IMG/VR virus record: IMGVR_UViG_3300036790_000194
Span: 1 to 62,329 of that record
DNA: 62,329 bases
Source of the DNA: a virus
Reading direction: 5' to 3' (one strand)
Shown: piece by piece, positions 1 through 62,329 of the stretch
Layout of the letters: every line of letters starts with the position of its first letter
Numbering within the stretch: the first letter of the stretch is position 1
Made by a program: the position numbers and the translations under genes
Notes under the pieces: generated by a model
The model's input: only the letters and a program-made list of their open reading frames with translations
What the model was told of the DNA's origin: nothing
Database searches by the model: none

Positions 1-131
1 ACCGAGATTGCCTGCGGAGGGCCGCCCTGAACGACGCCTGTGTATGTCGTTGTCGGGCCGCTGTAATCAGCTAACGCGACCGTTGCGATGAACGGCGCGA
101 GGAACAGGATTTTGGCGGGCAGATTTCTCAT
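1..131 (-). CDS. Tail-spike N-terminus with Sec signal peptide (partial, cut by window start)
   Basis: The ATG at 131 overlaps the TGA of the upstream gene (ATGA) and opens a frame that runs off base 1 after 43 codons. The peptide has a basic start (MRNLPAK), a hydrophobic stretch and ALADYSGP, a typical Sec signal peptide with an AxA-like cleavage site. The neighbouring spike also has ADYSGP right after its signal peptide. The continuation is inferred to be the reading frame entering at 62329, since both lie on the minus strand and that frame lacks a natural start. Direct joining of the window ends is off by one base, so a base (or 1+3n bases) is probably missing at the break. Confidence 0.7.
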   Translation of the reverse strand, partial: MRNLPAKILFLAPFIATVALADYSGPTTTYTGVVQGGPPQAIS

Positions 132-1927
132 GGCGTCGAAAATCCTATGCTATAAAACGGCCTGCCGCCCGTGGCGGAAGTTGACGTAATGATTTGAACG
201 GCGGTGTTTTGTCCAGCCGTAATAGACGCGCTGTCCGTTGTGTCTGTGCATGATGTATTGGTATTCGCGATCTGGCATGTGGGTCCGCTGGCTGGACTGG
301 CCCCGTTAACTCTCAATGTGCAGATGTCGGTGTTACCGGTACCGGGAGCAACGCCAACACTGCAATAGAAACTCTTGAATGTTCCAGTTATCGCCCACGG
401 GACGTTGATGCCACCCTCGGTTCCTGTCGTGCTTGTAGTGAACCCTTCCAGCGGAAAATATGCCGTCGTATTGGCCGTCAGGATGGCTAAAGCACCGCCC
501 GCCGCGACGCTGCGCGCCGTCGTGAGATAGGTCGAGCTACGGTTCCATATGTCTCGCGTCGCCAGATTAGGGACCGTCCACGACGGGAAAATCCCAAAAC
601 TCGGAACGAGCGGCCAATATCCTGGACCAATGACGATCTCAGAAAGATTGGCGTTTGTGATATCCCAAACATTCTGGAATTGAGTTGAAAGTGAATTCGA
701 CGCGGGGCCTACTGAATAGTCCGATATGTTCCACCCATTCGCGTTTACTTGAAATGCCGCCGTCGCAGCGTGCGTATTGTCGTCTTCAACGACCGCGCCA
801 AGAATCGTATCGTTCTCATAGCCGACCCCTGAAATCTGAACCGGGATTGTGCCGTCGCGTTCAAGCGGACGCGGCGCAACAAATCGAATGCCTGTAACGG
901 ACTGGCCGCTCTGCGCGTTCATCACAATGGCAGCGCCCGTTTCAGTCGCAAGCCGCAAGCTGTTGAACGTCCAAACACCAGCAATGCCACAACCGGACTG
1001 CACTCCCCCTGGACAAGAAGCTGCGACTGGAGAGAAAAGCTCTAATGCTGCAACCGATGTATGGTCGAACGCTGACATCGCATCCGTTGTGATATCATAA
1101 ATACTACCGTTCGTCAGATCGGCATAAAGCCCATACGGCTTTCCGACTCCATTCGTGCCAGCATTGAAGCATTGAAGCTCCACGTTCACCATCGTTACGC
1201 CATCGACGAACTGCCCTGTTGCCGGGGCGAGACGCACCATCGCTCCTGACGTATCGGAATTGCAGACGGAAGCTCCTGTATTGCCACCGTTAAACTGAAT
1301 GTTTGCCATATAGGTATTGGAACCCGCCGCGAACAGAAAATTTGAATGGTCATTTATTCCATTTTTGAAATCGCCACTGATGTTTACGAACGTACCGCGC
1401 GATGGCCCTTGCGTAGCGTCGCCCTGTTCAAACACGGATGAGGCATGATTGATAACGAGATTGGAAATCTTCCAGTCCGTGGCGTTCACGACATCGAGCG
1501 CAAACGTGTTGGCTGTCGGTGCGTTGTTAAACACCAAATTGAAATCGTGAATGTAGGGCGATATAGCTGACGTGCCATCGGCACCCAATGTAAAGAACGT
1601 CGTTGCGCTGGCCGAATCCGAAACTGGAAAGGTCAATCGAGTCGTTGGTCCCTGCCCGTATATTTCACCGCAACGTCCAGTAAGCGCCGGAGGGTTCGAT
1701 GCCAAATTCCATGTTCCACTCGGAAAAAATATGCCTCCGATGGTTCCGGCAATACAGTCGGTGATGGCGTTGGCAAAAGCGGTCGAATTGGCCGTAGCGG
1801 TTGACGAGGTGGTCACGCCGTAATTCGTAATAGGCACGATAGGAAGATTTAGCGGTCCGCTATAATCAGCATAGGCCGCCGTCACTGCCGATAGGCAGGC
1901 AATCGCAATAAGGAACTTGCGAAGCAC
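128..1927 (-). CDS. Secreted pectate-lyase-like tail spike/adhesin
   Basis: This 599-residue protein starts with a signal peptide (MLRKFLIAIACLSAV, cleavage near AYA-DYSGP). The body looks like a right-handed parallel beta-helix: an N-terminal segment with NSTAFANAI and GGIFFPSGTW, as in Pectate_lyase_3-type phage spikes, then many short beta-prone repeats. The C-terminal 90 residues have paired cysteines (FYCSV, DICTL, PTCQI, TSCTD) suited to disulfides outside the cytoplasm. The probable role is receptor or polysaccharide binding or depolymerisation at the tail tip; no catalytic residues can be assigned by eye. It lies between a small secreted protein and the second spike in the late operon. 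A signal peptide on a spike is unusual, because virion spikes normally assemble in the cytoplasm. Confidence 0.72.
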   Translation of the reverse strand: MLRKFLIAIACLSAVTAAYADYSGPLNLPIVPITNYGVTTSSTATANSTAFANAITDCIAGTIGGIFFPSGTWNLASNPPALTGRCGEIYGQGPTTRLTFPVSDSASATTFFTLGADGTSAISPYIHDFNLVFNNAPTANTFALDVVNATDWKISNLVINHASSVFEQGDATQGPSRGTFVNISGDFKNGINDHSNFLFAAGSNTYMANIQFNGGNTGASVCNSDTSGAMVRLAPATGQFVDGVTMVNVELQCFNAGTNGVGKPYGLYADLTNGSIYDITTDAMSAFDHTSVAALELFSPVAASCPGGVQSGCGIAGVWTFNSLRLATETGAAIVMNAQSGQSVTGIRFVAPRPLERDGTIPVQISGVGYENDTILGAVVEDDNTHAATAAFQVNANGWNISDYSVGPASNSLSTQFQNVWDITNANLSEIVIGPGYWPLVPSFGIFPSWTVPNLATRDIWNRSSTYLTTARSVAAGGALAILTANTTAYFPLEGFTTSTTGTEGGINVPWAITGTFKSFYCSVGVAPGTGNTDICTLRVNGASPASGPTCQIANTNTSCTDTTDSASITAGQNTAVQIITSTSATGGRPFYSIGFSTP

Positions 1928-2461
1928 CTATTTTGCCCCTACGGTAAGAGGGGTTGATGCGGCGCTCGCTATCGCGAACCACTGATCGGAAGGAACGTAT
2001 GTGCCCTCAAATGATTTGTCCCATAGAGGCGGCAGCGTAATCTCTCCCGCAGCGCAGGCCGTTCCGGTGATCGTCGCGGGATTAGTCGTGCTAATACAAA
2101 TCGTGGCCGTGGGACTCTGATTATGAAAATCCGCAAAGACTTTCGCCGTCGATGCAGCCAATATCGAACCGGATGAAGTCCCGACCGTGACACCAGAATA
2201 AGCTCCGGCTGAGTTGGTGGGAGCGGAGACAACCGTTCCCGTAAATGTGCCACTCGTGCAACCGTTGCCGTTTTGATCCTGCGTCTGCGGCATATTTCTT
2301 CCGACAGAGTATGTCGAGTTCGGGGAGCCGCAAGCCGTGACCACATTCAACAGCGGGGGCGTGGATTGCGCGCGCGCCTCGCTTTGCCACACCGCTGACG
2401 CGACAACCGCTAGACTAACATGCGCGGCGAAGAGAATTGCGCGCTTCACCGAATGTACCAT
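1928..2461 (-). CDS. Small secreted virion-associated protein, unknown function
   Basis: The ATG at 2461 (MVHSVKRAILF) overlaps the previous stop by 16 nt and gives a clean signal peptide ending near EARAQ. In-frame upstream codons reach 2605 but only overlap the preceding gene, so I rejected that start. The mature protein is about 145 residues, rich in Ser, Thr and Gly, with cysteine pairs (ACGSP with GNGCTSG, ATICIS with GTACAAG). It resembles small beta-sandwich accessory proteins next to spikes. I do not recognise a family. It could be a tail-tip or host-surface protein. Confidence 0.6.
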   Translation of the reverse strand: MVHSVKRAILFAAHVSLAVVASAVWQSEARAQSTPPLLNVVTACGSPNSTYSVGRNMPQTQDQNGNGCTSGTFTGTVVSAPTNSAGAYSGVTVGTSSGSILAASTAKVFADFHNQSPTATICISTTNPATITGTACAAGEITLPPLWDKSFEGTYVPSDQWFAIASAASTPLTVGAK

Positions 2462-2919
2462 ATCGTTGTCCCTTGCGAATTGTTGATGGTGATGTCTTGG
2501 TTGGGAACGCTGAGCGCCCATGACGATGAGCCGTCGAGCGTGTCGCTGCCGCTCATCTGAATCGTGCAGGCGTGCGCGGTCACGTCTATTTTCTTCACGT
2601 CCCATATTTGGTTCGGAAATAGACTTCCGAATGGCACCGTGATTACGATAGGTCCGAGGGTGGCGTCACACGGCCAAAGCTGGGCGGTGCCGTCCAGAGT
2701 CGTATTTGAACTGACGGTTGAGTGGACAGTATAAAGCCCGAGCGTGGGCGAGATACAGAGGCGCAATCCAGTGTCGAGGGTGATTGTCCGAATCTGTCCG
2801 ACTTGGCCTGAAATCGCCCCGCAGGCCGGAACAACCTGACCGGTCCCCGGAACGCCTTGTGCATGCGCCACGCCCGCAGAAAACAGCCCCAGAAGGAAGC
2901 CAAGCCAGATTCGCCGCAC
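2446..2919 (-). CDS. Small secreted protein with duplicated signal-peptide cassette
   Basis: The GTG start at 2919 is preceded by a Shine-Dalgarno sequence (AAGGGG). The protein of 157 residues begins MRRIWLGFLLGLFSAGVAHA-Q, a textbook Sec signal peptide. The mature part (Gly, Thr, Val-rich, three scattered Cys) contains a DGTAQLWPCDATLG segment and looks like a beta-rich carbohydrate-binding or decoration module. Its start region and leader are duplicated exactly 350 bp upstream, where the copy leads to a dead reading frame. Function unknown; the context is adhesins and spikes. Confidence 0.6.
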   Translation of the reverse strand: MRRIWLGFLLGLFSAGVAHAQGVPGTGQVVPACGAISGQVGQIRTITLDTGLRLCISPTLGLYTVHSTVSSNTTLDGTAQLWPCDATLGPIVITVPFGSLFPNQIWDVKKIDVTAHACTIQMSGSDTLDGSSSWALSVPNQDITINNSQGTTIWYIR

Positions 2920-2980
2920 GATTGCCCCTTACTGTTGCTCGAATAACACACATACCAAGATTTGTGCGGTTCGGTAAGGG
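2857..2980. repeat. 124-bp direct repeat, copy 1
   Basis: Identical to 3207-3330 over 124 bases (offset 350). It contains, on the minus strand, an untranslated leader, the Shine-Dalgarno sequence, the GTG start and the full signal-peptide coding part of the gene at 2446-2919. The copy ends just after the signal-peptide cleavage region. Confidence 0.95.
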
Positions 2981-3206
2981 GGTGAATTGGGTCACGCGAG
3001 CGCGCGTGCTGCGAATAGGAGCAAGCGTATTGCCGCTTGGCGCAGGCGGAATAGTGGCTTTCGAGACCTTGGGCGCGGCGCGGCTACGCGATGCGAAGAT
3101 ACTGCAAGCAGCAATTGCGGCTGCGCTGCCGGAGACGGCGGATAGCCAGCCTTCGACCAAGCGATAAGAGAGGGGTCTTTTTCTATCATGGCCGCGTGGC
3201 TTCAAA
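2981..3206 (-). other. Inter-repeat segment with decayed coding remnant
   Basis: These 226 bases lie between the two repeat copies. On the minus strand, ATG 3189 opens a 65-codon frame (MIEKDPSLIAW) that is basic and low in structure. A second frame contains an Ala/Ser-rich stretch (GWLSAVSGSAAAIAA) with no plausible ATG or GTG. I read this as leftover coding sequence from a gene replaced behind the duplicated signal peptide, not as a functional gene. Confidence 0.35.
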
Positions 3207-3269
3207 TTGTGCATGCGCCACGCCCGCAGAAAACAGCCCCAGAAGGAAGCCAAGCCAGATTCGCCGCAC
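3186..3269 (-). pseudogene. Truncated signal-peptide ORF (second copy)
   Basis: GTG 3269 lies inside repeat copy 2 and encodes the same leader as the gene at 2919 (MRRIWLGFLLGLF, then AGVAHAQ), followed by only FEATRP and a TGA at 3186. It keeps its Shine-Dalgarno sequence and lies directly downstream of the 1830-codon gene, so it should still be translated as a 27-residue peptide. Probably the remnant of an adhesin gene whose body was lost. Confidence 0.6.
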
Positions 3270-3330
3270 GATTGCCCCTTACTGTTGCTCGAATAACACA
3301 CATACCAAGATTTGTGCGGTTCGGTAAGGG
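3207..3330. repeat. 124-bp direct repeat, copy 2
   Basis: Exact copy of 2857-2980. It begins 6 bases after the stop of the polyvalent-protein gene (stop at 3336-3338), so it is the natural upstream region of the first secreted-protein gene in this part of the late operon. Confidence 0.95.
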
Positions 3331-3335
3331 ACGAG

Positions 3336-6300
3336 CTAGGGCTGGGCGGACTGCGCGTGGCGCTCCGACATCGGCCTTTTGGTGTGCGGCCCATCTAGCC
3401 ACGCCTTGAGACCGCTCGGGGAAAGTTCATGGGTCGACCAGCGCCGCTTAGGGCCGGAACCATCGGAGAACCCATCATCATAAATCGCCCGGGCAGCTTT
3501 GGAGGATTTGGCCCCAAAGACCAGTTTGTGTTCGTCGAATTTCTTGGTCTTGGGATCGAACTGGTTCACGACGAATATCCGAGTGCTTTCGGGATGAGGC
3601 CCAATGTAGGCGTCCACATGTTCATTATCGGCACCTATTGTGCGTTTTATGTAGCCGTAATGTGCGCTACTGTGTCGGTTCTCCCAAGGCTTTCCATCGG
3701 CACCAAGCCCTCGCCGCGCAACACCTTTCGGCGTCTCAATCGAAAGATCAAAGCCGTGGATCGTAACGTGGCCCTTGCGATAATTCCCGGCCTCGATTTG
3801 AGCAGGCGTTGGGTTCTTGTCTGCCTCCGCTGCGGCAGCATGAATGCGGCCGCCATCGGCATACTGCGGAGCTGATTGGGTAGCCTCGAACCCTGACTGC
3901 TGGATCATCCGCTGCGTGCGTGGCGAAACTCGGCTCTGTGGATTCAGCGACGTGCGGATTACCCATTTTTGGTAGCCGCGATCCATGCCGAGTGACGTCA
4001 TATGTTTTTCGGCCTCGGCAGTCTGACCGCTCAGGATTTGAGCGCGGATTGACGGCATCGCTTCGCCGATCTGATATTGTTGTTCGTCCTTGGCGCGGTA
4101 GTAGAATCCCGAGGCTTCCCCGCCCGGCGCGCCATGACTGACTGTGACGCCTGCCGCTGGAAGCGCGACCCCCAGTACGGCTTCGCCACGGGTGCGCGGG
4201 ATAGAAACCCCGAGCTTTTCTGCGGTCGGTGCGATTGCCGCCTTTGTCTCCGGCCCAAGGGTCGCGCCAAGGACGCTACCGGCCATCTGAGTCGGAAACA
4301 CAGAATCCATCGCGGCCATCACGATTTTTGCCATTGCTTTGGCATCTGCCGCAGGCGTCTTGTCGTAAGGGTCATAGAGCTTGCGCCCGTAACCGCGATC
4401 ATTGGCCACCGCTTCATATACTAGCCGCGCATAAGGACTCAATTTTCGCTTGAGAGTATCCATCGGTTCGTCGCCCCAATCCATCAGCTCTTCACCGACC
4501 TTGCCGGTTGGCATACGGCCATACAGCGCAGTTCCATCTTCTGCGTGCCCGATCAGGAATTTGTTGGTTTTGTCCGGCTCATTTTGGGCCGGTGGTTGGA
4601 AATTGTTCGGTTGCCCCATGCCTTGGCGAATAGCGTGCGCGGCGTAAGCCGCGCCATAATTGCCCAAGCGACTGAGACCCATGTCAATCAAGAGCATAGA
4701 GAGTGCCTTGCGCCGCACCACGCTCTGCACATTCTGCAATTCCTGAACGCCTTTGTCACGGAGGATTTGAGCCTGTACGTCGCGTGGAAGGCCGAGCGTA
4801 AAATCCTTGTACGCACCCAGATTGCCCAGCGTGAAGGAACGCGAGAACAGCATAAGATTTGCCGTCATGCGCGCGCCTTTGGACATGGCTTCCATCGGAA
4901 GCGCGCCCGCGTAGCGATTGGCAAAGTGCGCGGCGGCACGATCCGCCGATTCCGCGCTCATGCCCTGTTCTTCAAAATGCTTGGTCAGAGTCGAGAATAT
5001 GCCCATCTGAAGATCGGCCACGCGATCCCAGAGCATTGTATTGTGCCAGAAATCCCCGAAATGATCGATCTTGCGCTTGACGGCCTCGGCACCATCCTTG
5101 TCGAACAGCCCAACAGCATTGCCGATGGCTTTTGCCGTCCATGAGCGACCCGGCGCGATCTGCGGAGGCTCGGCAATCGCCGTAATATCCTGATTGAAAT
5201 ACCGATGCCCAATTGGGTCCATCCCGGCATCAAGCGCGCGACGCATCATTTCTGGGTCCCGCCGCGCAACAGCGCCCTCTCCGTAAAGCTGAATGCCCGG
5301 CTTCACCGCGCCATGCTCATCGGTGTAAAACGGCGTGAGCAGTTTCAGCGGTGCAGCAGGAAGCGCCTTGCCCCAGATCACCTGATTGTGCATCAGTGGC
5401 GACCACATGATCGTGGACATCATCCGGCCCTTCAGGTCCATCAGGCCCTGATAGAGCTTGTTTCCAGTTTTGCTCAGAACGGCCTTTAGCGGACCTTCAA
5501 ACTCTTTCGAGACGTAAAGCGGCTTGGCCTCGAACTGGGTTTGTCCATTCTGATCGAGCGCCGGAACCGTTTTGCCGGTTTCGTCCGTGACGAATTTCGG
5601 TCCCCATGTCTGAAATGCCGGATGGTCGAGCGTGAAGAAATCCTGCGGACTGGATGCGCCCCCTTCTTGCACAACAGGCTCGCCAACTTCCTTGCCCATG
5701 TCCTTGATGCGGTCGATCATCATGCGGCCAGCAATGGCCTTTTCCAGATTGCGCACGCCAAGCGCAACCGTGCGAACATCGTGAACAACGGTCGCGCCTT
5801 CGCCGAACTTCGCTTGCGCAGCCGCTTCGGTTTCTTCCGCCGTGTCATATTTGCGCTCGCGGATGTTACCAGTCGTGGTCGTAAGATTGCGCCCCACGGA
5901 GCCGGGCTTCTCAACATTACGGCCAACACGCTCCGCGCCCTCACCCGTCATGCGAACGACCATGCGGGGCACCCAGTAATCGACGCCTTCGCCCTTCACC
6001 ATGCCGAGTTGTTTTGCGACATCGAACGCGGATGTGGCGCGCTTATTCAACTCATCCATCGTCGCGCGCTGATCGGGAGGCAGTTTGTTCAAGCCCTCAT
6101 TAGGTCCGGGCACTTTCCCGGCGCGGAGCAGATCATCCTGCTCATCGCCTGCGTCCCACATGGCCTTGCGGTCTTCTGGCGAATAGGTCTTTTCCAGATG
6201 CTCATCGACCTTGCCCCACTCGAAATCTGCCCGGCGCTGTGTGTTCATAAAATCCTTGGCGGTTGCGCGGGCGCGAGGCGAGCCTGCCGCCATCGGGGAT

Positions 6301-8828
6301 AACGCCATCTTCATATGCTCGCCTAATTCCTTGACGGAGACGGGCATGTATTTGTCGATGGCCGAGGAAATCCTGCGCCCGACTTCATCCGCGCCTTCGC
6401 CCATCAGGCGTGCGTAAACCCCACGAGGCGTTTTCGATTGCTCCTGAACCTCCGCCGGTTCGCGCTGATACGCAGTCGGTTCCGAACGTGCCATCCGCAT
6501 GGGTAGGTCACGGGTTCCAACTTCGCCAGACTGAATGCGCGAGAACACATCGTTCGGCGTTGCGTCCGCACCAAAAGCGCGGCGCACATGATCGCCGATC
6601 TGCTGGAGCAATTGTTGCAGCCGCCCGAACGTCTTGGCGATGAATGGCGGCAGTTTCGATGGCGCACGCCGCCAGTTCGAAAATTCCTCAGCGACCGCCT
6701 CTTCGGTTTTGAGCGCATCGTCGCCGCCCGGATAGCGGGCATCAATGTTGTGCTTGCCGATCCAGTCTCCGGCTTTGGCCGCGCGTTCCAGCGCATTCCA
6801 TTCCGCAGGCTTGATGAAATTACTGTTTTTCAGATAGTGGATTGCCTCATGGCGTAGCGTGCCTTCCGCATCGGGACTTTCCAGCGACCACGCGATCAAC
6901 CTGCGCATTCCATTGGTGTACGTCGCACCCAGCGTGCGTGCGTTCGATGCAGTTCCGGCCTGACGGTCGAATTCGGAATCCGTTTCGAGCGCGCGCGCGG
7001 GAATGACCTTGGCGCTCGGGACGATCTTCTGCGCAATCTTGCCCACGCCATCAAGGATGCGCTGTTCGTGCGGGAGCGGATTTTCCGGCAGGTGTGCGAT
7101 CAGGTCGTCCGCCAGCGCGACACGCGGACCGAGCGTATTGATCGGATTGTCAATGTCGCCGCGTTGGAACAATGTCTGTTGTTCTGCTGCTGGTTCCGCG
7201 AACATGCCGCCCGGATCACGCTGCGCGACATCGGCACCCATGCGCCCATGACCACTCGCTTCCTGCGCTGCGGCAAGTTGCCGGGCCGATTGCTCGGCAC
7301 CGGGAATTATGGATTGAGGAAGGCCTTCGGCACCGGCTTCGTACTGGACAGTCGGCTCCAATGCAGCACTACTACCGTTTGCTTCTCGATCATCTGGCGC
7401 AGTTTCGACCGCTCCTGATGGTTCAAGGTCGGCTGGCGGAGAAGCGTCTTCAAAGCCTGAAGCCTCTTCATGCTCAGAGCCAATGTCTGCGCCCGGTTCA
7501 TAACCTTCATCTTGGAGCCTTTCCTGCGTTTCGGGCAAGAGGTCGTGGAAATCCTGATCGATGCCATGCTCGGCTTCCGCAAGGTGCGGCTCCGGCGATT
7601 GCGAGGCGCGGTAATCGAGCAGTTTCTGCGCTGCGGTTGGCACGTCATCGCCTGAACCTATACCAGCGCGGCCCAATTCCTCGTCCATTTGGCGACGGCT
7701 CAGGAGGTCGAAATAATCCTGATTAGCGGGGTGATAGACCTTGTCGCCCTGTGCCTCACGGCCCAGAAGATCGTAAAAATCGTTGAGGTCGGTATTGTGG
7801 ACATCCTCTTCGGGGTTTCCGCCAAACCAGCCTTCTTGCGCCAGATGTTCGCGCATGTAGTCGGGCGTCATACCGGAGCCGTTTATCAGACCCGGATATT
7901 TTACGTCCTTGAGCGTGGCCCCGATTTCTCCGGCGTCTGGTAGCGGCGCTCCGTTCTCATCCTTCGTAGCAATCCCGCCTGCCTGCTTGATCGCCTGAAA
8001 CAGGGATTGCGGTTTCGGCATGGGTGAGTTTGCCTGACGTACGTAGCTTTCGGCAGCGGCGACATCCTCGGGATCGTGAGGGTCGATAAGGTCGGACGGC
8101 GGTGTGGCTGCGACAGGCTCAGCCGTCACCGGTGCCGTGGGCGGTTCAGGTGCAGCAACCAGATCATGCGGCGGCTCAACCCGCTTTCCCTTGGCAGCGT
8201 AATCGGCAAGCGCGGTCGTGGGCGCCAACGCTGGGCGCAGCTCCGGCTCTGCCATGCTGGGCCGCGCAACGGCACCCTCGGCTTCTGGCACAACGGCGGG
8301 ATGCTCGGCACCGACGAACATTGACGCCGCACCCAGATCGCCAGCCGCGCTTTCGGCCTGAGCCTGAGGCATTCCGTAACCCATAAGGGTTGGGACCGGA
8401 GCCGCCTCAGCCCCATAGGCGAGACTTTCCAGCGTGCGGACGGCTGCGCTGACAGGTGCCTCGACTACCGAAGCCGCCGTGCTATCCATGACTTTTGGGA
8501 TGACTGCGGGCCAACCGGATGCTTTCGCCTCGGCAACATCGGCAGATTTCTTTTCTGGAGATGCGGTCCACGGTTCCTGCCACGGCTCAGCCATTGCGTT
8601 CGCGACATAGCCAAGCGGATTCAGGACTGGATTGCCTTTCCAGTCTGGCTGGCCCGCTGGTTTCTCTGGCGCGGATGCGTGGGCCTGATACTCAGGCGAG
8701 TTCGGACTTTCGCCGGGCAATGGCACGGGCGGCGGCTCACTCGGTCCGCCCATAAGATCGCTTGGCGGCGCAAGCAGATCAGATGGAGGTCCGCCGACAA
8801 GATCGTCAGGCGGATTGAGCGCATCCAT
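3336..8828 (-). CDS. Giant polyvalent virion protein with metallopeptidase and InPase-like domains
   Basis: This 1830-residue protein is a phage polyvalent protein, probably packaged and ejected with the DNA. The N-terminus is disordered and Pro-rich with a repeated PPSDL-type motif (about six copies to residue 480). A zinc-peptidase motif LRHEAIHYL places H660, E661 and H664 in an MPTase-PolyVal-like domain. A long helical middle (about 800-1500) looks like a large polyvalent-protein-associated region. The C-terminus (about 1680-1815) matches the InPase-like polyvalent domain: YRKGHVTIHG, AHYGYIKRTIGADNEHVDAY, then a substrate-type tail (DPKTKKFDEHKLVFG). Proteins of this kind are thought to enter the host with the genome. 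ATG at 8828 follows the previous stop directly. The short motif ADGGRI near the end recurs in other structural proteins here. Confidence 0.8.
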   Translation of the reverse strand: MDALNPPDDLVGGPPSDLLAPPSDLMGGPSEPPPVPLPGESPNSPEYQAHASAPEKPAGQPDWKGNPVLNPLGYVANAMAEPWQEPWTASPEKKSADVAEAKASGWPAVIPKVMDSTAASVVEAPVSAAVRTLESLAYGAEAAPVPTLMGYGMPQAQAESAAGDLGAASMFVGAEHPAVVPEAEGAVARPSMAEPELRPALAPTTALADYAAKGKRVEPPHDLVAAPEPPTAPVTAEPVAATPPSDLIDPHDPEDVAAAESYVRQANSPMPKPQSLFQAIKQAGGIATKDENGAPLPDAGEIGATLKDVKYPGLINGSGMTPDYMREHLAQEGWFGGNPEEDVHNTDLNDFYDLLGREAQGDKVYHPANQDYFDLLSRRQMDEELGRAGIGSGDDVPTAAQKLLDYRASQSPEPHLAEAEHGIDQDFHDLLPETQERLQDEGYEPGADIGSEHEEASGFEDASPPADLEPSGAVETAPDDREANGSSAALEPTVQYEAGAEGLPQSIIPGAEQSARQLAAAQEASGHGRMGADVAQRDPGGMFAEPAAEQQTLFQRGDIDNPINTLGPRVALADDLIAHLPENPLPHEQRILDGVGKIAQKIVPSAKVIPARALETDSEFDRQAGTASNARTLGATYTNGMRRLIAWSLESPDAEGTLRHEAIHYLKNSNFIKPAEWNALERAAKAGDWIGKHNIDARYPGGDDALKTEEAVAEEFSNWRRAPSKLPPFIAKTFGRLQQLLQQIGDHVRRAFGADATPNDVFSRIQSGEVGTRDLPMRMARSEPTAYQREPAEVQEQSKTPRGVYARLMGEGADEVGRRISSAIDKYMPVSVKELGEHMKMALSPMAAGSPRARATAKDFMNTQRRADFEWGKVDEHLEKTYSPEDRKAMWDAGDEQDDLLRAGKVPGPNEGLNKLPPDQRATMDELNKRATSAFDVAKQLGMVKGEGVDYWVPRMVVRMTGEGAERVGRNVEKPGSVGRNLTTTTGNIRERKYDTAEETEAAAQAKFGEGATVVHDVRTVALGVRNLEKAIAGRMMIDRIKDMGKEVGEPVVQEGGASSPQDFFTLDHPAFQTWGPKFVTDETGKTVPALDQNGQTQFEAKPLYVSKEFEGPLKAVLSKTGNKLYQGLMDLKGRMMSTIMWSPLMHNQVIWGKALPAAPLKLLTPFYTDEHGAVKPGIQLYGEGAVARRDPEMMRRALDAGMDPIGHRYFNQDITAIAEPPQIAPGRSWTAKAIGNAVGLFDKDGAEAVKRKIDHFGDFWHNTMLWDRVADLQMGIFSTLTKHFEEQGMSAESADRAAAHFANRYAGALPMEAMSKGARMTANLMLFSRSFTLGNLGAYKDFTLGLPRDVQAQILRDKGVQELQNVQSVVRRKALSMLLIDMGLSRLGNYGAAYAAHAIRQGMGQPNNFQPPAQNEPDKTNKFLIGHAEDGTALYGRMPTGKVGEELMDWGDEPMDTLKRKLSPYARLVYEAVANDRGYGRKLYDPYDKTPAADAKAMAKIVMAAMDSVFPTQMAGSVLGATLGPETKAAIAPTAEKLGVSIPRTRGEAVLGVALPAAGVTVSHGAPGGEASGFYYRAKDEQQYQIGEAMPSIRAQILSGQTAEAEKHMTSLGMDRGYQKWVIRTSLNPQSRVSPRTQRMIQQSGFEATQSAPQYADGGRIHAAAAEADKNPTPAQIEAGNYRKGHVTIHGFDLSIETPKGVARRGLGADGKPWENRHSSAHYGYIKRTIGADNEHVDAYIGPHPESTRIFVVNQFDPKTKKFDEHKLVFGAKSSKAARAIYDDGFSDGSGPKRRWSTHELSPSGLKAWLDGPHTKRPMSERHAQSAQP

Positions 8829-8830
8829 GG

Positions 8831-11221
8831 TCAGTTATGCGCCCACGCGCCGTTTGACTGCCACCACCACTTGCCTTGCGACGGACTGAATTGCGCGCTC
8901 GGCGGCAAATTCGGCGGACGCTGCGGGATAGCAGGCGCAGTAGCAGGTGCCGTGCCGCCCGGCGTTCCATTCTGGCTCAAATCCGCACCAGCGTATTTTC
9001 GCGCTTGGCCAGTAATCCACGATGCGCGATCCGGGACGGCCTTCGTCGGGTCTTTGGGCGCGCCCGTGATGGGGTCAAGGAACGAGGAATTGTAATCACT
9101 CGCTGCACGGATCAGCGCCTCATTGGCGGAAGGCTTGCCGGATGGCTGCGCAGTGCGCGCATTGATGACGACGCCGGGGTGGAAGACCATCTCACCAGTT
9201 TGTTCATTCGCGATGTAAGCTCCCGGAACCTGCTTTCCGGTGGCAGGATCAATGCCCTGCCCCGGCGCGGGCGCGCCGAATTTCCCCTGACCGGCTCGCT
9301 CGCCAGCTATCTGCGCCATGAGAAGGCGGTCCTGTGCCATCTGGGCATCGTAGGCTGCCCTGTCTTTTTCGGCTTGACCACGATCCTCATGCTGCATGTC
9401 CGCCGCATCCTGCCGCTCACTTACACTGGACGTGCGATAGTCACTCATCATCTTGGCATTCAGTGCCGCCTCGGTCGGAATGCCAGTGTCGAGAATCTGT
9501 TGGTCGCCAGACGCATCGGGAGAGCGGATCATCACGGTAGCGCCGGAGTGATCCACAACAGGCGGTGTGTCGAGTTCGCGGCCATATTCGTTCGAGCCTT
9601 GCTGAAGCCCGCGCGCGACATTCTCCAAAGCATTGGGTGAACTGCCTGCCGCCATGGCAAGTCCCGCATCGGTGATCGCGCGCCATGGAGAAGGCTTCGC
9701 TGCCTGCCAGACAGGCTTTCCTTGTCCGTAATTTGTGACCTGTCCTTGCCATGAAGGCGGCGTTTCATCGGGCGTCATGGCCCGCGTTGGCGCACCTTGC
9801 GAAGCATCGGAAATCGCCGTCATGGGCTGATCGTCGGGGAATTGGATTGTGCCGCCATCGTCATAGTGCGGCCGGCCGCCATCGCGCATAAATGCAAGCG
9901 CGCCGAGTCCGCCCAGCGCGACGCCGCCGAGGTCATCCCAAAAGGATGCCCCATGCTGCTTCGGAGCCTGCGTCGATCCGGGTCCGCTGATAGGCACGGA
10001 CAGGGCATCGCGCACGCCCTGTGGAAGTTGCGTCGTTGTTGGGGCCGTTGTGTTCTGCACCTGCGGCAACGGGTTGAACCAGTTGCCCATCTGACTAGTC
10101 TGACTAGATGGCGGCTGTGCGTAAACCGACATATCGACTTGTGGGGTGGCAATTCCGGTCGGCCCTGTCGAACCGCCGCCTGCCAGGCTGCGGGGCATTC
10201 CTCCGGCAGATGCAATACCGTTCATCGGCATTCCATTCGGCATATGGCCAAGGCGCATGGCCAACATGGCAGACGGCTCCATCTCGACAGGGCCACCCAT
10301 CGCGCGATGTTGGATGCGTCCGCCTTTGGCGAACAATCCGGCCTGCCCAGCAATTCCTAACCCCGACATTCCAAGGCCCGCAAGCTGGCTTGCCGTGTTT
10401 GGTCCCGGCGTCGTGGTTGATGACGTTCCACCTGCCCCCGCTCCAGCACCCTCCACAAGCCCACCCAGCCAATTAAGCTGCTGGTACGGGTAGGCCTGCT
10501 GGGCCTGAAATTGCTCGTACGGGATGTTGAGTTGTTCCTGGCCCATTTGCTGTTGAAGCCCCCCGGCCTGCAAATTGGCTGACGCGCCCGTGAGCGTCGT
10601 ATTCAGGGCCTCTGGTCCAAGCATTCCCATGGCATAGGACGCATTCTGCGCGCCCTGATTTGTCGCCTGCTGGGCCTGCATTTGGGCTTGGTTCTGGGTG
10701 TTGAACTCGCCTTGGGCATTCGTGTACCCGGCATTTTCCAGACCTGCGATGACAGGTGCCTCAGCCGTTTGCTGCTGGCCGGCCAGAGACGATTGCGCGA
10801 TGGCTTGGCGATCCCCGCCTAAGGCCCCGGCACTCGCGATATTCCCCATAAGCCCACTTTGCTGCTGGGCGTTCTGGAGGTTCATCTGCTGCTCGGTCGA
10901 ATTCACCACATCGTTCTGATAGGGCGAGTAATACTGGCCGACGCTGTTTTGATTGTAGGCGTTCGACGTGATCGGCGTTGCACCTTGGGCCGCGTACTGG
11001 GCTGCTGAATTGATAAACGGCGCAGCCATGCCTTGCGCGTCTGAGATCGTATTGAAGGCCTGATTCTGCTGGGGGGTAAAACCCTGAACCAACGAACCCC
11101 CATATTGCTGCTGCGGCTGCTGGGCCTGCGAGAACCCGGCGTTTACGAGGTTCGTATACGCATTGAGGAATTGCTGCGGCGGCTGCGACGACGAAGTGGA
11201 TGTCTGATTTTTGGCCCCCAC
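8831..11221 (-). CDS. Large Gln-rich internal virion/ejection protein
   Basis: About 796 residues. GTG 11221 is preceded by GGGAG six bases upstream; a TTG two codons earlier is less likely. The first 260 residues are rich in Gln, Ala and Asn (QQPQQQYGG, QQNQAF) and predicted helical, followed by Gly-rich stretches with the motifs FAKGGRI, AMGGPV and DDGGTI, then a charged helical region (about 600-660, MQHEDRGQAEKDRAAYD). No enzymatic motif is visible. Its place between the polyvalent protein and a gp13-like protein fits an internal core or ejection protein of a podovirus. The C-terminal segment KWWWQSNGAW is Trp-rich, as often seen in such proteins. Confidence 0.6.
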   Translation of the reverse strand: MGAKNQTSTSSSQPPQQFLNAYTNLVNAGFSQAQQPQQQYGGSLVQGFTPQQNQAFNTISDAQGMAAPFINSAAQYAAQGATPITSNAYNQNSVGQYYSPYQNDVVNSTEQQMNLQNAQQQSGLMGNIASAGALGGDRQAIAQSSLAGQQQTAEAPVIAGLENAGYTNAQGEFNTQNQAQMQAQQATNQGAQNASYAMGMLGPEALNTTLTGASANLQAGGLQQQMGQEQLNIPYEQFQAQQAYPYQQLNWLGGLVEGAGAGAGGTSSTTTPGPNTASQLAGLGMSGLGIAGQAGLFAKGGRIQHRAMGGPVEMEPSAMLAMRLGHMPNGMPMNGIASAGGMPRSLAGGGSTGPTGIATPQVDMSVYAQPPSSQTSQMGNWFNPLPQVQNTTAPTTTQLPQGVRDALSVPISGPGSTQAPKQHGASFWDDLGGVALGGLGALAFMRDGGRPHYDDGGTIQFPDDQPMTAISDASQGAPTRAMTPDETPPSWQGQVTNYGQGKPVWQAAKPSPWRAITDAGLAMAAGSSPNALENVARGLQQGSNEYGRELDTPPVVDHSGATVMIRSPDASGDQQILDTGIPTEAALNAKMMSDYRTSSVSERQDAADMQHEDRGQAEKDRAAYDAQMAQDRLLMAQIAGERAGQGKFGAPAPGQGIDPATGKQVPGAYIANEQTGEMVFHPGVVINARTAQPSGKPSANEALIRAASDYNSSFLDPITGAPKDPTKAVPDRASWITGQARKYAGADLSQNGTPGGTAPATAPAIPQRPPNLPPSAQFSPSQGKWWWQSNGAWAHN

Positions 11222-11287
11222 GCGCAACTCCCAAGGTCAATTTCGAGGTGTTGCATGAATATCACAAGCGGAGAAAATCGCGAAGCC

Positions 11288-11761
11288 CTAACGTCGAGTC
11301 CAGAATGTGCCCCCTATCTGCTGTCCGTACCGCCCCCAAAGGCGCAATTTGGCTGGAAGCCGATTCAGGCTCAGGACGGTGTTCTCAAGCACGATATCGT
11401 AGCCCACGCGGTTCGCCATATCTTCGCGGTGCCACGCGGCAAATTGAAATAATTCATCCGCGAAATCAGACGCCCGCTCATCCGGGTTGACGAATAGCCA
11501 GACCTGACTCAGCATCCATTCGCTGGTGAACCATGGTTTGACGGCCTGAATCCCTATCGAGGCGGCAATGCCGTATTCGCCGTCGATGATGCCCGCGATA
11601 CCGTTCTCGCCTCGGCAGATTTTGCCGACCGTGCGCGCGACATCCACCCTATCGACTGGAAGCCCAAGCGAATTATCCGCTTCCAGATCGAGGACGAGTT
11701 GCTCATAAAGCGCGGTGACATCGGTTGTGGTCGCGATGCGGACGGAAGCAGGCTGCTCCAC
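11288..11761 (-). CDS. GNAT-fold internal virion protein (T7 gp13-like)
   Basis: 157 residues from a GTG at 11761 with GAGGTAG upstream. The sequence fits the GNAT-like fold of T7 gp13-type internal virion proteins: an N-terminal strand/helix (ASVRIATTTDVTALYEQL), a central beta-hairpin (GIAGIIDGEYGIAASIGI) and a C-terminal helix with the aromatic block LRLWGRYGQQIGGTFWTRR. The acetyl-CoA loop (R/Q-x-x-G-x-G/A) is not convincing, so catalysis is doubtful. It lies with other candidate ejected proteins, supporting a role in the internal head core. Confidence 0.65.
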   Translation of the reverse strand: MEQPASVRIATTTDVTALYEQLVLDLEADNSLGLPVDRVDVARTVGKICRGENGIAGIIDGEYGIAASIGIQAVKPWFTSEWMLSQVWLFVNPDERASDFADELFQFAAWHREDMANRVGYDIVLENTVLSLNRLPAKLRLWGRYGQQIGGTFWTRR

Positions 11762-11767
11762 AAATCT

Positions 11768-12655
11768 CTACCTCTTCGGTTCTGGCGCTGATTTCAAGAA
11801 CTTCATCTGGTGCTTGCGTACGCGGCTGACAAGCTCTCGCATCGCTTCATGTCCGGCCGCAAGATCGGTTCGAGCCTTGGATTTCCCAAGCTTACGCATC
11901 CGATGCCCAATCTTCTCCACGTCATTGCGATGCACGACCATCTCGCCACCGGCAAGGATGACATCAGATAAGGGTTCGCGACCACCGCGAGAATATCCAA
12001 TATCGGGCAATTGCGTGACAAGATCAGAGGCATTCACCTGCGGTCCCATAGACTGAAGAGCAGAATCGCTAAGCGCCTGTATTGGTACGGAAGATGAAAC
12101 GGGCGCCGGCGAAGTCGATGCCGGACTACCGGCGAACTGCGGCGGCGCACCGCCAACTGACGACGGCGTTTGTGAGGATTGGCTTTCAGCGCGCGGCGGA
12201 TTCGGGATGTTGTGCCCGCGTCCATGCGGTGCCGCTCCCGCACCATAAGGCGCAGGCGAGCCAATAATCTCGTTCATCATGCGAGCGCCAGCGAGAGAGT
12301 TGCCCTGCCCCAAGCCAGACACGACATCGGCAGGCACGACGAATGAATCCGCCGCAACGCTCATCGGTAGCCGATCCGTGCGTCCAGATGTATCGCTGGC
12401 GATGAAGCCACCGGGATGGTACTGGGAATCGTAACCAGCATTCCTCATTTCGGCGCGCTCAACCATCGGATCGCCGCTCGCCGAAAATCCACCGGACGCG
12501 AGATGTTGTGCGTCCGCTATGCCGCCAGACGCGCGCCCGCGGTGGAAATTACTTTCCGCAATCGCCACGATTTGCTCGTGCGAACGCGGGCGAGAGCCGT
12601 GGTGGGCAAGCTCGTGGATCGCTTCCGCCACCGGCTCGCCTTTACGCAGCGGCAT
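11768..12655 (-). CDS. Structural protein with DUF6496-like N-terminus
   Basis: ATG 12655 (MPLRKGEPVAEAIHEL) overlaps the previous stop by 14 nt; the in-frame extension to 12739 only overlaps the neighbouring gene. The first 45 residues resemble the DUF6496 pattern of phage proteins (MPLxKG, a helix, then IVAIAESNFHRGRA). A Gly/Pro-rich linker with ASGGIA and ASGGF motifs follows, then a compact domain (GEMVVHRNDVEKIGHRMRKLG) and a basic helical C-terminus. Probably an internal virion or head-tail accessory protein; no enzyme signature seen. Confidence 0.55.
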   Translation of the reverse strand: MPLRKGEPVAEAIHELAHHGSRPRSHEQIVAIAESNFHRGRASGGIADAQHLASGGFSASGDPMVERAEMRNAGYDSQYHPGGFIASDTSGRTDRLPMSVAADSFVVPADVVSGLGQGNSLAGARMMNEIIGSPAPYGAGAAPHGRGHNIPNPPRAESQSSQTPSSVGGAPPQFAGSPASTSPAPVSSSVPIQALSDSALQSMGPQVNASDLVTQLPDIGYSRGGREPLSDVILAGGEMVVHRNDVEKIGHRMRKLGKSKARTDLAAGHEAMRELVSRVRKHQMKFLKSAPEPKR

Positions 12656-12977
12656 GTTCCGCCTTCCCAAAGATATCTTCGGCGGTGGCCTCCCGGACTG
12701 GAGCGTCCGGTTCAGGCTCTGGCGCTTCTTCCGCCGCATCCAGTTCGCTTTGCGGGACCGCGTACCAGCCTTTGAGATTCATGGGCTGGCCGACCTGATA
12801 GCGGCACGGGATGAAATCACCCTTTTTGTACGGGTGGCTTTTCGATCCGGTCGTGAAATGCTCAAGCTGGGCGATGACCATTTGCGGACTGACGACTTTG
12901 ACGATCTTCCCGCGCGTGCGCTCATCGGGCAATTCAACGGTGATGATATCGTCGATTTTTGGCTGGTAGTCCGACAT
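12642..12977 (-). CDS. Small phage structural protein, SH3-like N-terminus
   Basis: 111 residues. The first 85 residues have alternating hydrophobic strands (IDDIITVELPDERTRGKIV, QMVIAQLEHF, DFIPCRYQVG) suggesting a small beta-barrel; the C-terminus is acidic and Pro/Glu-rich (AAEEAPEPEPDAPV). It is coupled by overlap to the DUF6496-like gene. I do not recognise a family. Confidence 0.5.
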   Translation of the reverse strand: MSDYQPKIDDIITVELPDERTRGKIVKVVSPQMVIAQLEHFTTGSKSHPYKKGDFIPCRYQVGQPMNLKGWYAVPQSELDAAEEAPEPEPDAPVREATAEDIFGKAEHAAA

Positions 12978-13006
12978 GGGCAGGCCTCAAGAGGTACGAA
13001 AGCTTA

Positions 13007-13438
13007 CTACGATTGCGACTGAATCAGCAAATTCGCTCCATCGATCACATAGGTTTTCACCTTCCAGTTCGACGATAGCGTATCGCTCGCCCCCCCGAGA
13101 ATGGTCTGGCCGCCAGACGGCAGCACCGTGATATGGTCGGCCCCGGCGATCCCTGCTCCATCAGCAACCCCCCATGGCCCTCCGCTCGACGGTAGCGTGA
13201 CATTGATTGCAGCCGCAACAGTTTGGCGGATCACGAACAGGCCGGAGGCGACGTTGGGAAACGCCGTGGCGATATTCAAATCCCCAGCCTGCGTCCACGG
13301 ATAGACTTGAAATGGTTCCAGTCCACCAGTGCCCAAGCTCGCCACAATCTTCTGCAAAAGCTGCAAAAGCTGGTTGAATTGAGCCTGACTGCCAGCGGCT
13401 TGGCCGAGGTTTGTGAGTGGCGACCCGATTCCGCTCAT
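13007..13438 (-). CDS. Small beta-rich tail-associated protein
   Basis: 143 residues; ATG 13438 overlaps the stop of the tail-hub gene (ATGA). The first 35 residues form an amphipathic helix (QLLQLLQKIVASL). The rest is beta-rich and ends with a repeated-strand C-terminus. It resembles small phage proteins that follow the tail hub (a needle or hub-plug role is possible). No motif is diagnostic. Confidence 0.45.
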   Translation of the reverse strand: MSGIGSPLTNLGQAAGSQAQFNQLLQLLQKIVASLGTGGLEPFQVYPWTQAGDLNIATAFPNVASGLFVIRQTVAAAINVTLPSSGGPWGVADGAGIAGADHITVLPSGGQTILGGASDTLSSNWKVKTYVIDGANLLIQSQS

Positions 13439-15519
13439 GGACGTTTTCCAGCCTGCGTCGCCGTATAGCGAGTGTTGCCGAGCCGCCAGAAACTACCGAG
13501 TCCAGACGACGAAATCTGGATCGAGAAGAACCTGCCGCGCGCCCGCACGATCTGAAACGGCGGACCAGCCGCGGGCGTCCACAAATAAGGCCCGTAGGTT
13601 CTGACGGGGCCGATAGGATAATCTTGCGCGAACACCGTGATTTGAACGGTCTGGTCCCCGCCCTGGGCGATGAAGTCCGCTGACAGCCGCTCCATGAAGC
13701 CGAGAAGCGTGCCCTCCTGAATGGAAAACCATCCGGTTCGCACCGATGAAAGCAGTGCCCCCCCATCGGCATCATTGGAAGTCTCATGCTGCTGCAGAAG
13801 GCTGGAAGGATCACTCCCAATAGGCGCACCTAATACATTGTCATCTACCCATGCAGTACGGGCAGACTGAGCGGGCTGGCTGTTCACGATATCATCGTAT
13901 GTCCACGAATTCTCACGGATGTTGTATGTGATCCGCGCATCGACTTCGCCGCTACCGGATGCTGAAGGAAACGCCCAGCTTATTTCCTGAAACCACGAGT
14001 TAACCTGACAGTTCGTTTTGTCGATCTGAAGACGGTTCAGGTTGCGCCATAATTTATCCCACACCGGACATGGAATCATCTGGATGCTGTTGCCATCGAA
14101 CGTGAAGAACCCATTCGATGAAATCCAGTAAACCAGATTGCGGTAGACGCCCGCGCCACGCGCAGCCACCAGATCGACGCCGACCGCAATCTTGTTGAAG
14201 CCCCAGACGAGTTCTGAAAGCCCCGTGCCGCCCAAATATGTCATCAGCCACATTTCAATGTCGGTCCAGATGACATTGAAGTTTGGCGAGGAAATCCCGC
14301 CAACCAGCCGAGAACCGGATGGCACGCGATAAGAACCTGCCTGATTGGTCGATTTCGGATACCAGTCGGTGAAGTCCTGTGAGTCGCACCAGCGCAGCAG
14401 CAAGGGATCAAACTGGTTGTTCACGACATCATCGACGCCGAGCGCGATGACCATTTGCTGCGGAGCGGAGACAAAGGAGACATTCACTTCTTCAGGCGGC
14501 GATTGCGCGCCGGGAAAATTGATCGCATCGAGCGGCACCGCGACGGGTGAACCAATGGGCGGTTGCCACACGTAGAGGGGCGAGCCGGTATAGTTGCCGA
14601 TCAAGTCCTGTCCGAAATTGTCCAGAAACCATTGCCGGAGCGGAAGCGTCACAGTGCCCTGATAGCCAACACCATATGGGCCTTGACCATATGGCCCTTG
14701 GCCATACCCCCCCGCCTGCACAACCACCGCAGATGAGAGTCCGCTCGCGATCAGATACTGAATCTGTGCATTGCCGCCGTTTTCTCCTGTGGGGCCTGAA
14801 TTCGCATTCGCGTGTCCGCCCGGTTGAATCTGGAATGTGTTTGGGTCCAGAACATGCGAGACAGTGTAATTGCCGAGCAGCGTGAACCCGCCGATGACAA
14901 GCTGAACCTGAACGGCAAAGATTGCGCTCGCGCTGAGGCCGTGGTTGGGCAGCGAGACGTTGACGTTGGGAAGTCCAAAAAACACCTGAAACGTCGGAAC
15001 CGCGCCTCCGCTCGTGACAGATGAAGTGGCGTTGGACGCGGCAATAATCTGGTAATCGTTTGCATCGAGTGATGTCGATATTTGATACAGGCCTTGCAGG
15101 ATCAGTCCGCCAACAGAAACCGGAATGATGAGATTGATCCAATCGCCTTGCGCGGCCCCATTGGCATTCGGATCATTGATGGTAACGACATTGCTTCCCA
15201 TCGTAGTGGAAAACTTGACGGCTGGATTTGTCGTCTGCCGGATAGGCGTTATATCATAGAGCGCGCCGCCGTAATAAATCTCCAGCCGCTGGTCCGTCCC
15301 GCAGGCGAGATAAGGATTGGCGTTGAGGTCAGCCCATGCGTGCATGCCACGGCAAATTCCGGTCAGCGGCGTCGCCGTCAAATGGAGCCAACCACCCAGT
15401 TTCTGAGGTAGCCCCTCGAAGAACCTAACATTCTGACTGAAGCTAAAGCCAGCCTCATTCAAAAGCGGAGATTGCTCGACATCAATTCCAGGCTGCATTT
15501 TGAGAGAGGCGTAAGGCAT
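13435..15519 (-). CDS. Tail hub/nozzle protein (P22 gp10-like) with two FCCH-like insertions
   Basis: 694 residues. The start (MPYASLKMQPGID, then FSFSQNVRFFEGLPQKLGGW) and the repeated WISSNGFFTFDG, EISWAFPSA and ITYNIRENSWTYD blades are typical of the beta-propeller tail-stabilisation/nozzle protein of short-tailed phages (P22 gp10, T7 gp12 type). Residues about 108-158 and 183-232 are two copies of a small domain with the pattern NxVxxPxHGL, VGGxxLxGxY, DxNxFQI, which is also inserted in the adaptor protein encoded at 18082-19083. A Gly/Tyr repeat (YGQGPYGQGPYG) follows. The protein would close the tail below the adaptor ring. Confidence 0.75.
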   Translation of the reverse strand: MPYASLKMQPGIDVEQSPLLNEAGFSFSQNVRFFEGLPQKLGGWLHLTATPLTGICRGMHAWADLNANPYLACGTDQRLEIYYGGALYDITPIRQTTNPAVKFSTTMGSNVVTINDPNANGAAQGDWINLIIPVSVGGLILQGLYQISTSLDANDYQIIAASNATSSVTSGGAVPTFQVFFGLPNVNVSLPNHGLSASAIFAVQVQLVIGGFTLLGNYTVSHVLDPNTFQIQPGGHANANSGPTGENGGNAQIQYLIASGLSSAVVVQAGGYGQGPYGQGPYGVGYQGTVTLPLRQWFLDNFGQDLIGNYTGSPLYVWQPPIGSPVAVPLDAINFPGAQSPPEEVNVSFVSAPQQMVIALGVDDVVNNQFDPLLLRWCDSQDFTDWYPKSTNQAGSYRVPSGSRLVGGISSPNFNVIWTDIEMWLMTYLGGTGLSELVWGFNKIAVGVDLVAARGAGVYRNLVYWISSNGFFTFDGNSIQMIPCPVWDKLWRNLNRLQIDKTNCQVNSWFQEISWAFPSASGSGEVDARITYNIRENSWTYDDIVNSQPAQSARTAWVDDNVLGAPIGSDPSSLLQQHETSNDADGGALLSSVRTGWFSIQEGTLLGFMERLSADFIAQGGDQTVQITVFAQDYPIGPVRTYGPYLWTPAAGPPFQIVRARGRFFSIQISSSGLGSFWRLGNTRYTATQAGKRP

Positions 15520-15520
15520 A

Positions 15521-16267
15521 TTACGCCGCTTTCAGGCCGGCAGTCGGCTTCGTCTGGCGCGGGAACATGTCGGCGTATTTCTTGCGCGCCTCTTCCACGG
15601 CGGCAGACTGGAGCATTTCCTGATATTGCATGTCGTACGATTTCACCAAATCTGGATCGCGCTGGTAATCGGCAAACCATCTCATGCTGAGAGTGACATA
15701 CAGATCGGGCAAATTCAGCGTCAAGAAATTCGTGGTGTTGGTGGCCGACAATTCCACGAAGCGTTGCGTTCCGACCACCTCAAAGCCATAGGCCTGATCG
15801 GGTGCGGGGCCGACGAGAAACGTATTGCCGTCATTGACAGTCCATTGCACGGGACCGATATTTGCACCTAGTGACGCATCGCTTGGCCATGCAAAATCAA
15901 GGGCTGCGCGATTGACGAATTCCAGTGGCGCTTGCGCAGTTCCGCCCCCACCATAGGCACCGGAGCCATAAGCATTCTGGCCGTAGCCAGTTCCACCCGT
16001 TATAGGCCTGATCGAACTCACGACGACGAATTTCCCGTAGGTCGTGGGGAAAGTCTGGAGGCGTTGGTTGGGAACAAACGCCGCGTTATTATCCGTCACG
16101 ATAGTGTTGAGAAAATCCAGATCGCGCTGGAGGCGCAATTCCGTGTAGTCGATGGCGTTCGGATAGATCGTGTCGAATGCCGTGCCGGTCGGGGTGGCCG
16201 ACGAAGGGCTAACTATTAGGTATTCCAATAGCGTGCAGACCGCCTGAATCCAACCTTTGTAATCCAC
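15521..16267 (-). CDS. Tail accessory/adaptor-type protein
   Basis: 248 residues from GTG 16267. It begins with a helix (YKGWIQAVCTLLEYLIV), has the helical segment YTELRLQRDLDFLNTIV, and ends with WFADYQRDPDLVKSYDMQYQ and a basic tail. The YxxMLxxA C-terminal helix resembles gp4/adaptor-family proteins of short-tailed phages. It lies directly upstream of the tail-hub gene, with a single untranslated base between stop and start. Confidence 0.55.
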   Translation of the reverse strand: MDYKGWIQAVCTLLEYLIVSPSSATPTGTAFDTIYPNAIDYTELRLQRDLDFLNTIVTDNNAAFVPNQRLQTFPTTYGKFVVVSSIRPITGGTGYGQNAYGSGAYGGGGTAQAPLEFVNRAALDFAWPSDASLGANIGPVQWTVNDGNTFLVGPAPDQAYGFEVVGTQRFVELSATNTTNFLTLNLPDLYVTLSMRWFADYQRDPDLVKSYDMQYQEMLQSAAVEEARKKYADMFPRQTKPTAGLKAA

Positions 16268-16268
16268 G

Positions 16269-17756
16269 TCACAGCACCCAGCTTACCAGCACGGCACCAT
16301 TGCCGCCTGTACCACCCGTCACGTCCGAGCCGCCGCGCATACCACCTGCCCCGCCAGCGCCAAGGCCATTTGCGCTTCCGCCATTGCCGGTCGTGGCCGC
16401 AATGCAGAGTGCACCGCCACCGGTTCCGAACGAAGAATTCCCGCCGCCACCCGAACAACCCGTCGTCGCGTTGGAATAGCCTGCCTGCCCGTAGCCGCCC
16501 GGAGCCTGCGCGGATATGACATTCGTCCACGCCAAGGCAAGTCCGGTTGCACCAGCCGTCGCCACATTGGCGTTGAGGCGATTACCTTGCGAGATCGAAA
16601 CCCTGCTCGCATCAGGAGAACTATTGCCCGGCAAGCCGCCTTTCGCGACGACAATGCTTGTGGCCGCATAGGTGAGTGTGGTGTCACCACCAGTATTGGC
16701 CGATGTTGCGCCACCACCGACACTCACCGTGACGGTCTGTCCGGCAGTAAAGCCGCTAAAGTCCGCAATGACTTCGGATCCCGCCATGCCTCCGGCACCG
16801 GCAGCGCCGGATGATGTCGTCCCTGCGCCGCCACCACCGCCGCCGCCAATGGCGTGAAACCGAAACACAGTCGCCGTTGTAGCTGCGGCAGGAATCGTAA
16901 AGCTGCCATTGGAAGTGATGAGTTGTTCGTTGAGGACCGGGATTACAGTTGCGGAGGGCGATGCCGAAGCCCCGCTTTCATTGGCCAGCATTGTGCCATT
17001 CGCGATTGCTGCAAGGCCCGCTGCCGGAAGTTGCTGAAACGTCGGGTCCGCCGATGCACCATTGGACAGAAGCGCGTAGCCACTCGTGCCTGCAGCGGTC
17101 GGATTGACACCTGCCGTTCCGGCCCCGACGAGAACACCGTGGTTGGTGAGCGTCGCGCGTCCCGTGCCCCCTTGCGGCGCACTCAATGGAGTCGTGAGGC
17201 CAGCAAGTGATGTGATGTCCGAGTTGGCACCAGAAGCCGCCGCTCCCATGCCGAGCGTATCGACAGCGCGATGGACGTTTGTGCCATCGCTGATGAGCAG
17301 CGCGCGTCCGCCTTGGGGGATGGAAATAACCGTCCCGGCAGGATTTCCCGTGCCGTCATTCGCACCCGCGCCGAGCGTGAAGGCCCCGGTCGTGCCATTG
17401 AACACGGTGAATAGTTCGCAGCCGCCTTGCGGGTACAGAACGTCGATATTTCCCGTCAATGTGCCGGTTAAGATGAAACTCATATGCCGGGATTGGTCCG
17501 CAGCGCCATTGGCGACCGTCAGGACGACGTTGGAATTGCCTGCTACCGACAGGCTCAGAGTCGAACCAACGGCAGCGTCGATCAGCGTACGGCCCGTATT
17601 CTCAAGCGTGCCCCATGTGTTGGTGACAGAGGGGTCGCCCGGCTGAGGCTGTGGCATTCTGACGCAAGCCGAGAACGTAGTTGCCGCATTTACGGGAGCT
17701 GAAAGTATGCCAGCCAACATAGCGACGCTTAAAGCTGCGGTGACGAGATGTTTCAT
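16269..17756 (-). CDS. Secreted glycine-rich tail fibre/adhesin
   Basis: 495 residues; AGGGATAA precedes ATG 17756. It starts with a signal peptide (MKHLVTAALSVAMLAG, cleavage near VNAA). The middle has a tail-fibre pattern (NTWGTLENTGRTLIDAAVG, LTGNIDVLYPQGGCE, then PQGGTGRATLTNHGVL, a motif seen in phage tail fibres). From about residue 300 it is a glycine-rich adhesin domain (GGGGGGAGTTSSG, GGYGQAGY, GAGGAGGMRGG), reminiscent of the polyglycine-sandwich receptor-binding domains of T-even gp38-type adhesins. The likely role is receptor binding. It lies among tail genes, away from the other secreted spikes. Confidence 0.7.
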   Translation of the reverse strand: MKHLVTAALSVAMLAGILSAPVNAATTFSACVRMPQPQPGDPSVTNTWGTLENTGRTLIDAAVGSTLSLSVAGNSNVVLTVANGAADQSRHMSFILTGTLTGNIDVLYPQGGCELFTVFNGTTGAFTLGAGANDGTGNPAGTVISIPQGGRALLISDGTNVHRAVDTLGMGAAASGANSDITSLAGLTTPLSAPQGGTGRATLTNHGVLVGAGTAGVNPTAAGTSGYALLSNGASADPTFQQLPAAGLAAIANGTMLANESGASASPSATVIPVLNEQLITSNGSFTIPAAATTATVFRFHAIGGGGGGGAGTTSSGAAGAGGMAGSEVIADFSGFTAGQTVTVSVGGGATSANTGGDTTLTYAATSIVVAKGGLPGNSSPDASRVSISQGNRLNANVATAGATGLALAWTNVISAQAPGGYGQAGYSNATTGCSGGGGNSSFGTGGGALCIAATTGNGGSANGLGAGGAGGMRGGSDVTGGTGGNGAVLVSWVL

Positions 17757-17763
17757 TTATCCC

Positions 17764-18078
17764 TCATTCGTCCGGTAAGATTTCGCTGATAGACGGCACC
17801 GCAGTGCCACCCTGATTTTGCGTGCCGTAACTCGTCGGGCGCGCGTTAAGAATAGGCTTCGGTTCTGGGCCGAGAACAACCGGCTGCAGGAATTCAGATG
17901 GTTTGTCGAGATAATCGCGACCGATCAAGTGGCCCTGATTGACCAAAGCGAAGCCGCTATATTGGTACTGCCAGTCCAGATCGTCGAGATAAAGCAAAAA
18001 TCCCGTGCGATCACACACGCCAACGGCGCGCGGCTTGTAGATATCGACTGGGCATTTTATATTGTGGGGAAGCACCAT
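17764..18078 (-). CDS. Small conserved tail-region protein
   Basis: 104 residues between the adaptor and the secreted fibre. The N-terminus PHNIKCPVDIYKPRAVGVCDRTGFLLYLDDLDW contains two cysteines and a repeated CxR-type turn, suggesting a small metal-binding or rubredoxin-like knuckle; the rest is extended and Pro-rich (PVVLGPEPKPI). Function unknown; probably a virion component by position. Confidence 0.5.
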   Translation of the reverse strand: MVLPHNIKCPVDIYKPRAVGVCDRTGFLLYLDDLDWQYQYSGFALVNQGHLIGRDYLDKPSEFLQPVVLGPEPKPILNARPTSYGTQNQGGTAVPSISEILPDE

Positions 18079-18081
18079 ATT

Positions 18082-19083
18082 CTAAGTTCCATATCCACCG
18101 AAATTCGGCATGATCGACATTGTAACTCTTTCCACGTCGCTCGTCGATGCGCGCTCCCATGCACCCTGAGCTTCGGTCATCAGCAACTGGTATTTGTCGG
18201 GCGCGAATTTTATCGACAGATCGCGGGCAAGATCGGTCACGCAGGCGTAGAAGAACCGCTGCGGCATATCGAGAGTTTCGCCATTGGCCGCATACACGTT
18301 GTCGATTTGCGTCACGAGAAAGGCTTGGAGTTGATAGGGGCCGTTTCCATCCGGCACCGGCCACAATGTTACCTGCGGCACAGTTTGACGATTGAACCAG
18401 AAGCAACTCGGCGCTCCGGGCTGCTGCTTTTGTGCGAGGCCCGCATAATCCGTCCGCGAGATGGAGCCGAGAATTCTGTCACTGGTTCCAGTGCCCATGA
18501 TCGTCATGGACGACGTGGACGTGGCGAGAAAGGTGGTGTTGATCGTGAAGTTGTTCGCGTCGATGATCGTCACCGCTGCATACACGCCACCAAGCGTCAG
18601 TCCGCCGACGACCACGGGATAGAGAATTGAACAGTCCATTCCAGATGTCAGACCATGCGCGGGCCAGTTCACATTCGCGATATTCGAGCCTTGCACGGTC
18701 GAGATGATCGAGTTCTGCGGGACCGGATTACCGACGAGGTAAGGGATGATTGATGCGCCTTGTCCAGCAACGGTGATCGTCGTGCCATTCGATGGAATGC
18801 TCAGATAAGTATCGAGCATCGAAATCGTGTTCGGCGGCAGATTGTAAGTTGGCGTCCCTTCGATGAGGTCGATCAGATATGGAACGGCACTCACGGTCCA
18901 AAGGTTGATTCCGCGATTTGCCCAGTCGGATGCGAGCAACAGATTGGTTGACCGACGAGCCGAGGTGAGATGTCTGCCTTCAGGGAAATAGATGCCGCAA
19001 CGCTCCAGCGCATCGCTCACAATGTCGCTTGAGAACGGCGCGTATACGCTTACTCCTGATGGCGTGCCGTAAGCCAAATCCAA
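18082..19083 (-). CDS. Head-tail adaptor with inserted FCCH-like domain
   Basis: 333 residues from a TTG at 19083 with GAGGTGA upstream. The helical frame (DIVSDALERCGIYFPEGRHLTSARR, SDWANRGINLWTV, then a C-terminal ACVTDLARDLSIKFAP and LLMTEAQGAWERA) matches podovirus adaptor (gp4/gp11-like) proteins that sit beneath the portal. Residues about 130-182 (NVNWPAHGLTSG, VVGGLTLGGVY, DANNFTI) are an inserted small beta domain present twice in the tail-hub protein. The ring protein would dock the hub to the portal. Confidence 0.7.
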   Translation of the reverse strand: MDLAYGTPSGVSVYAPFSSDIVSDALERCGIYFPEGRHLTSARRSTNLLLASDWANRGINLWTVSAVPYLIDLIEGTPTYNLPPNTISMLDTYLSIPSNGTTITVAGQGASIIPYLVGNPVPQNSIISTVQGSNIANVNWPAHGLTSGMDCSILYPVVVGGLTLGGVYAAVTIIDANNFTINTTFLATSTSSMTIMGTGTSDRILGSISRTDYAGLAQKQQPGAPSCFWFNRQTVPQVTLWPVPDGNGPYQLQAFLVTQIDNVYAANGETLDMPQRFFYACVTDLARDLSIKFAPDKYQLLMTEAQGAWERASTSDVERVTMSIMPNFGGYGT

Positions 19084-19153
19084 TCACCTCAAAAGCAGTT
19101 CGGCCACCATAGCATATTCCGCCATGTGGCCGTAACCGCACTCCCCCTCGAAG

Positions 19154-19369
19154 TCATTTGTTGATGTTGCGCGCCGCATTCGCCATGTGCCGAAGATGTG
19201 AGTCCTTGCTATCCAGCGCCTCACGCATCTTCTTGTCGGGAATTTTTTCCCCTTCCGGCACGCCTAAAGCGCGGTGTAAGCGGCCTTTGTGCGACGGCTT
19301 GAAAGCCTCCGCTGCCCACTTCTTTGTACGTCCGCCGTCTTTAAGCCGATACGGGTCAGCTTTTTGCAA
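19154..19369 (-). CDS. Small basic phage protein with DGGR motif
   Basis: 71 residues, strongly basic (MQKADPYRLKDGGRTKKWAAEAF), with a helix-turn-helix-looking middle (GRLHRALGVPEGEKIPDKKMREAL). The motif RLKDGGR also occurs in the protein at 25993-26535. The C-terminal MANAARNINK is common in small phage head proteins of unknown role. About 70 untranslated bases separate it from the adaptor gene start. Confidence 0.55.
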   Translation of the reverse strand: MQKADPYRLKDGGRTKKWAAEAFKPSHKGRLHRALGVPEGEKIPDKKMREALDSKDSHLRHMANAARNINK

Positions 19370-19396
19370 GAAGTCGAGGTTGTTCCGGTCGCCCGG

Positions 19397-19702
19397 TTAG
19401 CCCTCGGGCCGCTGACCTTCGTGGCCAGTGTCGGTCTTGCCGCCTTCTTTTGGCATGCTCGTTTCGTGCCCCGAACTGAACGGCGTCCGGCCACCCATCG
19501 CGCGCTTGTGCGGTTTGCGGTCTGCACGCTCCTTGGCCTTGTGACCTTCGACATGGCCGCCATGGCGCATCTTCTTTTTCTTCGCGTGACCGCCGCGCTT
19601 GAAATCGTCCGTCTCGTCGTGAGCGTCCGACATTTCCTTGGAGCCTTGGGCGTTGTATTCCTGCTCCTTGCCCTTCTTCATCTTCGCAGAACGAGATGCC
19701 AT
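19397..19702 (-). CDS. Small Lys/Gly-rich protein
   Basis: ATG 19702 is chosen because AAGGAG lies nine bases upstream; the frame extends to 19783 but that overlaps the previous gene. The product (101 residues) is hydrophilic and basic with KRGGHAKKKKMRHGGH and KRAMGGR motifs, likely unstructured. The AMGGR element recurs in other virion proteins here. The family is unrecognised; a nucleic-acid-binding head component is possible. Confidence 0.5.
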   Translation of the reverse strand: MASRSAKMKKGKEQEYNAQGSKEMSDAHDETDDFKRGGHAKKKKMRHGGHVEGHKAKERADRKPHKRAMGGRTPFSSGHETSMPKEGGKTDTGHEGQRPEG

Positions 19703-19769
19703 CTCGGTTACTCCTTCCGCCGAATGTGGCCGTGGATGAGTGGGGCGGTTCCACTCAGCGGCATTCAAA

Positions 19770-20429
19770 TTACGGGCTTGCAAGCCCAGCCTGGCGACCG
19801 TACGCCTTCCATTGCCCTGTACCAGAATTCACGGTCAATCGCCATGCGTGGATCGTAAAATCTATCGCGCCTTCAGTCGTCGCCGCGAGATTCTGAAGCT
19901 GCGGATGCAGAACCGGCGTAGGGACAATATTCGGCGGCGCATAGGCAATGGCGGACTGTATCCCAGGGCCGCCAAGAAACGGCGTATAGGTGTATTCGAT
20001 GCTCACATTGCCGGAGCCGCTTATAAGCTGCACATACACCGACATCTGCGACCCGACAATCGTGTCATCGTAAATTGCCCATGGCGACGAGCCGACCGTG
20101 TTTGTGCCGACTGTTACCGCCGCCGCAGTTGCACCGGATGACGCAATGGACGTGACCGACGCGAAATCCAGATTGGATGCGACCGCCGCGATATTGCCGC
20201 CAGCGACTGAATCCTTGATCGCAGCACCACCATCATTCGTGCCCGTGATTGTCCACGTTAATCCGCTATCGTTGCCTGCGGATGTGATGAGCACGCGGCG
20301 CTGCGTGTCGAGGACACCTGCCGTCGAACCGTTGAGCAGAAGCTTTCCCGCACCCGCCAGACTTTGCGAGAGCGAGATGTTGTTCGCAGAAGCAGCCGCG
20401 AGTTGCTTGGTGAATGTGACCGCGTGCAT
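19770..20429 (-). CDS. Beta-rich structural protein
   Basis: 219 residues; AGGGGC precedes ATG 20429. The sequence is a series of Gly/Ser/Thr beta strands ending in a jelly-roll-like segment (SVYVQLISGSGNVSIEYTYTPFLGG). It lies just after the capsid genes and before tail genes. Probably a head decoration or neck protein; no diagnostic motif. Confidence 0.5.
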   Translation of the reverse strand: MHAVTFTKQLAAASANNISLSQSLAGAGKLLLNGSTAGVLDTQRRVLITSAGNDSGLTWTITGTNDGGAAIKDSVAGGNIAAVASNLDFASVTSIASSGATAAAVTVGTNTVGSSPWAIYDDTIVGSQMSVYVQLISGSGNVSIEYTYTPFLGGPGIQSAIAYAPPNIVPTPVLHPQLQNLAATTEGAIDFTIHAWRLTVNSGTGQWKAYGRQAGLASP

Positions 20430-20441
20430 CTTGCCCCTGTC

Positions 20442-21740
20442 TTAGAAGGCTGCGGTGACAACCGCACCTTTGGCAAGCGGGCGATAGCGGATGTAGTGAA
20501 TCCATGTTCCCGTTGTCGAGCCAACCCCGACAACCGCTTTGATCGTTCCCGCAGGTACGATGATGTTTGTCGTTTCCGCCAAACCGGCACCGTTGGCATT
20601 GATGACGGGTGCCGTGGAAAGTGCTGTGCCCTGCAAGACCACTGATGTTCCTGCAGCCGCACTGGCAAGCGTAGCGGATGCGCCGGAAATCGTCTGCGTG
20701 GTCGCACCGAGAGTGCCGGTTGACTGGTACTGCAAGGTCGAAGCGGTGGTGTCGTTTGCCGTCTGGCAGACTGAAAACAGCGCCAGAAGCTGGACCGGGG
20801 CGCCCGCAACATTGAACAGCGTCAGGGCATTGGAGATTACGGCAGCGGTCGTTGTGCCGACTTGTTCGGCAATCGCCTGGTTGGCGATAACGGTGGAAAC
20901 ATCCGATCCTGCGACGGGGTTACCCGAACCACCATCGAAAGCCTGACCGGCGGCACCATCATAACCATTGACATACCATGTCGAGCCCGTAGCCGCATCG
21001 ACGACATTCTTGGAGAAGTTTGTCGTGCCGGAGACATAGAAATACCCACTGACCAGAATGTTCGTACAAGCGGTTGTGAAGAATTCCACCACGGCAGTGG
21101 TGAGGATTCCGTAGAAATCCACGTTGATATTGCCGCCGTCGCAGCCCACGAGGCGAACCGCGTTGACAACATGGGTGCCAGCCGTAAACCCGCGATAAAC
21201 GAGATTGACTGTAAGACGGTCAGCCGCCGCCGTCGTCAGGATTGCGCGCAACGCTTCTTTGTTCGCCGCCGCATCCTGCCACTCGATGTTCAATGTGCAA
21301 TCAGCAGCGCGGACGTTGAATGGTGCCACCACCTGGTCGATGGACGGCTTGCCGACGATATTCGAGATCGAGGTCGAGGCACCCGTAATGATCCACGTCG
21401 CAGCTGTCGCCGAGAATGTAAATGTGGGCCGCGTAGCCCCAATTCCGAGGCCAACGAATGTGACGCCTGCCGTTGCGATGGTAACGCCACCCGCCGTCGA
21501 AATCGTTTCCGCATGGCCTTCCTGCCACACGACCACGTCGCCGGTTGCCGCCTTGGCCAAAGCCTGCACTGTCGTGGCGAATGGATTATTCGATGCACCA
21601 GTGTTGCCATCCGATCCGCTGACCGAATTGACAAACCAGTAGTTTCCATTCGTCAGCGGAAGGCCCGCAGTGCCCAGCGTCGGAACGCCGGAAATCAACA
21701 GGCTATCGAACGCGGTCGGAGGTCCAGAAGGAGCCGTCAT
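20442..21740 (-). CDS. Beta-helix structural protein downstream of capsid gene
   Basis: 432 residues. After a short N-terminus, the segment GNYWFVNSVSGSDGNTGASNNPFATTVQALAKAATGDVVVW matches the opening turn of parallel beta-helix domains in phage structural proteins. The following repeats (GVTIATAGVTFVGLG, INVDFYGILTTAVV) continue the solenoid. The C-terminal third looks like a separate beta domain. No signal peptide, unlike the spikes. Possibly a head fibre or decoration protein. Confidence 0.55.
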   Translation of the reverse strand: MTAPSGPPTAFDSLLISGVPTLGTAGLPLTNGNYWFVNSVSGSDGNTGASNNPFATTVQALAKAATGDVVVWQEGHAETISTAGGVTIATAGVTFVGLGIGATRPTFTFSATAATWIITGASTSISNIVGKPSIDQVVAPFNVRAADCTLNIEWQDAAANKEALRAILTTAAADRLTVNLVYRGFTAGTHVVNAVRLVGCDGGNINVDFYGILTTAVVEFFTTACTNILVSGYFYVSGTTNFSKNVVDAATGSTWYVNGYDGAAGQAFDGGSGNPVAGSDVSTVIANQAIAEQVGTTTAAVISNALTLFNVAGAPVQLLALFSVCQTANDTTASTLQYQSTGTLGATTQTISGASATLASAAAGTSVVLQGTALSTAPVINANGAGLAETTNIIVPAGTIKAVVGVGSTTGTWIHYIRYRPLAKGAVVTAAF

Positions 21741-21759
21741 GGCGCTTTACCTTTCAAAA

Positions 21760-22671
21760 TCAATTGCTCGGAAGGCTTCCCCAGCATGAGCGCGGATTCG
21801 TCTCGCCGAAGCCGCAACGCTCATACCCGAGCACCATAAGATTCCCGGTTACAGGATCGACCTGCAAATCCATCTCGAACGGGATGCGGTCATAGTGGCG
21901 CATTCCTTTCACGGTCGTCTTGATGAACCATGCGAAGGCCGATGTGAGGAAGTCCATGACCTGATAGCCGTCCGGCAATGCGCCGGCCGACATGAAGGCG
22001 TTCACATCGTTGTTCGCTGTGCCGACGCGGAGTTCGGTCTTGGTCAGGCGCTCGGCCACGAATTCCAACTGCTTGGGAACGATGAGCTTGCGGCCGCGGA
22101 AGAACTTGATGATGCCAGCCTGATCGGGAAGGCCGCGAATCTGCTGGAACGCATATTCCAGCGCGGATTCGTTGAGATCCATGTCGGGCGATGGGCGGTT
22201 CGCATACACGCCGGTATCGACCGGATGCTGGGTGGAGAAGAACGGCTGCTGGTCGCCGTTGGTGACCGGCTGGAAGGTCGCCCCGTTGTTCAGCACATTC
22301 GCGTGCAGGATTTCCCACGTCTGCGCAAACGATTCTGCAAGTCCCATGGACTGCGGGCCAAACTGGTCCTTGTAGAGATTGTCATCGAGAGCTTCGCGCG
22401 TGATAGCGAAGCCAAGCGCAATCGCGATCATTTCGACGTTCCAAACGAAGCGTTCGCCAGCGGCGTTGTCGAATGCGGTCGCGCCGCCTTCAGCTTTCAA
22501 CTGCGCAAGACCAACGGGGCGCATTTCGACGATACGCTCCAGCGCCATCTTCGATGTGCCCATCTGGTCGAAGGCTCCGGGCCATTGGCGCGGAATCTCC
22601 GGGTACGCCATGATGATGTCGGCTAGCCCCGGAAAGAGGAGGTCTTTCTCACTACCACGAGTTATTGCCAC
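21760..22671 (-). CDS. Major capsid protein (HK97-fold, Mu gpT-like)
   Basis: 303 residues from GTG 22671 with GGGGAG upstream. Typical major-capsid features are seen: an N-terminal segment (MAITRGSEKDLLFPGLADI), EMIAIALGFAITREALDD followed by SMGLAESFAQTWEILHANVLNNG (spine helix), a loop DQQPFFSTQHP as in Mu-like capsid proteins, and a P-domain-like ending with DRIPFEMDLQVDPVTGNLMV. It follows the decoration-like and scaffold genes in the usual order. The fold assignment is from pattern, not alignment. Confidence 0.75.
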   Translation of the reverse strand: MAITRGSEKDLLFPGLADIIMAYPEIPRQWPGAFDQMGTSKMALERIVEMRPVGLAQLKAEGGATAFDNAAGERFVWNVEMIAIALGFAITREALDDNLYKDQFGPQSMGLAESFAQTWEILHANVLNNGATFQPVTNGDQQPFFSTQHPVDTGVYANRPSPDMDLNESALEYAFQQIRGLPDQAGIIKFFRGRKLIVPKQLEFVAERLTKTELRVGTANNDVNAFMSAGALPDGYQVMDFLTSAFAWFIKTTVKGMRHYDRIPFEMDLQVDPVTGNLMVLGYERCGFGETNPRSCWGSLPSN

Positions 22672-22697
22672 TGTGATTTACTCCCCTTAAAGTTGTG

Positions 22698-23297
22698 TTA
22701 GCCAGCCAGCGTCAAGGTTGAAATTCCGACGCGCACGAGATTGCCTGCGGTCGCCGGGTCCGTGCGCGGTGCGCTTTCGAGGCTGTAGAGATAGAACGGC
22801 AGCACGCCCTTGGTCGCATTCTTGGTCGAGTAATCGAGACTGAATGACGATTGGCCTGTCGCGGCACTCCCGCCAGCGCCGGTGGCGAAGTTGAAAAACG
22901 ACCCGACATCGGCTTGAACGGCGGGGCCGCCGACCGCAGTTCCGGCGGACGAAGACGACACCTGAACTTCGAAGATCGCGCCTGCGTTGTTCACATAGCG
23001 CACATCGACATTCGCGTTGCTCACGCTGTCGCTGCCGGGATAATATGGACGCCATACGGGCTGCTGGAATGTCGTGCTGACCCATTTGAAACTGACAGCC
23101 ACACCGGCAATCGCCGCGCCGGTGTTTCCGGTGGTCGACGCGGGGACGAGAAGTCCGCCGGAAAGAACCAAAGGATCGCCCGCATACATCGCGCTCGCGT
23201 TATACGCAGCGAATCCCGTAGCGATGCCGAAGTTCGGCGACGAGCCATCGACGAGGCCGATATAGCGAAACCCTGACGGGGCCAATACGTTTGCCAT
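22698..23297 (-). CDS. Capsid decoration-like protein
   Basis: 199 residues; AAGGGGA precedes ATG 23297. The sequence (MANVLAPSGFRYIGLVDGSSPNF, then YAGDPLVLSGGLLVPA and GVAVSFKWV) fits a small beta-barrel decoration protein that stabilises the capsid, and its place immediately upstream of the major capsid gene supports this. No other function suggested. Confidence 0.6.
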   Translation of the reverse strand: MANVLAPSGFRYIGLVDGSSPNFGIATGFAAYNASAMYAGDPLVLSGGLLVPASTTGNTGAAIAGVAVSFKWVSTTFQQPVWRPYYPGSDSVSNANVDVRYVNNAGAIFEVQVSSSSAGTAVGGPAVQADVGSFFNFATGAGGSAATGQSSFSLDYSTKNATKGVLPFYLYSLESAPRTDPATAGNLVRVGISTLTLAG

Positions 23298-23315
23298 TCT
23301 GAATTCCCCTTTTGG

Positions 23316-23825
23316 TTACTCGACCGCCTGCGGCACGGCTTCGACGGAGCGTTTGATGTATGTGCGTGCGCCGCCGACCTGATCCTTGGATTGCAGGCGA
23401 AGCGACTGAAGCTGCTGATTGGTCTGGTAGAGCGTGTTTTCCTGCTGCTCGACGGCCGCGTCTTCATTCAGATAGGCAGGGCGCATATAAAGTCCCTGAC
23501 CATCGACAACGATGTGCTGCGCTGGATCATCCCCGAGATGGCCGAGGAAGTGCGGCTGCATTTCGTGGGGTACAGGTTTCCAATGATACTGCTGGGTCAC
23601 GACCTGATTGCGGACATCGCGAAGGCCCATCAAGGTATGGCGCTTCCATTCCATGACAAAACCCGGAGGCACCCGGCTTTTGTCGATGGAGAACCGTCCA
23701 TCATTGGTCAGAACGCCTGCGTGAGGGCGGTCCAGTTTGCGGTCGGTGCGGCGATCCGAGACTCGGTCTGTGCGCCTGTCGGCGACACGATCTTGTACGC
23801 GGTCTGCTTGCGGTGCTGCAGGCAT
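23316..23825 (-). CDS. Head-region protein with DR-rich repeat N-terminus
   Basis: ATG 23825 has GAGGA five bases upstream, at the scaffold gene stop; a GTG at 23858 would add 11 residues. The N-terminus is a charged repeat (DRVQDRVADRRTDRVSDRRTD), predicted coiled or disordered. The rest contains GFVMEWKRHTLMGLRDVRN and a helical C-terminus (QTNQQLQSLRLQ). Similar proteins sit between scaffold and capsid in podovirus-like genomes; function unknown. Confidence 0.55.
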   Translation of the reverse strand: MPAAPQADRVQDRVADRRTDRVSDRRTDRKLDRPHAGVLTNDGRFSIDKSRVPPGFVMEWKRHTLMGLRDVRNQVVTQQYHWKPVPHEMQPHFLGHLGDDPAQHIVVDGQGLYMRPAYLNEDAAVEQQENTLYQTNQQLQSLRLQSKDQVGGARTYIKRSVEAVPQAVE

Positions 23826-23832
23826 CAAATCC

Positions 23833-24780
23833 TCACTGGAAATGCTGGTTATTGGCACGGCGGTCTTCCATGAACTGACGCGCCTCGGCGTATTTCGTGT
23901 AGCGCTCGTTCAGATTCGGGATGTGGGCATAGAGGTTGTCCGCGACTTCGCGCTGTTCAGCCGTGAGCATGGGCTTGCGCGTTCCGGTCTGGCGCGATTG
24001 GCTTGTCATCGCGGTACGCGATGGCGGCATGGCGAGCGAGCCTTTACCGGCAGCGGGCTTCTGTGGCGCGCGCGCGGTGTATTCCAGTTCCTCACCTTCG
24101 GGATTCGATGGCGGCGCTGTGCGGCTGTAAGGCGAGTCGGCGGTGGGCCGATCCTCCTCACCTGCTGGTGCTTGGCGGCGCGCATCGGGAAGCCGCTCTT
24201 CGACATAGCGGAAATTGTCTTCGGTGCCAGAACCATGCCCCTCATCGGCGGCGTCTTCGGAAAGGCGGATGGCGGCGCGGAGATAGCGGGCGTCCGTGAA
24301 GCATTTGGGGTGATCTTCGAACCACTTCTGCAGACGCGGTGTAAATCCTGAAAGCGGTGCGCCATTGGCGAGCTTGCGATCATCGACCGGCTCTTTGGCC
24401 TTGGTCGCGACTTGTTCGCGCTGATTGGCAAGCCACGCCTTGCGGGATGTCTGCTCGCGCACGTCGGATTCGAGCCGCGTGAGTTGCCGCGTAAGATTGG
24501 CAATCTCCTTGCCGTGTCCCGGCTCTTCGGAGAGTTCGGCGATACGGGCCTCGATGGTGTCGGCTTCGGAGGTCTTCGAGGCAATCAGGCTGTCGCAACC
24601 GGATTCTTCGGCGAACAGACGGCGCTCCGCCTCGCTCATGGTGCGCTTTTCAGCTTGATTCTTGCCGCTTTCAGCGACTTCCGTGCGGGCTTTGAGAGAG
24701 AGGTTTTCCCCCCGCAATTCTTCCAGTTCACGCCTTAACGATTCAATGTCTGTCTCTGTCTGAGGCGTTTCTTCTGCCAC
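23833..24780 (-). CDS. Scaffolding protein
   Basis: 315 residues, highly charged and helical. The N-terminal 140 residues form long coiled coils (IESLRRELEELRGENLSL, IANLTRQLTRLESDVREQ). A short block of folded-looking sequence (FTPRLQKWFEDHPKCFTDARYLRAAIRL) follows, then a disordered Pro/Ser linker and a basic C-terminal helix (LTAEQREVADNLYAHIPNLNE) as used by scaffolds to bind capsid protein. Position upstream of the capsid genes agrees. Confidence 0.7.
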   Translation of the reverse strand: MAEETPQTETDIESLRRELEELRGENLSLKARTEVAESGKNQAEKRTMSEAERRLFAEESGCDSLIASKTSEADTIEARIAELSEEPGHGKEIANLTRQLTRLESDVREQTSRKAWLANQREQVATKAKEPVDDRKLANGAPLSGFTPRLQKWFEDHPKCFTDARYLRAAIRLSEDAADEGHGSGTEDNFRYVEERLPDARRQAPAGEEDRPTADSPYSRTAPPSNPEGEELEYTARAPQKPAAGKGSLAMPPSRTAMTSQSRQTGTRKPMLTAEQREVADNLYAHIPNLNERYTKYAEARQFMEDRRANNQHFQ

Positions 24781-24844
24781 GCAAAACCCCTGTCGGTATA
24801 GTCACGGACAGAAGTGTTACTAGATTTTGCGGTGTTGCGCAAAT

Positions 24845-24869
24845 GCCACAGAAAAGATTTTTATGTGGC
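24845..24869 (-). other. Stem-loop right after a stop codon
   Basis: GCCACA and TGTGGC form a 6-bp stem around a T/A-rich 13-base loop, starting one base after the TAA of the gene at 24870-25193. There is no clear U-run after the stem on the minus strand, so termination would be weak. It could be an mRNA-processing or attenuating hairpin that separates the scaffold/capsid block from upstream genes. Confidence 0.35.
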
Positions 24870-25193
24870 TTATTTGCCCATTGCCAAGCGACAGTAAATA
24901 TAACAACGCGATCCCTCCTCAGACCACTCTGGGCGGCAACGCCAATAAAGCGTTTTTGCACCGTTTAACCGCTTTTTCATCATGCGTTGGTGAAAGTCCC
25001 GAATGACAGATGGCTTTGGGGAACCGATTGCACGCGGATGGGCATGGGCGCCCTCTTTCTTTTCGATTCCCGTGGCAAATACCTTATAAGGCACTCCGTT
25101 TGGGGCAATGGCGGCGGGTAGGTGTCCGCTTTCAAATTCAATAACCCGCTCAAACCTGCCTTCGAAGGCTTTCGTGGCTTCGTCGAGCGTCAT
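24870..25193 (-). CDS. Small conserved phage protein, unknown
   Basis: 107 residues from ATG 25193, which overlaps the previous TGA (ATGA); a TTG three codons earlier is unlikely. A short acidic helix (TLDEATKAFEGRFERVIEF) is followed by a beta region (GVPYKVFATGIEKKEGAHAHPR) and a C-terminus with WRCRPEW and SRCYIYCRLAMGK (Cys-rich). I do not recognise it. Confidence 0.5.
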   Translation of the reverse strand: MTLDEATKAFEGRFERVIEFESGHLPAAIAPNGVPYKVFATGIEKKEGAHAHPRAIGSPKPSVIRDFHQRMMKKRLNGAKTLYWRCRPEWSEEGSRCYIYCRLAMGK

Positions 25194-25612
25194 ATCACAC
25201 AATCCGGATCGGTGAGCGTGAACCGCACGAAGTCGGCCTTGAGCAACCGGATCATGCGTTCGCCAAGCACAAACTGGACCGCATCGCCAGCGTTAAAGCC
25301 CACCCAGTCGCCGACCTGTGGAGCCACGCCGCCTTTGAACCGATGTGCGTAATCGTTCACGAGTGGTCCTGCTTTGACGATAAGCCCGACATTTCCCTGA
25401 AACTTGTCTTCTGACAGGCGCGAAGCATTGTCTGGCATCCAGAGCTTTTTGCCGCCGCCAACATCGATATTATTCGGGCGCTCGTATACGCACACCATAT
25501 AATCCGGGCCGTTCGGCTCAACCTTTTCGATCAGCCCCTTGAGGGCATCGAAAATAACCGTTTTGGGGTCTTTGTCGTGCTGGTGTTTGTAAACGGCGGT
25601 CGCAACGGCCAT
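25190..25612 (-). CDS. GroES-like co-chaperonin
   Basis: 140 residues. The central part has the GroES beta-barrel pattern: a mobile-loop-like region with LWMPDNASRLSEDKFQGNVG, then LIVKAGP, VGDWVGFNAGDAVQFVLGERMIRLLKADFV and DPDC. This order (lid/mobile loop, GxVGxVxKxGP, VGDWVxF, GxxxRLLxxxxV) matches phage co-chaperonins such as those next to capsid genes in other phages. The likely role is to pair with host GroEL in capsid folding. The N-terminus (30 residues) is extended compared with GroES. Confidence 0.6.
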   Translation of the reverse strand: MAVATAVYKHQHDKDPKTVIFDALKGLIEKVEPNGPDYMVCVYERPNNIDVGGGKKLWMPDNASRLSEDKFQGNVGLIVKAGPLVNDYAHRFKGGVAPQVGDWVGFNAGDAVQFVLGERMIRLLKADFVRFTLTDPDCVI

Positions 25613-25613
25613 G

Positions 25614-25811
25614 TCAATCTTCGCCTTTCAATGGTGCAATCTCTTCGCCTTCGGAGCGTGATTTTCTAAGTTCTTCGAGCGACATGTCAAGGCCAGCGAT
25701 GACGCCGATCTCGTGCCGATAGTCCTCGAACGTCTTGCATTTACCGGCCACGACATCGAGTGCGCGCTGATTGCGAAGTTCGAGCAGGAATGTGTAGAGC
25801 GTACGTTTCAC
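25614..25811 (-). CDS. Small helical phage protein
   Basis: 65 residues from GTG 25811, overlapping the previous TGA. It is fully helical (LYTFLLELRNQRALDVVAGKCKTFEDYRHEIGVIAGLDM) and resembles short phage proteins next to head genes. Unknown role. Confidence 0.5.
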   Translation of the reverse strand: MKRTLYTFLLELRNQRALDVVAGKCKTFEDYRHEIGVIAGLDMSLEELRKSRSEGEEIAPLKGED

Positions 25812-25990
25812 TTGCCGCCATGATGCGCTTCAAAATCGCCGCACCAGTCGTCTTGATTGGTGTGAGGCCACTTCGGTTCGTTATACTGAACCACGGACTC
25901 AGGTTGAGGCGCGTGCCGCCTGCACTGGCCCATGTCTGGCCCAACAATCACTGGGAAGGCGCTCCAGTACCGACAGTGGATACAGGCCAT
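25808..25990 (-). CDS. Small Cys/Trp-rich putative zinc protein
   Basis: 60 residues: MACIHCRYW, then GQCRRHAPQPE, WPHTNQDDWCGDF. The CxxC plus two later Cys spacing and the conserved WPxTxxDDWCGxF ending are typical of a small phage zinc-knuckle protein. It overlaps its downstream neighbour by four bases. Function unknown. Confidence 0.6.
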   Translation of the reverse strand: MACIHCRYWSAFPVIVGPDMGQCRRHAPQPESVVQYNEPKWPHTNQDDWCGDFEAHHGGK

Positions 25991-25992
25991 GC

Positions 25993-26535
25993 TCAGACGC
26001 GCGCTCCATAAGCCTTGGCCTTCTCAAGCCTGCCTTCCCCGCCACCGCCGCCGTCCTTGATCGGATAGCCCTTCATCTTCTTGACGTGGCCACCTTTCTT
26101 CATCCCACCCATGCCCGGAGGCGGCATTGCGCCGGGAGGCTTTGGCGGACCCATCGGAGGCGCGCCGCCCGGAGCCGCACCTTGCGGTGGCGGCATTGGC
26201 ATCGGATGGGGAACAGGAACCGGCATCGTTTGCGGTGCGCTATGCGGCACGACGACATTCACGGTCGTGTGACCGCCCTTCTTGCCGCCGCCAGCGCCGC
26301 GAGGTTTGCGATCTGGACGACCACCCATCGCGCGACCTTCGGCGCATCCGCCGTCCTTAAGACGAATCGGCGTTTTCTTCTCGTGCTTGTGCAATGCGCC
26401 CTCATGCTCATGCACCGCCTCGCCGATCAGCTTCTTCGTGGTGTGCAAATGGCCACCCGATTTGTAGCCTGCCTTGGTCAGCATTTCCCGCGCCCTTTTG
26501 CGCGAATGCCGCTCGCCGCCTTCGTGTTTAGCCAT
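25993..26535 (-). CDS. Low-complexity Pro/Gly/Met-rich virion protein
   Basis: 180 residues. The N-terminus is basic and His-rich (EHEGALHKHEKKTPIRLKDGG), followed by AMGGRPDRKPRGAGGGKKGG, a long Pro/Met/Gly linker and KKGGHVKKMKGYPIKDGG. Mostly disordered. The RLKDGG and AMGGR motifs recur in other head and internal proteins. Probably a packaged, DNA-binding or linker-type protein. Confidence 0.5.
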   Translation of the reverse strand: MAKHEGGERHSRKRAREMLTKAGYKSGGHLHTTKKLIGEAVHEHEGALHKHEKKTPIRLKDGGCAEGRAMGGRPDRKPRGAGGGKKGGHTTVNVVVPHSAPQTMPVPVPHPMPMPPPQGAAPGGAPPMGPPKPPGAMPPPGMGGMKKGGHVKKMKGYPIKDGGGGGEGRLEKAKAYGARV

Positions 26536-26722
26536 TCAATCCTCCTATAGAGCGGGTGTATTCATAGGCCGCATTGCGTTCGAGAGCAGCGGAATTGGCG
26601 AACATGAGTGCCGCGGCGCGCTCAAGCGAATAGCGCGGCACTGAAACCGTTGTCGTGCCGTCAGCGCGGTGGTTCACGATTAGTGAAGAGCCTGCGTCGA
26701 TGTCGATGTCAACAAACGGCAT
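26528..26722 (-). CDS. Small hypothetical protein
   Basis: 64 residues from ATG 26722, which shares one base with the previous TAA (TAATG). An extension to 26863 only overlaps the neighbouring gene. Sequence: MPFVDIDIDAGSSLIVNHRADG, then a helix (SLERAAALMFANSAALERN). The two-strand then helix pattern suggests a small ribbon-helix domain. Unknown function. Confidence 0.5.
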   Translation of the reverse strand: MPFVDIDIDAGSSLIVNHRADGTTTVSVPRYSLERAAALMFANSAALERNAAYEYTRSIGGLNG

Positions 26723-27027
26723 TACTCGATATCCCCCATATTGGGGCCACGATCTTCCAAGCCACCCTGAGACATGATCTTTTCCAGAAGGTCGAAATAC
26801 ACTGGCTCGCTTATAGCGAGCGGAACAGACTTTCCAATCTTCACTGCCGCGACGATTGACCATGGCGCGCGCATGGACTCCCTAGCCTCGCTTGACAAAA
26901 TATGGCCAATCTCACCGAGCGTCGCGCCATCTTTCGAAATGACGCCATAGTATTCTCGGCGATGATGGGTTTGAGGACGCCGTGGGGATCGGACCAGCGC
27001 AGCTGCCGGAGGCGGTTTACCGTTCAT
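26722..27027 (-). CDS. Hypothetical protein
   Basis: 101 residues from ATG 27027 overlapping the previous TGA (TGATG). Contains RREYYGVISKDGATLGEIGHIL and a C-terminal helix (PVYFDLLEKIMSQGG). It lies beside the Tad2-family gene and is translationally coupled to it; whether the two act together is unknown. Confidence 0.5.
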   Translation of the reverse strand: MNGKPPPAAALVRSPRRPQTHHRREYYGVISKDGATLGEIGHILSSEARESMRAPWSIVAAVKIGKSVPLAISEPVYFDLLEKIMSQGGLEDRGPNMGDIE

Positions 27028-27287
27028 CAAGCCATCTCCCAGTCTTCATCGAGAAGATCGCTCTGGCTCGCGAGCCACGGAACGATCTGGCCGTCCGCCG
27101 TCTTCATATCGATATGGCCGTGATAGTTGACTTCCGTGTCCTCCCCGAGGATCGAAAGCAGCGGCTCGCGATTGGCCTTGAAAACTGAGCCGGGCACAAG
27201 GAAGACGAACATTCCTTTGCCATTCCATCCGGAGCGGCGGACCCGGGCGCCCGACTTGATGACAGCCAACGCTTCCTCAAATTTCAT
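27027..27287 (-). CDS. tad2: Tad2-family (DUF2829) anti-Thoeris protein
   Basis: 86 residues covering the whole DUF2829 domain: MKFEEALAVIKSGARVRRSGWNGKGMFVF (conserved W-N-G-K), LVPGS, NREPL, then YHGHIDMKTADGQIVPW and a C-terminal DLLDEDWEMA. In other phages Tad2 proteins are described as sequestering the cyclic-ADPR-type signal of Thoeris defence, so an anti-defence role is likely but unproven here. It is coupled by ATGA overlap to the portal gene, an odd place for a counter-defence gene, implying expression from the late operon. Confidence 0.75.
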   Translation of the reverse strand: MKFEEALAVIKSGARVRRSGWNGKGMFVFLVPGSVFKANREPLLSILGEDTEVNYHGHIDMKTADGQIVPWLASQSDLLDEDWEMA

Positions 27288-29698
27288 TCACCGCTTCCTT
27301 CTGGTGTTTGCTTCTTACCCCCGCGCCCCGGTCTTTGCAAACGCGGTTCCGATTTCGGGTTGATCGCCGTGTCGATGCCGGACAATTCCTGCTCGCCCTG
27401 CTGGACGGTCTGTTGAGCTTTGGCAAAGCCCGCGGCTCCCGTGCCCATGGCACCAAACGCCTGCGCGTCCGCCTTGCGCAAATTCGCAAGATCAAGCGCG
27501 CTTAATTGCGGAGCTTGGTCAGGCTGGTTGTCCGCCTGCAATTCTGCGCTCTTGTGCGCCAGCGTGGCCTGGTCGATCTGAAGCTCGTTATCCATCTGTT
27601 GTTGGCGCTGCGTGTGCTGGGCTGCTTCGTTGGCGGCTTGGCGCTGGCTGTCCGCATCCTCGACATCGAGCTTGCGGTTCTCAATCGCCTGAGCGCCAGC
27701 CGTTTTCTGCTGCTCAAGTTGCAGCTTCGCCTGCTCCAATGGCAATTCGAGTTGCGCCTTGGCCGCACCGCCGTCTCCACCTTGGCCCGGCTGCACACCT
27801 TTCGCGCCCTGCTGCTGTTGCATTGCCTGCTGGATTTCCTGTTCGGAAGCCAGCAGAGAATCGGCGTCGTTGACGCCTGCCGATACCAAAACACGTTCAG
27901 CAACCGCCCTGAGTTTGCCGCTGAACAGCATCGGGGCGTCCTTGGCCATCTGCATCAGGAACATGTTGAGCATGATCCGGTGCATCTGGCTGGGCACGTT
28001 CGGGTCGGAAGCGGGGACGAGATTGACGTCCGAGAATTCCGCTACCAACTGGCTCCAATCGCGCCCTCCCTTGCGCGTCATCCAGCGCAAATCTTCGGGA
28101 TGTTCGACGAACAGGTCACGCAGCAGGCCAAGCTCACGACGCTGGGCGCGGTGGTCACGCTGATGTACCGCGCTCAAATCCTGGCTTTGCTGCTCGATCA
28201 TGGCGAGCATGGTTCCGACCGGCATGTTCTGTTGCTGGCCGCCCGTCTGGATTTCTACCGTGCCCGATAGCTTCTCGACATCTTCCTCGATCATCTGCGC
28301 AAATTGCACAAACGCCGGCCCAATGTCACCGTAAGGCATCGCCATCATGGCGTCCTTGATCGATGACATCGAGCCGATATCCACGTTCACCCACTCGCCG
28401 AGCGATGGGTTGATTTCGTTCGTGTCGGTTCTGACGCCTTTGACCTTCATGCCCGCTGGGAAATTGGCCAGCATTCCCTTGTCGATCAGGATTTGCCAGA
28501 TGGCGGTCAACACACGCGTCTGGTTGCCGATCAGATGCAGGAATCCGTAGTCCAGAAAACCTAACCCCGGCACCAACCCGAACTTCACGAAATGCTCGCG
28601 CTCACGAAACATTTCATCGTCCTGTTTCCAGTTGCGGTGCAGCGCGAGAATCTTGTGCGAGTCTTTCTCCACCACGACCTTGTACGGCAGCGGCAAACCT
28701 TCGGGCGCATTCCGTTCGTCGATCCCGTATTCGGCAGGATCGAACGACAGGTAGCCCTCGTAAAATGTGAAACTCGTATCCTGCGTGCGGGATTGGACCG
28801 CCGATATGCCCTGAGATTGCAGAATCTTACGCCGCGCTGGATTGTCGTTCAACTGAGGCACCGTAAGCGGGACATCGAGCCAGCCGCCTTGAAGCTGCAT
28901 CTTCCGCGTCATCATGGGCGACATAACGATTTCGTTCGTCTTTCGCATGGCGTTCTGCAGGTCGGTCGCATCTTCCGACACGATGAAGTTCGCAAGCTGA
29001 ATGGATTCCGAGACAGGCCTGCGCCGCAGCGGACAGCGATAAACCTTCTTGAACATGCTGCCGCCGTAGGCGCGATAGAACAGCGCCCGGTCGGTATCGG
29101 CATAGTATTCCGTGGCCACGTCCGTCATGTAATAGTTGAAGTCGTCCTCGAAATCGCGGGCGAGTTCATCTTCTGGTCCGGTCGAGCCGCCTATCGTCGC
29201 AACCTTCGCCGGTCCCGTCGCTGGCAATAGTTGACCGCGCGCCATGGATTGTGAGCGGACGCATGCCTTGAGCAAGGCAGGGTTTTTGGATTTCGATAGC
29301 GATTGCCGATTGCCGCGCGACGATGAAGCCTCTTCAATCGTCAGACCCAATAGATCAATGCCGCGATTGTAGTTCGCAATGAACGCGGACCGCGAAAGAA
29401 TATCCGCCGCAACGCCGTCCAGATAATCCTGCGATATGCCCATGGTAGAGCCGTCGCTAAGGTCTTCGGCCAGGTTCGTATCGAAGTGGTCGTTGCTGCG
29501 GTCGCGCTTGATGGCAGGCGCAGGCATCTGGACATCGACCGAACCGTCTTCGTTGATGACGATTGTGGTTCCGTCAGTGCCGGCTAGCGGATCAGATGGC
29601 GTGGACTTTCGTGCGCGCAACAGGGCTTGAGGAGCTTCGCCACCCGTATAATCTACGGTCGTATTGTCTCTGCCGTTGTTGTAGCCGGAGAAACTCAT
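27284..29698 (-). CDS. Portal protein
   Basis: 804 residues. It follows the terminase region, and the sequence fits podovirus portals: an N-terminal disordered arm, a conserved core (RDFEDDFNYYMTDVATEYYADTDRALFYRAYGGSMFKKVYRCP; PESIQLANFIVSEDATDLQ-type wing segments; ILALHRNWKQDDEMFREREHFVKFGLVPGLGFLDYGFLHLIGNQ), then helical stem segments and a Gln-rich C-terminal barrel (QQQQGAKGVQPGQGG, LELPLEQAKLQLEQQKTAGAQ). It forms the dodecameric DNA channel and docks TerL and the adaptor. Confidence 0.8.
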   Translation of the reverse strand: MSFSGYNNGRDNTTVDYTGGEAPQALLRARKSTPSDPLAGTDGTTIVINEDGSVDVQMPAPAIKRDRSNDHFDTNLAEDLSDGSTMGISQDYLDGVAADILSRSAFIANYNRGIDLLGLTIEEASSSRGNRQSLSKSKNPALLKACVRSQSMARGQLLPATGPAKVATIGGSTGPEDELARDFEDDFNYYMTDVATEYYADTDRALFYRAYGGSMFKKVYRCPLRRRPVSESIQLANFIVSEDATDLQNAMRKTNEIVMSPMMTRKMQLQGGWLDVPLTVPQLNDNPARRKILQSQGISAVQSRTQDTSFTFYEGYLSFDPAEYGIDERNAPEGLPLPYKVVVEKDSHKILALHRNWKQDDEMFREREHFVKFGLVPGLGFLDYGFLHLIGNQTRVLTAIWQILIDKGMLANFPAGMKVKGVRTDTNEINPSLGEWVNVDIGSMSSIKDAMMAMPYGDIGPAFVQFAQMIEEDVEKLSGTVEIQTGGQQQNMPVGTMLAMIEQQSQDLSAVHQRDHRAQRRELGLLRDLFVEHPEDLRWMTRKGGRDWSQLVAEFSDVNLVPASDPNVPSQMHRIMLNMFLMQMAKDAPMLFSGKLRAVAERVLVSAGVNDADSLLASEQEIQQAMQQQQGAKGVQPGQGGDGGAAKAQLELPLEQAKLQLEQQKTAGAQAIENRKLDVEDADSQRQAANEAAQHTQRQQQMDNELQIDQATLAHKSAELQADNQPDQAPQLSALDLANLRKADAQAFGAMGTGAAGFAKAQQTVQQGEQELSGIDTAINPKSEPRLQRPGRGGKKQTPEGSGE

Positions 29699-29961
29699 GC
29701 GTCGTCGGACGCCAAGATGGCTTCAATCTTCTGCTTCAAATCGGCGGATGGCCTTTCGCTCTGGGCCATCAGCCATACCGCCTGCCACGCGCTTCTGAGC
29801 AGCATATCCATCGCCAAAGCATCTTTCTTCTCATCGCCAGATCGTTTGAAGCCAAGTTCAATCGGTACGTCGTGACCATTCTTGTCCCAAGACACGATGC
29901 GCAGTTCCACGATGTCGCCGCTCAACCTCAGCATCGGCTTGAACCAATCGGGGACCATCAC
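29695..29961 (-). CDS. Small hypothetical protein
   Basis: 88 residues: an N-terminal beta-rich half (MLRLSGDIVELRIVSWDKNGHDVPIELGF) and a helical C-terminal half (LLRSAWQAVWLMAQSE). It overlaps the portal start and the KTSC gene stop by a few bases. I do not recognise a family. Confidence 0.5.
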   Translation of the reverse strand: MMVPDWFKPMLRLSGDIVELRIVSWDKNGHDVPIELGFKRSGDEKKDALAMDMLLRSAWQAVWLMAQSERPSADLKQKIEAILASDDA

Positions 29962-30173
29962 AGTTTCCTATGCTTGAACTTGCCCTTGATGTGGGCGTGG
30001 TAGTGTTTGCCTTTAGACGGGGCAGCCATAAGCGCCGCGTGCTGTTCGGGCGAGACGCCTTCATGGACATACGTGCCGCTGCTGAACTGGACGTGCATCT
30101 CTTTTGCCTGCGGGTCGTATCCGACAGCTTGGATATTGGACGAGTTGGAGACTGGCTTGAGATCGACGGTCAT
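29958..30173 (-). CDS. KTSC-domain protein
   Basis: 71 residues starting at ATG 30173 (overlap ATGA; eight earlier codons rejected). The KTSC pattern is clear: VSNSSNIQAVGYDPQAKEMHVQFSSG, then YVHEGVSPEQHAALMAAPSKGKHYHAHIKGKFKHRKL, with the K/H-T/Y-S-C-like element as KGKHYHAHI. KTSC proteins occur in phages and in lysyl-tRNA-synthetase-like fusions; biochemical role unknown. Confidence 0.75.
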   Translation of the reverse strand: MTVDLKPVSNSSNIQAVGYDPQAKEMHVQFSSGTYVHEGVSPEQHAALMAAPSKGKHYHAHIKGKFKHRKL

Positions 30174-30403
30174 GTATGCATTCCCATAAGGTCCCACTTG
30201 AGCAATTCCAGCGCCCCAATTCTGCGGGCCACATCGACGCCATGCGAGAACCTAGTGCAAGCTGAACCATCGGCTGGGATCAAACAAATCGCCACGCTTT
30301 CGAACTTTCCCTCGCGCGCATCCGCCAACGTCCGCTCCAGAAGTGAAATCACATCCGCGTCAAGTTGTTGTTTCTGCGTCGGGATGGTTCGAAGCTCGGT
30401 CAC
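30170..30403 (-). CDS. Small phage protein downstream of terminase
   Basis: 77 residues from GTG 30403, preceded by AGGAGG six bases upstream, a strong site. Earlier in-frame codons extend back through the structured leader and I do not count them. The protein begins VTELRTIPTQKQQLDADVIS and has a C-terminal domain (FESVAICLIPADGSACTRF) with a conserved helix. It resembles small regulators or phage proteins with that alternating pattern; function unknown. Confidence 0.6.
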   Translation of the reverse strand: MTELRTIPTQKQQLDADVISLLERTLADAREGKFESVAICLIPADGSACTRFSHGVDVARRIGALELLKWDLMGMHT

Positions 30404-30457
30404 GCGCCCTCCTGCGAAGCGCGGAGAGTAACACGGCTTGGGAAAGATGAAAATGCT

Positions 30458-30533
30458 GCCAGTACGAAGGTGCCGAGGATAGAAGCTGCTAGGCGTTTCG
30501 AACCGCCGCAGTCCGCAGTCCACTCGTACTGGC
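30458..30533 (-). other. Long-range inverted repeat (structured leader or ncRNA candidate)
   Basis: GCCAGTACGA (30458-30467) and TCGTACTGGC (30524-30533) are exact 10-bp inverted arms around 56 bases. Inside lies a smaller GGCG/CGCC stem near 30491-30506 and a tandem GCAGTCC repeat (30509-30522). The element fills most of the gap between the terminase stop (30535) and the strong GTG start at 30403, so it could fold in the mRNA and act as an mRNA stabiliser, attenuator or processing site. Confidence 0.5.
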
Positions 30534-30534
30534 T

Positions 30535-32166
30535 TCAAACATCATAGCGCGGTTCAGGCTTCGGACGAAAGGTCTTCGCCCGTAAATTCTCTGTGTCCGC
30601 CTCGGTGCCGAGTTGCAGGACGCCTTGGGCGCGGAGCCAAGTGAGACATTGGGAGACGCAATCTGTCAGATCAGCCCACTTGGACTTCGGAAACTGCGTC
30701 ACCTCGGTTATCACCATATCGGCCCATGCCCGGTCTGGCGCATAGACCATTCCATCCGCAAAGAGGGCTTGGCAGGCGTGAAGCCGTGCCACTTTATCGC
30801 CTCTCGGGTCGATCATGACGATTGTGCATTCGCCATTGCTCAGAAGGCGCCGAAGCTCAGCGGCCAGATCATTGCCCCGCGTCTTGTTCTCAATCAGCAC
30901 TATATCGAGCTTACGCCTGCGGATTGTGTCAGCGATTTTCTCGGCCAGGCCCCAGTATGGTTTGCGCTCCTGATCTGTGCGCATTTCGGGTGGGATGACG
31001 CCTCGAAGCGGCAACCGTGCCCGCCACGCTTCCATCAATACAGTTTTGGGCCGCTCACGCTGATCCGACCAAACTCCAAAAACGACCATGGCGTTCCAGG
31101 CATTTTCGTCTTTCTCGCCATAAGCCGTGTCGATTGACCCTACCAATAAGCTGCATGGCGGGAATGTCGTTGGCTGGCCATCCTGCGGCTCATAGCCAGG
31201 CGCTGGCCACGGCAACCACCAAATTCGTTCGATGATGTTGCCACCTCGCGGCGTTGGCGTTTGCTGAAACTGCGCCGCCGATGCAGTAGGCCCCATCGCG
31301 ATCTTGTCGCGCTCCACGACCTTCTCAGGATACCGCTCGGGAAATGCCAGCTCGTTTTCATCGGTTCGCGGATCGGTCCACCCGATGGACGTAGGTCCGC
31401 GCCAGTCGCCGTCAAACTCCATCGGAATGCAAAGGTGCGTGTAATCGGTCAGTTCGCCGATAATCGTGCCCGCCACGTCCTCTTCGTGGACGCGCTGCAT
31501 GATGACGACGATGGCCGAGGACTCAGGGTCGTTCATGCGGCTGGTGATGGATTCGCGGAACCAGCGGACCGTTTCCTGCCTCACAGTTTCCGATTCCGCC
31601 ATTTTGACGTTGTGCGGATCGTCCACAATTACGCGGTCCGCGCGCTCGCCAGTACCTACACCGCCAACCGACGAAGCGATCTTCCAGCCCGTACTGCGGT
31701 TGTAAACCTTATGCACCCCGACATGTGGCGGCAATCTTACGGTCTTTCCCCACAATTCCTGATACAATCGGCTTTTGAGGATGTCAGCGAACCTCCCATT
31801 GTCGCGCTCGGTGAGGTCGGGGGTGTACGAAAAGGCGAGATATCGAAGGCTCGGGTTCTCAAGCGGTCCCCATTCCCACGCCGGCCAAAACACCGAAGTC
31901 GCCAAGCTTTTCATAAAGCCGGGGGGCACATTCATAAGCAATCTGGTCAACTCACCAGACGAAACTGCTTCCAGATGCTCGCAGATTGCCTCAATCGCCC
32001 AACCCGACACATAAGGCCGGATAGGCTCGACAACGGGCCAGAATTCCTTGATGAACCGCAGAAGCTCGTTACTGCAAGCTCGGCGAACCTTCCGCTTCGA
32101 CAGTTCCGCCGCCATCTTTGCGGCCAAGACCAAGTTCTCGCGCGATACGCTTGCGTAACTCTCCAT
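30535..32166 (-). CDS. terL: Terminase large subunit
   Basis: 543 residues from ATG 32166, overlapping the small subunit gene by about 98 bases; an inner ATG at 32115 (MAAELSK) is a plausible alternative. Packaging ATPase motifs are visible: a Walker A variant NVPPGFMKS near 79-87, Walker B VIVDDPHN near 179-186, motif III VIMQRVHEEDV near 221-231. The C-terminal nuclease domain begins with LLVGSIDTAYGEKD, and later LIENKTRGNDL and VIDPRGDKVAR supply the acidic/basic residues expected of the RNase-H-like fold. It cuts and packages DNA into the prohead through the portal. Confidence 0.9.
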   Translation of the reverse strand: MESYASVSRENLVLAAKMAAELSKRKVRRACSNELLRFIKEFWPVVEPIRPYVSGWAIEAICEHLEAVSSGELTRLLMNVPPGFMKSLATSVFWPAWEWGPLENPSLRYLAFSYTPDLTERDNGRFADILKSRLYQELWGKTVRLPPHVGVHKVYNRSTGWKIASSVGGVGTGERADRVIVDDPHNVKMAESETVRQETVRWFRESITSRMNDPESSAIVVIMQRVHEEDVAGTIIGELTDYTHLCIPMEFDGDWRGPTSIGWTDPRTDENELAFPERYPEKVVERDKIAMGPTASAAQFQQTPTPRGGNIIERIWWLPWPAPGYEPQDGQPTTFPPCSLLVGSIDTAYGEKDENAWNAMVVFGVWSDQRERPKTVLMEAWRARLPLRGVIPPEMRTDQERKPYWGLAEKIADTIRRRKLDIVLIENKTRGNDLAAELRRLLSNGECTIVMIDPRGDKVARLHACQALFADGMVYAPDRAWADMVITEVTQFPKSKWADLTDCVSQCLTWLRAQGVLQLGTEADTENLRAKTFRPKPEPRYDV

Positions 32167-32542
32167 CCGTCAAAGCCTCGAAATCGCCCGGCTCGCCTAT
32201 CTCAGACCGCTCTACGAAGGCATAAACCTCGCGGCCCAATAACTCCATGCATTTAGCAGCGGGTCCATACGCGCCAGCCTCACGAGCCTCCTTGGCAAGC
32301 CCAATGGTCTGCTCGATCACCCATGCTTTTGTCAGCACCGTCTTAGTCGAAACATCGTGGCGAAGCCGGAGTTCGGCGATACGGGATGAAATCTTAGTGT
32401 GCTTTAGTAGCTTCGAGCCATTTACGTCACATGTTGCTGGGGCCGCATCAGGATAGCTCTCTTCGTAGGCATCGTGGGCCTTTTTACCCTGTACGATAGC
32501 CTGTGCGAACAGTTCGTGGCGTTGATTTTTAAGAAGCGGCAT
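32069..32542 (-). CDS. terS: Terminase small subunit
   Basis: 157 residues; a Terminase_2-like N-terminal helix-turn-helix (LKNQRHELFAQAIVQGKKAHDAYEESYPDAAPATCDVNGSKLLKHTKISSRI) typical of small terminase subunits, then a central helix, and a C-terminal arm (LTDGELRKRIARELGL) for oligomerisation or TerL contact. The small-then-large order is standard. It binds packaging DNA and regulates TerL. Confidence 0.8.
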   Translation of the reverse strand: MPLLKNQRHELFAQAIVQGKKAHDAYEESYPDAAPATCDVNGSKLLKHTKISSRIAELRLRHDVSTKTVLTKAWVIEQTIGLAKEAREAGAYGPAAKCMELLGREVYAFVERSEIGEPGDFEALTDGELRKRIARELGLGRKDGGGTVEAEGSPSLQ

Positions 32543-33029
32543 CGGGCTTTTCTATGGATTTGGAGATTGCAAACTCGCTGAAGGCTGGATCCAAGCGTCC
32601 GGCATCCTTCAAGACGATATTGGAGACGGGGGAGGGAATCGAACCCTTATTCGTCCGGTTTTGCAGACCGGCGTTGGACCCAGCCAATTCCCTCGTCAAT
32701 CGGGTTTTTTCAACATTGGAGGCGATAAGTTCTCGTTTATATTTTTCCATAAAAGCTTCCGCGTTGCGCGTGCGCTGCTGCTCCGCCAGCAAAAGTATAT
32801 ATAACTTAAAAACTGGCGTCTGCCTTCGCCGATCTTGTTCTGAAATCGAGGGGCGGCCCTCAAAGGGTGTATGTGTTATAGCGATGTCGGTAGCCACGCG
32901 AACGGTAGCATCCGCAGACATTTCCCATGGGTCGATTCGGACTACCAAACGCCCGAGAGCGCCCCACCGCCTCCAATAATAGCCCCATCGAAGGCTACTC
33001 AACGGTTGCCACGGAAAAACGATCCTCAT
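32529..33029 (-). CDS. Hypothetical protein with tRNA gene embedded in its 3' part
   Basis: 166 residues; AGGAG lies eight bases before ATG 33029, and the stop overlaps the start of terS by 14 bases, so translation through the whole frame is plausible. The N-terminus is Trp/Arg-rich (RWGYYWRRWGALGRLVV); the middle has a helical segment (FKLYILLLAEQQRTRNAEAFMEKYKREL). From about codon 112 the frame is shared with a tRNA-Cys gene on the same strand. Either the true coding part ends before the tRNA in the original gene, or the tRNA arose or inserted within it. No family recognised. Confidence 0.5.
   Translation of the reverse strand: MRIVFPWQPLSSLRWGYYWRRWGALGRLVVRIDPWEMSADATVRVATDIAITHTPFEGRPSISEQDRRRQTPVFKLYILLLAEQQRTRNAEAFMEKYKRELIASNVEKTRLTRELAGSNAGLQNRTNKGSIPSPVSNIVLKDAGRLDPAFSEFAISKSIEKPDAAS
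32621..32697 (-). tRNA. tRNA-Cys (anticodon GCA)
   Basis: Reading the minus strand from 32697: acceptor GACGAGG pairs with CCCCGTC at the other end (6 of 7 pairs); a D arm with TTGG/CCAA; a clean anticodon stem CCGGT/ACCGG with loop CTGCAAA (anticodon GCA); a T arm with loop TTCGATT; discriminator U, as expected for tRNA-Cys; and an encoded CCA at 32621-32623. Total 77 bases. It lies in the late operon within another reading frame. It may supply Cys tRNA for cysteine-containing secreted spikes. Confidence 0.85.
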
Positions 33030-33118
33030 CGTCTAGCTCCTGTGGCGTCAACTGGAACTCTGCCCGCAAGTTTCTCCGCAAAAACTTTGTACTTTTTCAA
33101 CATCGGCATGGCTGCAGT

Positions 33119-33418
33119 CTATTCCGATTTTGTCGGTTTGTCACCAGCGCAACCTGTTGGGCGGTCTTCTTCAGGGAATTCATCCCAGTCCCGCACCCTT
33201 TTGAGAACTGGAAGGGCGCGCTTGAGAACGGACTCACGTTGGGCCGCATGCTGATCATTAGCCTGAAGCGCGGGTATTGCCAACTCCAACGCATTGAGTA
33301 AAAGCGCCCTATCTTCTTCCAGGCCGAAGATGATGGCACCGGCAGAGTCGGGTGATTTCGCAAATAGCTTGTATAAAGGGCCGTGCTCGTGTCGAAACCG
33401 CCAATTGTATATCCTCAT
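33119..33418 (-). CDS. Hypothetical protein
   Basis: 99 residues; AGGT lies just upstream of ATG 33418, which overlaps the TGA of a small upstream frame (ATGA). The sequence is largely helical (MRIYNWRFRHEHGPLYKLFAKSPD, then FGLEEDRALLLNALELAIPAL, QRESVLKRALPVLKRV) with a charged C-terminus. Near the start of the late operon, so possibly an early-late regulator; no family recognised. Confidence 0.5.
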   Translation of the reverse strand: MRIYNWRFRHEHGPLYKLFAKSPDSAGAIIFGLEEDRALLLNALELAIPALQANDQHAAQRESVLKRALPVLKRVRDWDEFPEEDRPTGCAGDKPTKSE

Positions 33419-33552
33419 TGACCTAGCACCCCCCGCGCGGGGGTGTCACGGTCCCTCATGAATCTTCTCTCAGTCCTTGACGATTTCCCCTTTCTCGCTG
33501 CCCGCACATTCGCAGATTCTGCATCCAAATATTTAAGAAATCTGTCCCACAT
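33415..33552 (-). CDS. Small basic ORF, possible leader
   Basis: 45 residues (MWDRFLKYLDAESANVRAARKG, then KSSRTERRFMRDRD). Its TGA overlaps the ATG of the next gene, so coupling is likely, but there is no convincing Shine-Dalgarno sequence. It contains a GC hairpin at 33427-33445. Could be a real small gene or a leader. Confidence 0.4.
   Translation of the reverse strand: MWDRFLKYLDAESANVRAARKGKSSRTERRFMRDRDTPARGVLGQ
33427..33445. other. GC-rich palindrome
   Basis: CACCCCCC-GCGC-GGGGGTG is a near-perfect palindrome just upstream of the 99-residue gene. No T-run follows on either strand, so it is not a classic terminator. It could be an mRNA hairpin or a protein site at the junction between late operon and candidate origin. 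Confidence 0.45.
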
Positions 33553-33722
33553 CGTCGAGAACGGGGGCCATGGAACTCCAGCCTCACACAAGGTGTCGGC
33601 GGGAAGGCCTCAGCAAAAAAGCGAAGCGCCTCTACTCAGTCTAATCTTGTTAAGTGTTAGATCATAGCTCTTGGTGTAGAAGAATAATACTCTGCGCGCG
33701 CGCGCGCAAGCCCCCTTGGCGT
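33553..33722. other. Intergenic region between late-operon leader and repeat array
   Basis: About 170 bases without a convincing gene. On the minus strand a TATGAT hexamer (about 33667-33672) would make a fair -10 box, but no good -35 lies 16-18 bases upstream, so a late promoter here is only a suggestion. An alternating GC tract occupies 33691-33709, of a kind that can adopt Z-DNA. Confidence 0.35.
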
Positions 33723-33859
33723 TGCGAAACCGGAATCCACGTTTTCCGCCGTTCCGCACGGTTTCGCAGCGGTTCAGCAGGTGGTTTCGCATTTTCGATT
33801 TTTGCGAAACCGCACTGGTTTGATTCCGGTTTCGCAGCGGTTTCGCACCCGGTTCCGCA
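33723..33859. repeat. Iteron-like GGTTTCGCA array, candidate replication origin
   Basis: Six exact copies of the 9-base word GGTTTCGCA, four in direct orientation (33760-33768, 33783-33791, 33828-33836, 33839-33847) and two inverted (33723-33731, 33803-33811), with two near copies (33751-33758, 33851-33859). The array lies in a non-coding gap right after the 3' end of the RepA-like ATPase gene and next to an alternating GC tract. Iterons next to replication genes often serve as origins; an operator array for an unknown regulator is the alternative. Confidence 0.55.
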
Positions 33860-33874
33860 TGAAGGGTTTATTCA

Positions 33875-35032
33875 TCATTCAATACTCTCATCCGGGTACC
33901 GGCAATCAACTGGCCTGACGCACCGGCGGCGTCGAGACTTTGTGCCGATCTCGACAACAACGAGGCGGCCTTCGTTTATGAGGGCGTCTTGAGCAGACTG
34001 GAGCGCGCCGAAGGACAGCATTTTGCAGCTTGGCAACTGTCGGGCGAGCGCGGTCAGGGAGCCGCGTGTGTTCGGAACGGCGACGACGAAAGAGCCGTTC
34101 TTTACGAGGTAAGCCGCAGCCTCCATGAGCCGCGACTTTGCGTCGATTTTGTCTACAATTGAACCTCCTGACGATGTGAAGTCGGTGCAGATGAAGGAGC
34201 CGTCTTTCCAGCGGATTTTTATTTTCTGTCCAAACGGGCCGTAGTTGGATTTCATGATTTTCAGCACACGATCATCGCTGGGCGTGTCGTCGCCCTCTTC
34301 GTCTTTTGTGCGCTTGGCGGTGAGATAAAGGCGATTGCGGACTGCGCCGTTCCATGCGGTCGATCCGGAAAAGCCGGAGCCGTCGATCATTGCGGATTTT
34401 GACGGATGCGATGTCATGACGACGCCGCCATTATTGATCAGCGCGAAACTGCGGATCATCGTGACGAAGGCCTTAACTTGGTAGCGGATGTTTTCGTTTC
34501 CGGCGAACACATCCGAGATTGTGTCGAGAATCGTCATCTGTACGCCGTAGTCTTTTATGATTTCCATGAGTTGCAGAAAAAGCGAGGTTTTTGTGGCCTT
34601 TCCGTAATCTCCTTTGCCGCGAAAGGCGACCAACTCGTTGTTGTCTTCACCAACGCCGCACAGATAAAGAACGCGGCCTTCGAGGTCGGAAAATTCGCAG
34701 CCGTAGAATTTGCAGATGTCGGCGTAACGGCGATGGAGTTCGTCTTCGTCATCTTCACAATAAACCGCAAGGGATGTGACTTTTTCCTTGATCGGTAACC
34801 CTAACCAGTCGTACCCGAGCGCGGCCGCGACCTGCAATTGTTGGCACAAAAGCGATTTTCCTACGCCGCCGTCGCCGGCCAAAAGCGTGATCGATCGCCG
34901 CAAGAGAACCGACGGAATAAGCCATTCCCGCTCTGGCCGCTCTCTGCCCTGCAGGTCGCCAAGATCGCGCGGGCTTATGGGCCGCACGCGGCGCGCGCGC
35001 GCTTCGTCAAGGTCAATCGGATTGTCAATCAT
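33875..35032 (-). CDS. RepA-like replicative ATPase (AAA_25/RecA fold)
   Basis: 385 residues from ATG 35032, overlapping the primase stop (ATGA); the frame extends back to 35248 but overlaps the primase gene and has no start signal. Walker A is GDGGVGKS at 53-60; next comes YCEDDEDELHRRYADIC as in RepA-family ATPases, then Walker B-like MTILDTISDVFAG, and SHPSKS with SGSTAWNGAVRNRL, all typical of RepA/RSF1010-type hexameric helicases. A C-terminal winged-helix-like part follows. It probably acts with the primase at the adjacent repeats. Confidence 0.75.
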   Translation of the reverse strand: MIDNPIDLDEARARRVRPISPRDLGDLQGRERPEREWLIPSVLLRRSITLLAGDGGVGKSLLCQQLQVAAALGYDWLGLPIKEKVTSLAVYCEDDEDELHRRYADICKFYGCEFSDLEGRVLYLCGVGEDNNELVAFRGKGDYGKATKTSLFLQLMEIIKDYGVQMTILDTISDVFAGNENIRYQVKAFVTMIRSFALINNGGVVMTSHPSKSAMIDGSGFSGSTAWNGAVRNRLYLTAKRTKDEEGDDTPSDDRVLKIMKSNYGPFGQKIKIRWKDGSFICTDFTSSGGSIVDKIDAKSRLMEAAAYLVKNGSFVVAVPNTRGSLTALARQLPSCKMLSFGALQSAQDALINEGRLVVVEIGTKSRRRRCVRPVDCRYPDESIE

Positions 35033-35934
35033 GCGCGCCCCTGCAGAATGGAATTGAAATCGTCCGCCTTCTGAAAATGCGCTTCCGGCATGATCACCTC
35101 GACAGGCAGCCCGCGCCGCTCGTATTCGTCGGCCGCCTTGAAGGCCTCGGTGCGCCCGACTTCGCCGGAATCCCCGAAAATTGTCACGACCTTGACGCCT
35201 GGCGGCATGTCGAGCTTGCCCAGCCGATTGGCGGAAAGCGCGGCCCACACCGGAATCGAATAAAGCCGCGCGGCACTCATGGCGGTTTCTACACCCTCGG
35301 CTACGCCAAGGAACCCGCTCGGCCCTAGCGGCTTGAGCCGAACGGCGCCGGGCCCCATTGGACCGAGCGTCATCTTGGGGCCTTCGACATCGGCTTTGCG
35401 CGGCTCGGCGGGATCCAGGTAAGTGCGCTGCACCGCACAGAACCCGCGATTGTCTGAAATCCTCGCCAGCATGGCCGGAAAGTCTTTTTTCGTGCCGTAG
35501 TGCCTGAGCGCGGGCACATAGCGCAGTTCTTGACTGTTTAGGAGTCGAATGCCGCGCGCGCGCAAATAGGCCTCAGCGCGCGTTCCCCCCGCCGGTACGC
35601 CGCGGTCCCAGATATCCATTGCCTGCAACCGCTTCTCGCGCGCGGTTTTGTCGGGCAGATCGCGGTCATAGAGCGTTGTCATGCGGAACGGGTAGGACGG
35701 ATCGCCCGATATCGGGCCGTCGCCCCACAATCCGAGCCGTTTCAGGGCGTCAATGACTTCGTTTTGGCTGCAGGATGCGTGGCAAAAAACCAGCACGCGG
35801 CCATCGCGGGTTTCTGAAACAGAGAGGGACGGTGACCGATCCTCGTGAGCGGGGCACCGGCACGTTCCGGAGTGATGCGCCCATCGACCCTTTAGCGCGG
35901 CAACAATCCGGCGCGCGCTGACCCATTGGCTCAT
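35029..35934 (-). CDS. CHC2/Toprim primase
   Basis: 301 residues. The N-terminal zinc finger is seen as CRCPAHEDRSPSLSV with the later CHASCSQ (C25, C27, H30, C51, C55 as likely ligands). The C-terminal half contains the Toprim_3-like pattern: FLGVAEGVETAMSAARL, then KVVTIFGDSGEVG and KADDFNSIL. It synthesises RNA primers for DNA replication and is coupled to the RepA-like ATPase by ATGA overlap. Confidence 0.8.
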   Translation of the reverse strand: MSQWVSARRIVAALKGRWAHHSGTCRCPAHEDRSPSLSVSETRDGRVLVFCHASCSQNEVIDALKRLGLWGDGPISGDPSYPFRMTTLYDRDLPDKTAREKRLQAMDIWDRGVPAGGTRAEAYLRARGIRLLNSQELRYVPALRHYGTKKDFPAMLARISDNRGFCAVQRTYLDPAEPRKADVEGPKMTLGPMGPGAVRLKPLGPSGFLGVAEGVETAMSAARLYSIPVWAALSANRLGKLDMPPGVKVVTIFGDSGEVGRTEAFKAADEYERRGLPVEVIMPEAHFQKADDFNSILQGRA

Positions 35935-36368
35935 GTGTTGGCCGCGCGGTTCGCGATCAGATTAAGGGCCTCTTTCGCGCAGGCGTCGGGATCGGCGTTT
36001 ATCTCCGAGCCGCTAAACCTAATCGGCGTGACATAGCGGGCGTTAAAATACCTGTCTCGCACCCTGTCTTTTGTTGCCGACTCCGCCGTTGCGTCGTGGT
36101 AATCAAAGCCGTCGCACTCAATGGCGAAGCGCGGAGGCATTTTTCCGGAAGCCTTTGCCAGAATAGCAAAATCAGCCATATACGCGCCGACCAAGACCTG
36201 TGGCGCAACGACAATTTCCTGAACATAAAGCGGCGGGAAATCATCGAAGGCTGAAACGTGCCCTTCGTCAATAAAAAGTGTTTGCCAACTGGAAAATTCC
36301 GGCGCGCGCAACGCGCCGCGAAGCGCAATCTCCATGAAGGATTCGATGGGGGATGTGACTTTGCTCAT
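35931..36368 (-). CDS. PD-(D/E)XK/DUF559-like endonuclease
   Basis: 145 residues. The pattern is YMADFAILAKASGKMPPRFAIECDGFDYHD (D of VxADF, E-x-D core), a helix with KDRVRDRYFNARYVTPIRFSGSEI, then NADPDACAKEALNLI. This is the Vsr/DUF559-type fold with the second strand ECDG. It resembles small nucleases found beside phage primases; whether it cuts junctions, mismatches or foreign DNA is unknown. Confidence 0.6.
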   Translation of the reverse strand: MSKVTSPIESFMEIALRGALRAPEFSSWQTLFIDEGHVSAFDDFPPLYVQEIVVAPQVLVGAYMADFAILAKASGKMPPRFAIECDGFDYHDATAESATKDRVRDRYFNARYVTPIRFSGSEINADPDACAKEALNLIANRAANT

Positions 36369-36581
36369 TCGGAGATTCCGAACGCAATGCGGATGCGCAA
36401 TTGTAGCGACATGGTAACTCCCAAGCTCAAGAGAGACATCGGCCGGCCGGGAAGGGCTTGGGGATTCTTGCCCGATCCGGCCGCATGTCCTTTACGCCGC
36501 CGGTAGCGAGCCGACGCATTAACGATAATCCGTTCGTTTTCCGCGTCAAGCCGCTACGGATGGTGGGTGTGCCGCGCCGAC
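36369..36581 (-). other. Intergenic region with short possible peptide ORFs
   Basis: 213 bases. On the minus strand there is a 24-residue ORF (MSLLSLGVTMSLQLRIRI) whose inner ATG has GGGAG upstream and whose stop overlaps the nuclease start; and a 30-residue ORF (MRRLATGGVKDMR). Both look like translational leaders rather than genes. No strong promoter found. Confidence 0.35.
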
Positions 36582-36899
36582 CTACTTGCTGCTTGGTTTT
36601 CCCTCAGCCTCACCCAGCGCCAAACCAAGCGGACCAGCTGGCGATCCGTCGCGCAGACCCGGCAACGCAGCCCGTAGAACCTCAATGGGCACGCCGTATT
36701 GCAAGGCCAGCGATGTGACGACGGCGGCCTCCTTGGCGACGATATTGGCTGTGGTGCCCGTTTTTCCTACGTCGAGGAAGATTTCCAGAAGGCTGCCGGT
36801 CGGGCTGAAACCGTATTGCGCCACGTAGGCCAATCCGTCGTGGTCGAAACTGACCAGCGCGCCGCGGCGGCGGTCGGGCAGGCGTTCGCGGTCTGTCAT
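36582..36899 (-). CDS. Orphan TSCPD-domain protein
   Basis: 105 residues from ATG 36899, which overlaps the previous TGA (ATGA). It has the TSCPD pattern of B12-dependent ribonucleotide reductase tails: SFDHDGLAYVAQYGFSPTGSLLEIFLDVGKTGTTANIVAKEAAVVTSLALQYGVPIEVLRAALP, but no catalytic reductase part. Such free-standing proteins occur in alphaproteobacteria and phages; role unknown, possibly nucleotide metabolism or iron-sulphur/thiol chemistry. Confidence 0.65.
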   Translation of the reverse strand: MTDRERLPDRRRGALVSFDHDGLAYVAQYGFSPTGSLLEIFLDVGKTGTTANIVAKEAAVVTSLALQYGVPIEVLRAALPGLRDGSPAGPLGLALGEAEGKPSSK

Positions 36900-37186
36900 T
36901 GCGGGGGCGGCCGCCTTGCGCCGCTGACCAAAATCTTGTGCACCAGCCGGCGCAGGCATTGATGCGGCGTCTCGTTCGGCCTGCAAAGCGGGGCGACGCG
37001 ATCCGTTGGAACGCGCAGGGTGACGGCGGCGCCGATGTGTTTGGGTAGTGTCCAATGCCGCCGCTGGGCCGTGGCGCGGACGTAATGGCTCATGCAGCCC
37101 AGCGTATCGGCGATTTCCGTGGCCGTGAAATCCGGGTTCGCGAGCCGCACGCGGTCAACGTCTTTCCAGTTTGTTTTGCCTCTCAT
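36896..37186 (-). CDS. Helix-turn-helix DNA-binding protein
   Basis: 96 residues: DVDRVRLANPDFTATEIADTLGCMSHYVRATAQRRHWTLP is a good HTH (TATEIADTLG as first helix, recognition helix SHYVRATAQRRHW). The basic C-terminus may contact DNA. Coupled by four-base overlaps on both sides. Likely a regulator of this operon or of the repeat array. Confidence 0.6.
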   Translation of the reverse strand: MRGKTNWKDVDRVRLANPDFTATEIADTLGCMSHYVRATAQRRHWTLPKHIGAAVTLRVPTDRVAPLCRPNETPHQCLRRLVHKILVSGARRPPPQ

Positions 37187-37584
37187 GTCGCCCTCGCCAT
37201 GGCTATTTCGCGCGCGACGGCTTCGCTATTGTCGGAATTGGCAGGACCGTTGCGGTCCGTCTGTTTCGGAAATCGCGCCATAATCGCGGCGAGTTTCTCG
37301 CGAGCATCAGGAAACCTATCTTTCCAGCCCACGCGGCTTTCAAATTCCCAGTCGCCAGACTCGGCAATTTCTGTCGCAATTGGAAAGGCCGTTTGAACGA
37401 TGCCCTTAATGCGACAAAGCGCATGGCCGCTGCCGAGGTGCACCAATAACCATTCTGGCGGCTGGCGACCTTTGGGTGACGCTTTCCGAGCCTGATAAAT
37501 GCCAAGCCCGCGATAAACATATCCGGCGACATTCGACGGGTCTGATGCGCGCGCAACAAGAAAGTCACCCGGATCCCAACTCAC
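37183..37584 (-). CDS. Hypothetical protein
   Basis: 133 residues. The N-terminus is beta-rich (DPGDFLVARASDPSNVAGYVYRGLGIYQA) followed by WLLVHLGSGHALCRI; the C-terminal part is helical and charged. I cannot assign it. Confidence 0.5.
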   Translation of the reverse strand: MSWDPGDFLVARASDPSNVAGYVYRGLGIYQARKASPKGRQPPEWLLVHLGSGHALCRIKGIVQTAFPIATEIAESGDWEFESRVGWKDRFPDAREKLAAIMARFPKQTDRNGPANSDNSEAVAREIAMARAT

Positions 37585-37587
37585 GCC

Positions 37588-37959
37588 CTACCCTCCCATC
37601 TGCCTGAACGTGTCGTGATCGGCGCGCTTGCGATCTTGCTTGGGAATGTGAGGCGCAATCGGTTCCTCGCGCAGACGCATCGCTCGACGCTTTTTGTCGA
37701 TCCGCTCGGTCCGCGATGGGCAAAGGCGCATCTTCCTGATCGGGGCCGTGGTCAGCCCGTCACCGCGCGCAGGTGGCCGTGCTCCATACCAAGCTTCCTT
37801 TTCGGCGAAGCTCAATTCCACTTCGGCACACGCCGCGCGGGCCATGTCGATCATCACCTGCCTGCTCATAGTCGTGAAATCGTTGGACGAGGTAAGTCGC
37901 CGGCCGGATGCGATGCGGCGCAAAATCAGATAGGCGTGCGCAGCGTCGGGCGGAATCAT
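37588..37959 (-). CDS. Small protein with C-terminal tail shared with GapR-like protein
   Basis: 123 residues from ATG 37959 (ATGA overlap; longer frame to 38100 rejected). The N-terminal 70 residues are helical (MIPPDAAHAYLILRRIASGRRLTSSN; VMIDMARAACAEVELSFAEKEAW). The last about 30 residues (RLREEPIAPHIPKQDRKRADH plus DTFRQMG) are almost identical to the end of the GapR-like protein at 38361-38618, encoded in an 87-bp direct repeat. Confidence 0.55.
   Translation of the reverse strand: MIPPDAAHAYLILRRIASGRRLTSSNDFTTMSRQVMIDMARAACAEVELSFAEKEAWYGARPPARGDGLTTAPIRKMRLCPSRTERIDKKRRAMRLREEPIAPHIPKQDRKRADHDTFRQMGG
37593..37679. repeat. 87-bp direct repeat, copy A
   Basis: Identical to 38375-38461 (offset 782 bases). 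It encodes the shared C-terminal tail of two proteins in the same frame. Exact identity implies a recent duplication or gene conversion. Confidence 0.9.
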
Positions 37960-38195
37960 TTGCGCAACGGAAGGCGAGGTAGTGGCTCCGTAATTTCTAA
38001 ACGGAGAGTACCACATGGAAGCTCTCGTAGCCGCCCACGCTTGACCATCCGGGCGATGGTTCTGATCGCCGCGCTTCGATGAAAGCGTGCGTCGAAACAC
38101 AATTCTTTCATCGTCGGCATTCGCCCACGGACAGACAGGGATTCGATGAGCGCGGCCATAAGCTCATCATCTCGACACTTGCGGCCCTTACTCAT
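37956..38195 (-). CDS. Small winged-helix-like DNA-binding protein
   Basis: 79 residues from ATG 38195 (chosen over a 46-codon extension that overlaps another gene). Sequence MSKGRKCRDDELMAALIESLSVRGRMPTMKELCFDARFHRSAAIRTIARMVKRGRL has the LexA/winged-helix look (MPTMKELCFDA then HRSAAIRTIARMVKRG). Probably a transcriptional regulator. Confidence 0.55.
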   Translation of the reverse strand: MSKGRKCRDDELMAALIESLSVRGRMPTMKELCFDARFHRSAAIRTIARMVKRGRLRELPCGTLRLEITEPLPRLPLRK

Positions 38196-38364
38196 TTTTC
38201 TGTTCCCGTTCACGCGCCTTGTCCGCCTCATACTCGGCGCGCGTGAGCGTGATCTTCTTGGGGTTGCACCGCTTTGGGAGTCCGCCCACGCCATAGGAGC
38301 TCGCTTTTGTACACGCCTTCCGCAACTGCGCACGAAGGCGAGGTGGAAGCGTAGAGGGCTTCAC
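38188..38364 (-). CDS. Small hypothetical protein
   Basis: 58 residues from GTG 38364, which overlaps the TGA of the GapR-like gene (GTGA). The sequence VKPSTLPPRLRAQLRKACTKA followed by SSYGVGGLPKRCNPKKITLTR is basic, with a C-terminal helix (AEYEADKAREREQKNE). The tight coupling on both sides supports it as a real gene. Confidence 0.55.
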   Translation of the reverse strand: MKPSTLPPRLRAQLRKACTKASSYGVGGLPKRCNPKKITLTRAEYEADKAREREQKNE

Positions 38365-38618
38365 GCGCTCACGTCTCCCATCTGCCTGAACGTGTCGTGA
38401 TCGGCGCGCTTGCGATCTTGCTTGGGAATGTGAGGCGCAATCGGTTCCTCGCGCAGACGCACGACGTGACGCATGATCTTGGTGTCGAATCCGGCACTAG
38501 CGGCCTCCGAATAAACCTCGCGGATATCGGTTACGAGTGCCGACTTTTCGGATTCCAATCTTTCCACGCGCTCGATAAAGCTCTTGAGGTGTTCGCGTGC
38601 AAATCCGCTTTTCGTCAT
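38361..38618 (-). CDS. GapR-like DUF2312 nucleoid protein
   Basis: 85 residues: LKSFIERVERLESEKSALVTDIREVYSEAASAGFDTKIMRHVVRLRE matches DUF2312/GapR, which in Caulobacter binds overtwisted AT-rich DNA as a dimer and works with topoisomerases. Here the usual C-terminal helix is replaced by the tail EEPIAPHIPKQDRKRADHDT shared with a neighbour. A phage GapR could protect or remodel replicating phage DNA, or interfere with host chromosome behaviour. Confidence 0.75.
   Translation of the reverse strand: MTKSGFAREHLKSFIERVERLESEKSALVTDIREVYSEAASAGFDTKIMRHVVRLREEPIAPHIPKQDRKRADHDTFRQMGDVSA
38375..38461. repeat. 87-bp direct repeat, copy B
   Basis: Second copy of the tail-coding repeat, exactly matching 37593-37679. 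The repeat starts near the 3' end of the GapR-like gene and covers most of its tail. Confidence 0.9.
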
Positions 38619-38968
38619 TGGTCACTCCTGTTGGTGTTGTTTAGAATTGATCGCTTGTATACGGGCAGATTGTGTTTGTAGGCGCGCGCGATGCCTTGCT
38701 CCATGCCACGAGATATTCCACGGTCGATGTAGACCGCGCACGCATCGGCGACCGCATACCACGATAGCCCCGCTTCGATTCCAAGCTCGCGTTCGCCGGG
38801 GATGCGGTCGTTCAGAATTCCATCTTGCGTGAATAACAAGTGGCTGGCGATGCAGCTTTCGCCACGATGTAGAGAATCGCTCACGCACTTGCGCGCGTAT
38901 TCGATGTTGGCCCTTACGACCTCATCGTCGATTGATCCGAATGGGCTTTCGATGATGACGCGGATCAT
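38615..38968 (-). CDS. DUF7768-like protein (deoxyribosyltransferase-like)
   Basis: 117 residues with the pattern VIIESPFGS, NIEYARKCVSDSLHRGESCIASHLLFTQDGILND, ERELGIEAGLSWYAVADACAVYIDRGISRGMEQGI. This family of phage and bacterial proteins is often annotated DUF7768 and is distantly like nucleoside 2-deoxyribosyltransferases. Function unknown; a nucleotide or metabolite role is possible. Confidence 0.65.
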   Translation of the reverse strand: MIRVIIESPFGSIDDEVVRANIEYARKCVSDSLHRGESCIASHLLFTQDGILNDRIPGERELGIEAGLSWYAVADACAVYIDRGISRGMEQGIARAYKHNLPVYKRSILNNTNRSDQ

Positions 38969-39858
38969 TCTGCCGCTGCCGTCAAAAACAGATCGTCCCG
39001 ATCATCCTCGGCAGCCAAATTCTTGCACGCCTGCCGCCAATAGGAATCCTTCAACTCAACGCCCATGAATTTGCGCCGCATTTTCAGCGACTGCGTTCCT
39101 TCGCTGCCCACGCCCATGAACGGCGACAGAACAACGTCGCCCGGATTGCTCCACATAACCAGCGCGCGGTCTATCACATCGAGCTGCAACGGGCACAAAT
39201 GGCGCTCATCGTTGGCGTCCTTAGCGGCCTTGACGTTCAGCACGTTGGACTGATCAACGGTCATCCAGACCGGCGATGCCCATTCCTGCCATTGATCAAG
39301 CGGGAAATCCTCCGGCGTGTGGACAATTGGATCCATGTTCTCGCCGGGCCGCATGAACGTCATCAGATAGTCCGGCATACCGCCGCGCGACTTCGCGCTG
39401 TCTTTGCGCAATTGCTTGTAGAGCAGCCCGACATGTTTCGTCCGCGTCATTTCCACGACCGGGCAACGCCAGATCGTGCGGCGGCCGTGATAAATCCATC
39501 CTGCGTCCTGATGCGTTTTGATAATCTGCCCGCTGAAATCCTTGATGCCGATTGCACCATCTCTCCACTTCGTCATCGGCAAATCGGAACAATGCACGGC
39601 GGTCAAGCGGCCCGGCTTTGTGAGGCGGAATTTCTCGCGAACCATGAACGCATAATGTTCCGCAAATTCATCGTCGTTCGCGCTATTTCCCATGTCCGCT
39701 ATGGAATCGCTGTACACAAACAGGTTTCCGAAAGGAGGGCTATAGATAGAGAAATCAATGCATTCGTCCGGCATCTGGCGCAACACGTCCACGCAATCGC
39801 CGTTGTACGCCGCCCACGCGCGACCATGCGAAGAATTTAAGCAGCGGATTGAATCCAT
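38965..39858 (-). CDS. DNA N6-adenine or N4-cytosine methyltransferase
   Basis: 297 residues. Motif IV is SPPF at residues 40-43 (IDFSIYSPPFGNLF) preceding motif I-like DVVLSPFMGVGSEGTQSLKM in the C-terminal half, i.e. beta-class order. The family transfers a methyl group to adenine N6 or cytosine N4; SPPF/SPPY-type motif IV is frequent for N4-cytosine enzymes, DPPY for N6-adenine ones, so target base is open. Overlaps the SNF2-like gene by 22 bases. It may protect phage DNA from restriction. Confidence 0.75.
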   Translation of the reverse strand: MDSIRCLNSSHGRAWAAYNGDCVDVLRQMPDECIDFSIYSPPFGNLFVYSDSIADMGNSANDDEFAEHYAFMVREKFRLTKPGRLTAVHCSDLPMTKWRDGAIGIKDFSGQIIKTHQDAGWIYHGRRTIWRCPVVEMTRTKHVGLLYKQLRKDSAKSRGGMPDYLMTFMRPGENMDPIVHTPEDFPLDQWQEWASPVWMTVDQSNVLNVKAAKDANDERHLCPLQLDVIDRALVMWSNPGDVVLSPFMGVGSEGTQSLKMRRKFMGVELKDSYWRQACKNLAAEDDRDDLFLTAAAE

Positions 39859-41216
39859 GTCGGGAGCCTCGCTAGATGTTTCGGATTATATGCAACCTTC
39901 GTGGTTTCTTCGCGGCCCATGGCGCGGCGCATTGCGTCAGCCATCGCGCGTTTCATTTTCGCATGGTTCGCGCTCTTGCGGTCGATTACGCGCCCTATCT
40001 GATCCTCGCCCTCGGCGACGGCCAAGTGAACCTGCACAGGCCGCTTCTGACCGAAGCGCCAGCAGCGACGAACGGCCTGATACCAAGTCTCGTAGGAGAA
40101 TGACCGGCCAACGAAGGCCATATGAGCGCAGTGCTGCATGTTCAGCCCGTGGCCCGCAATCGAAGGCTTGCTGATCAAGATGCGCGTTTGGCCGGTCAGA
40201 AATCGGTTTATGCCATCCTCTTTTTCGTCGGGCGACATTGAGCCGCGAACTTCCACGGCGTCGGTCTTGAGCCGCGCGTTCAGCGCGTCGGCCTCGTAAT
40301 TCGTATCAGCCCATATCATCCACGGATCGGACGAATTGCCAGCCAATTCCGCGATAATGTCCGCCCGCGCGTCGATTGTCTGGCGCTTCACATCGTGGAG
40401 ATTTGTTGCGCTTAATTCCTGGGCGAACAGTCCGTCACCGAACGGTTGCGTAATCCCTTCCTCGCATTTGTGACGGATGACCGAAAGCTCCTGCAGGACG
40501 TATTCGCTCGCGTCGTGCCCGAAGTCTGCCGGGCTTTCTGCCATGCAGGACCACGACGCCATCCAGTCCCAGAACGCATCGACCGCGTGCCCTTTGAGCC
40601 GCCACTCTTGCGAAGCGGTTGACGTGTCGTTGATAAAAAACCGCGATAGCATTTCGTTGGCGTTCATCACGCCAAGAAACTCGGAATGCGTTCCAAGCTC
40701 CATATGATCGTTGGGCGCGGGCGTGGCGGTTGCGGCCAGCCGGAAACGGTGGCGCGAGAATGCGTCTATGAGTGCGCGTGAGGTTTTGCCGCTAAAGTTT
40801 TTCAAGATTGACGACTCGTCTAGGACTATGACGCCGAACGACGACAGGTCGAGTTTTTCGATCCGGTCGTAATTGCAGATGTTGATTCCTGATATTGCGT
40901 CTGACTGTTCGCGAATTACCTTGGCATCATATCCGAACCTGTCACCTTCGCGCGCGATCTGTTGCGCGACGGCAAGGGGCGTCAAAATCAGCGCGCGGCC
41001 ATTACCGGCGTCACTCGCCTGTCGCGCGAACTCCAATTCGCAGAACGTTTTCCCCATGCCGGTATCAAGAAAAAGCCCGGCGCGCCCACGTTTCAGGCAC
41101 ATCATCACCGCATCACGCTGGTGTGGCTTCATTTCGTCTGGCACTTCACGCGGCATGATTCCATCGCCTATAGTGTTGGCGACTTTCTTCGCGAGAAAGT
41201 CTTGATACTCGCTCAC
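39837..41216 (-). CDS. SNF2-family helicase
   Basis: 459 residues with SF2 motifs: PHQRDAVMMCLKRGRAGLFLDTGMGKT (Walker A 51-57), LILTPLAVAQQ (Ia), VIVLDESSIL (DESS as Walker B), LAATATPAPND (III), and a second RecA lobe with LISKPSIAGHGLNMQHCAHM, SYETWYQAVRRCWRFGQKRPV (motif VI). SNF2-type proteins adjacent to phage methyltransferases occur widely; the pair may act in DNA processing or anti-restriction, but no direct evidence exists here. Confidence 0.75.
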   Translation of the reverse strand: MSEYQDFLAKKVANTIGDGIMPREVPDEMKPHQRDAVMMCLKRGRAGLFLDTGMGKTFCELEFARQASDAGNGRALILTPLAVAQQIAREGDRFGYDAKVIREQSDAISGINICNYDRIEKLDLSSFGVIVLDESSILKNFSGKTSRALIDAFSRHRFRLAATATPAPNDHMELGTHSEFLGVMNANEMLSRFFINDTSTASQEWRLKGHAVDAFWDWMASWSCMAESPADFGHDASEYVLQELSVIRHKCEEGITQPFGDGLFAQELSATNLHDVKRQTIDARADIIAELAGNSSDPWMIWADTNYEADALNARLKTDAVEVRGSMSPDEKEDGINRFLTGQTRILISKPSIAGHGLNMQHCAHMAFVGRSFSYETWYQAVRRCWRFGQKRPVQVHLAVAEGEDQIGRVIDRKSANHAKMKRAMADAMRRAMGREETTKVAYNPKHLARLPTWIQSAA

Positions 41217-41419
41217 TTCCCGCCACCGTTCTTGCGGCGGTAGGAAACCACGCGCTCTAGGCCTAGAATGCCAAGGATTGCCTCGCCAAAGTCCTTTTCG
41301 TCACGACAAACCCGCGAGACATGCGAAGCCGATATATCGTGAGACTCGGACCATTTCCGCAAGCTATCCGCGCTTTCCACTTGCCGGATCAGCAATTTTC
41401 TTACCGCTTCAGAATTCAT
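41213..41419 (-). CDS. Small HTH protein, first gene of leftward operon
   Basis: 68 residues from ATG 41419 with ACAGG upstream (GTG 41434 is an alternative). The sequence EAVRKLLIRQVESADSLRKWSESHDISASHVSRVCRDEKDFGEAIL is a helix-turn-helix pattern (SLRKWSESHDISASHVSRV). Its coding end overlaps the SNF2 start by four bases. As the first gene, next to the divergent promoters, it is a natural candidate autoregulator. Confidence 0.6.
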   Translation of the reverse strand: MNSEAVRKLLIRQVESADSLRKWSESHDISASHVSRVCRDEKDFGEAILGILGLERVVSYRRKNGGGK

Positions 41420-41441
41420 GTGTTGCCTGTTCACAAGACGG

Positions 41442-41470
41442 TTGACACGCCAAAATCCTTAGCCTATGAA
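41442..41470 (+). promoter_or_regulatory. Rightward sigma70-type promoter
   Basis: TTGACA (41442-41447), a 17-base spacer, and TATGAA (41465-41470): near consensus. It points into the early operon. It overlaps the oppositely directed promoter at 41456-41484. Confidence 0.7.
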
Positions 41471-41484
41471 AGCGGAGAAGTCAA
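41456..41484 (-). promoter_or_regulatory. Leftward sigma70-type promoter
   Basis: On the minus strand TTGACT (complement of 41479-41484) stands 17 bases before TAAGGA (complement of 41456-41461). The -35 is close to consensus, the -10 weaker. It would drive the HTH gene at 41419 and the replication operon. The overlap with the rightward promoter suggests mutual exclusion. Confidence 0.5.
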
Positions 41485-41495
41485 ACGGTTCTACG

Positions 41496-41653
41496 ATGAA
41501 AACGACGCCACTCTACACCCCACCTCCAGCGCCAGCTCGCTCCGCGTCACGCTACGTGCGGGCATCGCATTCAGCCTCGCCTTCTATGCGGCGCTATATT
41601 TCGGCATCCGTCCGCTGTTCTGGCTTGTGCAGGTGATTGGGAGGGCGTTGTGA
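41496..41653 (+). pseudogene. Small membrane protein with apparent frameshift
   Basis: ATG 41496 starts MKTTPLYTPPPAPARSASRYV in one frame, but the sequence after it continues sensibly only in the -1 frame: a transmembrane helix GIAFSLAFYAALYFGIRPLF and a terminal VQVIGRAL ending at 41653. Together they look like one basic-headed one-pass protein of about 53 residues, broken by a one-base shift. This may be real decay, a sequencing slip, or a programmed shift (no slippery heptamer found). The stop overlaps the next gene's start. Confidence 0.4.
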
Positions 41654-41952
41654 GCGAAGCAGGGCAGGCGCAAGTATTGATCGTGAGAAGCCCGAAGCCC
41701 GCACGGTTTCCGGCCTACACGATTGAAAGCGAGGCGGGTGAAGTGTTGGCGAGTGTGCCGATTACGGCCAGCGGAAATTCTCACAAACTGGCCTTAGCTA
41801 TGGCCGCAGCGCCAGAGTTACTGACTGTCTGCCAATGGCTTGAAGCGCATTGCCGTGTTGAAACCGGGACTAAAGGCGCGGCCCATGCCGAGGAAGGTCA
41901 GCGCATCCGCCTCGCGCTTCAGGCCGCTATCGCCAAAGCCACAGGTGAATAG
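41650..41952 (+). CDS. Small hypothetical protein
   Basis: 100 residues from GTG 41650, overlapping the previous stop. Contains FPAYTIESEAGEVLASVP (strand-turn), LALAMAAAPELLTVCQWLEAHC and QAAIAKATGE. Similar short phage proteins follow early promoters; function unknown. Confidence 0.55.
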   Translation: MSEAGQAQVLIVRSPKPARFPAYTIESEAGEVLASVPITASGNSHKLALAMAAAPELLTVCQWLEAHCRVETGTKGAAHAEEGQRIRLALQAAIAKATGE

Positions 41953-42188
41953 TGAGCTACAATCCCAAAATCGAAATCAAATACCGCATAGAGTGCCGGA
42001 CTAGCTTAGGTGTTCGCGCATCTGAGTTTGACGACACCGGCGATGCCCACTTGGAATCCGTCGCCTACGATCTGGTCAAAGAATATGTCGCCAGCGAGAT
42101 TTCAATTTACATCGAAAACCTCCCTCGCGTGGTTGCGGAAATACGTGAGGCGCTGAGGCTGCGGAAGGAAGAGGAAGATGACCGATAA
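41952..42188 (+). CDS. Small hypothetical protein
   Basis: 78 residues from GTG 41952, sharing one base with the previous TAG. A beta-strand start (KIEIKYRIECRTSLGV) precedes a long helix (DLVKEYVASEISIYIENLPRVVAEIREAL). No known family. Confidence 0.5.
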   Translation: MSYNPKIEIKYRIECRTSLGVRASEFDDTGDAHLESVAYDLVKEYVASEISIYIENLPRVVAEIREALRLRKEEEDDR

Positions 42189-42534
42189 AACAGACGAGAA
42201 CCCGCTCAACCCCGTGCGGGATAATATAGGCGACGCCCCCGTCGCGCCCGCTCATGGCATCGCCAGCCTCGCGCTTGCGTTGGCGCTTAAGTACCATGAC
42301 ATCAACACCATCCAAGACGGGACGCTTTATCAACAATATAAGCTGGAAGGTCGCAACATGCGCGATCTTCATCTCGACATGGTGTTTGAAACTGCTATCG
42401 CGATGGAAAGACACCTTTTGGCTTCTTCGCAGAGAATTGCCGCGATTGTCGTTGAGGCATTGGAAATTTCTGTCGATGAGGAAGTGGGGCCTCAGTCTGA
42501 TGGGAAGCTGGAAGATGAGGAAGCGGACCAATGA
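42178..42534 (+). CDS. Hypothetical protein
   Basis: 118 residues; ATG 42178 overlaps the previous gene by 11 bases. The middle (HGIASLALALALKYHDINTIQ, then LHLDMVFETAIAMERHLLA) is helical; the C-terminus is acidic. Unknown. Confidence 0.5.
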   Translation: MTDKTDENPLNPVRDNIGDAPVAPAHGIASLALALALKYHDINTIQDGTLYQQYKLEGRNMRDLHLDMVFETAIAMERHLLASSQRIAAIVVEALEISVDEEVGPQSDGKLEDEEADQ

Positions 42535-42749
42535 GAAAACCAATCGGAGTATTCTGCGGCGCGCTAACCTTCATATGGGGGCTGGGCGTGTTCGGGCATT
42601 ATTGGATGGATGATTTGCTCCCCCATAATGGGGGGCTAGAACAAGACCCGTGGTGGGGCTTTCCAGGCTTTATGTCGGGCGCTTTAATTATCGCCTTTAT
42701 ATCTCTTGTTCTCGGTGCCGCTATTGCACTTTCTGGTAACCGCAAATGA
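42531..42749 (+). CDS. Small two-pass membrane protein
   Basis: 72 residues with two transmembrane segments (IGVFCGALTFIWGLGVFG and MSGALIIAFISLVLGAAIAL) around a DPWW loop. ATGA overlap with the gene before. Could affect the host envelope or superinfection; no direct evidence. Confidence 0.55.
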   Translation: MRKPIGVFCGALTFIWGLGVFGHYWMDDLLPHNGGLEQDPWWGFPGFMSGALIIAFISLVLGAAIALSGNRK

Positions 42750-42943
42750 CCGCATCTATAACCTTTGGTCCCCGTCACCCCGCCTATCTCGCGGGCCATG
42801 AACGCTGCAAGAACCCCACTGGTGAAGGCAATCCGTACCCAGTCGGATCGGATGACTACGCGATGTGGCGGCTGGGCTTTACGGACATGCTCACCTTCAT
42901 GCGCGCTACGGGGCGGTCGGAGATTGAGGATGTGGTGGAATGA
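42746..42943 (+). CDS. RMF/CrpP-like small protein
   Basis: 65 residues: HPAYLAGHERCKNPTGEGNPYPVGSDDYAMWRLGFTDM matches the short Rmf/CrpP-type pattern (AYxxGxxA, NPYPxGSxxYxxWxxGF). In bacteria such proteins bind ribosomes (RMF); in some phages and plasmids related peptides are of uncertain function. Placed in an early operon. Confidence 0.6.
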   Translation: MTASITFGPRHPAYLAGHERCKNPTGEGNPYPVGSDDYAMWRLGFTDMLTFMRATGRSEIEDVVE

Positions 42944-43092
42944 TGTGCCCTGACGAGCAGCCCACGATGCCATATTCGCGGCCCGTCAAAACCGGGATGT
43001 TTTGCGAGGATTGTCCGCCACCGAATTATCCGACAGATAAAACGCGATGTGAGGAATGCCCGCGTAGATCAACAGATAGGAAATTCCCATGA
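42940..43092 (+). CDS. Cys-rich small protein
   Basis: 50 residues with MMCPDEQ, GMFCEDCPPP and TRCEECPRR, giving CxxC-like pairs of a zinc ribbon. It overlaps both neighbours (ATGATG start and ATGA end), supporting translation. Not recognised. Confidence 0.5.
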   Translation: MMCPDEQPTMPYSRPVKTGMFCEDCPPPNYPTDKTRCEECPRRSTDRKFP

Positions 43093-43301
43093 GCGACGAT
43101 GCGGTGCGCGCGGAGAACGAAGCGTGTGCTGAGATTGCAGATATGCAGCGAACTGCCGCTCAACGCGAGCGCGAGGCGAAAAAGATTCCATTGTATCTAC
43201 AGACCGATGGCTACGAAGAAATCGTTGCCGAAGAACGCGGCGAACGCATTGCGAGCGATACTATCGCCCAAGCCATACGCGCGCGGATGGAGGGGAAGTG
43301 A
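43089..43301 (+). CDS. Small helical protein
   Basis: 70 residues, helical and charged (VRAENEACAEIADMQRTAAQREREAK, GERIASDTIAQAIRARM). TGATG junction to the next gene. Unknown. Confidence 0.5.
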   Translation: MSDDAVRAENEACAEIADMQRTAAQREREAKKIPLYLQTDGYEEIVAEERGERIASDTIAQAIRARMEGK

Positions 43302-43477
43302 TGAGCGACTTCGCCTACACATATTTCCCCTACGAAGATGACGATGACGATCTTTGCTGGCACGAGGAATACGACATGGACATTCTGGCTGGGCGCGCCA
43401 GTTGTTATCAATGCGGACACGTTTGGTTTGCATCCGAAGCCGAGTGGCAATCTTACATCAGGGCGTACACGCCATGA
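43301..43477 (+). CDS. Small acidic protein with CxxC motif
   Basis: 58 residues: MSDFAYTYFPYEDDDDDLCW, then GRASCYQCGHVWFASEAEW, a likely zinc knuckle. Its stop overlaps the ATG of the next gene. Too short to place in a family. Confidence 0.5.
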   Translation: MSDFAYTYFPYEDDDDDLCWHEEYDMDILAGRASCYQCGHVWFASEAEWQSYIRAYTP

Positions 43478-43692
43478 ACTTCACAGCCACATGCTACAAT
43501 CCCGTCACCAAAAAAACCGCCTCATCATCCGTTGACGATCTGGAAGGCGCACAAACGCGCGCGAGGGTATTGCGCACGATGGAGCCGCTTGCCGACCGTA
43601 CGAAATGCAAGCGGCAGGTGCGCGGCGGGACGAAGGTTTGGGAGCTTCGCAAGGTTGTGGGGCGAGAATTTTGGAAGGAAAGTGGGAGCTAA
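43474..43692 (+). CDS. Small hypothetical protein
   Basis: 72 residues starting MNFTATCYNPVTKKTASS; a basic middle (RTKCKRQVRGGTKVWELRK) suggests nucleic-acid contact. ATGA overlap. Unknown. Confidence 0.5.
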   Translation: MNFTATCYNPVTKKTASSSVDDLEGAQTRARVLRTMEPLADRTKCKRQVRGGTKVWELRKVVGREFWKESGS

Positions 43693-44079
43693 ATGTTGAA
43701 AGAACAGATCGTTGCCGAGATCATGAAGTTGGTACGCCCAGCGATGATCCCGATGGACCATAAGCCGACGATTGACGAAATTGAGAAGATGCTCAATTCG
43801 GACAATCCGAAGCGAATTAGCATCGCGCCCGATGGAAGCGCCGTGATGGAAGCGCCGTCGCATACTGTTGGCGACATTGCTGACGCCGTTCTACGGATCG
43901 TAGGCGATGTTCGGGCGGCAACGCTTCGTGAGGCTATGGGCAAAGTGCAGGCCGATTGCGCCGTCTGCGGTGGAAGCGGCCACGCGCATGACAGTACGCC
44001 AGACGATCCCATGCAGTGCGAATATTGCGGCCGACCGAACAGCGCAATACACGAATTGCTCACTACCACCAACACCTAG
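43693..44079 (+). CDS. Small protein with C-terminal zinc ribbon
   Basis: 128 residues; a helical N-terminal half (LKEQIVAEIMKLVRPAM, DEIEKMLNSD) and CAVCGGSGHAHDS with CEYCGRPNSAIHE, forming a four-Cys zinc ribbon. Role unknown. Confidence 0.55.
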   Translation: MLKEQIVAEIMKLVRPAMIPMDHKPTIDEIEKMLNSDNPKRISIAPDGSAVMEAPSHTVGDIADAVLRIVGDVRAATLREAMGKVQADCAVCGGSGHAHDSTPDDPMQCEYCGRPNSAIHELLTTTNT

Positions 44080-44088
44080 GAGAAAATC

Positions 44089-44301
44089 ATGAGCGAAGAA
44101 AAGAAAACAGCACCCGGCTATATCGTCACGCTATCCGTCTGGGTGCCTGCCGATCCAAACGACCATGAAGAAATGGTTCGTGCGGCGAAGATTGTTCCGG
44201 CGCTTAAGACGCTGAAGTTCGAGGATATTGAATCCCTCGAAGGCGCAAAGCTGGAAATCATCGAAGCCAAATCGCGGCATGTTTCAAAGCGGGCGGTCTG
44301 A
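44089..44301 (+). CDS. Small hypothetical protein
   Basis: 70 residues: APGYIVTLSVWVPADPNDHEEMVRAAKIVPALKTL with alternating strands and a helix. AGGAG precedes the ATG. Unknown. Confidence 0.5.
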   Translation: MSEEKKTAPGYIVTLSVWVPADPNDHEEMVRAAKIVPALKTLKFEDIESLEGAKLEIIEAKSRHVSKRAV

Positions 44302-44302
44302 G

Positions 44303-44689
44303 ATGAGCGAAGCTTTCTTGATCGGCGGCGGCAAGATTCATCGCCTCATCGGCCAACGCGGCGAAACGCCAGAATGTACGGGTGCGAAATTCAAGCGTGG
44401 CGATATTGTGAAGGTTCGCCGAAACAAGCGCGTCGGCCACTTCCCGGACGAACTCATCGTATTGGTCGCGATACCGCCTGGATTTTCGCCGGATGATGCA
44501 CTTGCCGATCTTACGGGGTCGCCGCGCCCATTAATGAAGCGGGTCGGCGCGCGCAGCATCACATACATCCTTTGTCGGAAAGGCGATGAAAGACCATACT
44601 TTTGCTCCGAGCGCGATATTCTTCCGAGTGGCAAAGAGTCTGTTGAAATCGGCACCATTTCGCGATCAGTGGATGGCTATAATGGGTAA
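44303..44689 (+). CDS. Small beta-barrel-like protein
   Basis: 128 residues from ATG 44303. GAKFKRGDIVKVRRNKRVGHFPDELIVLVAIPPGFSPDD, then SITYILCRKGDERPYFCSERDI, suggests a small SH3/beta-barrel domain. No family assigned. Confidence 0.5.
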   Translation: MSEAFLIGGGKIHRLIGQRGETPECTGAKFKRGDIVKVRRNKRVGHFPDELIVLVAIPPGFSPDDALADLTGSPRPLMKRVGARSITYILCRKGDERPYFCSERDILPSGKESVEIGTISRSVDGYNG

Positions 44690-44861
44690 CACGAATGCCT
44701 TGGCCCACGACCTTGCCGCCACGAGCGAGCAATTCGTCACGTTGCAGCGGATGCTCAAGGCCGAACAGGATTCTATTTTCCGCCGCGCCCTGTTCGCCTC
44801 TGTCGATGTTGCGGAGACGCGGTATGAGGAAGCTAAGGCGAAGTGGGCGATGCGCACATGA
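44682..44861 (+). CDS. Small helical protein
   Basis: 59 residues from ATG 44682, overlapping the previous TAA; helical with LAATSEQFVTLQRMLKAEQD. An earlier in-frame ATG at 44673 is possible. Confidence 0.5.
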   Translation: MGNTNALAHDLAATSEQFVTLQRMLKAEQDSIFRRALFASVDVAETRYEEAKAKWAMRT

Positions 44862-45058
44862 CCGACATCACCCGCCTGCGCAAAACCTACGAAACCTCCG
44901 TCCAATCCTGCGACGGGGCACATGCGAACTTGCTCGACGAAAGCTCGCCGCACGATCAGCCATCGCGCCTCAATTTCTTCCGGTCGGCATACGGGAACAA
45001 ACTCAAGTGTCACGCTGATTGGCGGAATGCGGTGAAGGAAGCTGAGGTGGCGCGATGA
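44858..45058 (+). CDS. Small hypothetical protein
   Basis: 66 residues from ATG 44858 (ATGA overlap). Sequence MTDITRLRKTYETSVQSC with a charged C-terminal half. Unknown. Confidence 0.5.
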   Translation: MTDITRLRKTYETSVQSCDGAHANLLDESSPHDQPSRLNFFRSAYGNKLKCHADWRNAVKEAEVAR

Positions 45059-45231
45059 GTCGTCACAAAGTCAATGATGTGCGCTACGATCAGCACAGCA
45101 AATTCACAATCATGGCTATTGCAAATGGTTGGATTATGGCCCGTCGCCCCGACTGTATGCCCTTTGTGGTCAAAGAAGTAGATTGGGCGAATTACTCCGT
45201 GGTCCCATGCGAAAAATACATATCAGAATGA
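45055..45231 (+). CDS. Small hypothetical protein
   Basis: 58 residues from ATG 45055, overlapping the neighbour's stop: MSRHKVNDVRYDQHSKFTIM, then ANGWIMARRPDCMPFVVKEVDW. Beta-rich, with a conserved WxxxxRPxxxPFV look seen in small phage proteins. Unknown. Confidence 0.5.
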   Translation: MSRHKVNDVRYDQHSKFTIMAIANGWIMARRPDCMPFVVKEVDWANYSVVPCEKYISE

Positions 45232-45443
45232 CCAAGAACACACTCGGCCTTCGTATCCGCCATTTCCGCGAGCGCAAGAGATTGAGCCTTTCTGAGGCGG
45301 CGCGGCAGATCGGGTGTTCAAAGGGCCACCTTTGGGAACTTGAGGCCGATATTCAGGACAATCCGGGCCTGAAAATACTTGTTGCAATGTGCGGAGTGTT
45401 CGGTATATCGTTACGGACGCTTTTGAGAGGCTTAGTTCCGTGA
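45228..45443 (+). CDS. XRE-family HTH regulator
   Basis: 71 residues from ATG 45228 (ATGA). LGLRIRHFRERKRLSLSEAARQIGCSKGHLWELEADIQDNPGLKIL is a clear Cro/CI-type HTH. Placed in the early operon before the RecE-like nuclease, so likely a phage transcription regulator. Confidence 0.75.
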   Translation: MTKNTLGLRIRHFRERKRLSLSEAARQIGCSKGHLWELEADIQDNPGLKILVAMCGVFGISLRTLLRGLVP

Positions 45444-46372
45444 CCATAACACCAGGCATCCACGATCTTACGAAGGATGCGTACTTTGCTGACCCGACTG
45501 CGGAACCTTCGCTATCGGCCTCGATCATCAAAATCCTGATTACCGAAACGCCGATCCACGCATGGACCGCCCATCCCCGGCTCAACCCCAATTACGAGCG
45601 CACAGAGGAAGACAAGTTCGACCTTGGCAACGCCGCACATGCGCTGATGCTGCACGATCCGCAAGCCTTCTCCATCCTGCAATTCGACAACTGGCGGACC
45701 AAGGACGCGCAGAATGCGAAGGCCGAGGCGCGCAAGGCCGGGAAAATCCCGATGCTGGCCGACAATTGGCAGCGCGTCTGCGATATGGTTGAGGCTGGCC
45801 GCGCCCAATTGCTGCAACACCGTGACGCCAGCGAGGCATTCGCCAACGGCAAAGGCGAGCAGACGATCATCTGGCAGGAAGGCGCGACTTGGTTCCGGTC
45901 AAAGCTCGACTGGATGCCTGACAAGCCGACGATCTTCTACGATTACAAAACCACCGGCTCCGCCGATCCCGACACATGGCAGAAAATCGCGTTTCAAACC
46001 GGCGCCGACATTCAAGCGGCTTTCTATCGTCGCGGAATCAGGGCTTTAGAACTCGCACGCAATCCGAGAATGCGGTTTGTGGTTCAGGAAACGACGGAGC
46101 CTTACGCGCTTTCTGTCTGCGAATTCTCCCCGGAATCTCTTGAACTCGCCGACCGCCGCATCGGGCACGCGATCAAGAAATGGGAATGGTGCATGAAGCA
46201 TCACGAGTGGCCCGGATACCCCGACCGCACCGTTACGCTGGAAGCACCGCCGTGGCATGAATCGCAATTGATGGCTCGCGAACAACGTGACGCGGACCTC
46301 GCCAAGCAGTTGGGCGCGAAAGACGATATCGAGCTTTTGGCGTTCGCGATGAAAATGCAGAGCCCAATCTAG
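45440..46372 (+). CDS. RecE-like PD-(D/E)XK exonuclease (DUF3799-type)
   Basis: 310 residues from GTG 45440 (GTGA overlap). The domain begins LSASIIKILITETPIHAW as in RecE/ExoVIII C-terminal nucleases; active-site elements are FDLGNAAHALMLHD (His-containing helix), RSKLDWM (acidic D), YDYKTTGSADPD (D-x-K) with a following helix AFQTGADIQAAFYRRG. It probably makes 3' overhangs for annealing, with the Sak4-like ATPase two genes away. Confidence 0.75.
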   Translation: MTITPGIHDLTKDAYFADPTAEPSLSASIIKILITETPIHAWTAHPRLNPNYERTEEDKFDLGNAAHALMLHDPQAFSILQFDNWRTKDAQNAKAEARKAGKIPMLADNWQRVCDMVEAGRAQLLQHRDASEAFANGKGEQTIIWQEGATWFRSKLDWMPDKPTIFYDYKTTGSADPDTWQKIAFQTGADIQAAFYRRGIRALELARNPRMRFVVQETTEPYALSVCEFSPESLELADRRIGHAIKKWEWCMKHHEWPGYPDRTVTLEAPPWHESQLMAREQRDADLAKQLGAKDDIELLAFAMKMQSPI

Positions 46373-46382
46373 GATTGTGAAT

Positions 46383-46580
46383 ATGGCGCACGCGCATCTG
46401 TGGAATAATCTGCCGCCCGATGAGCGGTCACGCCTCTACCCATGGATATTGGAGGCTCACATTCTGCACCTTACGCAGACGCGCTTTATGATCGTGGCCG
46501 CGCACGAGGCGCTTTTGCGCAGTCTGGATAGTCAGATTGCGAATATTCGCTCCGATCTCCAGAAAGTAACTCACACATGA
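46383..46580 (+). CDS. Small hypothetical protein
   Basis: 65 residues from ATG 46383 (AGGAT upstream; GTG 46377 is possible). Helical: LYPWILEAHILHLTQTRFMIV, DSQIANIRSDLQKV. Unknown. Confidence 0.5.
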   Translation: MAHAHLWNNLPPDERSRLYPWILEAHILHLTQTRFMIVAAHEALLRSLDSQIANIRSDLQKVTHT

Positions 46581-46624
46581 CTTTTACAATTCGCCCCGCC
46601 GCAGCCGAGTTGATGCCGACATGA
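46577..46624 (+). pseudogene. Truncated 5' end of Sak4-like gene
   Basis: MTFTIRPAAAELMPT plus stop, 15 codons. It closely resembles the first codons of the Sak4-like ATPase (MTFAIRPATPELTPI) starting at 47178, but ends at the TGA formed in the HNH gene start. Read as the original start of the ATPase, cut off when the HNH gene inserted; it still overlaps its upstream gene by ATGA. Confidence 0.6.
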
Positions 46625-47181
46625 AAAAGCCCTTCGAGAATAATAGGGTTTGTCAGAAATGCGGAGTGGAATTTCGCACGAAGCCATCCAATCTCGCAAA
46701 GTTCTGTGGCCTTGCGTGCAAGGCGTCGGCACACAGAACCAGAAAAAAAAACGATCCTCGCCCATGTATAGTTTGTGGAACCATGTTCACTCCGGCACGC
46801 CATCGCGGAAATGCGAAATTTTTCTCCAAGTCGTGCATTTGGAAGGCGACAAAGGGACCAGAATTTAACGCCAAAATCGCGCGCGAATTCGCAAAGGAAA
46901 GTGGCGATAGACAGCGCGGTCGCGGAGACGGCAAGTCATATCGAAAGATGAATGGCCATCATGAACATCGCATCGTCGCCGAACAGAAGACTGGTCGCCC
47001 GATTGAGAAATCGGAAGTCGTTCATCATGTGGACGGAAATCGTCTGAATAACGATCCGTCAAACCTTGTCGTGATAACTCGCGCCCAACACATGCGAGAG
47101 CACGGGCTTGGAATTCCTGGTGTAACCCCACCGCACGAACCTTGGAAGCTTCGCGGCAAGAATAAAAGGAAATCTCCGTGA
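46621..47181 (+). CDS. HNH homing endonuclease
   Basis: 186 residues. N-terminal zinc fingers (CQKCGVEFRTKPSNLAKFCGLAC, then CIVCGTMFTPARHRGNAKFF), a basic linker, and a C-terminal HNH_3-type motif HHEHRIVAEQKTGRPIEKSEVVHHVDGNRLNNDPSNLVVITRAQHMREH. Such freestanding phage HNH endonucleases home into genes. Here it sits between a broken and a rebuilt 5' end of the Sak4-like gene. Confidence 0.8.
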   Translation: MKKPFENNRVCQKCGVEFRTKPSNLAKFCGLACKASAHRTRKKNDPRPCIVCGTMFTPARHRGNAKFFSKSCIWKATKGPEFNAKIAREFAKESGDRQRGRGDGKSYRKMNGHHEHRIVAEQKTGRPIEKSEVVHHVDGNRLNNDPSNLVVITRAQHMREHGLGIPGVTPPHEPWKLRGKNKRKSP

Positions 47182-48176
47182 CCTTTGCGATCCGCCCTGC
47201 AACGCCTGAGTTGACGCCAATCCTCATAGGACTCGTAGGTAGTTCAGGATCTGGCAAAACTCTATCTGCATTGCGTCTCGCGCATGGTATTCGAGAAGTT
47301 GTCGGTGGAGAAGTGGGTCTGATCGACACAGAGGGGCGTCGCGGCCTGCGTTATGCCGACAAGACAAAGTTTCCGAGCTTCAACTATAAATATCTGGAAT
47401 TTCTGCCGCCGTTTGCGTCGGATCGGTTCAGCGAAGCCATCGCTGCCATGTATGCGACAGGGGTCAAGACAATTATAATAGATTCCCTATCGTTGGAACA
47501 TGAAGGAGCGGGCGGCTACCTCGAATACCACGTGGCCGAACTCGACCGCATGGCGGGCAACGATTACAAAAAGCGCGAGAAGATGACGTTCACGGCCCGG
47601 ATCAAGCCTGCCGCCGCGCGTCGCCGCCTCATCAATTCGTTTCTCCAAGTGCCGGTGAATTTCATCTTCTGCTTTCGCGCCAAGGAAAAACTCAAGATTG
47701 TCACTGGCGGCGCACCGATACCGCTAGGCTGGCAGGCAATCGCCGGAGATGAGTTCGTTTATGAAATGATCGCGCGGTGCCTCTTGCCGCCGGGCGCGAA
47801 GGGCGTGCCCGACTGGAGCGATGCCGCATTCGCGCATGGTACTGCGAAGCGCGATGATCAGGACAGGGCGCTCTTTCCCGATGGCACGCAGCTTTCCGAG
47901 GAAATCGGCCGCAATATCGCATTGACCTATAGCGGCAAGGATGTGCGGCCTCGGCAGACTGCGGAAGCGAAAGCGTCCACGGCTGGTACGCAAGACGCGG
48001 AGGGTGCCGATCTGCAGAGTGCCGGTGATGAAGTGGCGCGGAAAGGCGTCGTGGCCGTCAGAACGTGGTGGCAGAATTTAACCCCGCGCCAGCAAAATCT
48101 CGTCACGAAAACCTACCTTGATGACGTTCTGAAACCCGCCGCCGAGAGTGCCGATAAGGAAATGTTTGGGGAATAA
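47178..48176 (+). CDS. Sak4-like RecA-fold ATPase (AAA_24-type)
   Basis: 332 residues from GTG 47178 (overlaps the HNH stop). Walker A is GSSGSGKT at 21-28; VKTIIIDSLSLEHEG is Walker B; KMTFTARIKPAAARRRLINSFLQVPVNFIFCFRAKEKLK follows, as in Sak4-type phage recombinases and AAA_24 proteins. C-terminal 70 residues are disordered, then TWWQNLTPRQQNLVTKTYLDDVL. It probably promotes single-strand annealing with the RecE-like nuclease. Confidence 0.65.
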   Translation: MTFAIRPATPELTPILIGLVGSSGSGKTLSALRLAHGIREVVGGEVGLIDTEGRRGLRYADKTKFPSFNYKYLEFLPPFASDRFSEAIAAMYATGVKTIIIDSLSLEHEGAGGYLEYHVAELDRMAGNDYKKREKMTFTARIKPAAARRRLINSFLQVPVNFIFCFRAKEKLKIVTGGAPIPLGWQAIAGDEFVYEMIARCLLPPGAKGVPDWSDAAFAHGTAKRDDQDRALFPDGTQLSEEIGRNIALTYSGKDVRPRQTAEAKASTAGTQDAEGADLQSAGDEVARKGVVAVRTWWQNLTPRQQNLVTKTYLDDVLKPAAESADKEMFGE

Positions 48177-48202
48177 ATCGCATTCACATGGAGGTTAATA
48201 CA

Positions 48203-48703
48203 ATGAAGTTCCTTCTTTCTGCTATATCACTCCTCGCCTTTCTTGCATGGGCCGCGGCCCGCATAGCTCTCGGCATTCAATTCAATATTGGATGTAACGA
48301 TTATATTTCGCAGGCCGCTTCATCCCCCGATCCATCCATCGCGGCCCAACGTCTGGATGCGGCGATTTCGTATGCAGATGCGCACAATCTGACATCTGGC
48401 AACACAGGAATTTTCTTCACCTTCCCTAAAAACGATGTCGGATTCTGGTACAAGCGCCTGACCGATAGCCGCGCAATTCTGCGCGCGTTGCCGCCTGGCG
48501 ATGCGCCGCTTGAAGTCTCAAACACATTGATGCGTGTTCGGGAAACCCTTGTCGAAGGCGGCAAAGACGGGGACGCGGTTGTAAGCCCATCTGGAATTTC
48601 AGCCTTTCCAGATAACGCCGCATTCTTCTGGTGGGGCGCGGTATCGTTTTTCGCGCTCCTGCTTTTCACGGCGCTGGCGGCCGTTGAATCCGACCCGTTC
48701 TGA
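48203..48703 (+). CDS. Two-pass membrane protein
   Basis: 166 residues from ATG 48203 (GGAGG nine bases upstream). Signal-anchor-like N-terminus (KFLLSAISLLAFLAWAAARIAL), a periplasmic domain (about 105 residues) with AISYADAHNLTSGNTGIFF, and a C-terminal TM (AAFFWWGAVSFFALLLFTALA). Such proteins occur in phages of alphaproteobacteria; role unknown. Confidence 0.55.
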   Translation: MKFLLSAISLLAFLAWAAARIALGIQFNIGCNDYISQAASSPDPSIAAQRLDAAISYADAHNLTSGNTGIFFTFPKNDVGFWYKRLTDSRAILRALPPGDAPLEVSNTLMRVRETLVEGGKDGDAVVSPSGISAFPDNAAFFWWGAVSFFALLLFTALAAVESDPF

Positions 48704-48733
48704 AATATAGACCACACACAAGGAAAACCAGTC

Positions 48734-50287
48734 ATGCGAATTTTGGAAATGCGTTCGGAGAATTTCAAGCGCCTGTCCGTCGTGCAAATCACGCCGGACG
48801 GCAACCTGATACAGGTCTGCGGGCCAAATACTGCCGGGAAAAGTAGCGTGCTTGATTCCATCTGGGCGGCACTTGGCGGCAAGGATGCTGCACCAGATCA
48901 GCCGATCCGCAAAGGCAAAAACGCGGCACGCATCGAACTGAAACTCGGCAATGGTAGCGATGTCGCGCTGATCGTCGAACGCACCATAACGGCCAAGGGC
49001 AACTATGTCACCGTGCGCGGCGCGGACGGCGGCAAATACGACAAGCCGCAAAAGGTGCTGGACGATCTCATGGGGCTGATTGGCTTCGATCCGCTCGCGT
49101 TCATGCGCCTCAAGCCTGCCGAGCAATTCGAAATGCTGCGCGGCACCGTGAAGATGGACATTGACATTGACGCGCTCGACCGCAAGCGCGCGACGGTTTA
49201 CGAGGATCGCACGGGCGTCAATCGCGACCTCGCATCTGCCAAGGCGCGCTCGACGGCAATTGTAGTGCCCGACGATCTGCCGGACGAGCAGCCTGACATC
49301 GCGGCGATCACGGATAGGCTGGCCGGCATCGACGAGTTCAACACGGCAATTCGCGCGAAGATGTCCTATAGGTACCGCGCAACGCTGAGTTTGACGCAGG
49401 CGACCGACCGCGAGGCGTCGGCCTTGCGCGAACTGGAAGATGCGCGCCGCCACGCGGAGAACTGTCAGGGAGAAAGAATTGCGGCAGAGCTTGCGCTTGA
49501 AGAAGCGCAGCGCGTCGCGGATCATGCCGGTGAGCTTCAGGACGTTGCCGCCATCCGCGCCGAACTCGACGCCGCGAACAGGCTTACCGAGGGCTTCCGC
49601 CGCCAGCAAACCAAGATTGCTGCGGAAGCGGAAGTCACAACACTGACGCGTCGGTCCACTGAAAAGACGGCTGAGATTGAAGCGCTGGACGCGACCAAAG
49701 CGAAAGCGCTCGCGGAAGCGAAGATGCCCATCGAGGGCCTCAGCTTTGAAGATGGCACCGTGATATTCGGCGGCCTACCACTGGCGCAGGCAAGCTCGGC
49801 GCAGCAATTGCGTGTCTCTGCGGCCATCGGTGCGGCGCTCAATCCGAAACTGCGCGTGATCCTGGCGCGCGACGGGTCATTGCTCGACAGCAAGTCGCTA
49901 CAAGCGCTCGCGGCGTTCGCCGATGAAAACGACATGCAAATTTGGTTGGAGGTTGTGAATGAATCCGGCCAAGTCGGAATCGTCATGGAAGACGGTCACG
50001 TCAAGGGCCAAGAGGCGCTTGTTGCCGAGCATGAAAAGGCAGATGCGGAGAAGGTTGCGGAGCCGGATGCGCCCGCACCAACGCCAGAGCCCGGCAGCGA
50101 CGCGGAGAAGCGCGCACGCTCCTATCTCGACGCAATGATCAAGCAATTGGCGAACCGCAAATCGCAGGCCGAGTGCGAGGGCGACAATGCAGCGGTGAAG
50201 GTGAAGCTTGCGCGCTTCCCCGATCTCGTCCGCGCCGAATGGGCACCGGCATATCTGGCGCGCATGAAAGCGTTGGCGGGGAAATGA
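48734..50287 (+). CDS. SMC/RecF-like ATPase
   Basis: 517 residues. Walker A is GPNTAGKS at 30-37, followed by SVLDSIWAALGGKDAAPDQPIRKGK as in RecF/SbcC-like ATPases. A coiled-coil centre (LTQATDREASALRELEDARRHAENC, IRAELDAANRLTEGFRRQQ), then the ABC-type C-terminal lobe: QASSAQQLRVSAAIG, and a Walker B-like LRVILARDGSLLDS. The protein probably bridges DNA ends in recombination or replication, next to the RecE/Sak4 genes. Confidence 0.75.
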   Translation: MRILEMRSENFKRLSVVQITPDGNLIQVCGPNTAGKSSVLDSIWAALGGKDAAPDQPIRKGKNAARIELKLGNGSDVALIVERTITAKGNYVTVRGADGGKYDKPQKVLDDLMGLIGFDPLAFMRLKPAEQFEMLRGTVKMDIDIDALDRKRATVYEDRTGVNRDLASAKARSTAIVVPDDLPDEQPDIAAITDRLAGIDEFNTAIRAKMSYRYRATLSLTQATDREASALRELEDARRHAENCQGERIAAELALEEAQRVADHAGELQDVAAIRAELDAANRLTEGFRRQQTKIAAEAEVTTLTRRSTEKTAEIEALDATKAKALAEAKMPIEGLSFEDGTVIFGGLPLAQASSAQQLRVSAAIGAALNPKLRVILARDGSLLDSKSLQALAAFADENDMQIWLEVVNESGQVGIVMEDGHVKGQEALVAEHEKADAEKVAEPDAPAPTPEPGSDAEKRARSYLDAMIKQLANRKSQAECEGDNAAVKVKLARFPDLVRAEWAPAYLARMKALAGK

Positions 50288-50655
50288 GCGGCACGGATAG
50301 AATTGTTAAACGCCTTCGCGCCAAAGCGACTGAAATAGCGAAAGCCGTCGCGCGCACGGAGGGTGAGGGGGAATACACGGAAATAGAACTTATGCGCGAA
50401 GCCGCTGATGTAATCGAGCGCGGATGCGTGGAATGGCGCGATATCTCAACCGTTCCGAAGCACACCGGCAAAGGCGATGTTCCTGCAAAGTATATCGTCC
50501 TTTTACACGATCCAGACAACAGCGCTATGAATCGCGTCCAAGTCGGCTTTTGGAACAACCGCTGTAATTACTGGCAAACTCTTTTCGACAATGAGGAATT
50601 GATGTGCCCGACACACTGGGCACCATGGATCAGGGCACCGAAGGATATGCTATGA
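50284..50655 (+). CDS. Hypothetical protein (DUF551-like C-terminus)
   Basis: 123 residues from ATG 50284, overlapping the previous stop. After a helix (VKRLRAKATEIAKAVARTE), WRDISTVPKHTGKGDVPAKYIVLLHDPDNSAMNRVQVGFWNNRCNYW and PTHWAPWIRAP resemble small phage DUF551-type domains (P-T-H-W ending). Function unknown. Confidence 0.6.
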   Translation: MSGTDRIVKRLRAKATEIAKAVARTEGEGEYTEIELMREAADVIERGCVEWRDISTVPKHTGKGDVPAKYIVLLHDPDNSAMNRVQVGFWNNRCNYWQTLFDNEELMCPTHWAPWIRAPKDML

Positions 50656-50810
50656 CCGACAACATCATCACCGAGCTCGTCTTCCCTCCCATCCCCGACC
50701 GCTCGCATGATTGGTGCGCCTATCGCGATCCAGAAGGGCGCATAGGCTGGGGGCGGACGGAAGATGATGCGATCAAAGCCTTGTTGATGCAGGAGGAAGA
50801 AGATGAGTAG
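50652..50810 (+). CDS. Small hypothetical protein
   Basis: 52 residues from ATG 50652 (ATGA). RSHDWCAYRDPEGRIGWGRTEDDAIKALLMQEE has a turn-strand-helix look seen in small phage proteins. Unknown. Confidence 0.5.
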   Translation: MTDNIITELVFPPIPDRSHDWCAYRDPEGRIGWGRTEDDAIKALLMQEEEDE

Positions 50811-51105
50811 CGCGAAGGTTGCGGCGGCTATAGAGCAGGTCGGCATAAATTTGAACTCCGAAGTTGAGCGCGTCGTTGGCGTGGTCAACAAATTGAAAGC
50901 CGAGAACGAAGAATTGCGCGACGCGAATGCGACGCTCCGAGCCAATCGCTCCGAACTCGAATGGCTCCGCGAGCGGCTCTCTGACTGGGATAACATCTCT
51001 GTCAATTTGGCACGCGAGGCCGGTCGCATATCGCAATTGCAGGACCTGGCCGCGCGCGAATGTGCGAAGGTGCGGGCGCGGATTGATATGCTGGAGCAAG
51101 GGTGA
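50803..51105 (+). CDS. Coiled-coil protein
   Basis: 100 residues, almost entirely coiled coil (VERVVGVVNKLKAENEELRDANATLRANRSELEWLRERL). Possibly a regulator of membrane or replication proteins; unknown. Confidence 0.5.
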   Translation: MSSAKVAAAIEQVGINLNSEVERVVGVVNKLKAENEELRDANATLRANRSELEWLRERLSDWDNISVNLAREAGRISQLQDLAARECAKVRARIDMLEQG

Positions 51106-51107
51106 AC

Positions 51108-51314
51108 ATGGCGACGCTTACAGAGGCCGAGGAATTCAACGATACTCACGGAACGCTGGAAGGCTTCACGGCAAGGGAATGGCGCGCCGTTATTAAGCTG
51201 GCGATGGTTATTTGTGAGGTTCAAGATTGCGTTGGAGAGTATGTGCACGGACCGTGCGAGGATCACTTTGGTGCCGCGACTCAATTCTTCTTTGAAGAGA
51301 AACGCCGAGGATAA
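51108..51314 (+). CDS. Small hypothetical protein
   Basis: 68 residues from ATG 51108 (GTG 51102 also possible). EFNDTHGTLEGFTAREWRAVIKLAMVICEV, C-terminus with HGPCEDHFG. Unknown. Confidence 0.5.
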   Translation: MATLTEAEEFNDTHGTLEGFTAREWRAVIKLAMVICEVQDCVGEYVHGPCEDHFGAATQFFFEEKRRG

Positions 51315-51315
51315 T

Positions 51316-52254
51316 ATGGCCACGACAACTCACAAATACCTTTTAGTCGACACGGAAACCACCGGCCTCTTTCGGTACGATCAGCCCGCAGACGCCGAAG
51401 GTCAGCCGCGAATGGCGCAGCTTGCCATGCTGTACCTCAATGAGAATTTCGAGGTCTGGGGCATTGAGAACATGCTCATACGGCCATATGGCTGGAAGAT
51501 GAGCGATGAGGCGGCGAAGATTCACGGTCTGACGCAAGAAATTCTCATGGAGCGCGGATATCCGATTGCCGATGCACTCAGGGCCTTCAATGGCGCACTC
51601 GACGATGGCCGCATCATCGTCGGCTACAATGTCTCCTACGATCTGAAAGTGCTGCGCGGTGAATTGCGCCGCGCCGGTCTGCCAGACCGCTTCGAGACAA
51701 CGCAGTCCGTCGATTGCATGCGAAAACTCACGCCCGTTTGCAAAATCGCCAAGGCGAGCGGGAAGGGCTATAAATGGCCCAAGCTCACGGAAGCCTACAA
51801 ACACGTCACCGGCAAGGAATTGATCGGCGCGCACGGGGCACTTGAAGACACCCACGCCTGCCGCGAGGTCTTCAAGTGGATGGTGGCGGAGAAGATGTTT
51901 ACGGAGGCGGCTATTTCCGACTTCGAAGAATCGGTCCGCCAGAATTCGCAAGAAACTCATGAAGTGGCATGGCGGAGAATTTCGGAAGGTGCCGACGATT
52001 TACGATACGCCGAACGCTATATACATTCATCCGGCCATGCGCGCAGAATTCGAGGCTGCGGTAGCGCGGGAGATCATATCGTGAAACTCACCCACATCGC
52101 CATCTGGACGATCTACTGGTCCGCCGTCGCCGCTGGCATGTTGCTTCTAGTGTGGGGCGCGAAGGTTGCGATCAAGAATGTGGCCGAACGGTATCGCGAC
52201 CCGCTTGGCAGGTTTGAGTATGGCGAGCGGCATTCGGATTTCGACGGAGAGTGA
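51316..52254 (+). CDS. DEDDh 3'-5' exonuclease with read-through C-terminus
   Basis: The catalytic part (about 205 residues) has all DEDD motifs: LLVDTETTGLF (D12, E14), GYNVSYDLKVLRGEL (D), and GAHGALEDTHACREVF (H and D). It resembles DnaQ/ExoX proteins. The frame then continues without a stop through the region of a small overlapping gene (51959-52084), where the translation is meaningless, and joins a separate-looking TM protein that has its own GTG and GGGAG at 52081. The original stop was probably lost. The product is 312 residues if read through. Confidence 0.7.
   Translation: MATTTHKYLLVDTETTGLFRYDQPADAEGQPRMAQLAMLYLNENFEVWGIENMLIRPYGWKMSDEAAKIHGLTQEILMERGYPIADALRAFNGALDDGRIIVGYNVSYDLKVLRGELRRAGLPDRFETTQSVDCMRKLTPVCKIAKASGKGYKWPKLTEAYKHVTGKELIGAHGALEDTHACREVFKWMVAEKMFTEAAISDFEESVRQNSQETHEVAWRRISEGADDLRYAERYIHSSGHARRIRGCGSAGDHIVKLTHIAIWTIYWSAVAAGMLLLVWGAKVAIKNVAERYRDPLGRFEYGERHSDFDGE
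51959..52084 (+). CDS. Small hypothetical protein overlapping exonuclease
   Basis: 41 residues from ATG 51959 in another frame: MKWHGGEFRKVPTIYDTPNA then IYIHPAMRAEFEAAVAREIIS. It reads much better than the exonuclease frame over the same stretch, and its TGA overlaps the GTG of the next gene (GTGA). Unknown function. Confidence 0.5.
   Translation: MKWHGGEFRKVPTIYDTPNAIYIHPAMRAEFEAAVAREIIS
52081..52254 (+). CDS. Small one-pass membrane protein
   Basis: 57 residues from GTG 52081 with GGGAG upstream; TM segment HIAIWTIYWSAVAAGMLLLVWGAKVAI and a charged C-terminus (VAERYRDPLGRFEYGE). In frame with the exonuclease, so it can also be made as the exonuclease's tail. Function unknown. Confidence 0.5.
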   Translation: MKLTHIAIWTIYWSAVAAGMLLLVWGAKVAIKNVAERYRDPLGRFEYGERHSDFDGE

Positions 52255-52255
52255 G

Positions 52256-52621
52256 ATGTGGCCTTTCAAGCGTAAAGCGAAAGAACCGATTCTGTTGCTG
52301 TCGCCGCGCCCCGACGCCGATCTGTACGAGATTGGCGGTGGCTGGAGCGATAGGATTAGTTGGTGGTCGGAAAATCAACTCACTCGCGTCTATGGACACA
52401 AAACACCAAAGCCGCGCGCAGGCGACGTACTGACGTGCGAAATGAAGTCCGGCAAGACGGGCGTGTGGATTTTTCAGAGCATTGAGCATTGCAACGATCC
52501 GCCGGATATGTTTTTCGCTGACGTGAATCCAATCGGCTACACTGACGAAATTGCCTTTTCGCTTCCCACGCCCCCGCAAAGTCCATTCGCCGAAGCTTTC
52601 CAATTGGCACGGAGGCTCTGA
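52256..52621 (+). CDS. Small hypothetical protein
   Basis: 121 residues from ATG 52256 (MWPFKRKAKEPILLL). Beta-rich: DRISWWSENQLTRVYGHKTPKPRAGDVLTCEMKSGKTGVWIFQSIEH. The alternating charged strands and the GDxLxC element suggest a small OB/SH3-like fold. Unknown. Confidence 0.5.
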   Translation: MWPFKRKAKEPILLLSPRPDADLYEIGGGWSDRISWWSENQLTRVYGHKTPKPRAGDVLTCEMKSGKTGVWIFQSIEHCNDPPDMFFADVNPIGYTDEIAFSLPTPPQSPFAEAFQLARRL

Positions 52622-52791
52622 TGATCCCCGTCTCCCACCTCCCATGGCACTCAACGCGCGTAGACATAGTACCGCTGCGTTTTCTGCCCAACGCTCCGGT
52701 GATGAGTGCCGAGCATCAGGCGTGGAAAGCGGCTGAACTGAACTCGCGCCGTCAGGTCGAGGCGCGGGATTATGAGATTGGAATGCGGTGA
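52621..52791 (+). CDS. Small hypothetical protein
   Basis: 56 residues: MIPVSHLPWHSTRVDIVPLRF, then MSAEHQAWKAAELNSRRQV. Shares its first base with the previous stop. Unknown. Confidence 0.45.
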   Translation: MIPVSHLPWHSTRVDIVPLRFLPNAPVMSAEHQAWKAAELNSRRQVEARDYEIGMR

Positions 52792-52898
52792 TGAAAGCGC
52801 TCTTTGAAATCATCCTCTTCGCAATCATCGTGCTTGGTGCGTTCGGTTGTTTCATCTTCACCGCCAATCCGGGGAATGGGAGATGGTTTAATGATTGA
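52791..52898 (+). CDS. Tiny membrane peptide
   Basis: 35 residues (MKALFEIILFAIIVLGAFGC then FIFTANPGNGRW), a single TM helix; starts on the stop of the previous gene. Possibly a small holin-like or regulatory peptide, unproven. Confidence 0.45.
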   Translation: MKALFEIILFAIIVLGAFGCFIFTANPGNGRWFND

Positions 52899-53247
52899 GC
52901 GCGGGAAGACGAGGTGTGACCAGTGCGCCGCGATGGACGGATTCCATCGCTTCTTCTTCGTCATGGGAATCCTCGCTGTGTCATTTCTTTGGCGATTGTG
53001 CTCTATTCGACATAAAAACCGAAATGATCTATTCTCTCGACTCGCTCGAAATATTATTGCGAGCGGGAAGGGGTGGCTAGTATGGGCGGTTTTCGGAATA
53101 GGTTTTCCTATCTCGGCATCCTTTGGCGCGAAGGTGTTTGGGGAAGGTGGATCGGCGGCGCGTATTTCCTCCTCGCGTTGTACGTCTTTATTCGCGACGA
53201 CTTTTGGCTCCCCACGGATACCAGCAAGTGGTGGATCATCAGCATGA
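52891..53247 (+). CDS. Possible small membrane protein, uncertain 3' end
   Basis: 118 residues from ATG 52891. The first 60 residues are plausible (IERGKTRCDQCAAMDGFHRFFFVMGILAVSFLW with CxxC and a TM), but the last 50 overlap the next gene and look non-coding. A frameshift near 53080 could link it to the next gene; alternatively it is short-lived or not expressed. Confidence 0.35.
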   Translation: MIERGKTRCDQCAAMDGFHRFFFVMGILAVSFLWRLCSIRHKNRNDLFSRLARNIIASGKGWLVWAVFGIGFPISASFGAKVFGEGGSAARISSSRCTSLFATTFGSPRIPASGGSSA

Positions 53248-53810
53248 TCCCACACCTATCGCTTTCTTGGTGGTTGTTCGGGGCCGCGCTAATTCTGTGC
53301 TTCTGGATTTTTGAAGCGTCTTTCAGGCTTTATGCGAAGGCGAAGTCAGAAATTGCGAACCGATCACCAGAAAATGCTTTGAGGTTGACTTTTGATGTTG
53401 CTGACAGTCGATGCTTGCGGGCCGCCGAAACGCGATATTCAGATGAGCCAAGCGGTGAGTTTTATTCGATTCTAGTTCAAAACCGCAGCGGGAAAAGCAT
53501 CTCTAATATCAGCATTAGGGGGCTTCCTAGCTGGTTCACCTCAACAATTCTGGCTATGGCAGCGACCGGGCGAAGCACCCGTCGCCAAGCTACGGTGGTG
53601 CTCCGCGATATTGCGGAACTCGATCCAGACGCGACGGATGTTGTAGAGCTTTTCGGGCTTAGTTATTCGCCAGAGTCTAGAAACTCGGAACATATCTTAA
53701 ACAATGTGCAAACCTTCACTCTGGAGGGTCGCGCAAGACACACCAAGACCGTTTCTCTCACATTAGAATACGATCCCAAGTCGCGGCCCATGCTAAGGGT
53801 CGCCTCATGA
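53082..53810 (+). CDS. Membrane protein with cytoplasmic beta domain
   Basis: 242 residues from ATG 53082. Two TM segments (WIGGAYFLLALYVFIRDDFW and LSWWLFGAALILCFWIFEASF) and a C-terminal 150-residue domain (LRLTFDVADSRCLRAAETRYS, SILVQNRSGKSISNISIRGLPSWF, VVELFGLSYSPE) resembling Ig-like or beta-sandwich domains. The last gene of the rightward operon. Unknown role. Confidence 0.5.
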   Translation: MGGFRNRFSYLGILWREGVWGRWIGGAYFLLALYVFIRDDFWLPTDTSKWWIISMIPHLSLSWWLFGAALILCFWIFEASFRLYAKAKSEIANRSPENALRLTFDVADSRCLRAAETRYSDEPSGEFYSILVQNRSGKSISNISIRGLPSWFTSTILAMAATGRSTRRQATVVLRDIAELDPDATDVVELFGLSYSPESRNSEHILNNVQTFTLEGRARHTKTVSLTLEYDPKSRPMLRVAS

Positions 53811-53812
53811 AA

Positions 53813-54730
53813 TTAGAGGCCGCTAACTGCTGTCCCGAAAATGTCCGCGTTGTTGCGGTTGTTGTAGCGGAACTCAAATTCCGCGACATACAATGGAAGA
53901 TATTTGCGACTGACTTTGTGGTAGGTGCCCATGATGCCGCGTTTCATAATCGACCAGAATCCTTCAATCGTGTTGGTGTGGATCGCACCGACAACGTAGT
54001 TCTTTGCCTGATGACGGACGGCGAAGTGCGGGTAATCAGGCGACAGGTGCCGATAGCCGGAATGCTCATCGGTATTGAGCAAGCTAACGTCCGTCGAAAC
54101 GACCTCGCGAACGAAACCTTCGAGAGTTTCCGTCTGAGTGTTTTCGATCACGCGGGCGACTACGTTGCCTTTGCGTTGTGCCGCGCCGATCACGATGGTT
54201 TTGTCAGAACCTTTGCCGCCCTGTCCGGGACTGGTGCTGCGCTTGTCGAAATGCCGGTTTTTGTCTTTGCCGCCGATGTAGGTTTCGTCCACTTCCACAA
54301 TGCCCATGAGCTTGCGGAACTTTTGGTCGGCCAGCCCGGCGCGAACGCGATGGCACATATGCCAAGCCGTGCGGTAAGAGCCGAAACCCATCGTGCGGTA
54401 AATCTGATGTGCCGAAACGCCTTTCTTGCTCGTAAGCATGGTGTGGATCACGCGAAACCACATCCGCAAGCCAACATTCGTGTTCTCAAAGATCGTGCCG
54501 ACCAGCACAGAGAAACGGTAGCCCGCCGATCCGCCCGGAGCGCAAGCCGTGCACTGCCAGTGGAACGGGCGCGAGGGCAGCTCATAGGGGCCTTCAACGC
54601 CGCAACGCGGACAATGAACCACGGTCGGCCAGCGATGCTTCGCCAGATACGCCATGCAGGCGTCATCCGTGGGGAACGCCGCTTCCCACTGGGGGACCGT
54701 CATCTGATGAATGCGTTTGCTCGTACCCAT
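53813..54730 (-). CDS. ISXO2/IS1595-type DDE transposase
   Basis: 305 residues. N-terminal zinc finger C40, C43, C60, C63 (VVHCPRCGVEGPY with WQCTACAPGG); DDE triad: D148 in EVDETYIGG, D221 in LNTDEHSGY, E256 in HTNTIEGFWSIMKRGIMG. This matches the ISXO2-like/IS1595 family. No clear terminal inverted repeats flank it, so it may be a stranded transposase or a domesticated gene. It faces the opposite way to the early operon, ending 3 bases from its last stop. Confidence 0.85.
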   Translation of the reverse strand: MGTSKRIHQMTVPQWEAAFPTDDACMAYLAKHRWPTVVHCPRCGVEGPYELPSRPFHWQCTACAPGGSAGYRFSVLVGTIFENTNVGLRMWFRVIHTMLTSKKGVSAHQIYRTMGFGSYRTAWHMCHRVRAGLADQKFRKLMGIVEVDETYIGGKDKNRHFDKRSTSPGQGGKGSDKTIVIGAAQRKGNVVARVIENTQTETLEGFVREVVSTDVSLLNTDEHSGYRHLSPDYPHFAVRHQAKNYVVGAIHTNTIEGFWSIMKRGIMGTYHKVSRKYLPLYVAEFEFRYNNRNNADIFGTAVSGL

Positions 54731-54754
54731 GGCCGTTTCCTCTTGAACGACCCA

Positions 54755-54783
54755 TATATAGCCAAAGGAAAATCTTATGTCAA
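54755..54783 (-). promoter_or_regulatory. Sigma70-type promoter of the transposase
   Basis: On the minus strand TTGACA (complement 54778-54783), a 17-base spacer and TATATA (complement 54755-54760): consensus-like. It lies 25 bases before the transposase ATG. Confidence 0.75.
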
Positions 54784-54850
54784 GTAGTGCACAATCGCCA
54801 TTTCTTTCCGGCGCATCTCTTGTGGGCTTGATCGCATTTATAGCAACACT

Positions 54851-54946
54851 ATGAGCGATTCAGTTGCGTGCGCCATCTGCGGGAAGGCGGCCCGGACAAT
54901 GGATTCCGCGAAGGGGCCAAAGGCCGTCAACGTGCGGCCCGTTTGA
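54851..54946 (+). CDS. Tiny ORF with CxxC motif upstream of Fic gene
   Basis: 31 residues: MSDSVACAICGKAARTM then DSAKGPKAVNV. It ends 11 bases before the Fic GTG. It could be a leader or a remnant of a zinc protein. Uncertain. Confidence 0.35.
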   Translation: MSDSVACAICGKAARTMDSAKGPKAVNVRPV

Positions 54947-54957
54947 CGGGTGCCCCA

Positions 54958-55419
54958 GTGAGCAATCTTACCGAGTTTATCCGCGAATCGAACAGGATCG
55001 AAGGTATTCTGCGCGATCCGACGAAGGCAGAGATGGTTGCCTCGGAATCCCTCCTTGGCGCCGTGGCAGTTACCATTGCCGATCTGAGCGCCTTTCAGAG
55101 AATTGTCGCGCCAGATAAGCCCCTGCGCAGCAAGCCCGGCATGAACGTCCGTGTGGGAACGCACATCGCGCCGTATGGCGGGGCGAAAATTCAGACTGAA
55201 CTAGCTGCGATTTGTATGCGCGCGAATGACGGCGACGGCCCATGGCTGCTTCATGTCGATTTCGAAACCCTCCATCCGTTCATGGACGGGAACGGACGAA
55301 CTGGACGCATTCTCTGGCTGTGGGCAATGAAACGGCATGGTGAATTGACGCGCGCGCTTGATCTGGGTTTTTTGCACTCGTTCTATTACCAGACGCTTGG
55401 CCTTGCGACCCGTACATGA
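54958..55419 (+). CDS. Fic-domain protein with N-terminal inhibitory motif
   Basis: 153 residues from GTG 54958 (an in-frame ATG at 54868 overlaps the small ORF). The Fic motif HPFMDGNGRTGRILW is complete (H, the D/E-GNGR and second R), so AMP transfer is possible. The first helix TEFIRESNRIEGIL contains SxxxEG, the inhibitory motif of class II Fic proteins, implying autoinhibition by the glutamate. The protein is short; it may modify a host target, or be a toxin-type component. No antitoxin beside it is clear. Confidence 0.75.
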   Translation: MSNLTEFIRESNRIEGILRDPTKAEMVASESLLGAVAVTIADLSAFQRIVAPDKPLRSKPGMNVRVGTHIAPYGGAKIQTELAAICMRANDGDGPWLLHVDFETLHPFMDGNGRTGRILWLWAMKRHGELTRALDLGFLHSFYYQTLGLATRT

Positions 55420-55550
55420 ACCGCCCCTACACCCTCATCGCCTTCGTCGCCCTTGCCGCTGCTGTGGCTGGGTGGTTTTGGGCGTCCACGATCACGCACT
55501 TTCCGCCAGCGCCGGCGCAAGAAAAAAGCGCGGCCTTTCGACCGCGCTAG
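55416..55550 (+). CDS. Small signal-anchored peptide
   Basis: 44 residues: MNRPYTLIAFVALAAAVAGW then FWASTITHFPPAPAQEKSA. ATGA overlap with the Fic gene. A signal-anchor or leader, with its 3' part inside the terminator hairpin. Possibly a co-acting secreted peptide; unknown. Confidence 0.45.
   Translation: MNRPYTLIAFVALAAAVAGWFWASTITHFPPAPAQEKSAAFRPR
55522..55548 (-). terminator. Rho-independent terminator of the late/lysis operon
   Basis: On the minus strand AGCGCGG - loop TCGAAAGG - CCGCGCT is followed by TTTTTT (complement of 55522-55527): a 7-bp GC stem with U-run. It follows the last late gene (stop at 55568) and lies inside the 3' end of the opposing 44-residue ORF. Confidence 0.8.
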
Positions 55551-55567
55551 TTGGGTGGGCGAAAAGC

Positions 55568-55996
55568 TTACGAGAATGTCAGCGTCCCGGCAGTATCTTC
55601 GGCAACCTTGACGGTCACTGTGCCGGTCGCGGTGATGGTATTCGTGCCAGGCTGAGGGTCGCCCTCCGCCGTCGCCGTCACCGTCGCATCGCCGGCGGCA
55701 ACGCCCGTGATAACGCAGGTGAGGCCGTCCGTGGCGGGCGCAAGCGTCACCAAGCCGTCAGGCGTGGCCGCCCATGCCGGTACGCTGTAGATGGGATCGC
55801 TGGCCCCGGAATTGTCGGTATAGGCCACAGTTGCGGTTGTGGTGGCCCCAATGTTGATGGATTTGCTCATCGGCGAGACTCCTGTAAGCCCAAATACGAG
55901 GATGCTGGTCCGGCGCTTGGGCTTACGACGGACGCATGTAAGCTCGCGGAGCATTTCAAGGGCCTCGTCCAGCTTTCGCTTGATGTCGCGGTCCAT
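55568..55996 (-). CDS. Ig-like (BIG_2-type) phage protein with two possible starts
   Basis: The full frame from ATG 55996 (142 residues) starts with a helical basic leader (MDRDIKRKLDEALEMLREL then VRRKPKRRTSILVFGL). A second ATG at 55870 with AGGAG eight bases upstream gives 100 residues covering only the Ig-like domain (SINIGATTTATVAYTDNSG, TCVITGVAAGDATVTATAEGDP). Both products may be made. Such domains often decorate phage heads or tails and bind carbohydrates. Confidence 0.55.
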   Translation of the reverse strand: MDRDIKRKLDEALEMLRELTCVRRKPKRRTSILVFGLTGVSPMSKSINIGATTTATVAYTDNSGASDPIYSVPAWAATPDGLVTLAPATDGLTCVITGVAAGDATVTATAEGDPQPGTNTITATGTVTVKVAEDTAGTLTFS

Positions 55997-56056
55997 TGAT
56001 CGTGCCTTTTTGGAGCGGTGTCGTTGTAACGCGCGAGCGGGGCGGATGGAAGCGGA

Positions 56057-56314
56057 TTAGTGGTCGGTAGTGGGCGCGGGCGGGCAGTTGGCGGCGACTT
56101 TCAGGTTATGTGCCACCAGCCAAATCTTCTCCCCGCGCGTCCAGCGGCTACTGTAACCGTCATCCGGGTAAAACTGCATCTCCCACCCGCACGCGCTGGG
56201 CACCGTGACGTTGACCACGGGCGGCGGCTGTTGGGTGGAGGGGCCAATCTGAATGAGAGGCATGGTTCCGCAAGCGGTGAGAGTGAGGCAGGCGATGACA
56301 ATGGCGGCCTTCAT
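56057..56314 (-). CDS. Small lipoprotein (o-spanin-like)
   Basis: 85 residues. MKAAIVIACLTLTACG is a lipoprotein signal with the lipobox LTAC. The mature part is Pro-rich (STQQPPPVVNVTVP) and about 65 residues, as expected of an Rz1-type outer spanin that helps disrupt the outer membrane. A matching inner spanin could be one of the membrane/coiled-coil genes upstream (e.g. 57296-57634). Confidence 0.55.
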   Translation of the reverse strand: MKAAIVIACLTLTACGTMPLIQIGPSTQQPPPVVNVTVPSACGWEMQFYPDDGYSSRWTRGEKIWLVAHNLKVAANCPPAPTTDH

Positions 56315-56553
56315 GCGATTATTCGAGGGTCGTGTAGTGGGTCGGAATGTTCTAGTACGTCCGTGCGCGCCTGTTGCAGCATGACGATAATCGCCAATGC
56401 CTCATCGGGAGAAATTGGGAAGCAGCCTTTGAACGGCCCCACGAAATCTATCTGACCGCAGATCGTGCCAGACGCTGCAAAGGCACCAAATTCAGTCGCC
56501 GCCATGAAGCGCTTGGCTTCGTATAGCCGAGGCCGCAGATGCGTTACGTTCAC
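56311..56553 (-). CDS. Small hypothetical protein
   Basis: 80 residues: LYEAKRFMAATEFGAFAASGTICGQIDFVGPFKGCFPISPDEALAIIVMLQQ. Two cysteines and a C-terminal helix. In the lysis cassette; unknown. Confidence 0.5.
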   Translation of the reverse strand: MNVTHLRPRLYEAKRFMAATEFGAFAASGTICGQIDFVGPFKGCFPISPDEALAIIVMLQQARTDVLEHSDPLHDPRIIA

Positions 56554-56759
56554 GGCCTCGGCCTCTTCAGCGCCTCGTCCAACTGCGCGTCGGTCATGCC
56601 ATCAACCTGCTGGTCGATCTGCGCCGCGCGCGCATCGTCTTTGGCCGTTTGCCGCAGGTCCGCGTTCTGCTGCTGCGCCTGCCCGAGCTGCTGGTCTGTG
56701 GCGGATTGCTTCGTGCCGCCGAACAGCCAGCCGAGGAGCCATGAGATCCAGCCCGGCAT
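56550..56759 (-). CDS. Small membrane-anchored coiled-coil protein
   Basis: 69 residues: MPGWISWLLGWLFGGTKQSA (short TM) followed by a Gln-rich coiled coil (QQLGQAQQQNADLRQTAKDD). This signature is common in small phage lysis-cassette proteins. Possibly an i-spanin-like or lysis regulator. Confidence 0.5.
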   Translation of the reverse strand: MPGWISWLLGWLFGGTKQSATDQQLGQAQQQNADLRQTAKDDARAAQIDQQVDGMTDAQLDEALKRPRP

Positions 56760-57094
56760 TACGCCGCCGGAGCAACCGCCGTCTGCACGGCCCTGTAAGC
56801 CGCCTGAACGGCAAACTGTGCGTCGGCCACGGCAACCGCTTTGCCTTGGATTTCAACCTGCTGAACCACATCAACGACCGCGGCCCCAAATTTTTCTGCG
56901 CCCGATAGGACCAGCGGAGCTTGCTTCAGGACCGCGCCAATCGCGATCTGCCCAACGGCGGACAGGAAGGCTTCGAGGTCGGAAACCACGACGGGCCCGA
57001 TCTGGGCAGCAAGAACGGCAACGTCGCCCTCAAGCTTGGCGACTGCGGCCTTCGCTTCGGCTTCGAGATTGGCGAACCATGTTGAAAGGGACAT
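56759..57094 (-). CDS. Helical membrane-associated protein
   Basis: 111 residues, amphipathic helices (LEAEAKAAVAKLEGDVAVL, FLSAVGQIAIGAVLKQAPLV, VVDVVQQVEIQGKAVAVADAQFAVQ). AGGAGG precedes the ATG. Such Ala-rich helical proteins occur beside phage lysis genes. Function unknown. Confidence 0.5.
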   Translation of the reverse strand: MSLSTWFANLEAEAKAAVAKLEGDVAVLAAQIGPVVVSDLEAFLSAVGQIAIGAVLKQAPLVLSGAEKFGAAVVDVVQQVEIQGKAVAVADAQFAVQAAYRAVQTAVAPAA

Positions 57095-57295
57095 TGGACC
57101 TCCTGTGCGCCGAGGCGCGGGTTAGATGATGCGGGCCAATCGTGAATTGGCTTGTGGCGATTTCTCTCTCGCAAGAGCCAGGACCATTCCGTGCTCGCCT
57201 TGTCCTAGTCGGAGGTTTGTGTGTCTTGCCCGCAGGCACCTACTAAGGACCACACCGCCGCATCCCCGCCAAAGTGCGCTTGGTTGTGGCGGCCG
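57095..57295 (-). other. Intergenic region with hairpin
   Basis: 201 bases with no convincing gene. On the minus strand a perfect hairpin GCCAAT-TCACG-ATTGGC (complement of 57135-57151) lies 40 bases before the Shine-Dalgarno of the next gene; no U-run follows. A 21-residue ORF (MVLALAREKSPQ) is unlikely to be real. Possibly a regulatory leader splitting the lysis cassette. Confidence 0.4.
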
Positions 57296-57634
57296 TCAAG
57301 GTGCGGCTGCGCTGTCTTTCACGATCAGGCGCCTATATGTGCTGATGCAGTCCTGCGCGTCGGCCAGAGCATTTGCGGCACTTCGTGAATGCGGGTCTTG
57401 CGCCAATTCCGCCTGCGCATCGTCGCGATCACGCTGGCAATCGCGCTTCTGCAATTGATAGACCGTCACGTCCACGGTGCTGAGATGCTTGGCGATACCG
57501 TCAACGGCCTGCTCCAGCGTTTTGCCCTGCGCGACAGTTACCCAAGGAAAGCCATAGCCGACGCCAGCGGCAAGCGCACCAAGTGCGACAAGGCTGCTGG
57601 CGTAACCGGCCAAGGCTTTGAGAGGTGCCATCAG
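57296..57634 (-). CDS. One-pass membrane coiled-coil protein (possible i-spanin)
   Basis: 112 residues from ATG 57634 (ATGA overlap; a longer frame overlaps other genes). An N-terminal TM (YASSLVALGALAAGVGYGFPW) then a periplasmic helical domain (LEQAVDGIAKHLSTVDVTVYQLQKRDCQRDRDDAQAELAQD). Its N-in topology and coiled coil fit an inner-membrane spanin paired with the lipoprotein at 56057. Unproven. Confidence 0.5.
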   Translation of the reverse strand: MMAPLKALAGYASSLVALGALAAGVGYGFPWVTVAQGKTLEQAVDGIAKHLSTVDVTVYQLQKRDCQRDRDDAQAELAQDPHSRSAANALADAQDCISTYRRLIVKDSAAAP

Positions 57635-57816
57635 TCGCTTGGGATTGCCGCGAGATAAGCTTCCAGCGCCGCCTTGAGCGGATTGCTGTCGTCGAGGCTG
57701 TCGCACCAGTCCTGAATGTCGCTCACATCGGCCTGTGGCGGCGCGACGTTCGCTAGAGGATGAAGAATAACGACTTTGGGGTGCATTCCGCCGCTGCCGC
57801 CGCCAGATGAAGACAT
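57631..57816 (-). CDS. Small hypothetical protein
   Basis: 61 residues: GMHPKVVILHPLANVAPPQADVSDIQDW. Gly/Ser-rich start. Unknown. Confidence 0.45.
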   Translation of the reverse strand: MSSSGGGSGGMHPKVVILHPLANVAPPQADVSDIQDWCDSLDDSNPLKAALEAYLAAIPSD

Positions 57817-57819
57817 GTG

Positions 57820-58173
57820 CTATTCCTTTCGTGGGTGGGAATCGAATTGTGGGGCTGGAGGTATTTTGATACCCTGTTTTTCCGCAGCGACCTCCACTCT
57901 CTGCGACCAATAAGATACCTGAAATAGGTCGCGTGACAACTCCGTGCTTTTGTCGCTGAGACCTTCCGCCTTAGCCATAAGCATGGGCGCACCGACCAAG
58001 CTCACCACGAGCGACGTTATCGCAATCACGAGGTTGATTATCAGCATGGATGAAAGCATCCACATGAATGGACGCGCGACGCTTTCTGGAACCTGATAGT
58101 TGTTTACAATCGCCACGCCGGAATCTGTAGCGTTCGCGACCGGCGCGCCTTCGACATCAAGCTTTCCGTCCAT
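57820..58173 (-). CDS. Membrane protein with two TM segments
   Basis: 117 residues from ATG 58173 (TGATG overlap). A hydrophilic N-terminus (KLDVEGAPVANATDSGVAI), then TM segments (FMWMLSSMLIINLVIAITSLVVSLVG) and a C-terminal cytoplasmic part with helices. Probably a holin-like or lysis membrane protein; no family recognised. Confidence 0.5.
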   Translation of the reverse strand: MDGKLDVEGAPVANATDSGVAIVNNYQVPESVARPFMWMLSSMLIINLVIAITSLVVSLVGAPMLMAKAEGLSDKSTELSRDLFQVSYWSQRVEVAAEKQGIKIPPAPQFDSHPRKE

Positions 58174-58442
58174 CAATGCCCCGACGCGGTGATCCCAAAT
58201 CTGACGATGAAATAGCCGAGGCTCAATACCATAGTTCCCAGCAAAGCGTACATCCATTTGTCGAACCGGCCTGTGACGGCGGTCGAGAACGTGGTGAATT
58301 CGGCCTTCATGTTCTGCAGCGCGCGCTGAATTTCGGCGTGGCGGACTTCACAAATCGCCTCGTGGGATTCGACCCGGTATTGCGCCTGTGCTGCCAATTC
58401 GATGGCCCTCGTGTCGATGTGAACCTGCGCCCTATCCGCCAT
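58173..58442 (-). CDS. C-terminal-anchored coiled-coil protein (XhlA-like)
   Basis: 89 residues from ATG 58442 (GGGGGAG just upstream). A long amphipathic helix (IDTRAIELAAQAQYRVESHEAICEVRHAEIQRALQN) followed by one TM (YALLGTMVLSLGYFIVRFG). The layout resembles XhlA-type haemolysin/lysis co-proteins that sit in the membrane with holins. Confidence 0.55.
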   Translation of the reverse strand: MADRAQVHIDTRAIELAAQAQYRVESHEAICEVRHAEIQRALQNMKAEFTTFSTAVTGRFDKWMYALLGTMVLSLGYFIVRFGITASGH

Positions 58443-58547
58443 GTCTCCCCCGAATGAAACGCTTTCCGGTCGCATTGGTTACACCTTGGCATCATTCGTA
58501 ACAGAAAATTCATTACTTGCAATTGCTTAGTAGCTACGGAAGCGCGC

Positions 58548-58946
58548 TTATTGCGCCCCGTCGCATTTGCCCACGCGGGGGTAAAACACATTATTCGTTG
58601 GGTACTCTTCTCCGAAAACCTTCTGCCACAACATCGCAGTACTGCGCAGATCATTCGCATGCATCAAGTTTCGGATGTTGTCGCTTTCGCAGAATTGAGT
58701 TTCAATCTCAATCAAATCTCTCTGTATTGCGGCCACGCTGCTGTCCAGTTGCGCCCTGTCTCGTAAGGAAACGTCCGCTTTCGCCTCAAGCGTCCCGATG
58801 CGGCCCTCATGAATGGCGACGGTATCCTGAAGGTGTGTAACGGTGACAAACCAGCCCAAGACGCTGGCAAGAATCATGAACGCGCCCGCAATGGCAGGAA
58901 CCCATTGCATCCACCGCGAACCATTGCCGCCGGGGGCATCGGCCAC
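58548..58946 (-). CDS. One-pass membrane coiled-coil protein
   Basis: 132 residues. N-terminal TM (WVPAIAGAFMILASVLGWFV), coiled coil (DTVAIHEGRIGTLEAKADV then AQLDSSVAAIQRDLIEIE), and a C-terminal segment with two cysteines. Common next to holins in phages of alphaproteobacteria. Alternative inner-spanin candidate. Confidence 0.55.
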   Translation of the reverse strand: MADAPGGNGSRWMQWVPAIAGAFMILASVLGWFVTVTHLQDTVAIHEGRIGTLEAKADVSLRDRAQLDSSVAAIQRDLIEIETQFCESDNIRNLMHANDLRSTAMLWQKVFGEEYPTNNVFYPRVGKCDGAQ

Positions 58947-58950
58947 GGCG

Positions 58951-59301
58951 TTATTTCGCGACGCTCGGCGCGTAACTTTTCACGATCTGCGCGGCGGTTG
59001 CGTCGGTCGCTGGAATTGGTTCTCCGGCGCGATCAACAAGAACACCTCCCGCAGTAGCAAGATGGAGCGTCGCGTTGACGGCCGCAGTTGTTTTCTTTCG
59101 AGAGGCGATGTAGTTCGCGAAAGCGTTATAAACGCCCCATGCCGCCGGACCGACTACCATGATGGAGCCTGCAACAATCTCGACCCATTTGTACGCGCCA
59201 GATGTTGCCAGCCCATTCCCCGCCATGACCGTTCCGATCACGATCAGAAATGAACGGATTGACGAAAAGACGGCGTTGATGTTCGGTTCGCTCGCGTCCA
59301 T
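58951..59301 (-). CDS. Holin (Pam3-gp28-type)
   Basis: 116 residues with two TM segments (FLIVIGTVMAGNGLA, WVEIVAGSIMVVGPAAWGVYNAFANYI) after a short hydrophilic start and a periplasmic or cytoplasmic tail. The motif VVGPAAWGVYNAF fits Pam3-gp28-family holins. It would form the lesion that releases or activates the lytic enzyme. Confidence 0.65.
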   Translation of the reverse strand: MDASEPNINAVFSSIRSFLIVIGTVMAGNGLATSGAYKWVEIVAGSIMVVGPAAWGVYNAFANYIASRKKTTAAVNATLHLATAGGVLVDRAGEPIPATDATAAQIVKSYAPSVAK

Positions 59302-59304
59302 CGG

Positions 59305-59466
59305 TTAAAGCCTTCCGGCCAAAATCAGAATCAGAATAATCACGAGAACGAGGCCCAGCCCGCCGCCGCCCCAGTTCGGATTGAGGCCGACATGGTTGAA
59401 GCCGCCTGCGTAGCCGCCGAGCAGCAACACTATGAGAACGATCAAAAGTATCAGGCCGATGCTCAT
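59305..59466 (-). CDS. Small DUF3309-like membrane peptide
   Basis: 53 residues: MSIGLILLIVLIVLLLGGYA then a Gly-rich turn with NPNWGGGGLG, and LVLVIILILILAGRL. This double-hydrophobic, Gly-centred layout is typical of DUF3309 proteins of alphaproteobacteria. It lies between the DUF5675 and holin genes. Function unknown. Confidence 0.6.
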   Translation of the reverse strand: MSIGLILLIVLIVLLLGGYAGGFNHVGLNPNWGGGGLGLVLVIILILILAGRL

Positions 59467-59477
59467 GGCGAAATCCT

Positions 59478-59936
59478 TTATGGTTCAACGGTCAGCGTTG
59501 TCGCTCCCGAGCGGGTCGCGTCCCTGATCTTGGGGTATATACGCCTGTAAGCGGCTTGGGAACCAAGGATGGCCGGTGTTTGGCCGGGTACATAGGCAGG
59601 CTGTGGAGTGTCGCCGACCAAAATGCAGCCGCGCGTGTCGATTTCGGTGTTGCCGCAATGGATGAGGATGCCAGACCTGCCGGGCACATTCTGGACGCCG
59701 ATCATGCCGGGGTGGCCGCCCCCCGGCAGGTTGCCGAACAGCTTGGCGTAGGCGGGCTGCATGTCGCTATCAGACCGTAATTCGAGCGGATATGTGCCCG
59801 GCGGGATGCGTGATTCCTCGAGGAGATTGCCAGCGTCCGGCAGTTCAAGCGTGAAGGCCCCGAATTTGCCGTCAAGCGCGAGCGTTCCCAGTGTACCGCG
59901 AGGGTCCGTCGAGAATCTGGAGAGTGTCAAGATCAT
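59478..59936 (-). CDS. DUF5675 protein, candidate peptidoglycan-active lysis enzyme
   Basis: 152 residues from ATG 59936 (TGATG overlap with the spike; GTG 59942 possible). Pattern: MILTLSRFSTDPRGTLGTLALDGKFGAFTLELPD, RIPPGTYPLELR, MIGVQNVPGRSGILIHCGNTEIDTRGCILVG. The HxGN...DTxGCILVG order resembles the catalytic His/Cys region of L,D-transpeptidases (HG..S.GC). No lysozyme, amidase or endopeptidase appears in this cassette, so it is the best candidate for the wall-active enzyme, next to the holin. Confidence 0.65.
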   Translation of the reverse strand: MILTLSRFSTDPRGTLGTLALDGKFGAFTLELPDAGNLLEESRIPPGTYPLELRSDSDMQPAYAKLFGNLPGGGHPGMIGVQNVPGRSGILIHCGNTEIDTRGCILVGDTPQPAYVPGQTPAILGSQAAYRRIYPKIRDATRSGATTLTVEP

Positions 59937-62329
59937 CAGCACGCCGTCACGATGCCGCCAACGACCGTAAACCCGGACGTAGGCGAGCCGCTACAGGAGG
60001 CAGGAATGGCGGCCCCGTACTGGCTATAGGTCGCGTTCGGGTTGGCGAAAACCCATGTGTTCGGCTCTGCGCCGCCAATCAGCGCCACATTCTGCGCCGC
60101 GCTACTCAGCAAATTGCCCTGAACGCCGACGCCCTGAACGACGTTGCTGTCTCCCGCGCCGCCCCAGAATTTGGAATTGTCGATCAACGCGCCATAGGTT
60201 GTGGTGCTTGGCGTCGAGTCCGTCCACTTCGTCTGCACCCCAAGGACTTTCTCGAAAGAGCCGGTCAAATGCACCGCCGCCATGCTGCTATTCGCAACCG
60301 CGCCCGCTATGATGATTTGCTTGCCCTGTAATTCATACCCGAAGAAATCGTTGTACGGCGAAATCCCACCGACAACATTGCCGAGATACAAATTGTAATT
60401 GGCTTGGCGATCTTCAATATCAATCAAATTTCCCTGAATGTTGCTGTTCTGGATCGTCGCGTAGTTAGCGGTTTTATCACCAAGCCATGAGAACGGCGCG
60501 TGCGATGAGAACCATGGGAATTCATTGAAATTCTTCTGAATGAACATGTGATCGAAACGGAAGCTCGTGATTTGCACGCCCGGAACACAGCCCGGAACTG
60601 TTATGTCGCAATCACCAAAATGCACATCGCCCGTCGTGCCGTTGAACGCTCCGACGTTGGTGTAAACCTCCTCTTCACCGCCATCGATACCAAGCGCAAA
60701 ATTGGCCAGCATGTTGGCGTCGAAGGAAAGATAACTAGCCCCTCCACCAACAGCCACTCCATTCGCTTCCAGCCCGGCATATGTATTGCCATTCACATCC
60801 GGCGTCGGCGGCGCGACCAATTCAAATTGAGACGAGCCGAGGTCGGTGCCGCAAAGACTGTTATTGCCCTGAGGCAGGAAAACCGTATTGGTGATGATGA
60901 ACGTCCGATTGGACGGCACGCATATATTTTGCAGGGGAAGGGCAGAAGAATACGCGGCGTTGATGAATGCCGTATCATCGTGGCCGTAAACGACCTGTCC
61001 AGTCTTGGAATATTTCTGGTTGATAACTGCGTTGCCGACATTCGCGACAGGTGTCACGCCATCCGATTGATAGACGGTGTATGTTCCTGTGGCGCTGCCG
61101 GGACACAGATTCGATATGCCTGTTGCCGAACAGAATTGTGCCGGAGGTGCGGCATTGAGATTCACTTGCGAGAACACATTTATGCCTGCACCGCCGCCGA
61201 GTCCGCTATTGACGGAAATCGCGCTCCCAACAACACTCTGAACCTGCAGCACTGTCCCAGCCGTACAAGAGGTCGCGCAGCCCTGATCGTTCAGAACGAC
61301 AAATTGCCCAACTGCGAATCCGCTTCCACCGAGAGCGGTGCTTGTATCTTGCGCGAGGCTTTGGACTTTGACGCCAATACGGGACGCGAGGAAATTGGTC
61401 GGCGCGGGTTCTCCGGCAGGAACGGTAATAACCGCAGATGCACCGTTGACGCTGGCAATCGTGCCGTAGAATGTTCCGTTTGGAAGTGTGAGCGTATCGG
61501 TTGTGCTTGATGCCGTGGCATTTCCATTCATGGTCGCACACCAGTCGCCCCAGACGGAGATTGACGTTCCCGCATGGCTTCCTGTCGCTGCCGAAGCAAG
61601 CGTGACGGAATTTGCTCCAACAGCCGTAATAGAAATCGCCGCTACACCTGTCGCATAGACCAACATGCCGGGCTGCATCTGAGATGTATCGGAAATGCTA
61701 TCAATCGTTGTCGTGCCGTGCGTGCTGCCCGTTGTATTGACGAGGCAGTAGGAAAGCTTGGTGAAGCTCCTGCCTATTAGTGCGCCAGCACTATCGGACG
61801 TGATAGGCACGCCTTTGTCGATGCCATATGGGCCGCTGAAATTGTTCCCCGTGATAGAATTGAGGCCAAAGCTGAGATTGAAAATCAGATTGCTGCCGCT
61901 GTTGACAATGCCCTGCTCGTAAATCGGAGCGGCACCGGAGACAGCGATAGGATTGCCTACAGCACTTGCGGAGAAGGTCCCTGAAAGCAGCGTCGCCGTG
62001 GTAATGCCTCCGCTCGTGGAGACGTTTGCACCAGCAGCGACGCGCGTAGCATCGCCATGCGCGCCCCATTGCAGAATACTGGTGACTGGAGATGTGGCAT
62101 TGAAGCAATTTCCGGCAGCATCACAAAGAATGGAGCCGCCATTATCAGTCTGGCCAGGAGCGCCAAGCACATAGACCGCGCCGCCACCTCCATCACCAGC
62201 AGAATGATACCCTGCGAACGTGATGTTATATAATTTCCCCCAGTTGGCCCCAGCAGAATGGAAAAAATCAACGCTTGTAAGCTCTACAACGGCACTGGGC
62301 TGGGAGGCGGCAATCGCCATACTCGCCCA
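59936..62329 (-). CDS. Pectate-lyase-like tail spike, main part (partial, cut by window end)
   Basis: From 62329 the frame gives W-A-S, then MAIAASQPSAVVELTSVDFF with no clear start signal at the first ATG (62320), so it is read as the continuation of the signal-peptide gene at 1-131 (about 840 residues in total). It is a beta-helix spike: AGDGGGGAVYVLGAPGQTDNGG and PSNRTFIITNTVFLPQGNNSLCG, repeats with STHGTTTIDSISDTSQMQPG and SVTLASAATGSHAG (carbohydrate-binding-like modules), then a solenoid (FRFDHMFIQKNFNEF; NIQGNLIDIEDRQANYNLYLGNVVGG). Cys pairs (GCATSC; CDITVPGC) fit export. Likely receptor/polysaccharide binding or cleaving. Confidence 0.75.
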   Translation of the reverse strand, partial: WASMAIAASQPSAVVELTSVDFFHSAGANWGKLYNITFAGYHSAGDGGGGAVYVLGAPGQTDNGGSILCDAAGNCFNATSPVTSILQWGAHGDATRVAAGANVSTSGGITTATLLSGTFSASAVGNPIAVSGAAPIYEQGIVNSGSNLIFNLSFGLNSITGNNFSGPYGIDKGVPITSDSAGALIGRSFTKLSYCLVNTTGSTHGTTTIDSISDTSQMQPGMLVYATGVAAISITAVGANSVTLASAATGSHAGTSISVWGDWCATMNGNATASSTTDTLTLPNGTFYGTIASVNGASAVITVPAGEPAPTNFLASRIGVKVQSLAQDTSTALGGSGFAVGQFVVLNDQGCATSCTAGTVLQVQSVVGSAISVNSGLGGGAGINVFSQVNLNAAPPAQFCSATGISNLCPGSATGTYTVYQSDGVTPVANVGNAVINQKYSKTGQVVYGHDDTAFINAAYSSALPLQNICVPSNRTFIITNTVFLPQGNNSLCGTDLGSSQFELVAPPTPDVNGNTYAGLEANGVAVGGGASYLSFDANMLANFALGIDGGEEEVYTNVGAFNGTTGDVHFGDCDITVPGCVPGVQITSFRFDHMFIQKNFNEFPWFSSHAPFSWLGDKTANYATIQNSNIQGNLIDIEDRQANYNLYLGNVVGGISPYNDFFGYELQGKQIIIAGAVANSSMAAVHLTGSFEKVLGVQTKWTDSTPSTTTYGALIDNSKFWGGAGDSNVVQGVGVQGNLLSSAAQNVALIGGAEPNTWVFANPNATYSQYGAAIPASCSGSPTSGFTVVGGIVTAC

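Follow-up and report, generated by a model that had tools for sequence, protein, structure and literature searches.

We find that a viral contig of 62.3 kb (IMG/VR record IMGVR_UViG_3300036790_000194; its full 62,329 nucleotides are here called the window) codes for five fibre or spike proteins, all on the minus strand, that begin with textbook Sec/signal peptidase I leaders. The usual view is that the spikes and fibres of phage tails are both produced and assembled in the cytoplasm, a reducing environment. The features of the leaders, their retention in homologues and the cysteine content of the proteins behind them indicate that these fibre and spike proteins are very probably exported from the cytoplasm; that they are then docked onto the virion has a likelihood slightly better than even.

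The contig is classed as linear in IMG/VR and encodes a terminase, a portal and a major head protein, together with an SU10-type adaptor, a needle-like stabilization protein and a DarB-like/InPase protein; the minus strand is the coding strand of the late genes. The last-named product is an 1830-aa protein (3336-8828) with a C-terminal inorganic-pyrophosphatase-like domain (PF18823), which PHROGs also ties to DarB-like antirestriction proteins. The features on which the analysis turns are the following:

16269-17756, minus strand: Gly-rich tail fibre; leader at 17685-17756 (MKHLVTAALSVAMLAGILSAPVNA, then ATT), predicted cut VNA/ATT; 4 Cys in the mature part
15521-16267, minus strand: head-tail adaptor protein, SU10-type (PF24175); adjoins the leadered Gly-rich fibre
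13435-15519, minus strand: P22-needle-like 'stabilization' protein; used as the query for finding relatives
3207-3330, identical to 2857-2980, minus strand: 124-nt direct repeat (100% identity) that takes in the leader of the 157-aa gene and the sequence upstream of it
2446-2919, minus strand: small, putatively secreted fibre-like protein of 157 aa; leader at 2860-2919 (MRRIWLGFLLGLFSAGVAHA, then QGV), predicted cut AHA/QGV; 4 Cys in the mature part
1928-2461, minus strand: small, putatively secreted protein of 177 aa; leader at 2369-2461 (MVHSVKRAILFAAHVSLAVVASAVWQSEARA, then QST), probable cut ARA/QST; 4 Cys
128-1927, minus strand: spike 1, 599 aa; leader at 1868-1927 (MLRKFLIAIACLSAVTAAYA, then DYS), predicted cut AYA/DYS; 10 Cys in the mature part
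1-131, minus strand: 5' end of spike 2, running off the contig; leader at 69-131 (MRNLPAKILFLAPFIATVALA, then DYS), predicted cut ALA/DYS
59936-62329, minus strand: probable rest of spike 2 (797 aa, 14 Cys), its reading frame still open where the contig ends

At 2919-1 the leader ORFs, four in number, are tightly packed, with Shine-Dalgarno-like sites and overlapping or abutting start and stop codons. The 157-aa gene has a GTG start with the Shine-Dalgarno site AAGGGG; the 177-aa gene likely starts at the internal ATG at 2461 rather than at the ORF start at 2605, and thereby overlaps the last 16 nt of the 157-aa gene; the GTG start of spike 1 lies at the base next after the stop codon of the 177-aa gene; and the ATG of spike 2 overlaps the spike 1 stop (ATGA). 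The two copies of the 124-nt repeat stand 226 nt apart, just past the stop codon that closes the 1830-aa gene, and what had been described as a truncated leadered copy is a sixth leader ORF, a leader-only dead end of 27 codons (3269-3186) that begins inside the repeat. The repeat is a recent duplication, a gene conversion or an assembly artefact, and would fit gene exchange behind a shared leader. The contig ends, 1 and 62329, each interrupt a spike-like ORF, and the two ORFs share a strand; this suggests that the genome is circularly permuted and that a small gap separates the ends. The open ORF 62329-59936 is probably the rest of spike 2; a direct join of 131-1 to 62329-59936 was rejected since the frames mismatch, and a few bases are therefore missing at the contig ends. 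Immediately downstream of spike 2 lies a gene for a DUF5675 protein (59478-59942; its Tlde1-domain match is sub-threshold), possibly a member of the lysis module.

N-termini were scored by combining a von Heijne weight matrix with rules on the charge of the n-region and the hydropathy of the h-region. Eight E. coli proteins known to be secreted rank high on this scorer (10.5-17), although one of them, MalE, narrowly fails the h-region cut. The window has 28 late genes, of which only the five fibre and spike genes pass, the other 23 being without a leader; shuffled N-termini of the same five genes pass at rates of 0.4-2.4%. All five leaders combine a positive n-region, an uncharged h-region and small residues at -3 and -1, and none places a Cys immediately behind the predicted cut, at +1, as a lipobox for signal peptidase II would. 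The leaders that the preliminary description had read on the two spikes, the two small proteins, the Gly-rich fibre and the truncated copy were all located, and the five full leaders have predicted A-x-A-type cleavage sites. Outside the late block and on the opposite strand, a further ORF (48203-48703, plus strand) opens with a leader-like segment, MKFLLSAISLLAFLAWA.

The label 'spike' reflects a putative beta-helix nature judged on the sequence pattern alone: the window spikes had no family match in Pfam or PHROG searches, and a single-sequence structure model of spike 1 reached a pLDDT of 38, too low for use. No close relatives of the two spikes and the two small proteins were recovered from IMG/VR. 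Among the INPHARED isolates, where low-complexity filtering may hide some homologues, the sole hit for the leader proteins of the window was a marginal one (E 0.01), between the 157-aa protein and a haloarchaeal virus. Both spikes share the predicted mature start DYSGP (1867-1853 and 68-54, minus strand) right behind the cut, which could be a docking motif; none of the relatives searched has DYSGP following a leader.

To place these leaders in a wider context we collected relatives through the needle protein, which gave 13 contigs, most at 34-39% identity, and then 80 contigs plus 7 MAG contigs when an alignment of the needle proteins served as the query. When the relatives are pooled with the window, 39 out of 1218 genes were called as leadered with a Shine-Dalgarno site or coupled start, against 8 of 2430 in a shuffled-start control; a few of the 39 calls are clearly false, owing to a wrong start or to genes that do not encode fibres, and the calls also miss some true leaders. 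The leadered genes of the relatives are fibre-like and mostly unrelated to each other. One related contig, L067, has three tandem leadered ORFs as in the window, and its leadered product L067:5139-5828 is a weak homologue of the 177-aa protein. Leader-bearing glycine-rich fibres are also present in L006 and L101; as in the window, the L006 gene sits immediately upstream of the gene for the adaptor. In the examined parts of their contigs, many relatives have no fibre with a leader, and hence export is not required for this type of virion.

One leadered group recurs, a fibre family with the motif C-x9-C-G-N (CGN) at the mature N-terminus. The leader stands just ahead of the motif in each of the nine members first found and in two later ones (11 in total), nearly always finishing in AxA followed by Q (one has AxS); a Q or G precedes the Cys, so that no lipobox Cys stands at +1. 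For five members we modelled random substitutions at the level of nucleotide divergence seen among them: the expected leader survival is 2.5-12% per pair, and all five keep the leader, which is therefore kept more often than neutral drift predicts. Searches for CGN fibres were negative in the INPHARED isolates (again, low-complexity filtering may hide some) and in 385 genomes from the class to which a Bosea MAG belongs.

If the leader proteins form disulfides in an oxidising compartment, their cysteine counts should be even. The pairs noted in the preliminary description are borne out in the window, where the mature parts have 4, 4, 4 and 10 cysteines and the spike 2 fragment 14. Over the whole leadered set, the mature proteins average 1.53% Cys, and the count is even in 28 of the 29 with any Cys (about 18 even and 1 odd when the CGN family is set aside). 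As a control we used 51 dereplicated leaderless fibres of the same lineage that share an N-terminal domain; these have 0.69% Cys, with 14 even and 28 odd counts. The difference in parity is significant by Fisher's test (p = 2e-8, or 5e-5 when limited to proteins with at least two Cys, for which the leaderless counts are 14:14), in a comparison that is post hoc, having been conceived once the pairs had been noticed in the data. The export signals of the window proteins and the paired cysteines in proteins of the same kind in related viruses together suggest that tail parts are folded in an oxidising space beyond the inner membrane and not inside the cell, the usual site of phage particle assembly. 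The sole tRNA gene in the window is a tRNA-Cys(GCA) (32621-32694, minus strand); a tie between it and the cysteine-rich fibres was considered and dropped, since the leadered relatives have no tRNA-Cys in the contig parts examined.

The connection to the virion comes from the Gly-rich fibre, in which the leader is followed by a tail-fibre N-terminal domain and then by a Gly_rich_2 domain (PF21722; 33.7 bits against a Pfam gathering cut-off of 24.3). Iterated profile searches detected homology over the N-terminal ~100 residues (E 9e-24) and recovered 67 leaderless homologues in the lineage, the window copy being the only leadered member. A structure model of the domain built from 48 sequences (pLDDT 84) clearly matches phage tail-fibre proteins in a viral structure library; against the PDB, the phage chains returned by VIA-align, tailspike chains among them, scored Z 5-7 and are no more than suggestive, and Foldseek gave no significant match. 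The leaderless family, which includes L014:8183-9991, L003:8656-9252 and gp50 of Roseobacter phage CRP-902, shows 21-43% identity to the window domain. It belongs to podovirus-like phages with the SU10-type adaptor and needle, in which, as in the window, it is a late-block gene near the adaptor and needle genes; in L006 and L014 the domain is encoded between these two. The window protein differs from this family in its leader, and its cysteines are even in number. Its predicted mature start lies within two residues of the start of L014, the closest leaderless homologue (43%). This coincidence suggests that the leader was added ahead of a tail-fibre domain, and that the predicted cleavage would restore the usual N-terminus.

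Taken together, these observations are best explained if the fibres and spikes are made as Sec precursors. In the late phase of infection the host Sec translocon would export these precursors and signal peptidase I would cleave them, after which the mature proteins would fold and form their disulfide bonds in the periplasm. Lysis would then mix periplasm with cytoplasm, allowing the mature proteins to dock onto tails assembled in the cytoplasm. Such late docking is feasible, given that the P22 tailspike, which joins as the last assembly step, can bind particles in lysates; unlike the window spikes, it is cytoplasmic and leaderless. For the four leader proteins other than the Gly-rich fibre the case for docking draws on position and composition only, and the domains behind their leaders are candidate virion-binding domains. 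Of the preliminary suggestion of export followed by decoration of the virion, the export part is well supported by the leader features, their retention in homologues and the even cysteine counts, and the decoration part is plausible in that the leader of the Gly-rich fibre precedes a tail-fibre domain.

A real though clearly less probable alternative is that export and disulfide bonding do take place but the leadered proteins do not belong to the virion, having their function in the periplasm or, once the cell has lysed, serving as free lectins or depolymerases, with roles such as receptor masking, clearing of surface polysaccharide or superinfection exclusion. The leaders and paired cysteines by themselves require export only; the tail regions of phages may contain exported non-virion genes, such as lambda lom (PMC12309495); and the small tandem proteins, with about 137-147 mature residues, are unlike complete fibres. 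Against this, the leader of the Gly-rich fibre precedes a domain of tail-fibre type that is otherwise leaderless and is encoded between the adaptor and needle genes, and a leadered protein of a relative (L068:5022-7805) has a pectate-lyase spike domain scoring above the Pfam cut-off.

It is improbable that the hydrophobic N-termini remain uncleaved as signal anchors which tether the proteins to the inner membrane until lysis: although it is well established that phages use SAR and signal-peptide endolysins (PMC6116005, PMC3765740), SAR domains have no c-region, whereas the window leaders have A-x-A-type sites shortly past the h-region and nearly all CGN leaders finish in AxA before a Q. No muralytic domain was found in the leader proteins of the window. 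Least probable of all, and very unlikely, is that the leaders are a neutral by-product of captured host secretion sequences or misassigned start codons with no export in infected cells, as the duplicated 124-nt leader copy (which indicates that such cassettes can be duplicated) and an internal Met in the Gly-rich fibre (MPQPQPGD) might allow, since leaders survive divergence beyond the neutral expectation, the start codons have Shine-Dalgarno-like sites, a start at the internal Met would delete the N-terminal strand of the domain, and even cysteine counts go with the presence of a leader.

Several known systems share elements with the export and docking that we favour. Phage endolysins are routed through Sec (PMC8951688, PMC8878798, PMC3765740, PMC6116005), and Lys44 of the Oenococcus phage fOg44 and the SAR endolysins of P1, phiKMV and JG068 resemble the window proteins as late products that pass through the host Sec system before lysis; they are lysis enzymes, whereas the window proteins are fibres and spikes, and the SAR endolysins further differ from the window leaders, which have cleavable c-regions. 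Lambda Lom and similar proteins are likewise encoded by signal-peptide genes amid tail genes (PMC12309495), but Lom is an outer-membrane beta-barrel, whereas the window proteins are GSTN-rich, low in charge and fibre-like, one of them with a tail-fibre domain. The streptococcal PblA and PblB of phage SM1 are, like the window proteins, of the tail-adhesin kind; they reach the cell surface without Sec leaders, by holin/lysin permeabilisation (PMC2920869). A full-text literature search returned no report of Sec-exported tail fibres, an absence that is weak evidence given that most subscription journals lay outside its coverage.

In a broader sense, we consider the chances evenly balanced that this group of phages builds part of its virion extracytoplasmically, with Sec-matured, disulfide-bonded fibres joining the tails at lysis and the leaders behaving as an exchangeable module that is gained and lost among fibre genes. 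If so, a Sec-exported, disulfide-bonded class of fibres would give tailed phages a second assembly compartment, would account for the use of disulfides by fibres and would make the phages dependent on the Sec system and oxidative folding of the host. It would also bear on the laboratory production of such proteins, for which periplasmic expression would be relevant, and on the annotation of leadered genes within the tail modules of phages.

Follow-up and report, generated by a model that had tools for sequence, protein, structure and literature searches.

An irregular tRNA-Cys gene within a sense open frame upstream of the terminase genes of a phage

When a tRNA gene lies wholly within an open frame of the same sense, is the locus a gene for a tRNA, a gene for a protein, or both? 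The question is raised by a window of 62,329 nt (positions 1 to 62,329 of IMG/VR virus record IMGVR_UViG_3300036790_000194), in which a tRNA-Cys(GCA) with U73 and an encoded CCA is located at 32697–32621 on the minus strand, just upstream of the packaging genes. On the same strand are the genes for the terminase small subunit (terS, 32069–32542; PHROG 51, E = 3.8e-10) and large subunit (terL, 30535–32166; identified in TerL searches), as well as an upstream ORF of 99 amino acids that has a strong ribosome site and no family (33119–33418; ORF list, profile search, and duplex energy). The latter is separated from terS by a gap of 576 nt, across which runs an open frame of 166 codons (33029–32529, minus strand) that contains the whole tRNA as codons ∼111–136. 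Farther upstream, positions 33690–33860 contain repeats of TTGCGAAACCG in either orientation, a pair of 34-nt copies spaced 68 nt apart, and a run of alternating CG; this region, located between replication and packaging genes, is a candidate replication origin. Elsewhere in the window (53813–55419), an IS1595-type transposase on the minus strand adjoins a Fic-domain ORF on the plus strand.

ARAGORN reports a tRNA-Cys(gca) on the minus strand with its 3′ end, including CCA, at 32621. A 5′ end at 32697 pairs better than the start reported by ARAGORN, 32694, with which the acceptor stem is poorly paired. Read from 32697, the acceptor 5′ strand GACGAGGG (32697–32690; 8 bp with one A.C mismatch, from sequence and a pairing test) is followed by a linker AA (or GA), a small D-arm UUGG-CUGGGU-CCAA (32687–32674; sequence and fold), CG, an anticodon arm CCGGU-CUGCAAA-ACCGG (32671–32655, with GCA at 32664–32662; ARAGORN and Rfam), a variable region of 7 nt (ACGAAUA), a T-arm AGGG-UUCGAUU-CCCU with an unbulged stem of 4 bp (32647–32633; Rfam and fold), and the acceptor 3′ strand CCCCCGUC with U73 and CCA (32632–32621; sequence and fold). 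There is neither a U8 nor the A14 of a canonical D-arm. CysRS is known to recognize tRNA-Cys mainly by the anticodon GCA and U73 (PMC7609411). A preliminary description of the locus had called it a full tRNA with a CCA end and Cys discriminator. The ARAGORN call, CCA, U73, and 5′ end at 32697 agree with that description, but the tRNA is not a regular one, as its score of 22.9 bits with the generic model RF00005 is under the curated cut-off of 29 bits.

The tRNA ancestry of the sequence is nevertheless certain because its best tRNA-clan match across all of Rfam, RF01852 (tRNA-Sec), has a score of 37.8 bits and E = 7e-6. It is not a member of RF01852 either, for which the cut-off is 47 and the anticodon is UCA instead of GCA. 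A covariance search indicative of a pseudogene had been named beforehand as the result that would count against a tRNA, and two scores below their cut-offs go halfway toward that result. The preference for RF01852 is not diagnostic because ordinary tRNA-Ser, -His, and -Trp genes on a Myxococcales MAG contig (JAPPOR010000183.1) also match this model best. We therefore rejected a tRNA-Sec identity, for which outscoring the generic model is little proof. That 22-kb contig has 19 tRNA genes within 8 kb, a dense array that is perhaps of viral origin.

Predicted energies favor an 8/4 over a 7/5 cloverleaf by 3.3 kcal/mol (−23.0 vs. −19.7 kcal/mol), and the two forms have one and two A.C mismatches, respectively. 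The minimum-energy fold is a non-cloverleaf hairpin (−26.3 kcal/mol) that competes with the cloverleaf; the anticodon arm, T-arm, and CCA end allow a cloverleaf, though not one of minimum energy. Overall, 8/4 is the best reading of the cloverleaf, in which the D-arm is small and U8 is missing. The two acceptor strands form 7 of 8 Watson-Crick pairs. Among random 26-mers drawn from the window, 0.065% pair this well in the same register, and 0.6% do so when nine registers are allowed. If G-U pairs are allowed, a second register reaches 6/7 because the 3′ strand is C-rich, so this pairing is moderate evidence against plain decay.

Several known groups of tRNAs resemble that of the window in part. 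The selC* tRNA-Cys of anaerobic bacteria, which are Sec-like 8/4 molecules (reviewed in PMC7609411), share with it the 8-bp acceptor and 4-bp T-stem, GCA, U73, and a higher score with the tRNA-Sec model than with the generic one; by pairing and energies, the window tRNA has the 8/4 branch, one of the two anticodons (GCA; the other is UCA), and the U73 expected of them. However, selC* tRNA-Cys also have a long variable arm and an A51a bulge in the T-stem. We dropped the assignment because both features were tested and are missing. In some lineages selB* or cysS* is downstream of selC* (PMC7609411). The tRNA here is phage-borne, and a search of the window for cysS, the gene for CysRS, had no hit. 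We regard it as a variant of phage tRNA-Cys that, if functional, acts as an ordinary one does. The allo-tRNA group, irregular members included (8/4 or 9/3), has the 8/4 acceptor branch in common with it, and one irregular allo-tRNA is reported to overlap an ORF, as here; by identity, however, allo-tRNAs are Ser or Ala tRNAs, and their variable and anticodon arms are long, as in tRNA-Sec (PMC7609411). Ordinary phage tRNA-Cys, those of Felixounavirus and DSS3_MAL1, have the same anticodon loop CUGCAAA (GCA), the T-arm, U73, and CCA, and the Felixounavirus copies are likewise near terL. Unlike the window tRNA, these controls score 43–65 bits with RF00005 and have a canonical D-arm and U8; likeness to other tRNA-Cys genes extends only from the anticodon arm to CCA. 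A DNA-pattern search yielded no exact match in the viral and genome contigs searched and one ordinary tRNA-Cys, in a Myxococcales MAG. Erwinia phage MM7 (L083, 571–647) has a tRNA-Cys-like gene near terL with a T-loop of UGGGAUU and 42.8 bits with RF00005 that ARAGORN misses; 14 Erwinia phage records match it, and the records listed carry no tRNA annotation.

Relatives of the phage provide a comparison for the site itself. Relatives fetched by TerL are ∼53% identical or less, and portal and TerS scans detected distant ones only. When their loci were scanned with a covariance model made from six tRNA-Cys, low-scoring tRNA-Gly(UCC) genes with a short D-arm were found upstream of terS in L003 (3232–3303) and L016 (3644–3715), and another with an odd T-loop was found downstream of terL in L034 (4862–4937). 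A DNA pattern added L121 (3508–3579), a relative by synteny in that it shares the gene that lies between tRNA and terS, and in which terS is presumed to follow. Among the four, ARAGORN detects only that of L121. The genes of L003, L016, and L121 score 23–35 bits with RF00005 and align at 93–95% over exactly 72–73 nt while the adjacent gap is mostly unalignable; all three keep the same acceptor U.C mismatch, and their D-arm consists of a 4-bp stem and a loop of five bases. They lie in gaps of about 490–780 nt, similar in size to that of the window, with no long sense frame across the tRNA. Because identity is confined to the tRNA and the gaps are without such frames, low-scoring tRNAs near this site can be under selection, and their usual setting is non-coding. 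These tRNA-Gly resemble the window tRNA in low score, position upstream of terS, short D-arm, single acceptor mismatch, U73, and CCA, but the argument from conservation is limited in that they are Gly rather than Cys, 72 nt long, fit 7/5, lie outside a long sense frame, and, in L003 and L016, are separated from terS by about 1.8–2.1 kb, and in that no relative of the tRNA-Cys itself was found among the collections searched. Two other TerL relatives, L018 and L023, each carry a single array of ∼20 tRNA genes, unlike the window with its one tRNA.

Two histories could have left a tRNA that resembles others only in its 3′ half. One is decay: the locus would be a tRNA-Cys pseudogene with a recognizable 3′ half, and the frame would have grown through the dead gene, giving a real or spurious protein a tRNA-derived C-terminus. 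The low RF00005 score, loss of U8, mismatches, competing hairpin, and partial likeness are as expected from decay, and there is a parallel in Edaphobacter, where an allo-tRNA pseudogene overlaps a transposon-protein ORF (PMC7609411). Yet the acceptor 5′ strand still pairs, the anticodon arm, T-arm, U73, and CCA are intact, and relatives keep equally low-scoring tRNAs under selection; we consider decay unlikely, though a serious contender. The other history is integration, with the 3′ half a copied attachment sequence in the attP core of a temperate phage that inserts in a host tRNA-Cys. Two related prophages, in the contigs of L003 (ends L123/L124) and L006 (ends L125/L126), are inserted in the same host tRNA-Gly(UCC), each flanked on one side by the intact tRNA and on the other by a repeat of its last 47–49 bp, and these att cores have the same extent as the tRNA-Cys likeness. 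But their att sites are at the prophage ends while terS is in the middle, and the remnants, with acceptor pairing of 4/7 at best, lack the pairing 5′ strand that the window tRNA has; for these reasons it is probably not an attP core. Its position corresponds rather to that of the odd tRNA-Gly in the middle of L003, which is a separate gene, far from the ends, with the same anticodon as the host att tRNA. A phage integrase and an identical host tRNA 3′ half, as expected of an attP core, were both looked for without success: searches of the window detected neither a tyrosine nor a serine integrase, which is weak evidence because PF00589 has no match in L003 and L006 either, and the exact 3′ end is absent from the genomes searched, a set outside which the host species may lie. 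Integration is, in our estimate, very improbable.

Whether the frame encodes a protein is a separate matter. The preliminary description was right about its positions: the frame starts with ATG, has a ribosome site AGGAG with a duplex energy of −6.6 kcal/mol, and overlaps terS, which starts at 32542, by its last 14 nt, such that its stop is within terS. As a protein-coding gene, it fared less well. Its codon score is −0.009 bits/codon, compared with ∼0.18 for listed genes and −0.115 for ORFs in other frames. In windows of 60 codons, the frame beats the other five by 3–8 bits over codons ∼31–100, relative to a 90th percentile of 5.9 bits for a stop-free null, and has practically no lead over the tRNA part. 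Shuffling this stretch (one strand) yields an ORF of at least 150 codons 0.7% of the time. No homolog or family was found in phages, viral contigs, Pfam, or PHROGs. An AlphaFold model from the single sequence has a mean pLDDT of 48.6 and was set aside as uninformative except for one helix (residues 72–128, pLDDT up to ∼84). Elsewhere, the loci fetched contain 28 other phage tRNAs, 7 of which are inside a sense frame of at least 50 codons, the longest being 118, and in public records a CDS is drawn over tRNA-Cys sequence in Erwinia phage MM7 (gp014, over the copy described above) and wV8 (gene 55). The evidence is equivocal and leans toward a frame that is incidental or only partly real, and probably not translated, over a protein for which a tRNA-derived tail is essential. 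The sense overlap of tRNA and CDS is present on paper, but its translation is doubtful given ambiguous codon statistics that are weakest over the tRNA, the lack of a relative, and the gaps of like size and place in relatives, which have no long sense frame.

The main support for the frame as a gene is that it has a good ribosome site of its own and terS does not. The site of terS is nearly absent (−0.3 kcal/mol), which leaves coupling of terS to the upstream frame possible, but four other genes in the window also have weak sites (−1.7 kcal/mol or above). A dual-use locus, in which the protein of 166 amino acids is translated with its end coupled to terS and the same RNA is alternatively processed to a tRNA, the two fates being mutually exclusive, would account for the ribosome sites, the length of the frame (p ∼ 0.007), its lead over codons ∼31–100, and the predicted helix. 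The ambiguous codon score that vanishes over the tRNA, absence of homologs, low confidence of the model as a whole, and relatives' tRNAs in gaps without long sense frames go against it, and we judge such use quite unlikely. The most far-reaching version is to us the least credible. In it, an 8/4 tRNA-Cys that lacks a variable arm lies in sense within a translated protein whose stop is coupled to terS; a given transcript could yield either the excised tRNA or TerS, and tRNA processing would thereby control when, or to what level, packaging proceeds. It had also been proposed that excision of the tRNA destroys the mRNA. This does not follow, since cuts at 32697 and 32621 would leave a terS–terL message with a 78-nt leader; cutting would punctuate the packaging message rather than destroy it. 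Promoter and terminator scans gave about as many matches as shuffles do.

The reading that we favor, with about even confidence, is that of an irregular, probably functional phage tRNA-Cys gene in the terS–terL leader, with a frame through it that is mostly incidental. The clan-level E-value, preference for 8/4 over 7/5, acceptor pairing, and conserved low-scoring tRNA-Gly at the matching place in relatives argue for a functional tRNA; the RF00005 score, non-cloverleaf minimum-energy fold, and likeness that ends at the anticodon arm argue against it, and the ribosome site of the frame and its placement relative to terS argue against its being incidental. If the tRNA is functional, host RNase P and 3′ processing enzymes would release it from the late transcript and host CysRS would charge it via GCA and U73, after which it would supply or replace tRNA-Cys during infection. 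Codon supply is a weak reason to have it because Cys makes up 0.85% of codons in the listed genes (84 UGC and 27 UGU of 13,047). By analogy with phage tRNAs linked to escape from tRNA-cutting defenses (PMC10264068, PMC11555353), its purpose may instead be to replace a tRNA lost to such a defense of the host.

Phage tRNAs that score below usual cut-offs are easily missed or labeled pseudogenes. Because one group of phages repeatedly has low-scoring tRNAs upstream of terS, and one of these (Gly) is clearly conserved, the findings suggest that there is a class of odd-shaped phage tRNAs overlooked by annotation. An altered shape could matter in escape from tRNA-cutting defenses. If the sense overlap is also translated, tRNA processing would be tied to packaging.
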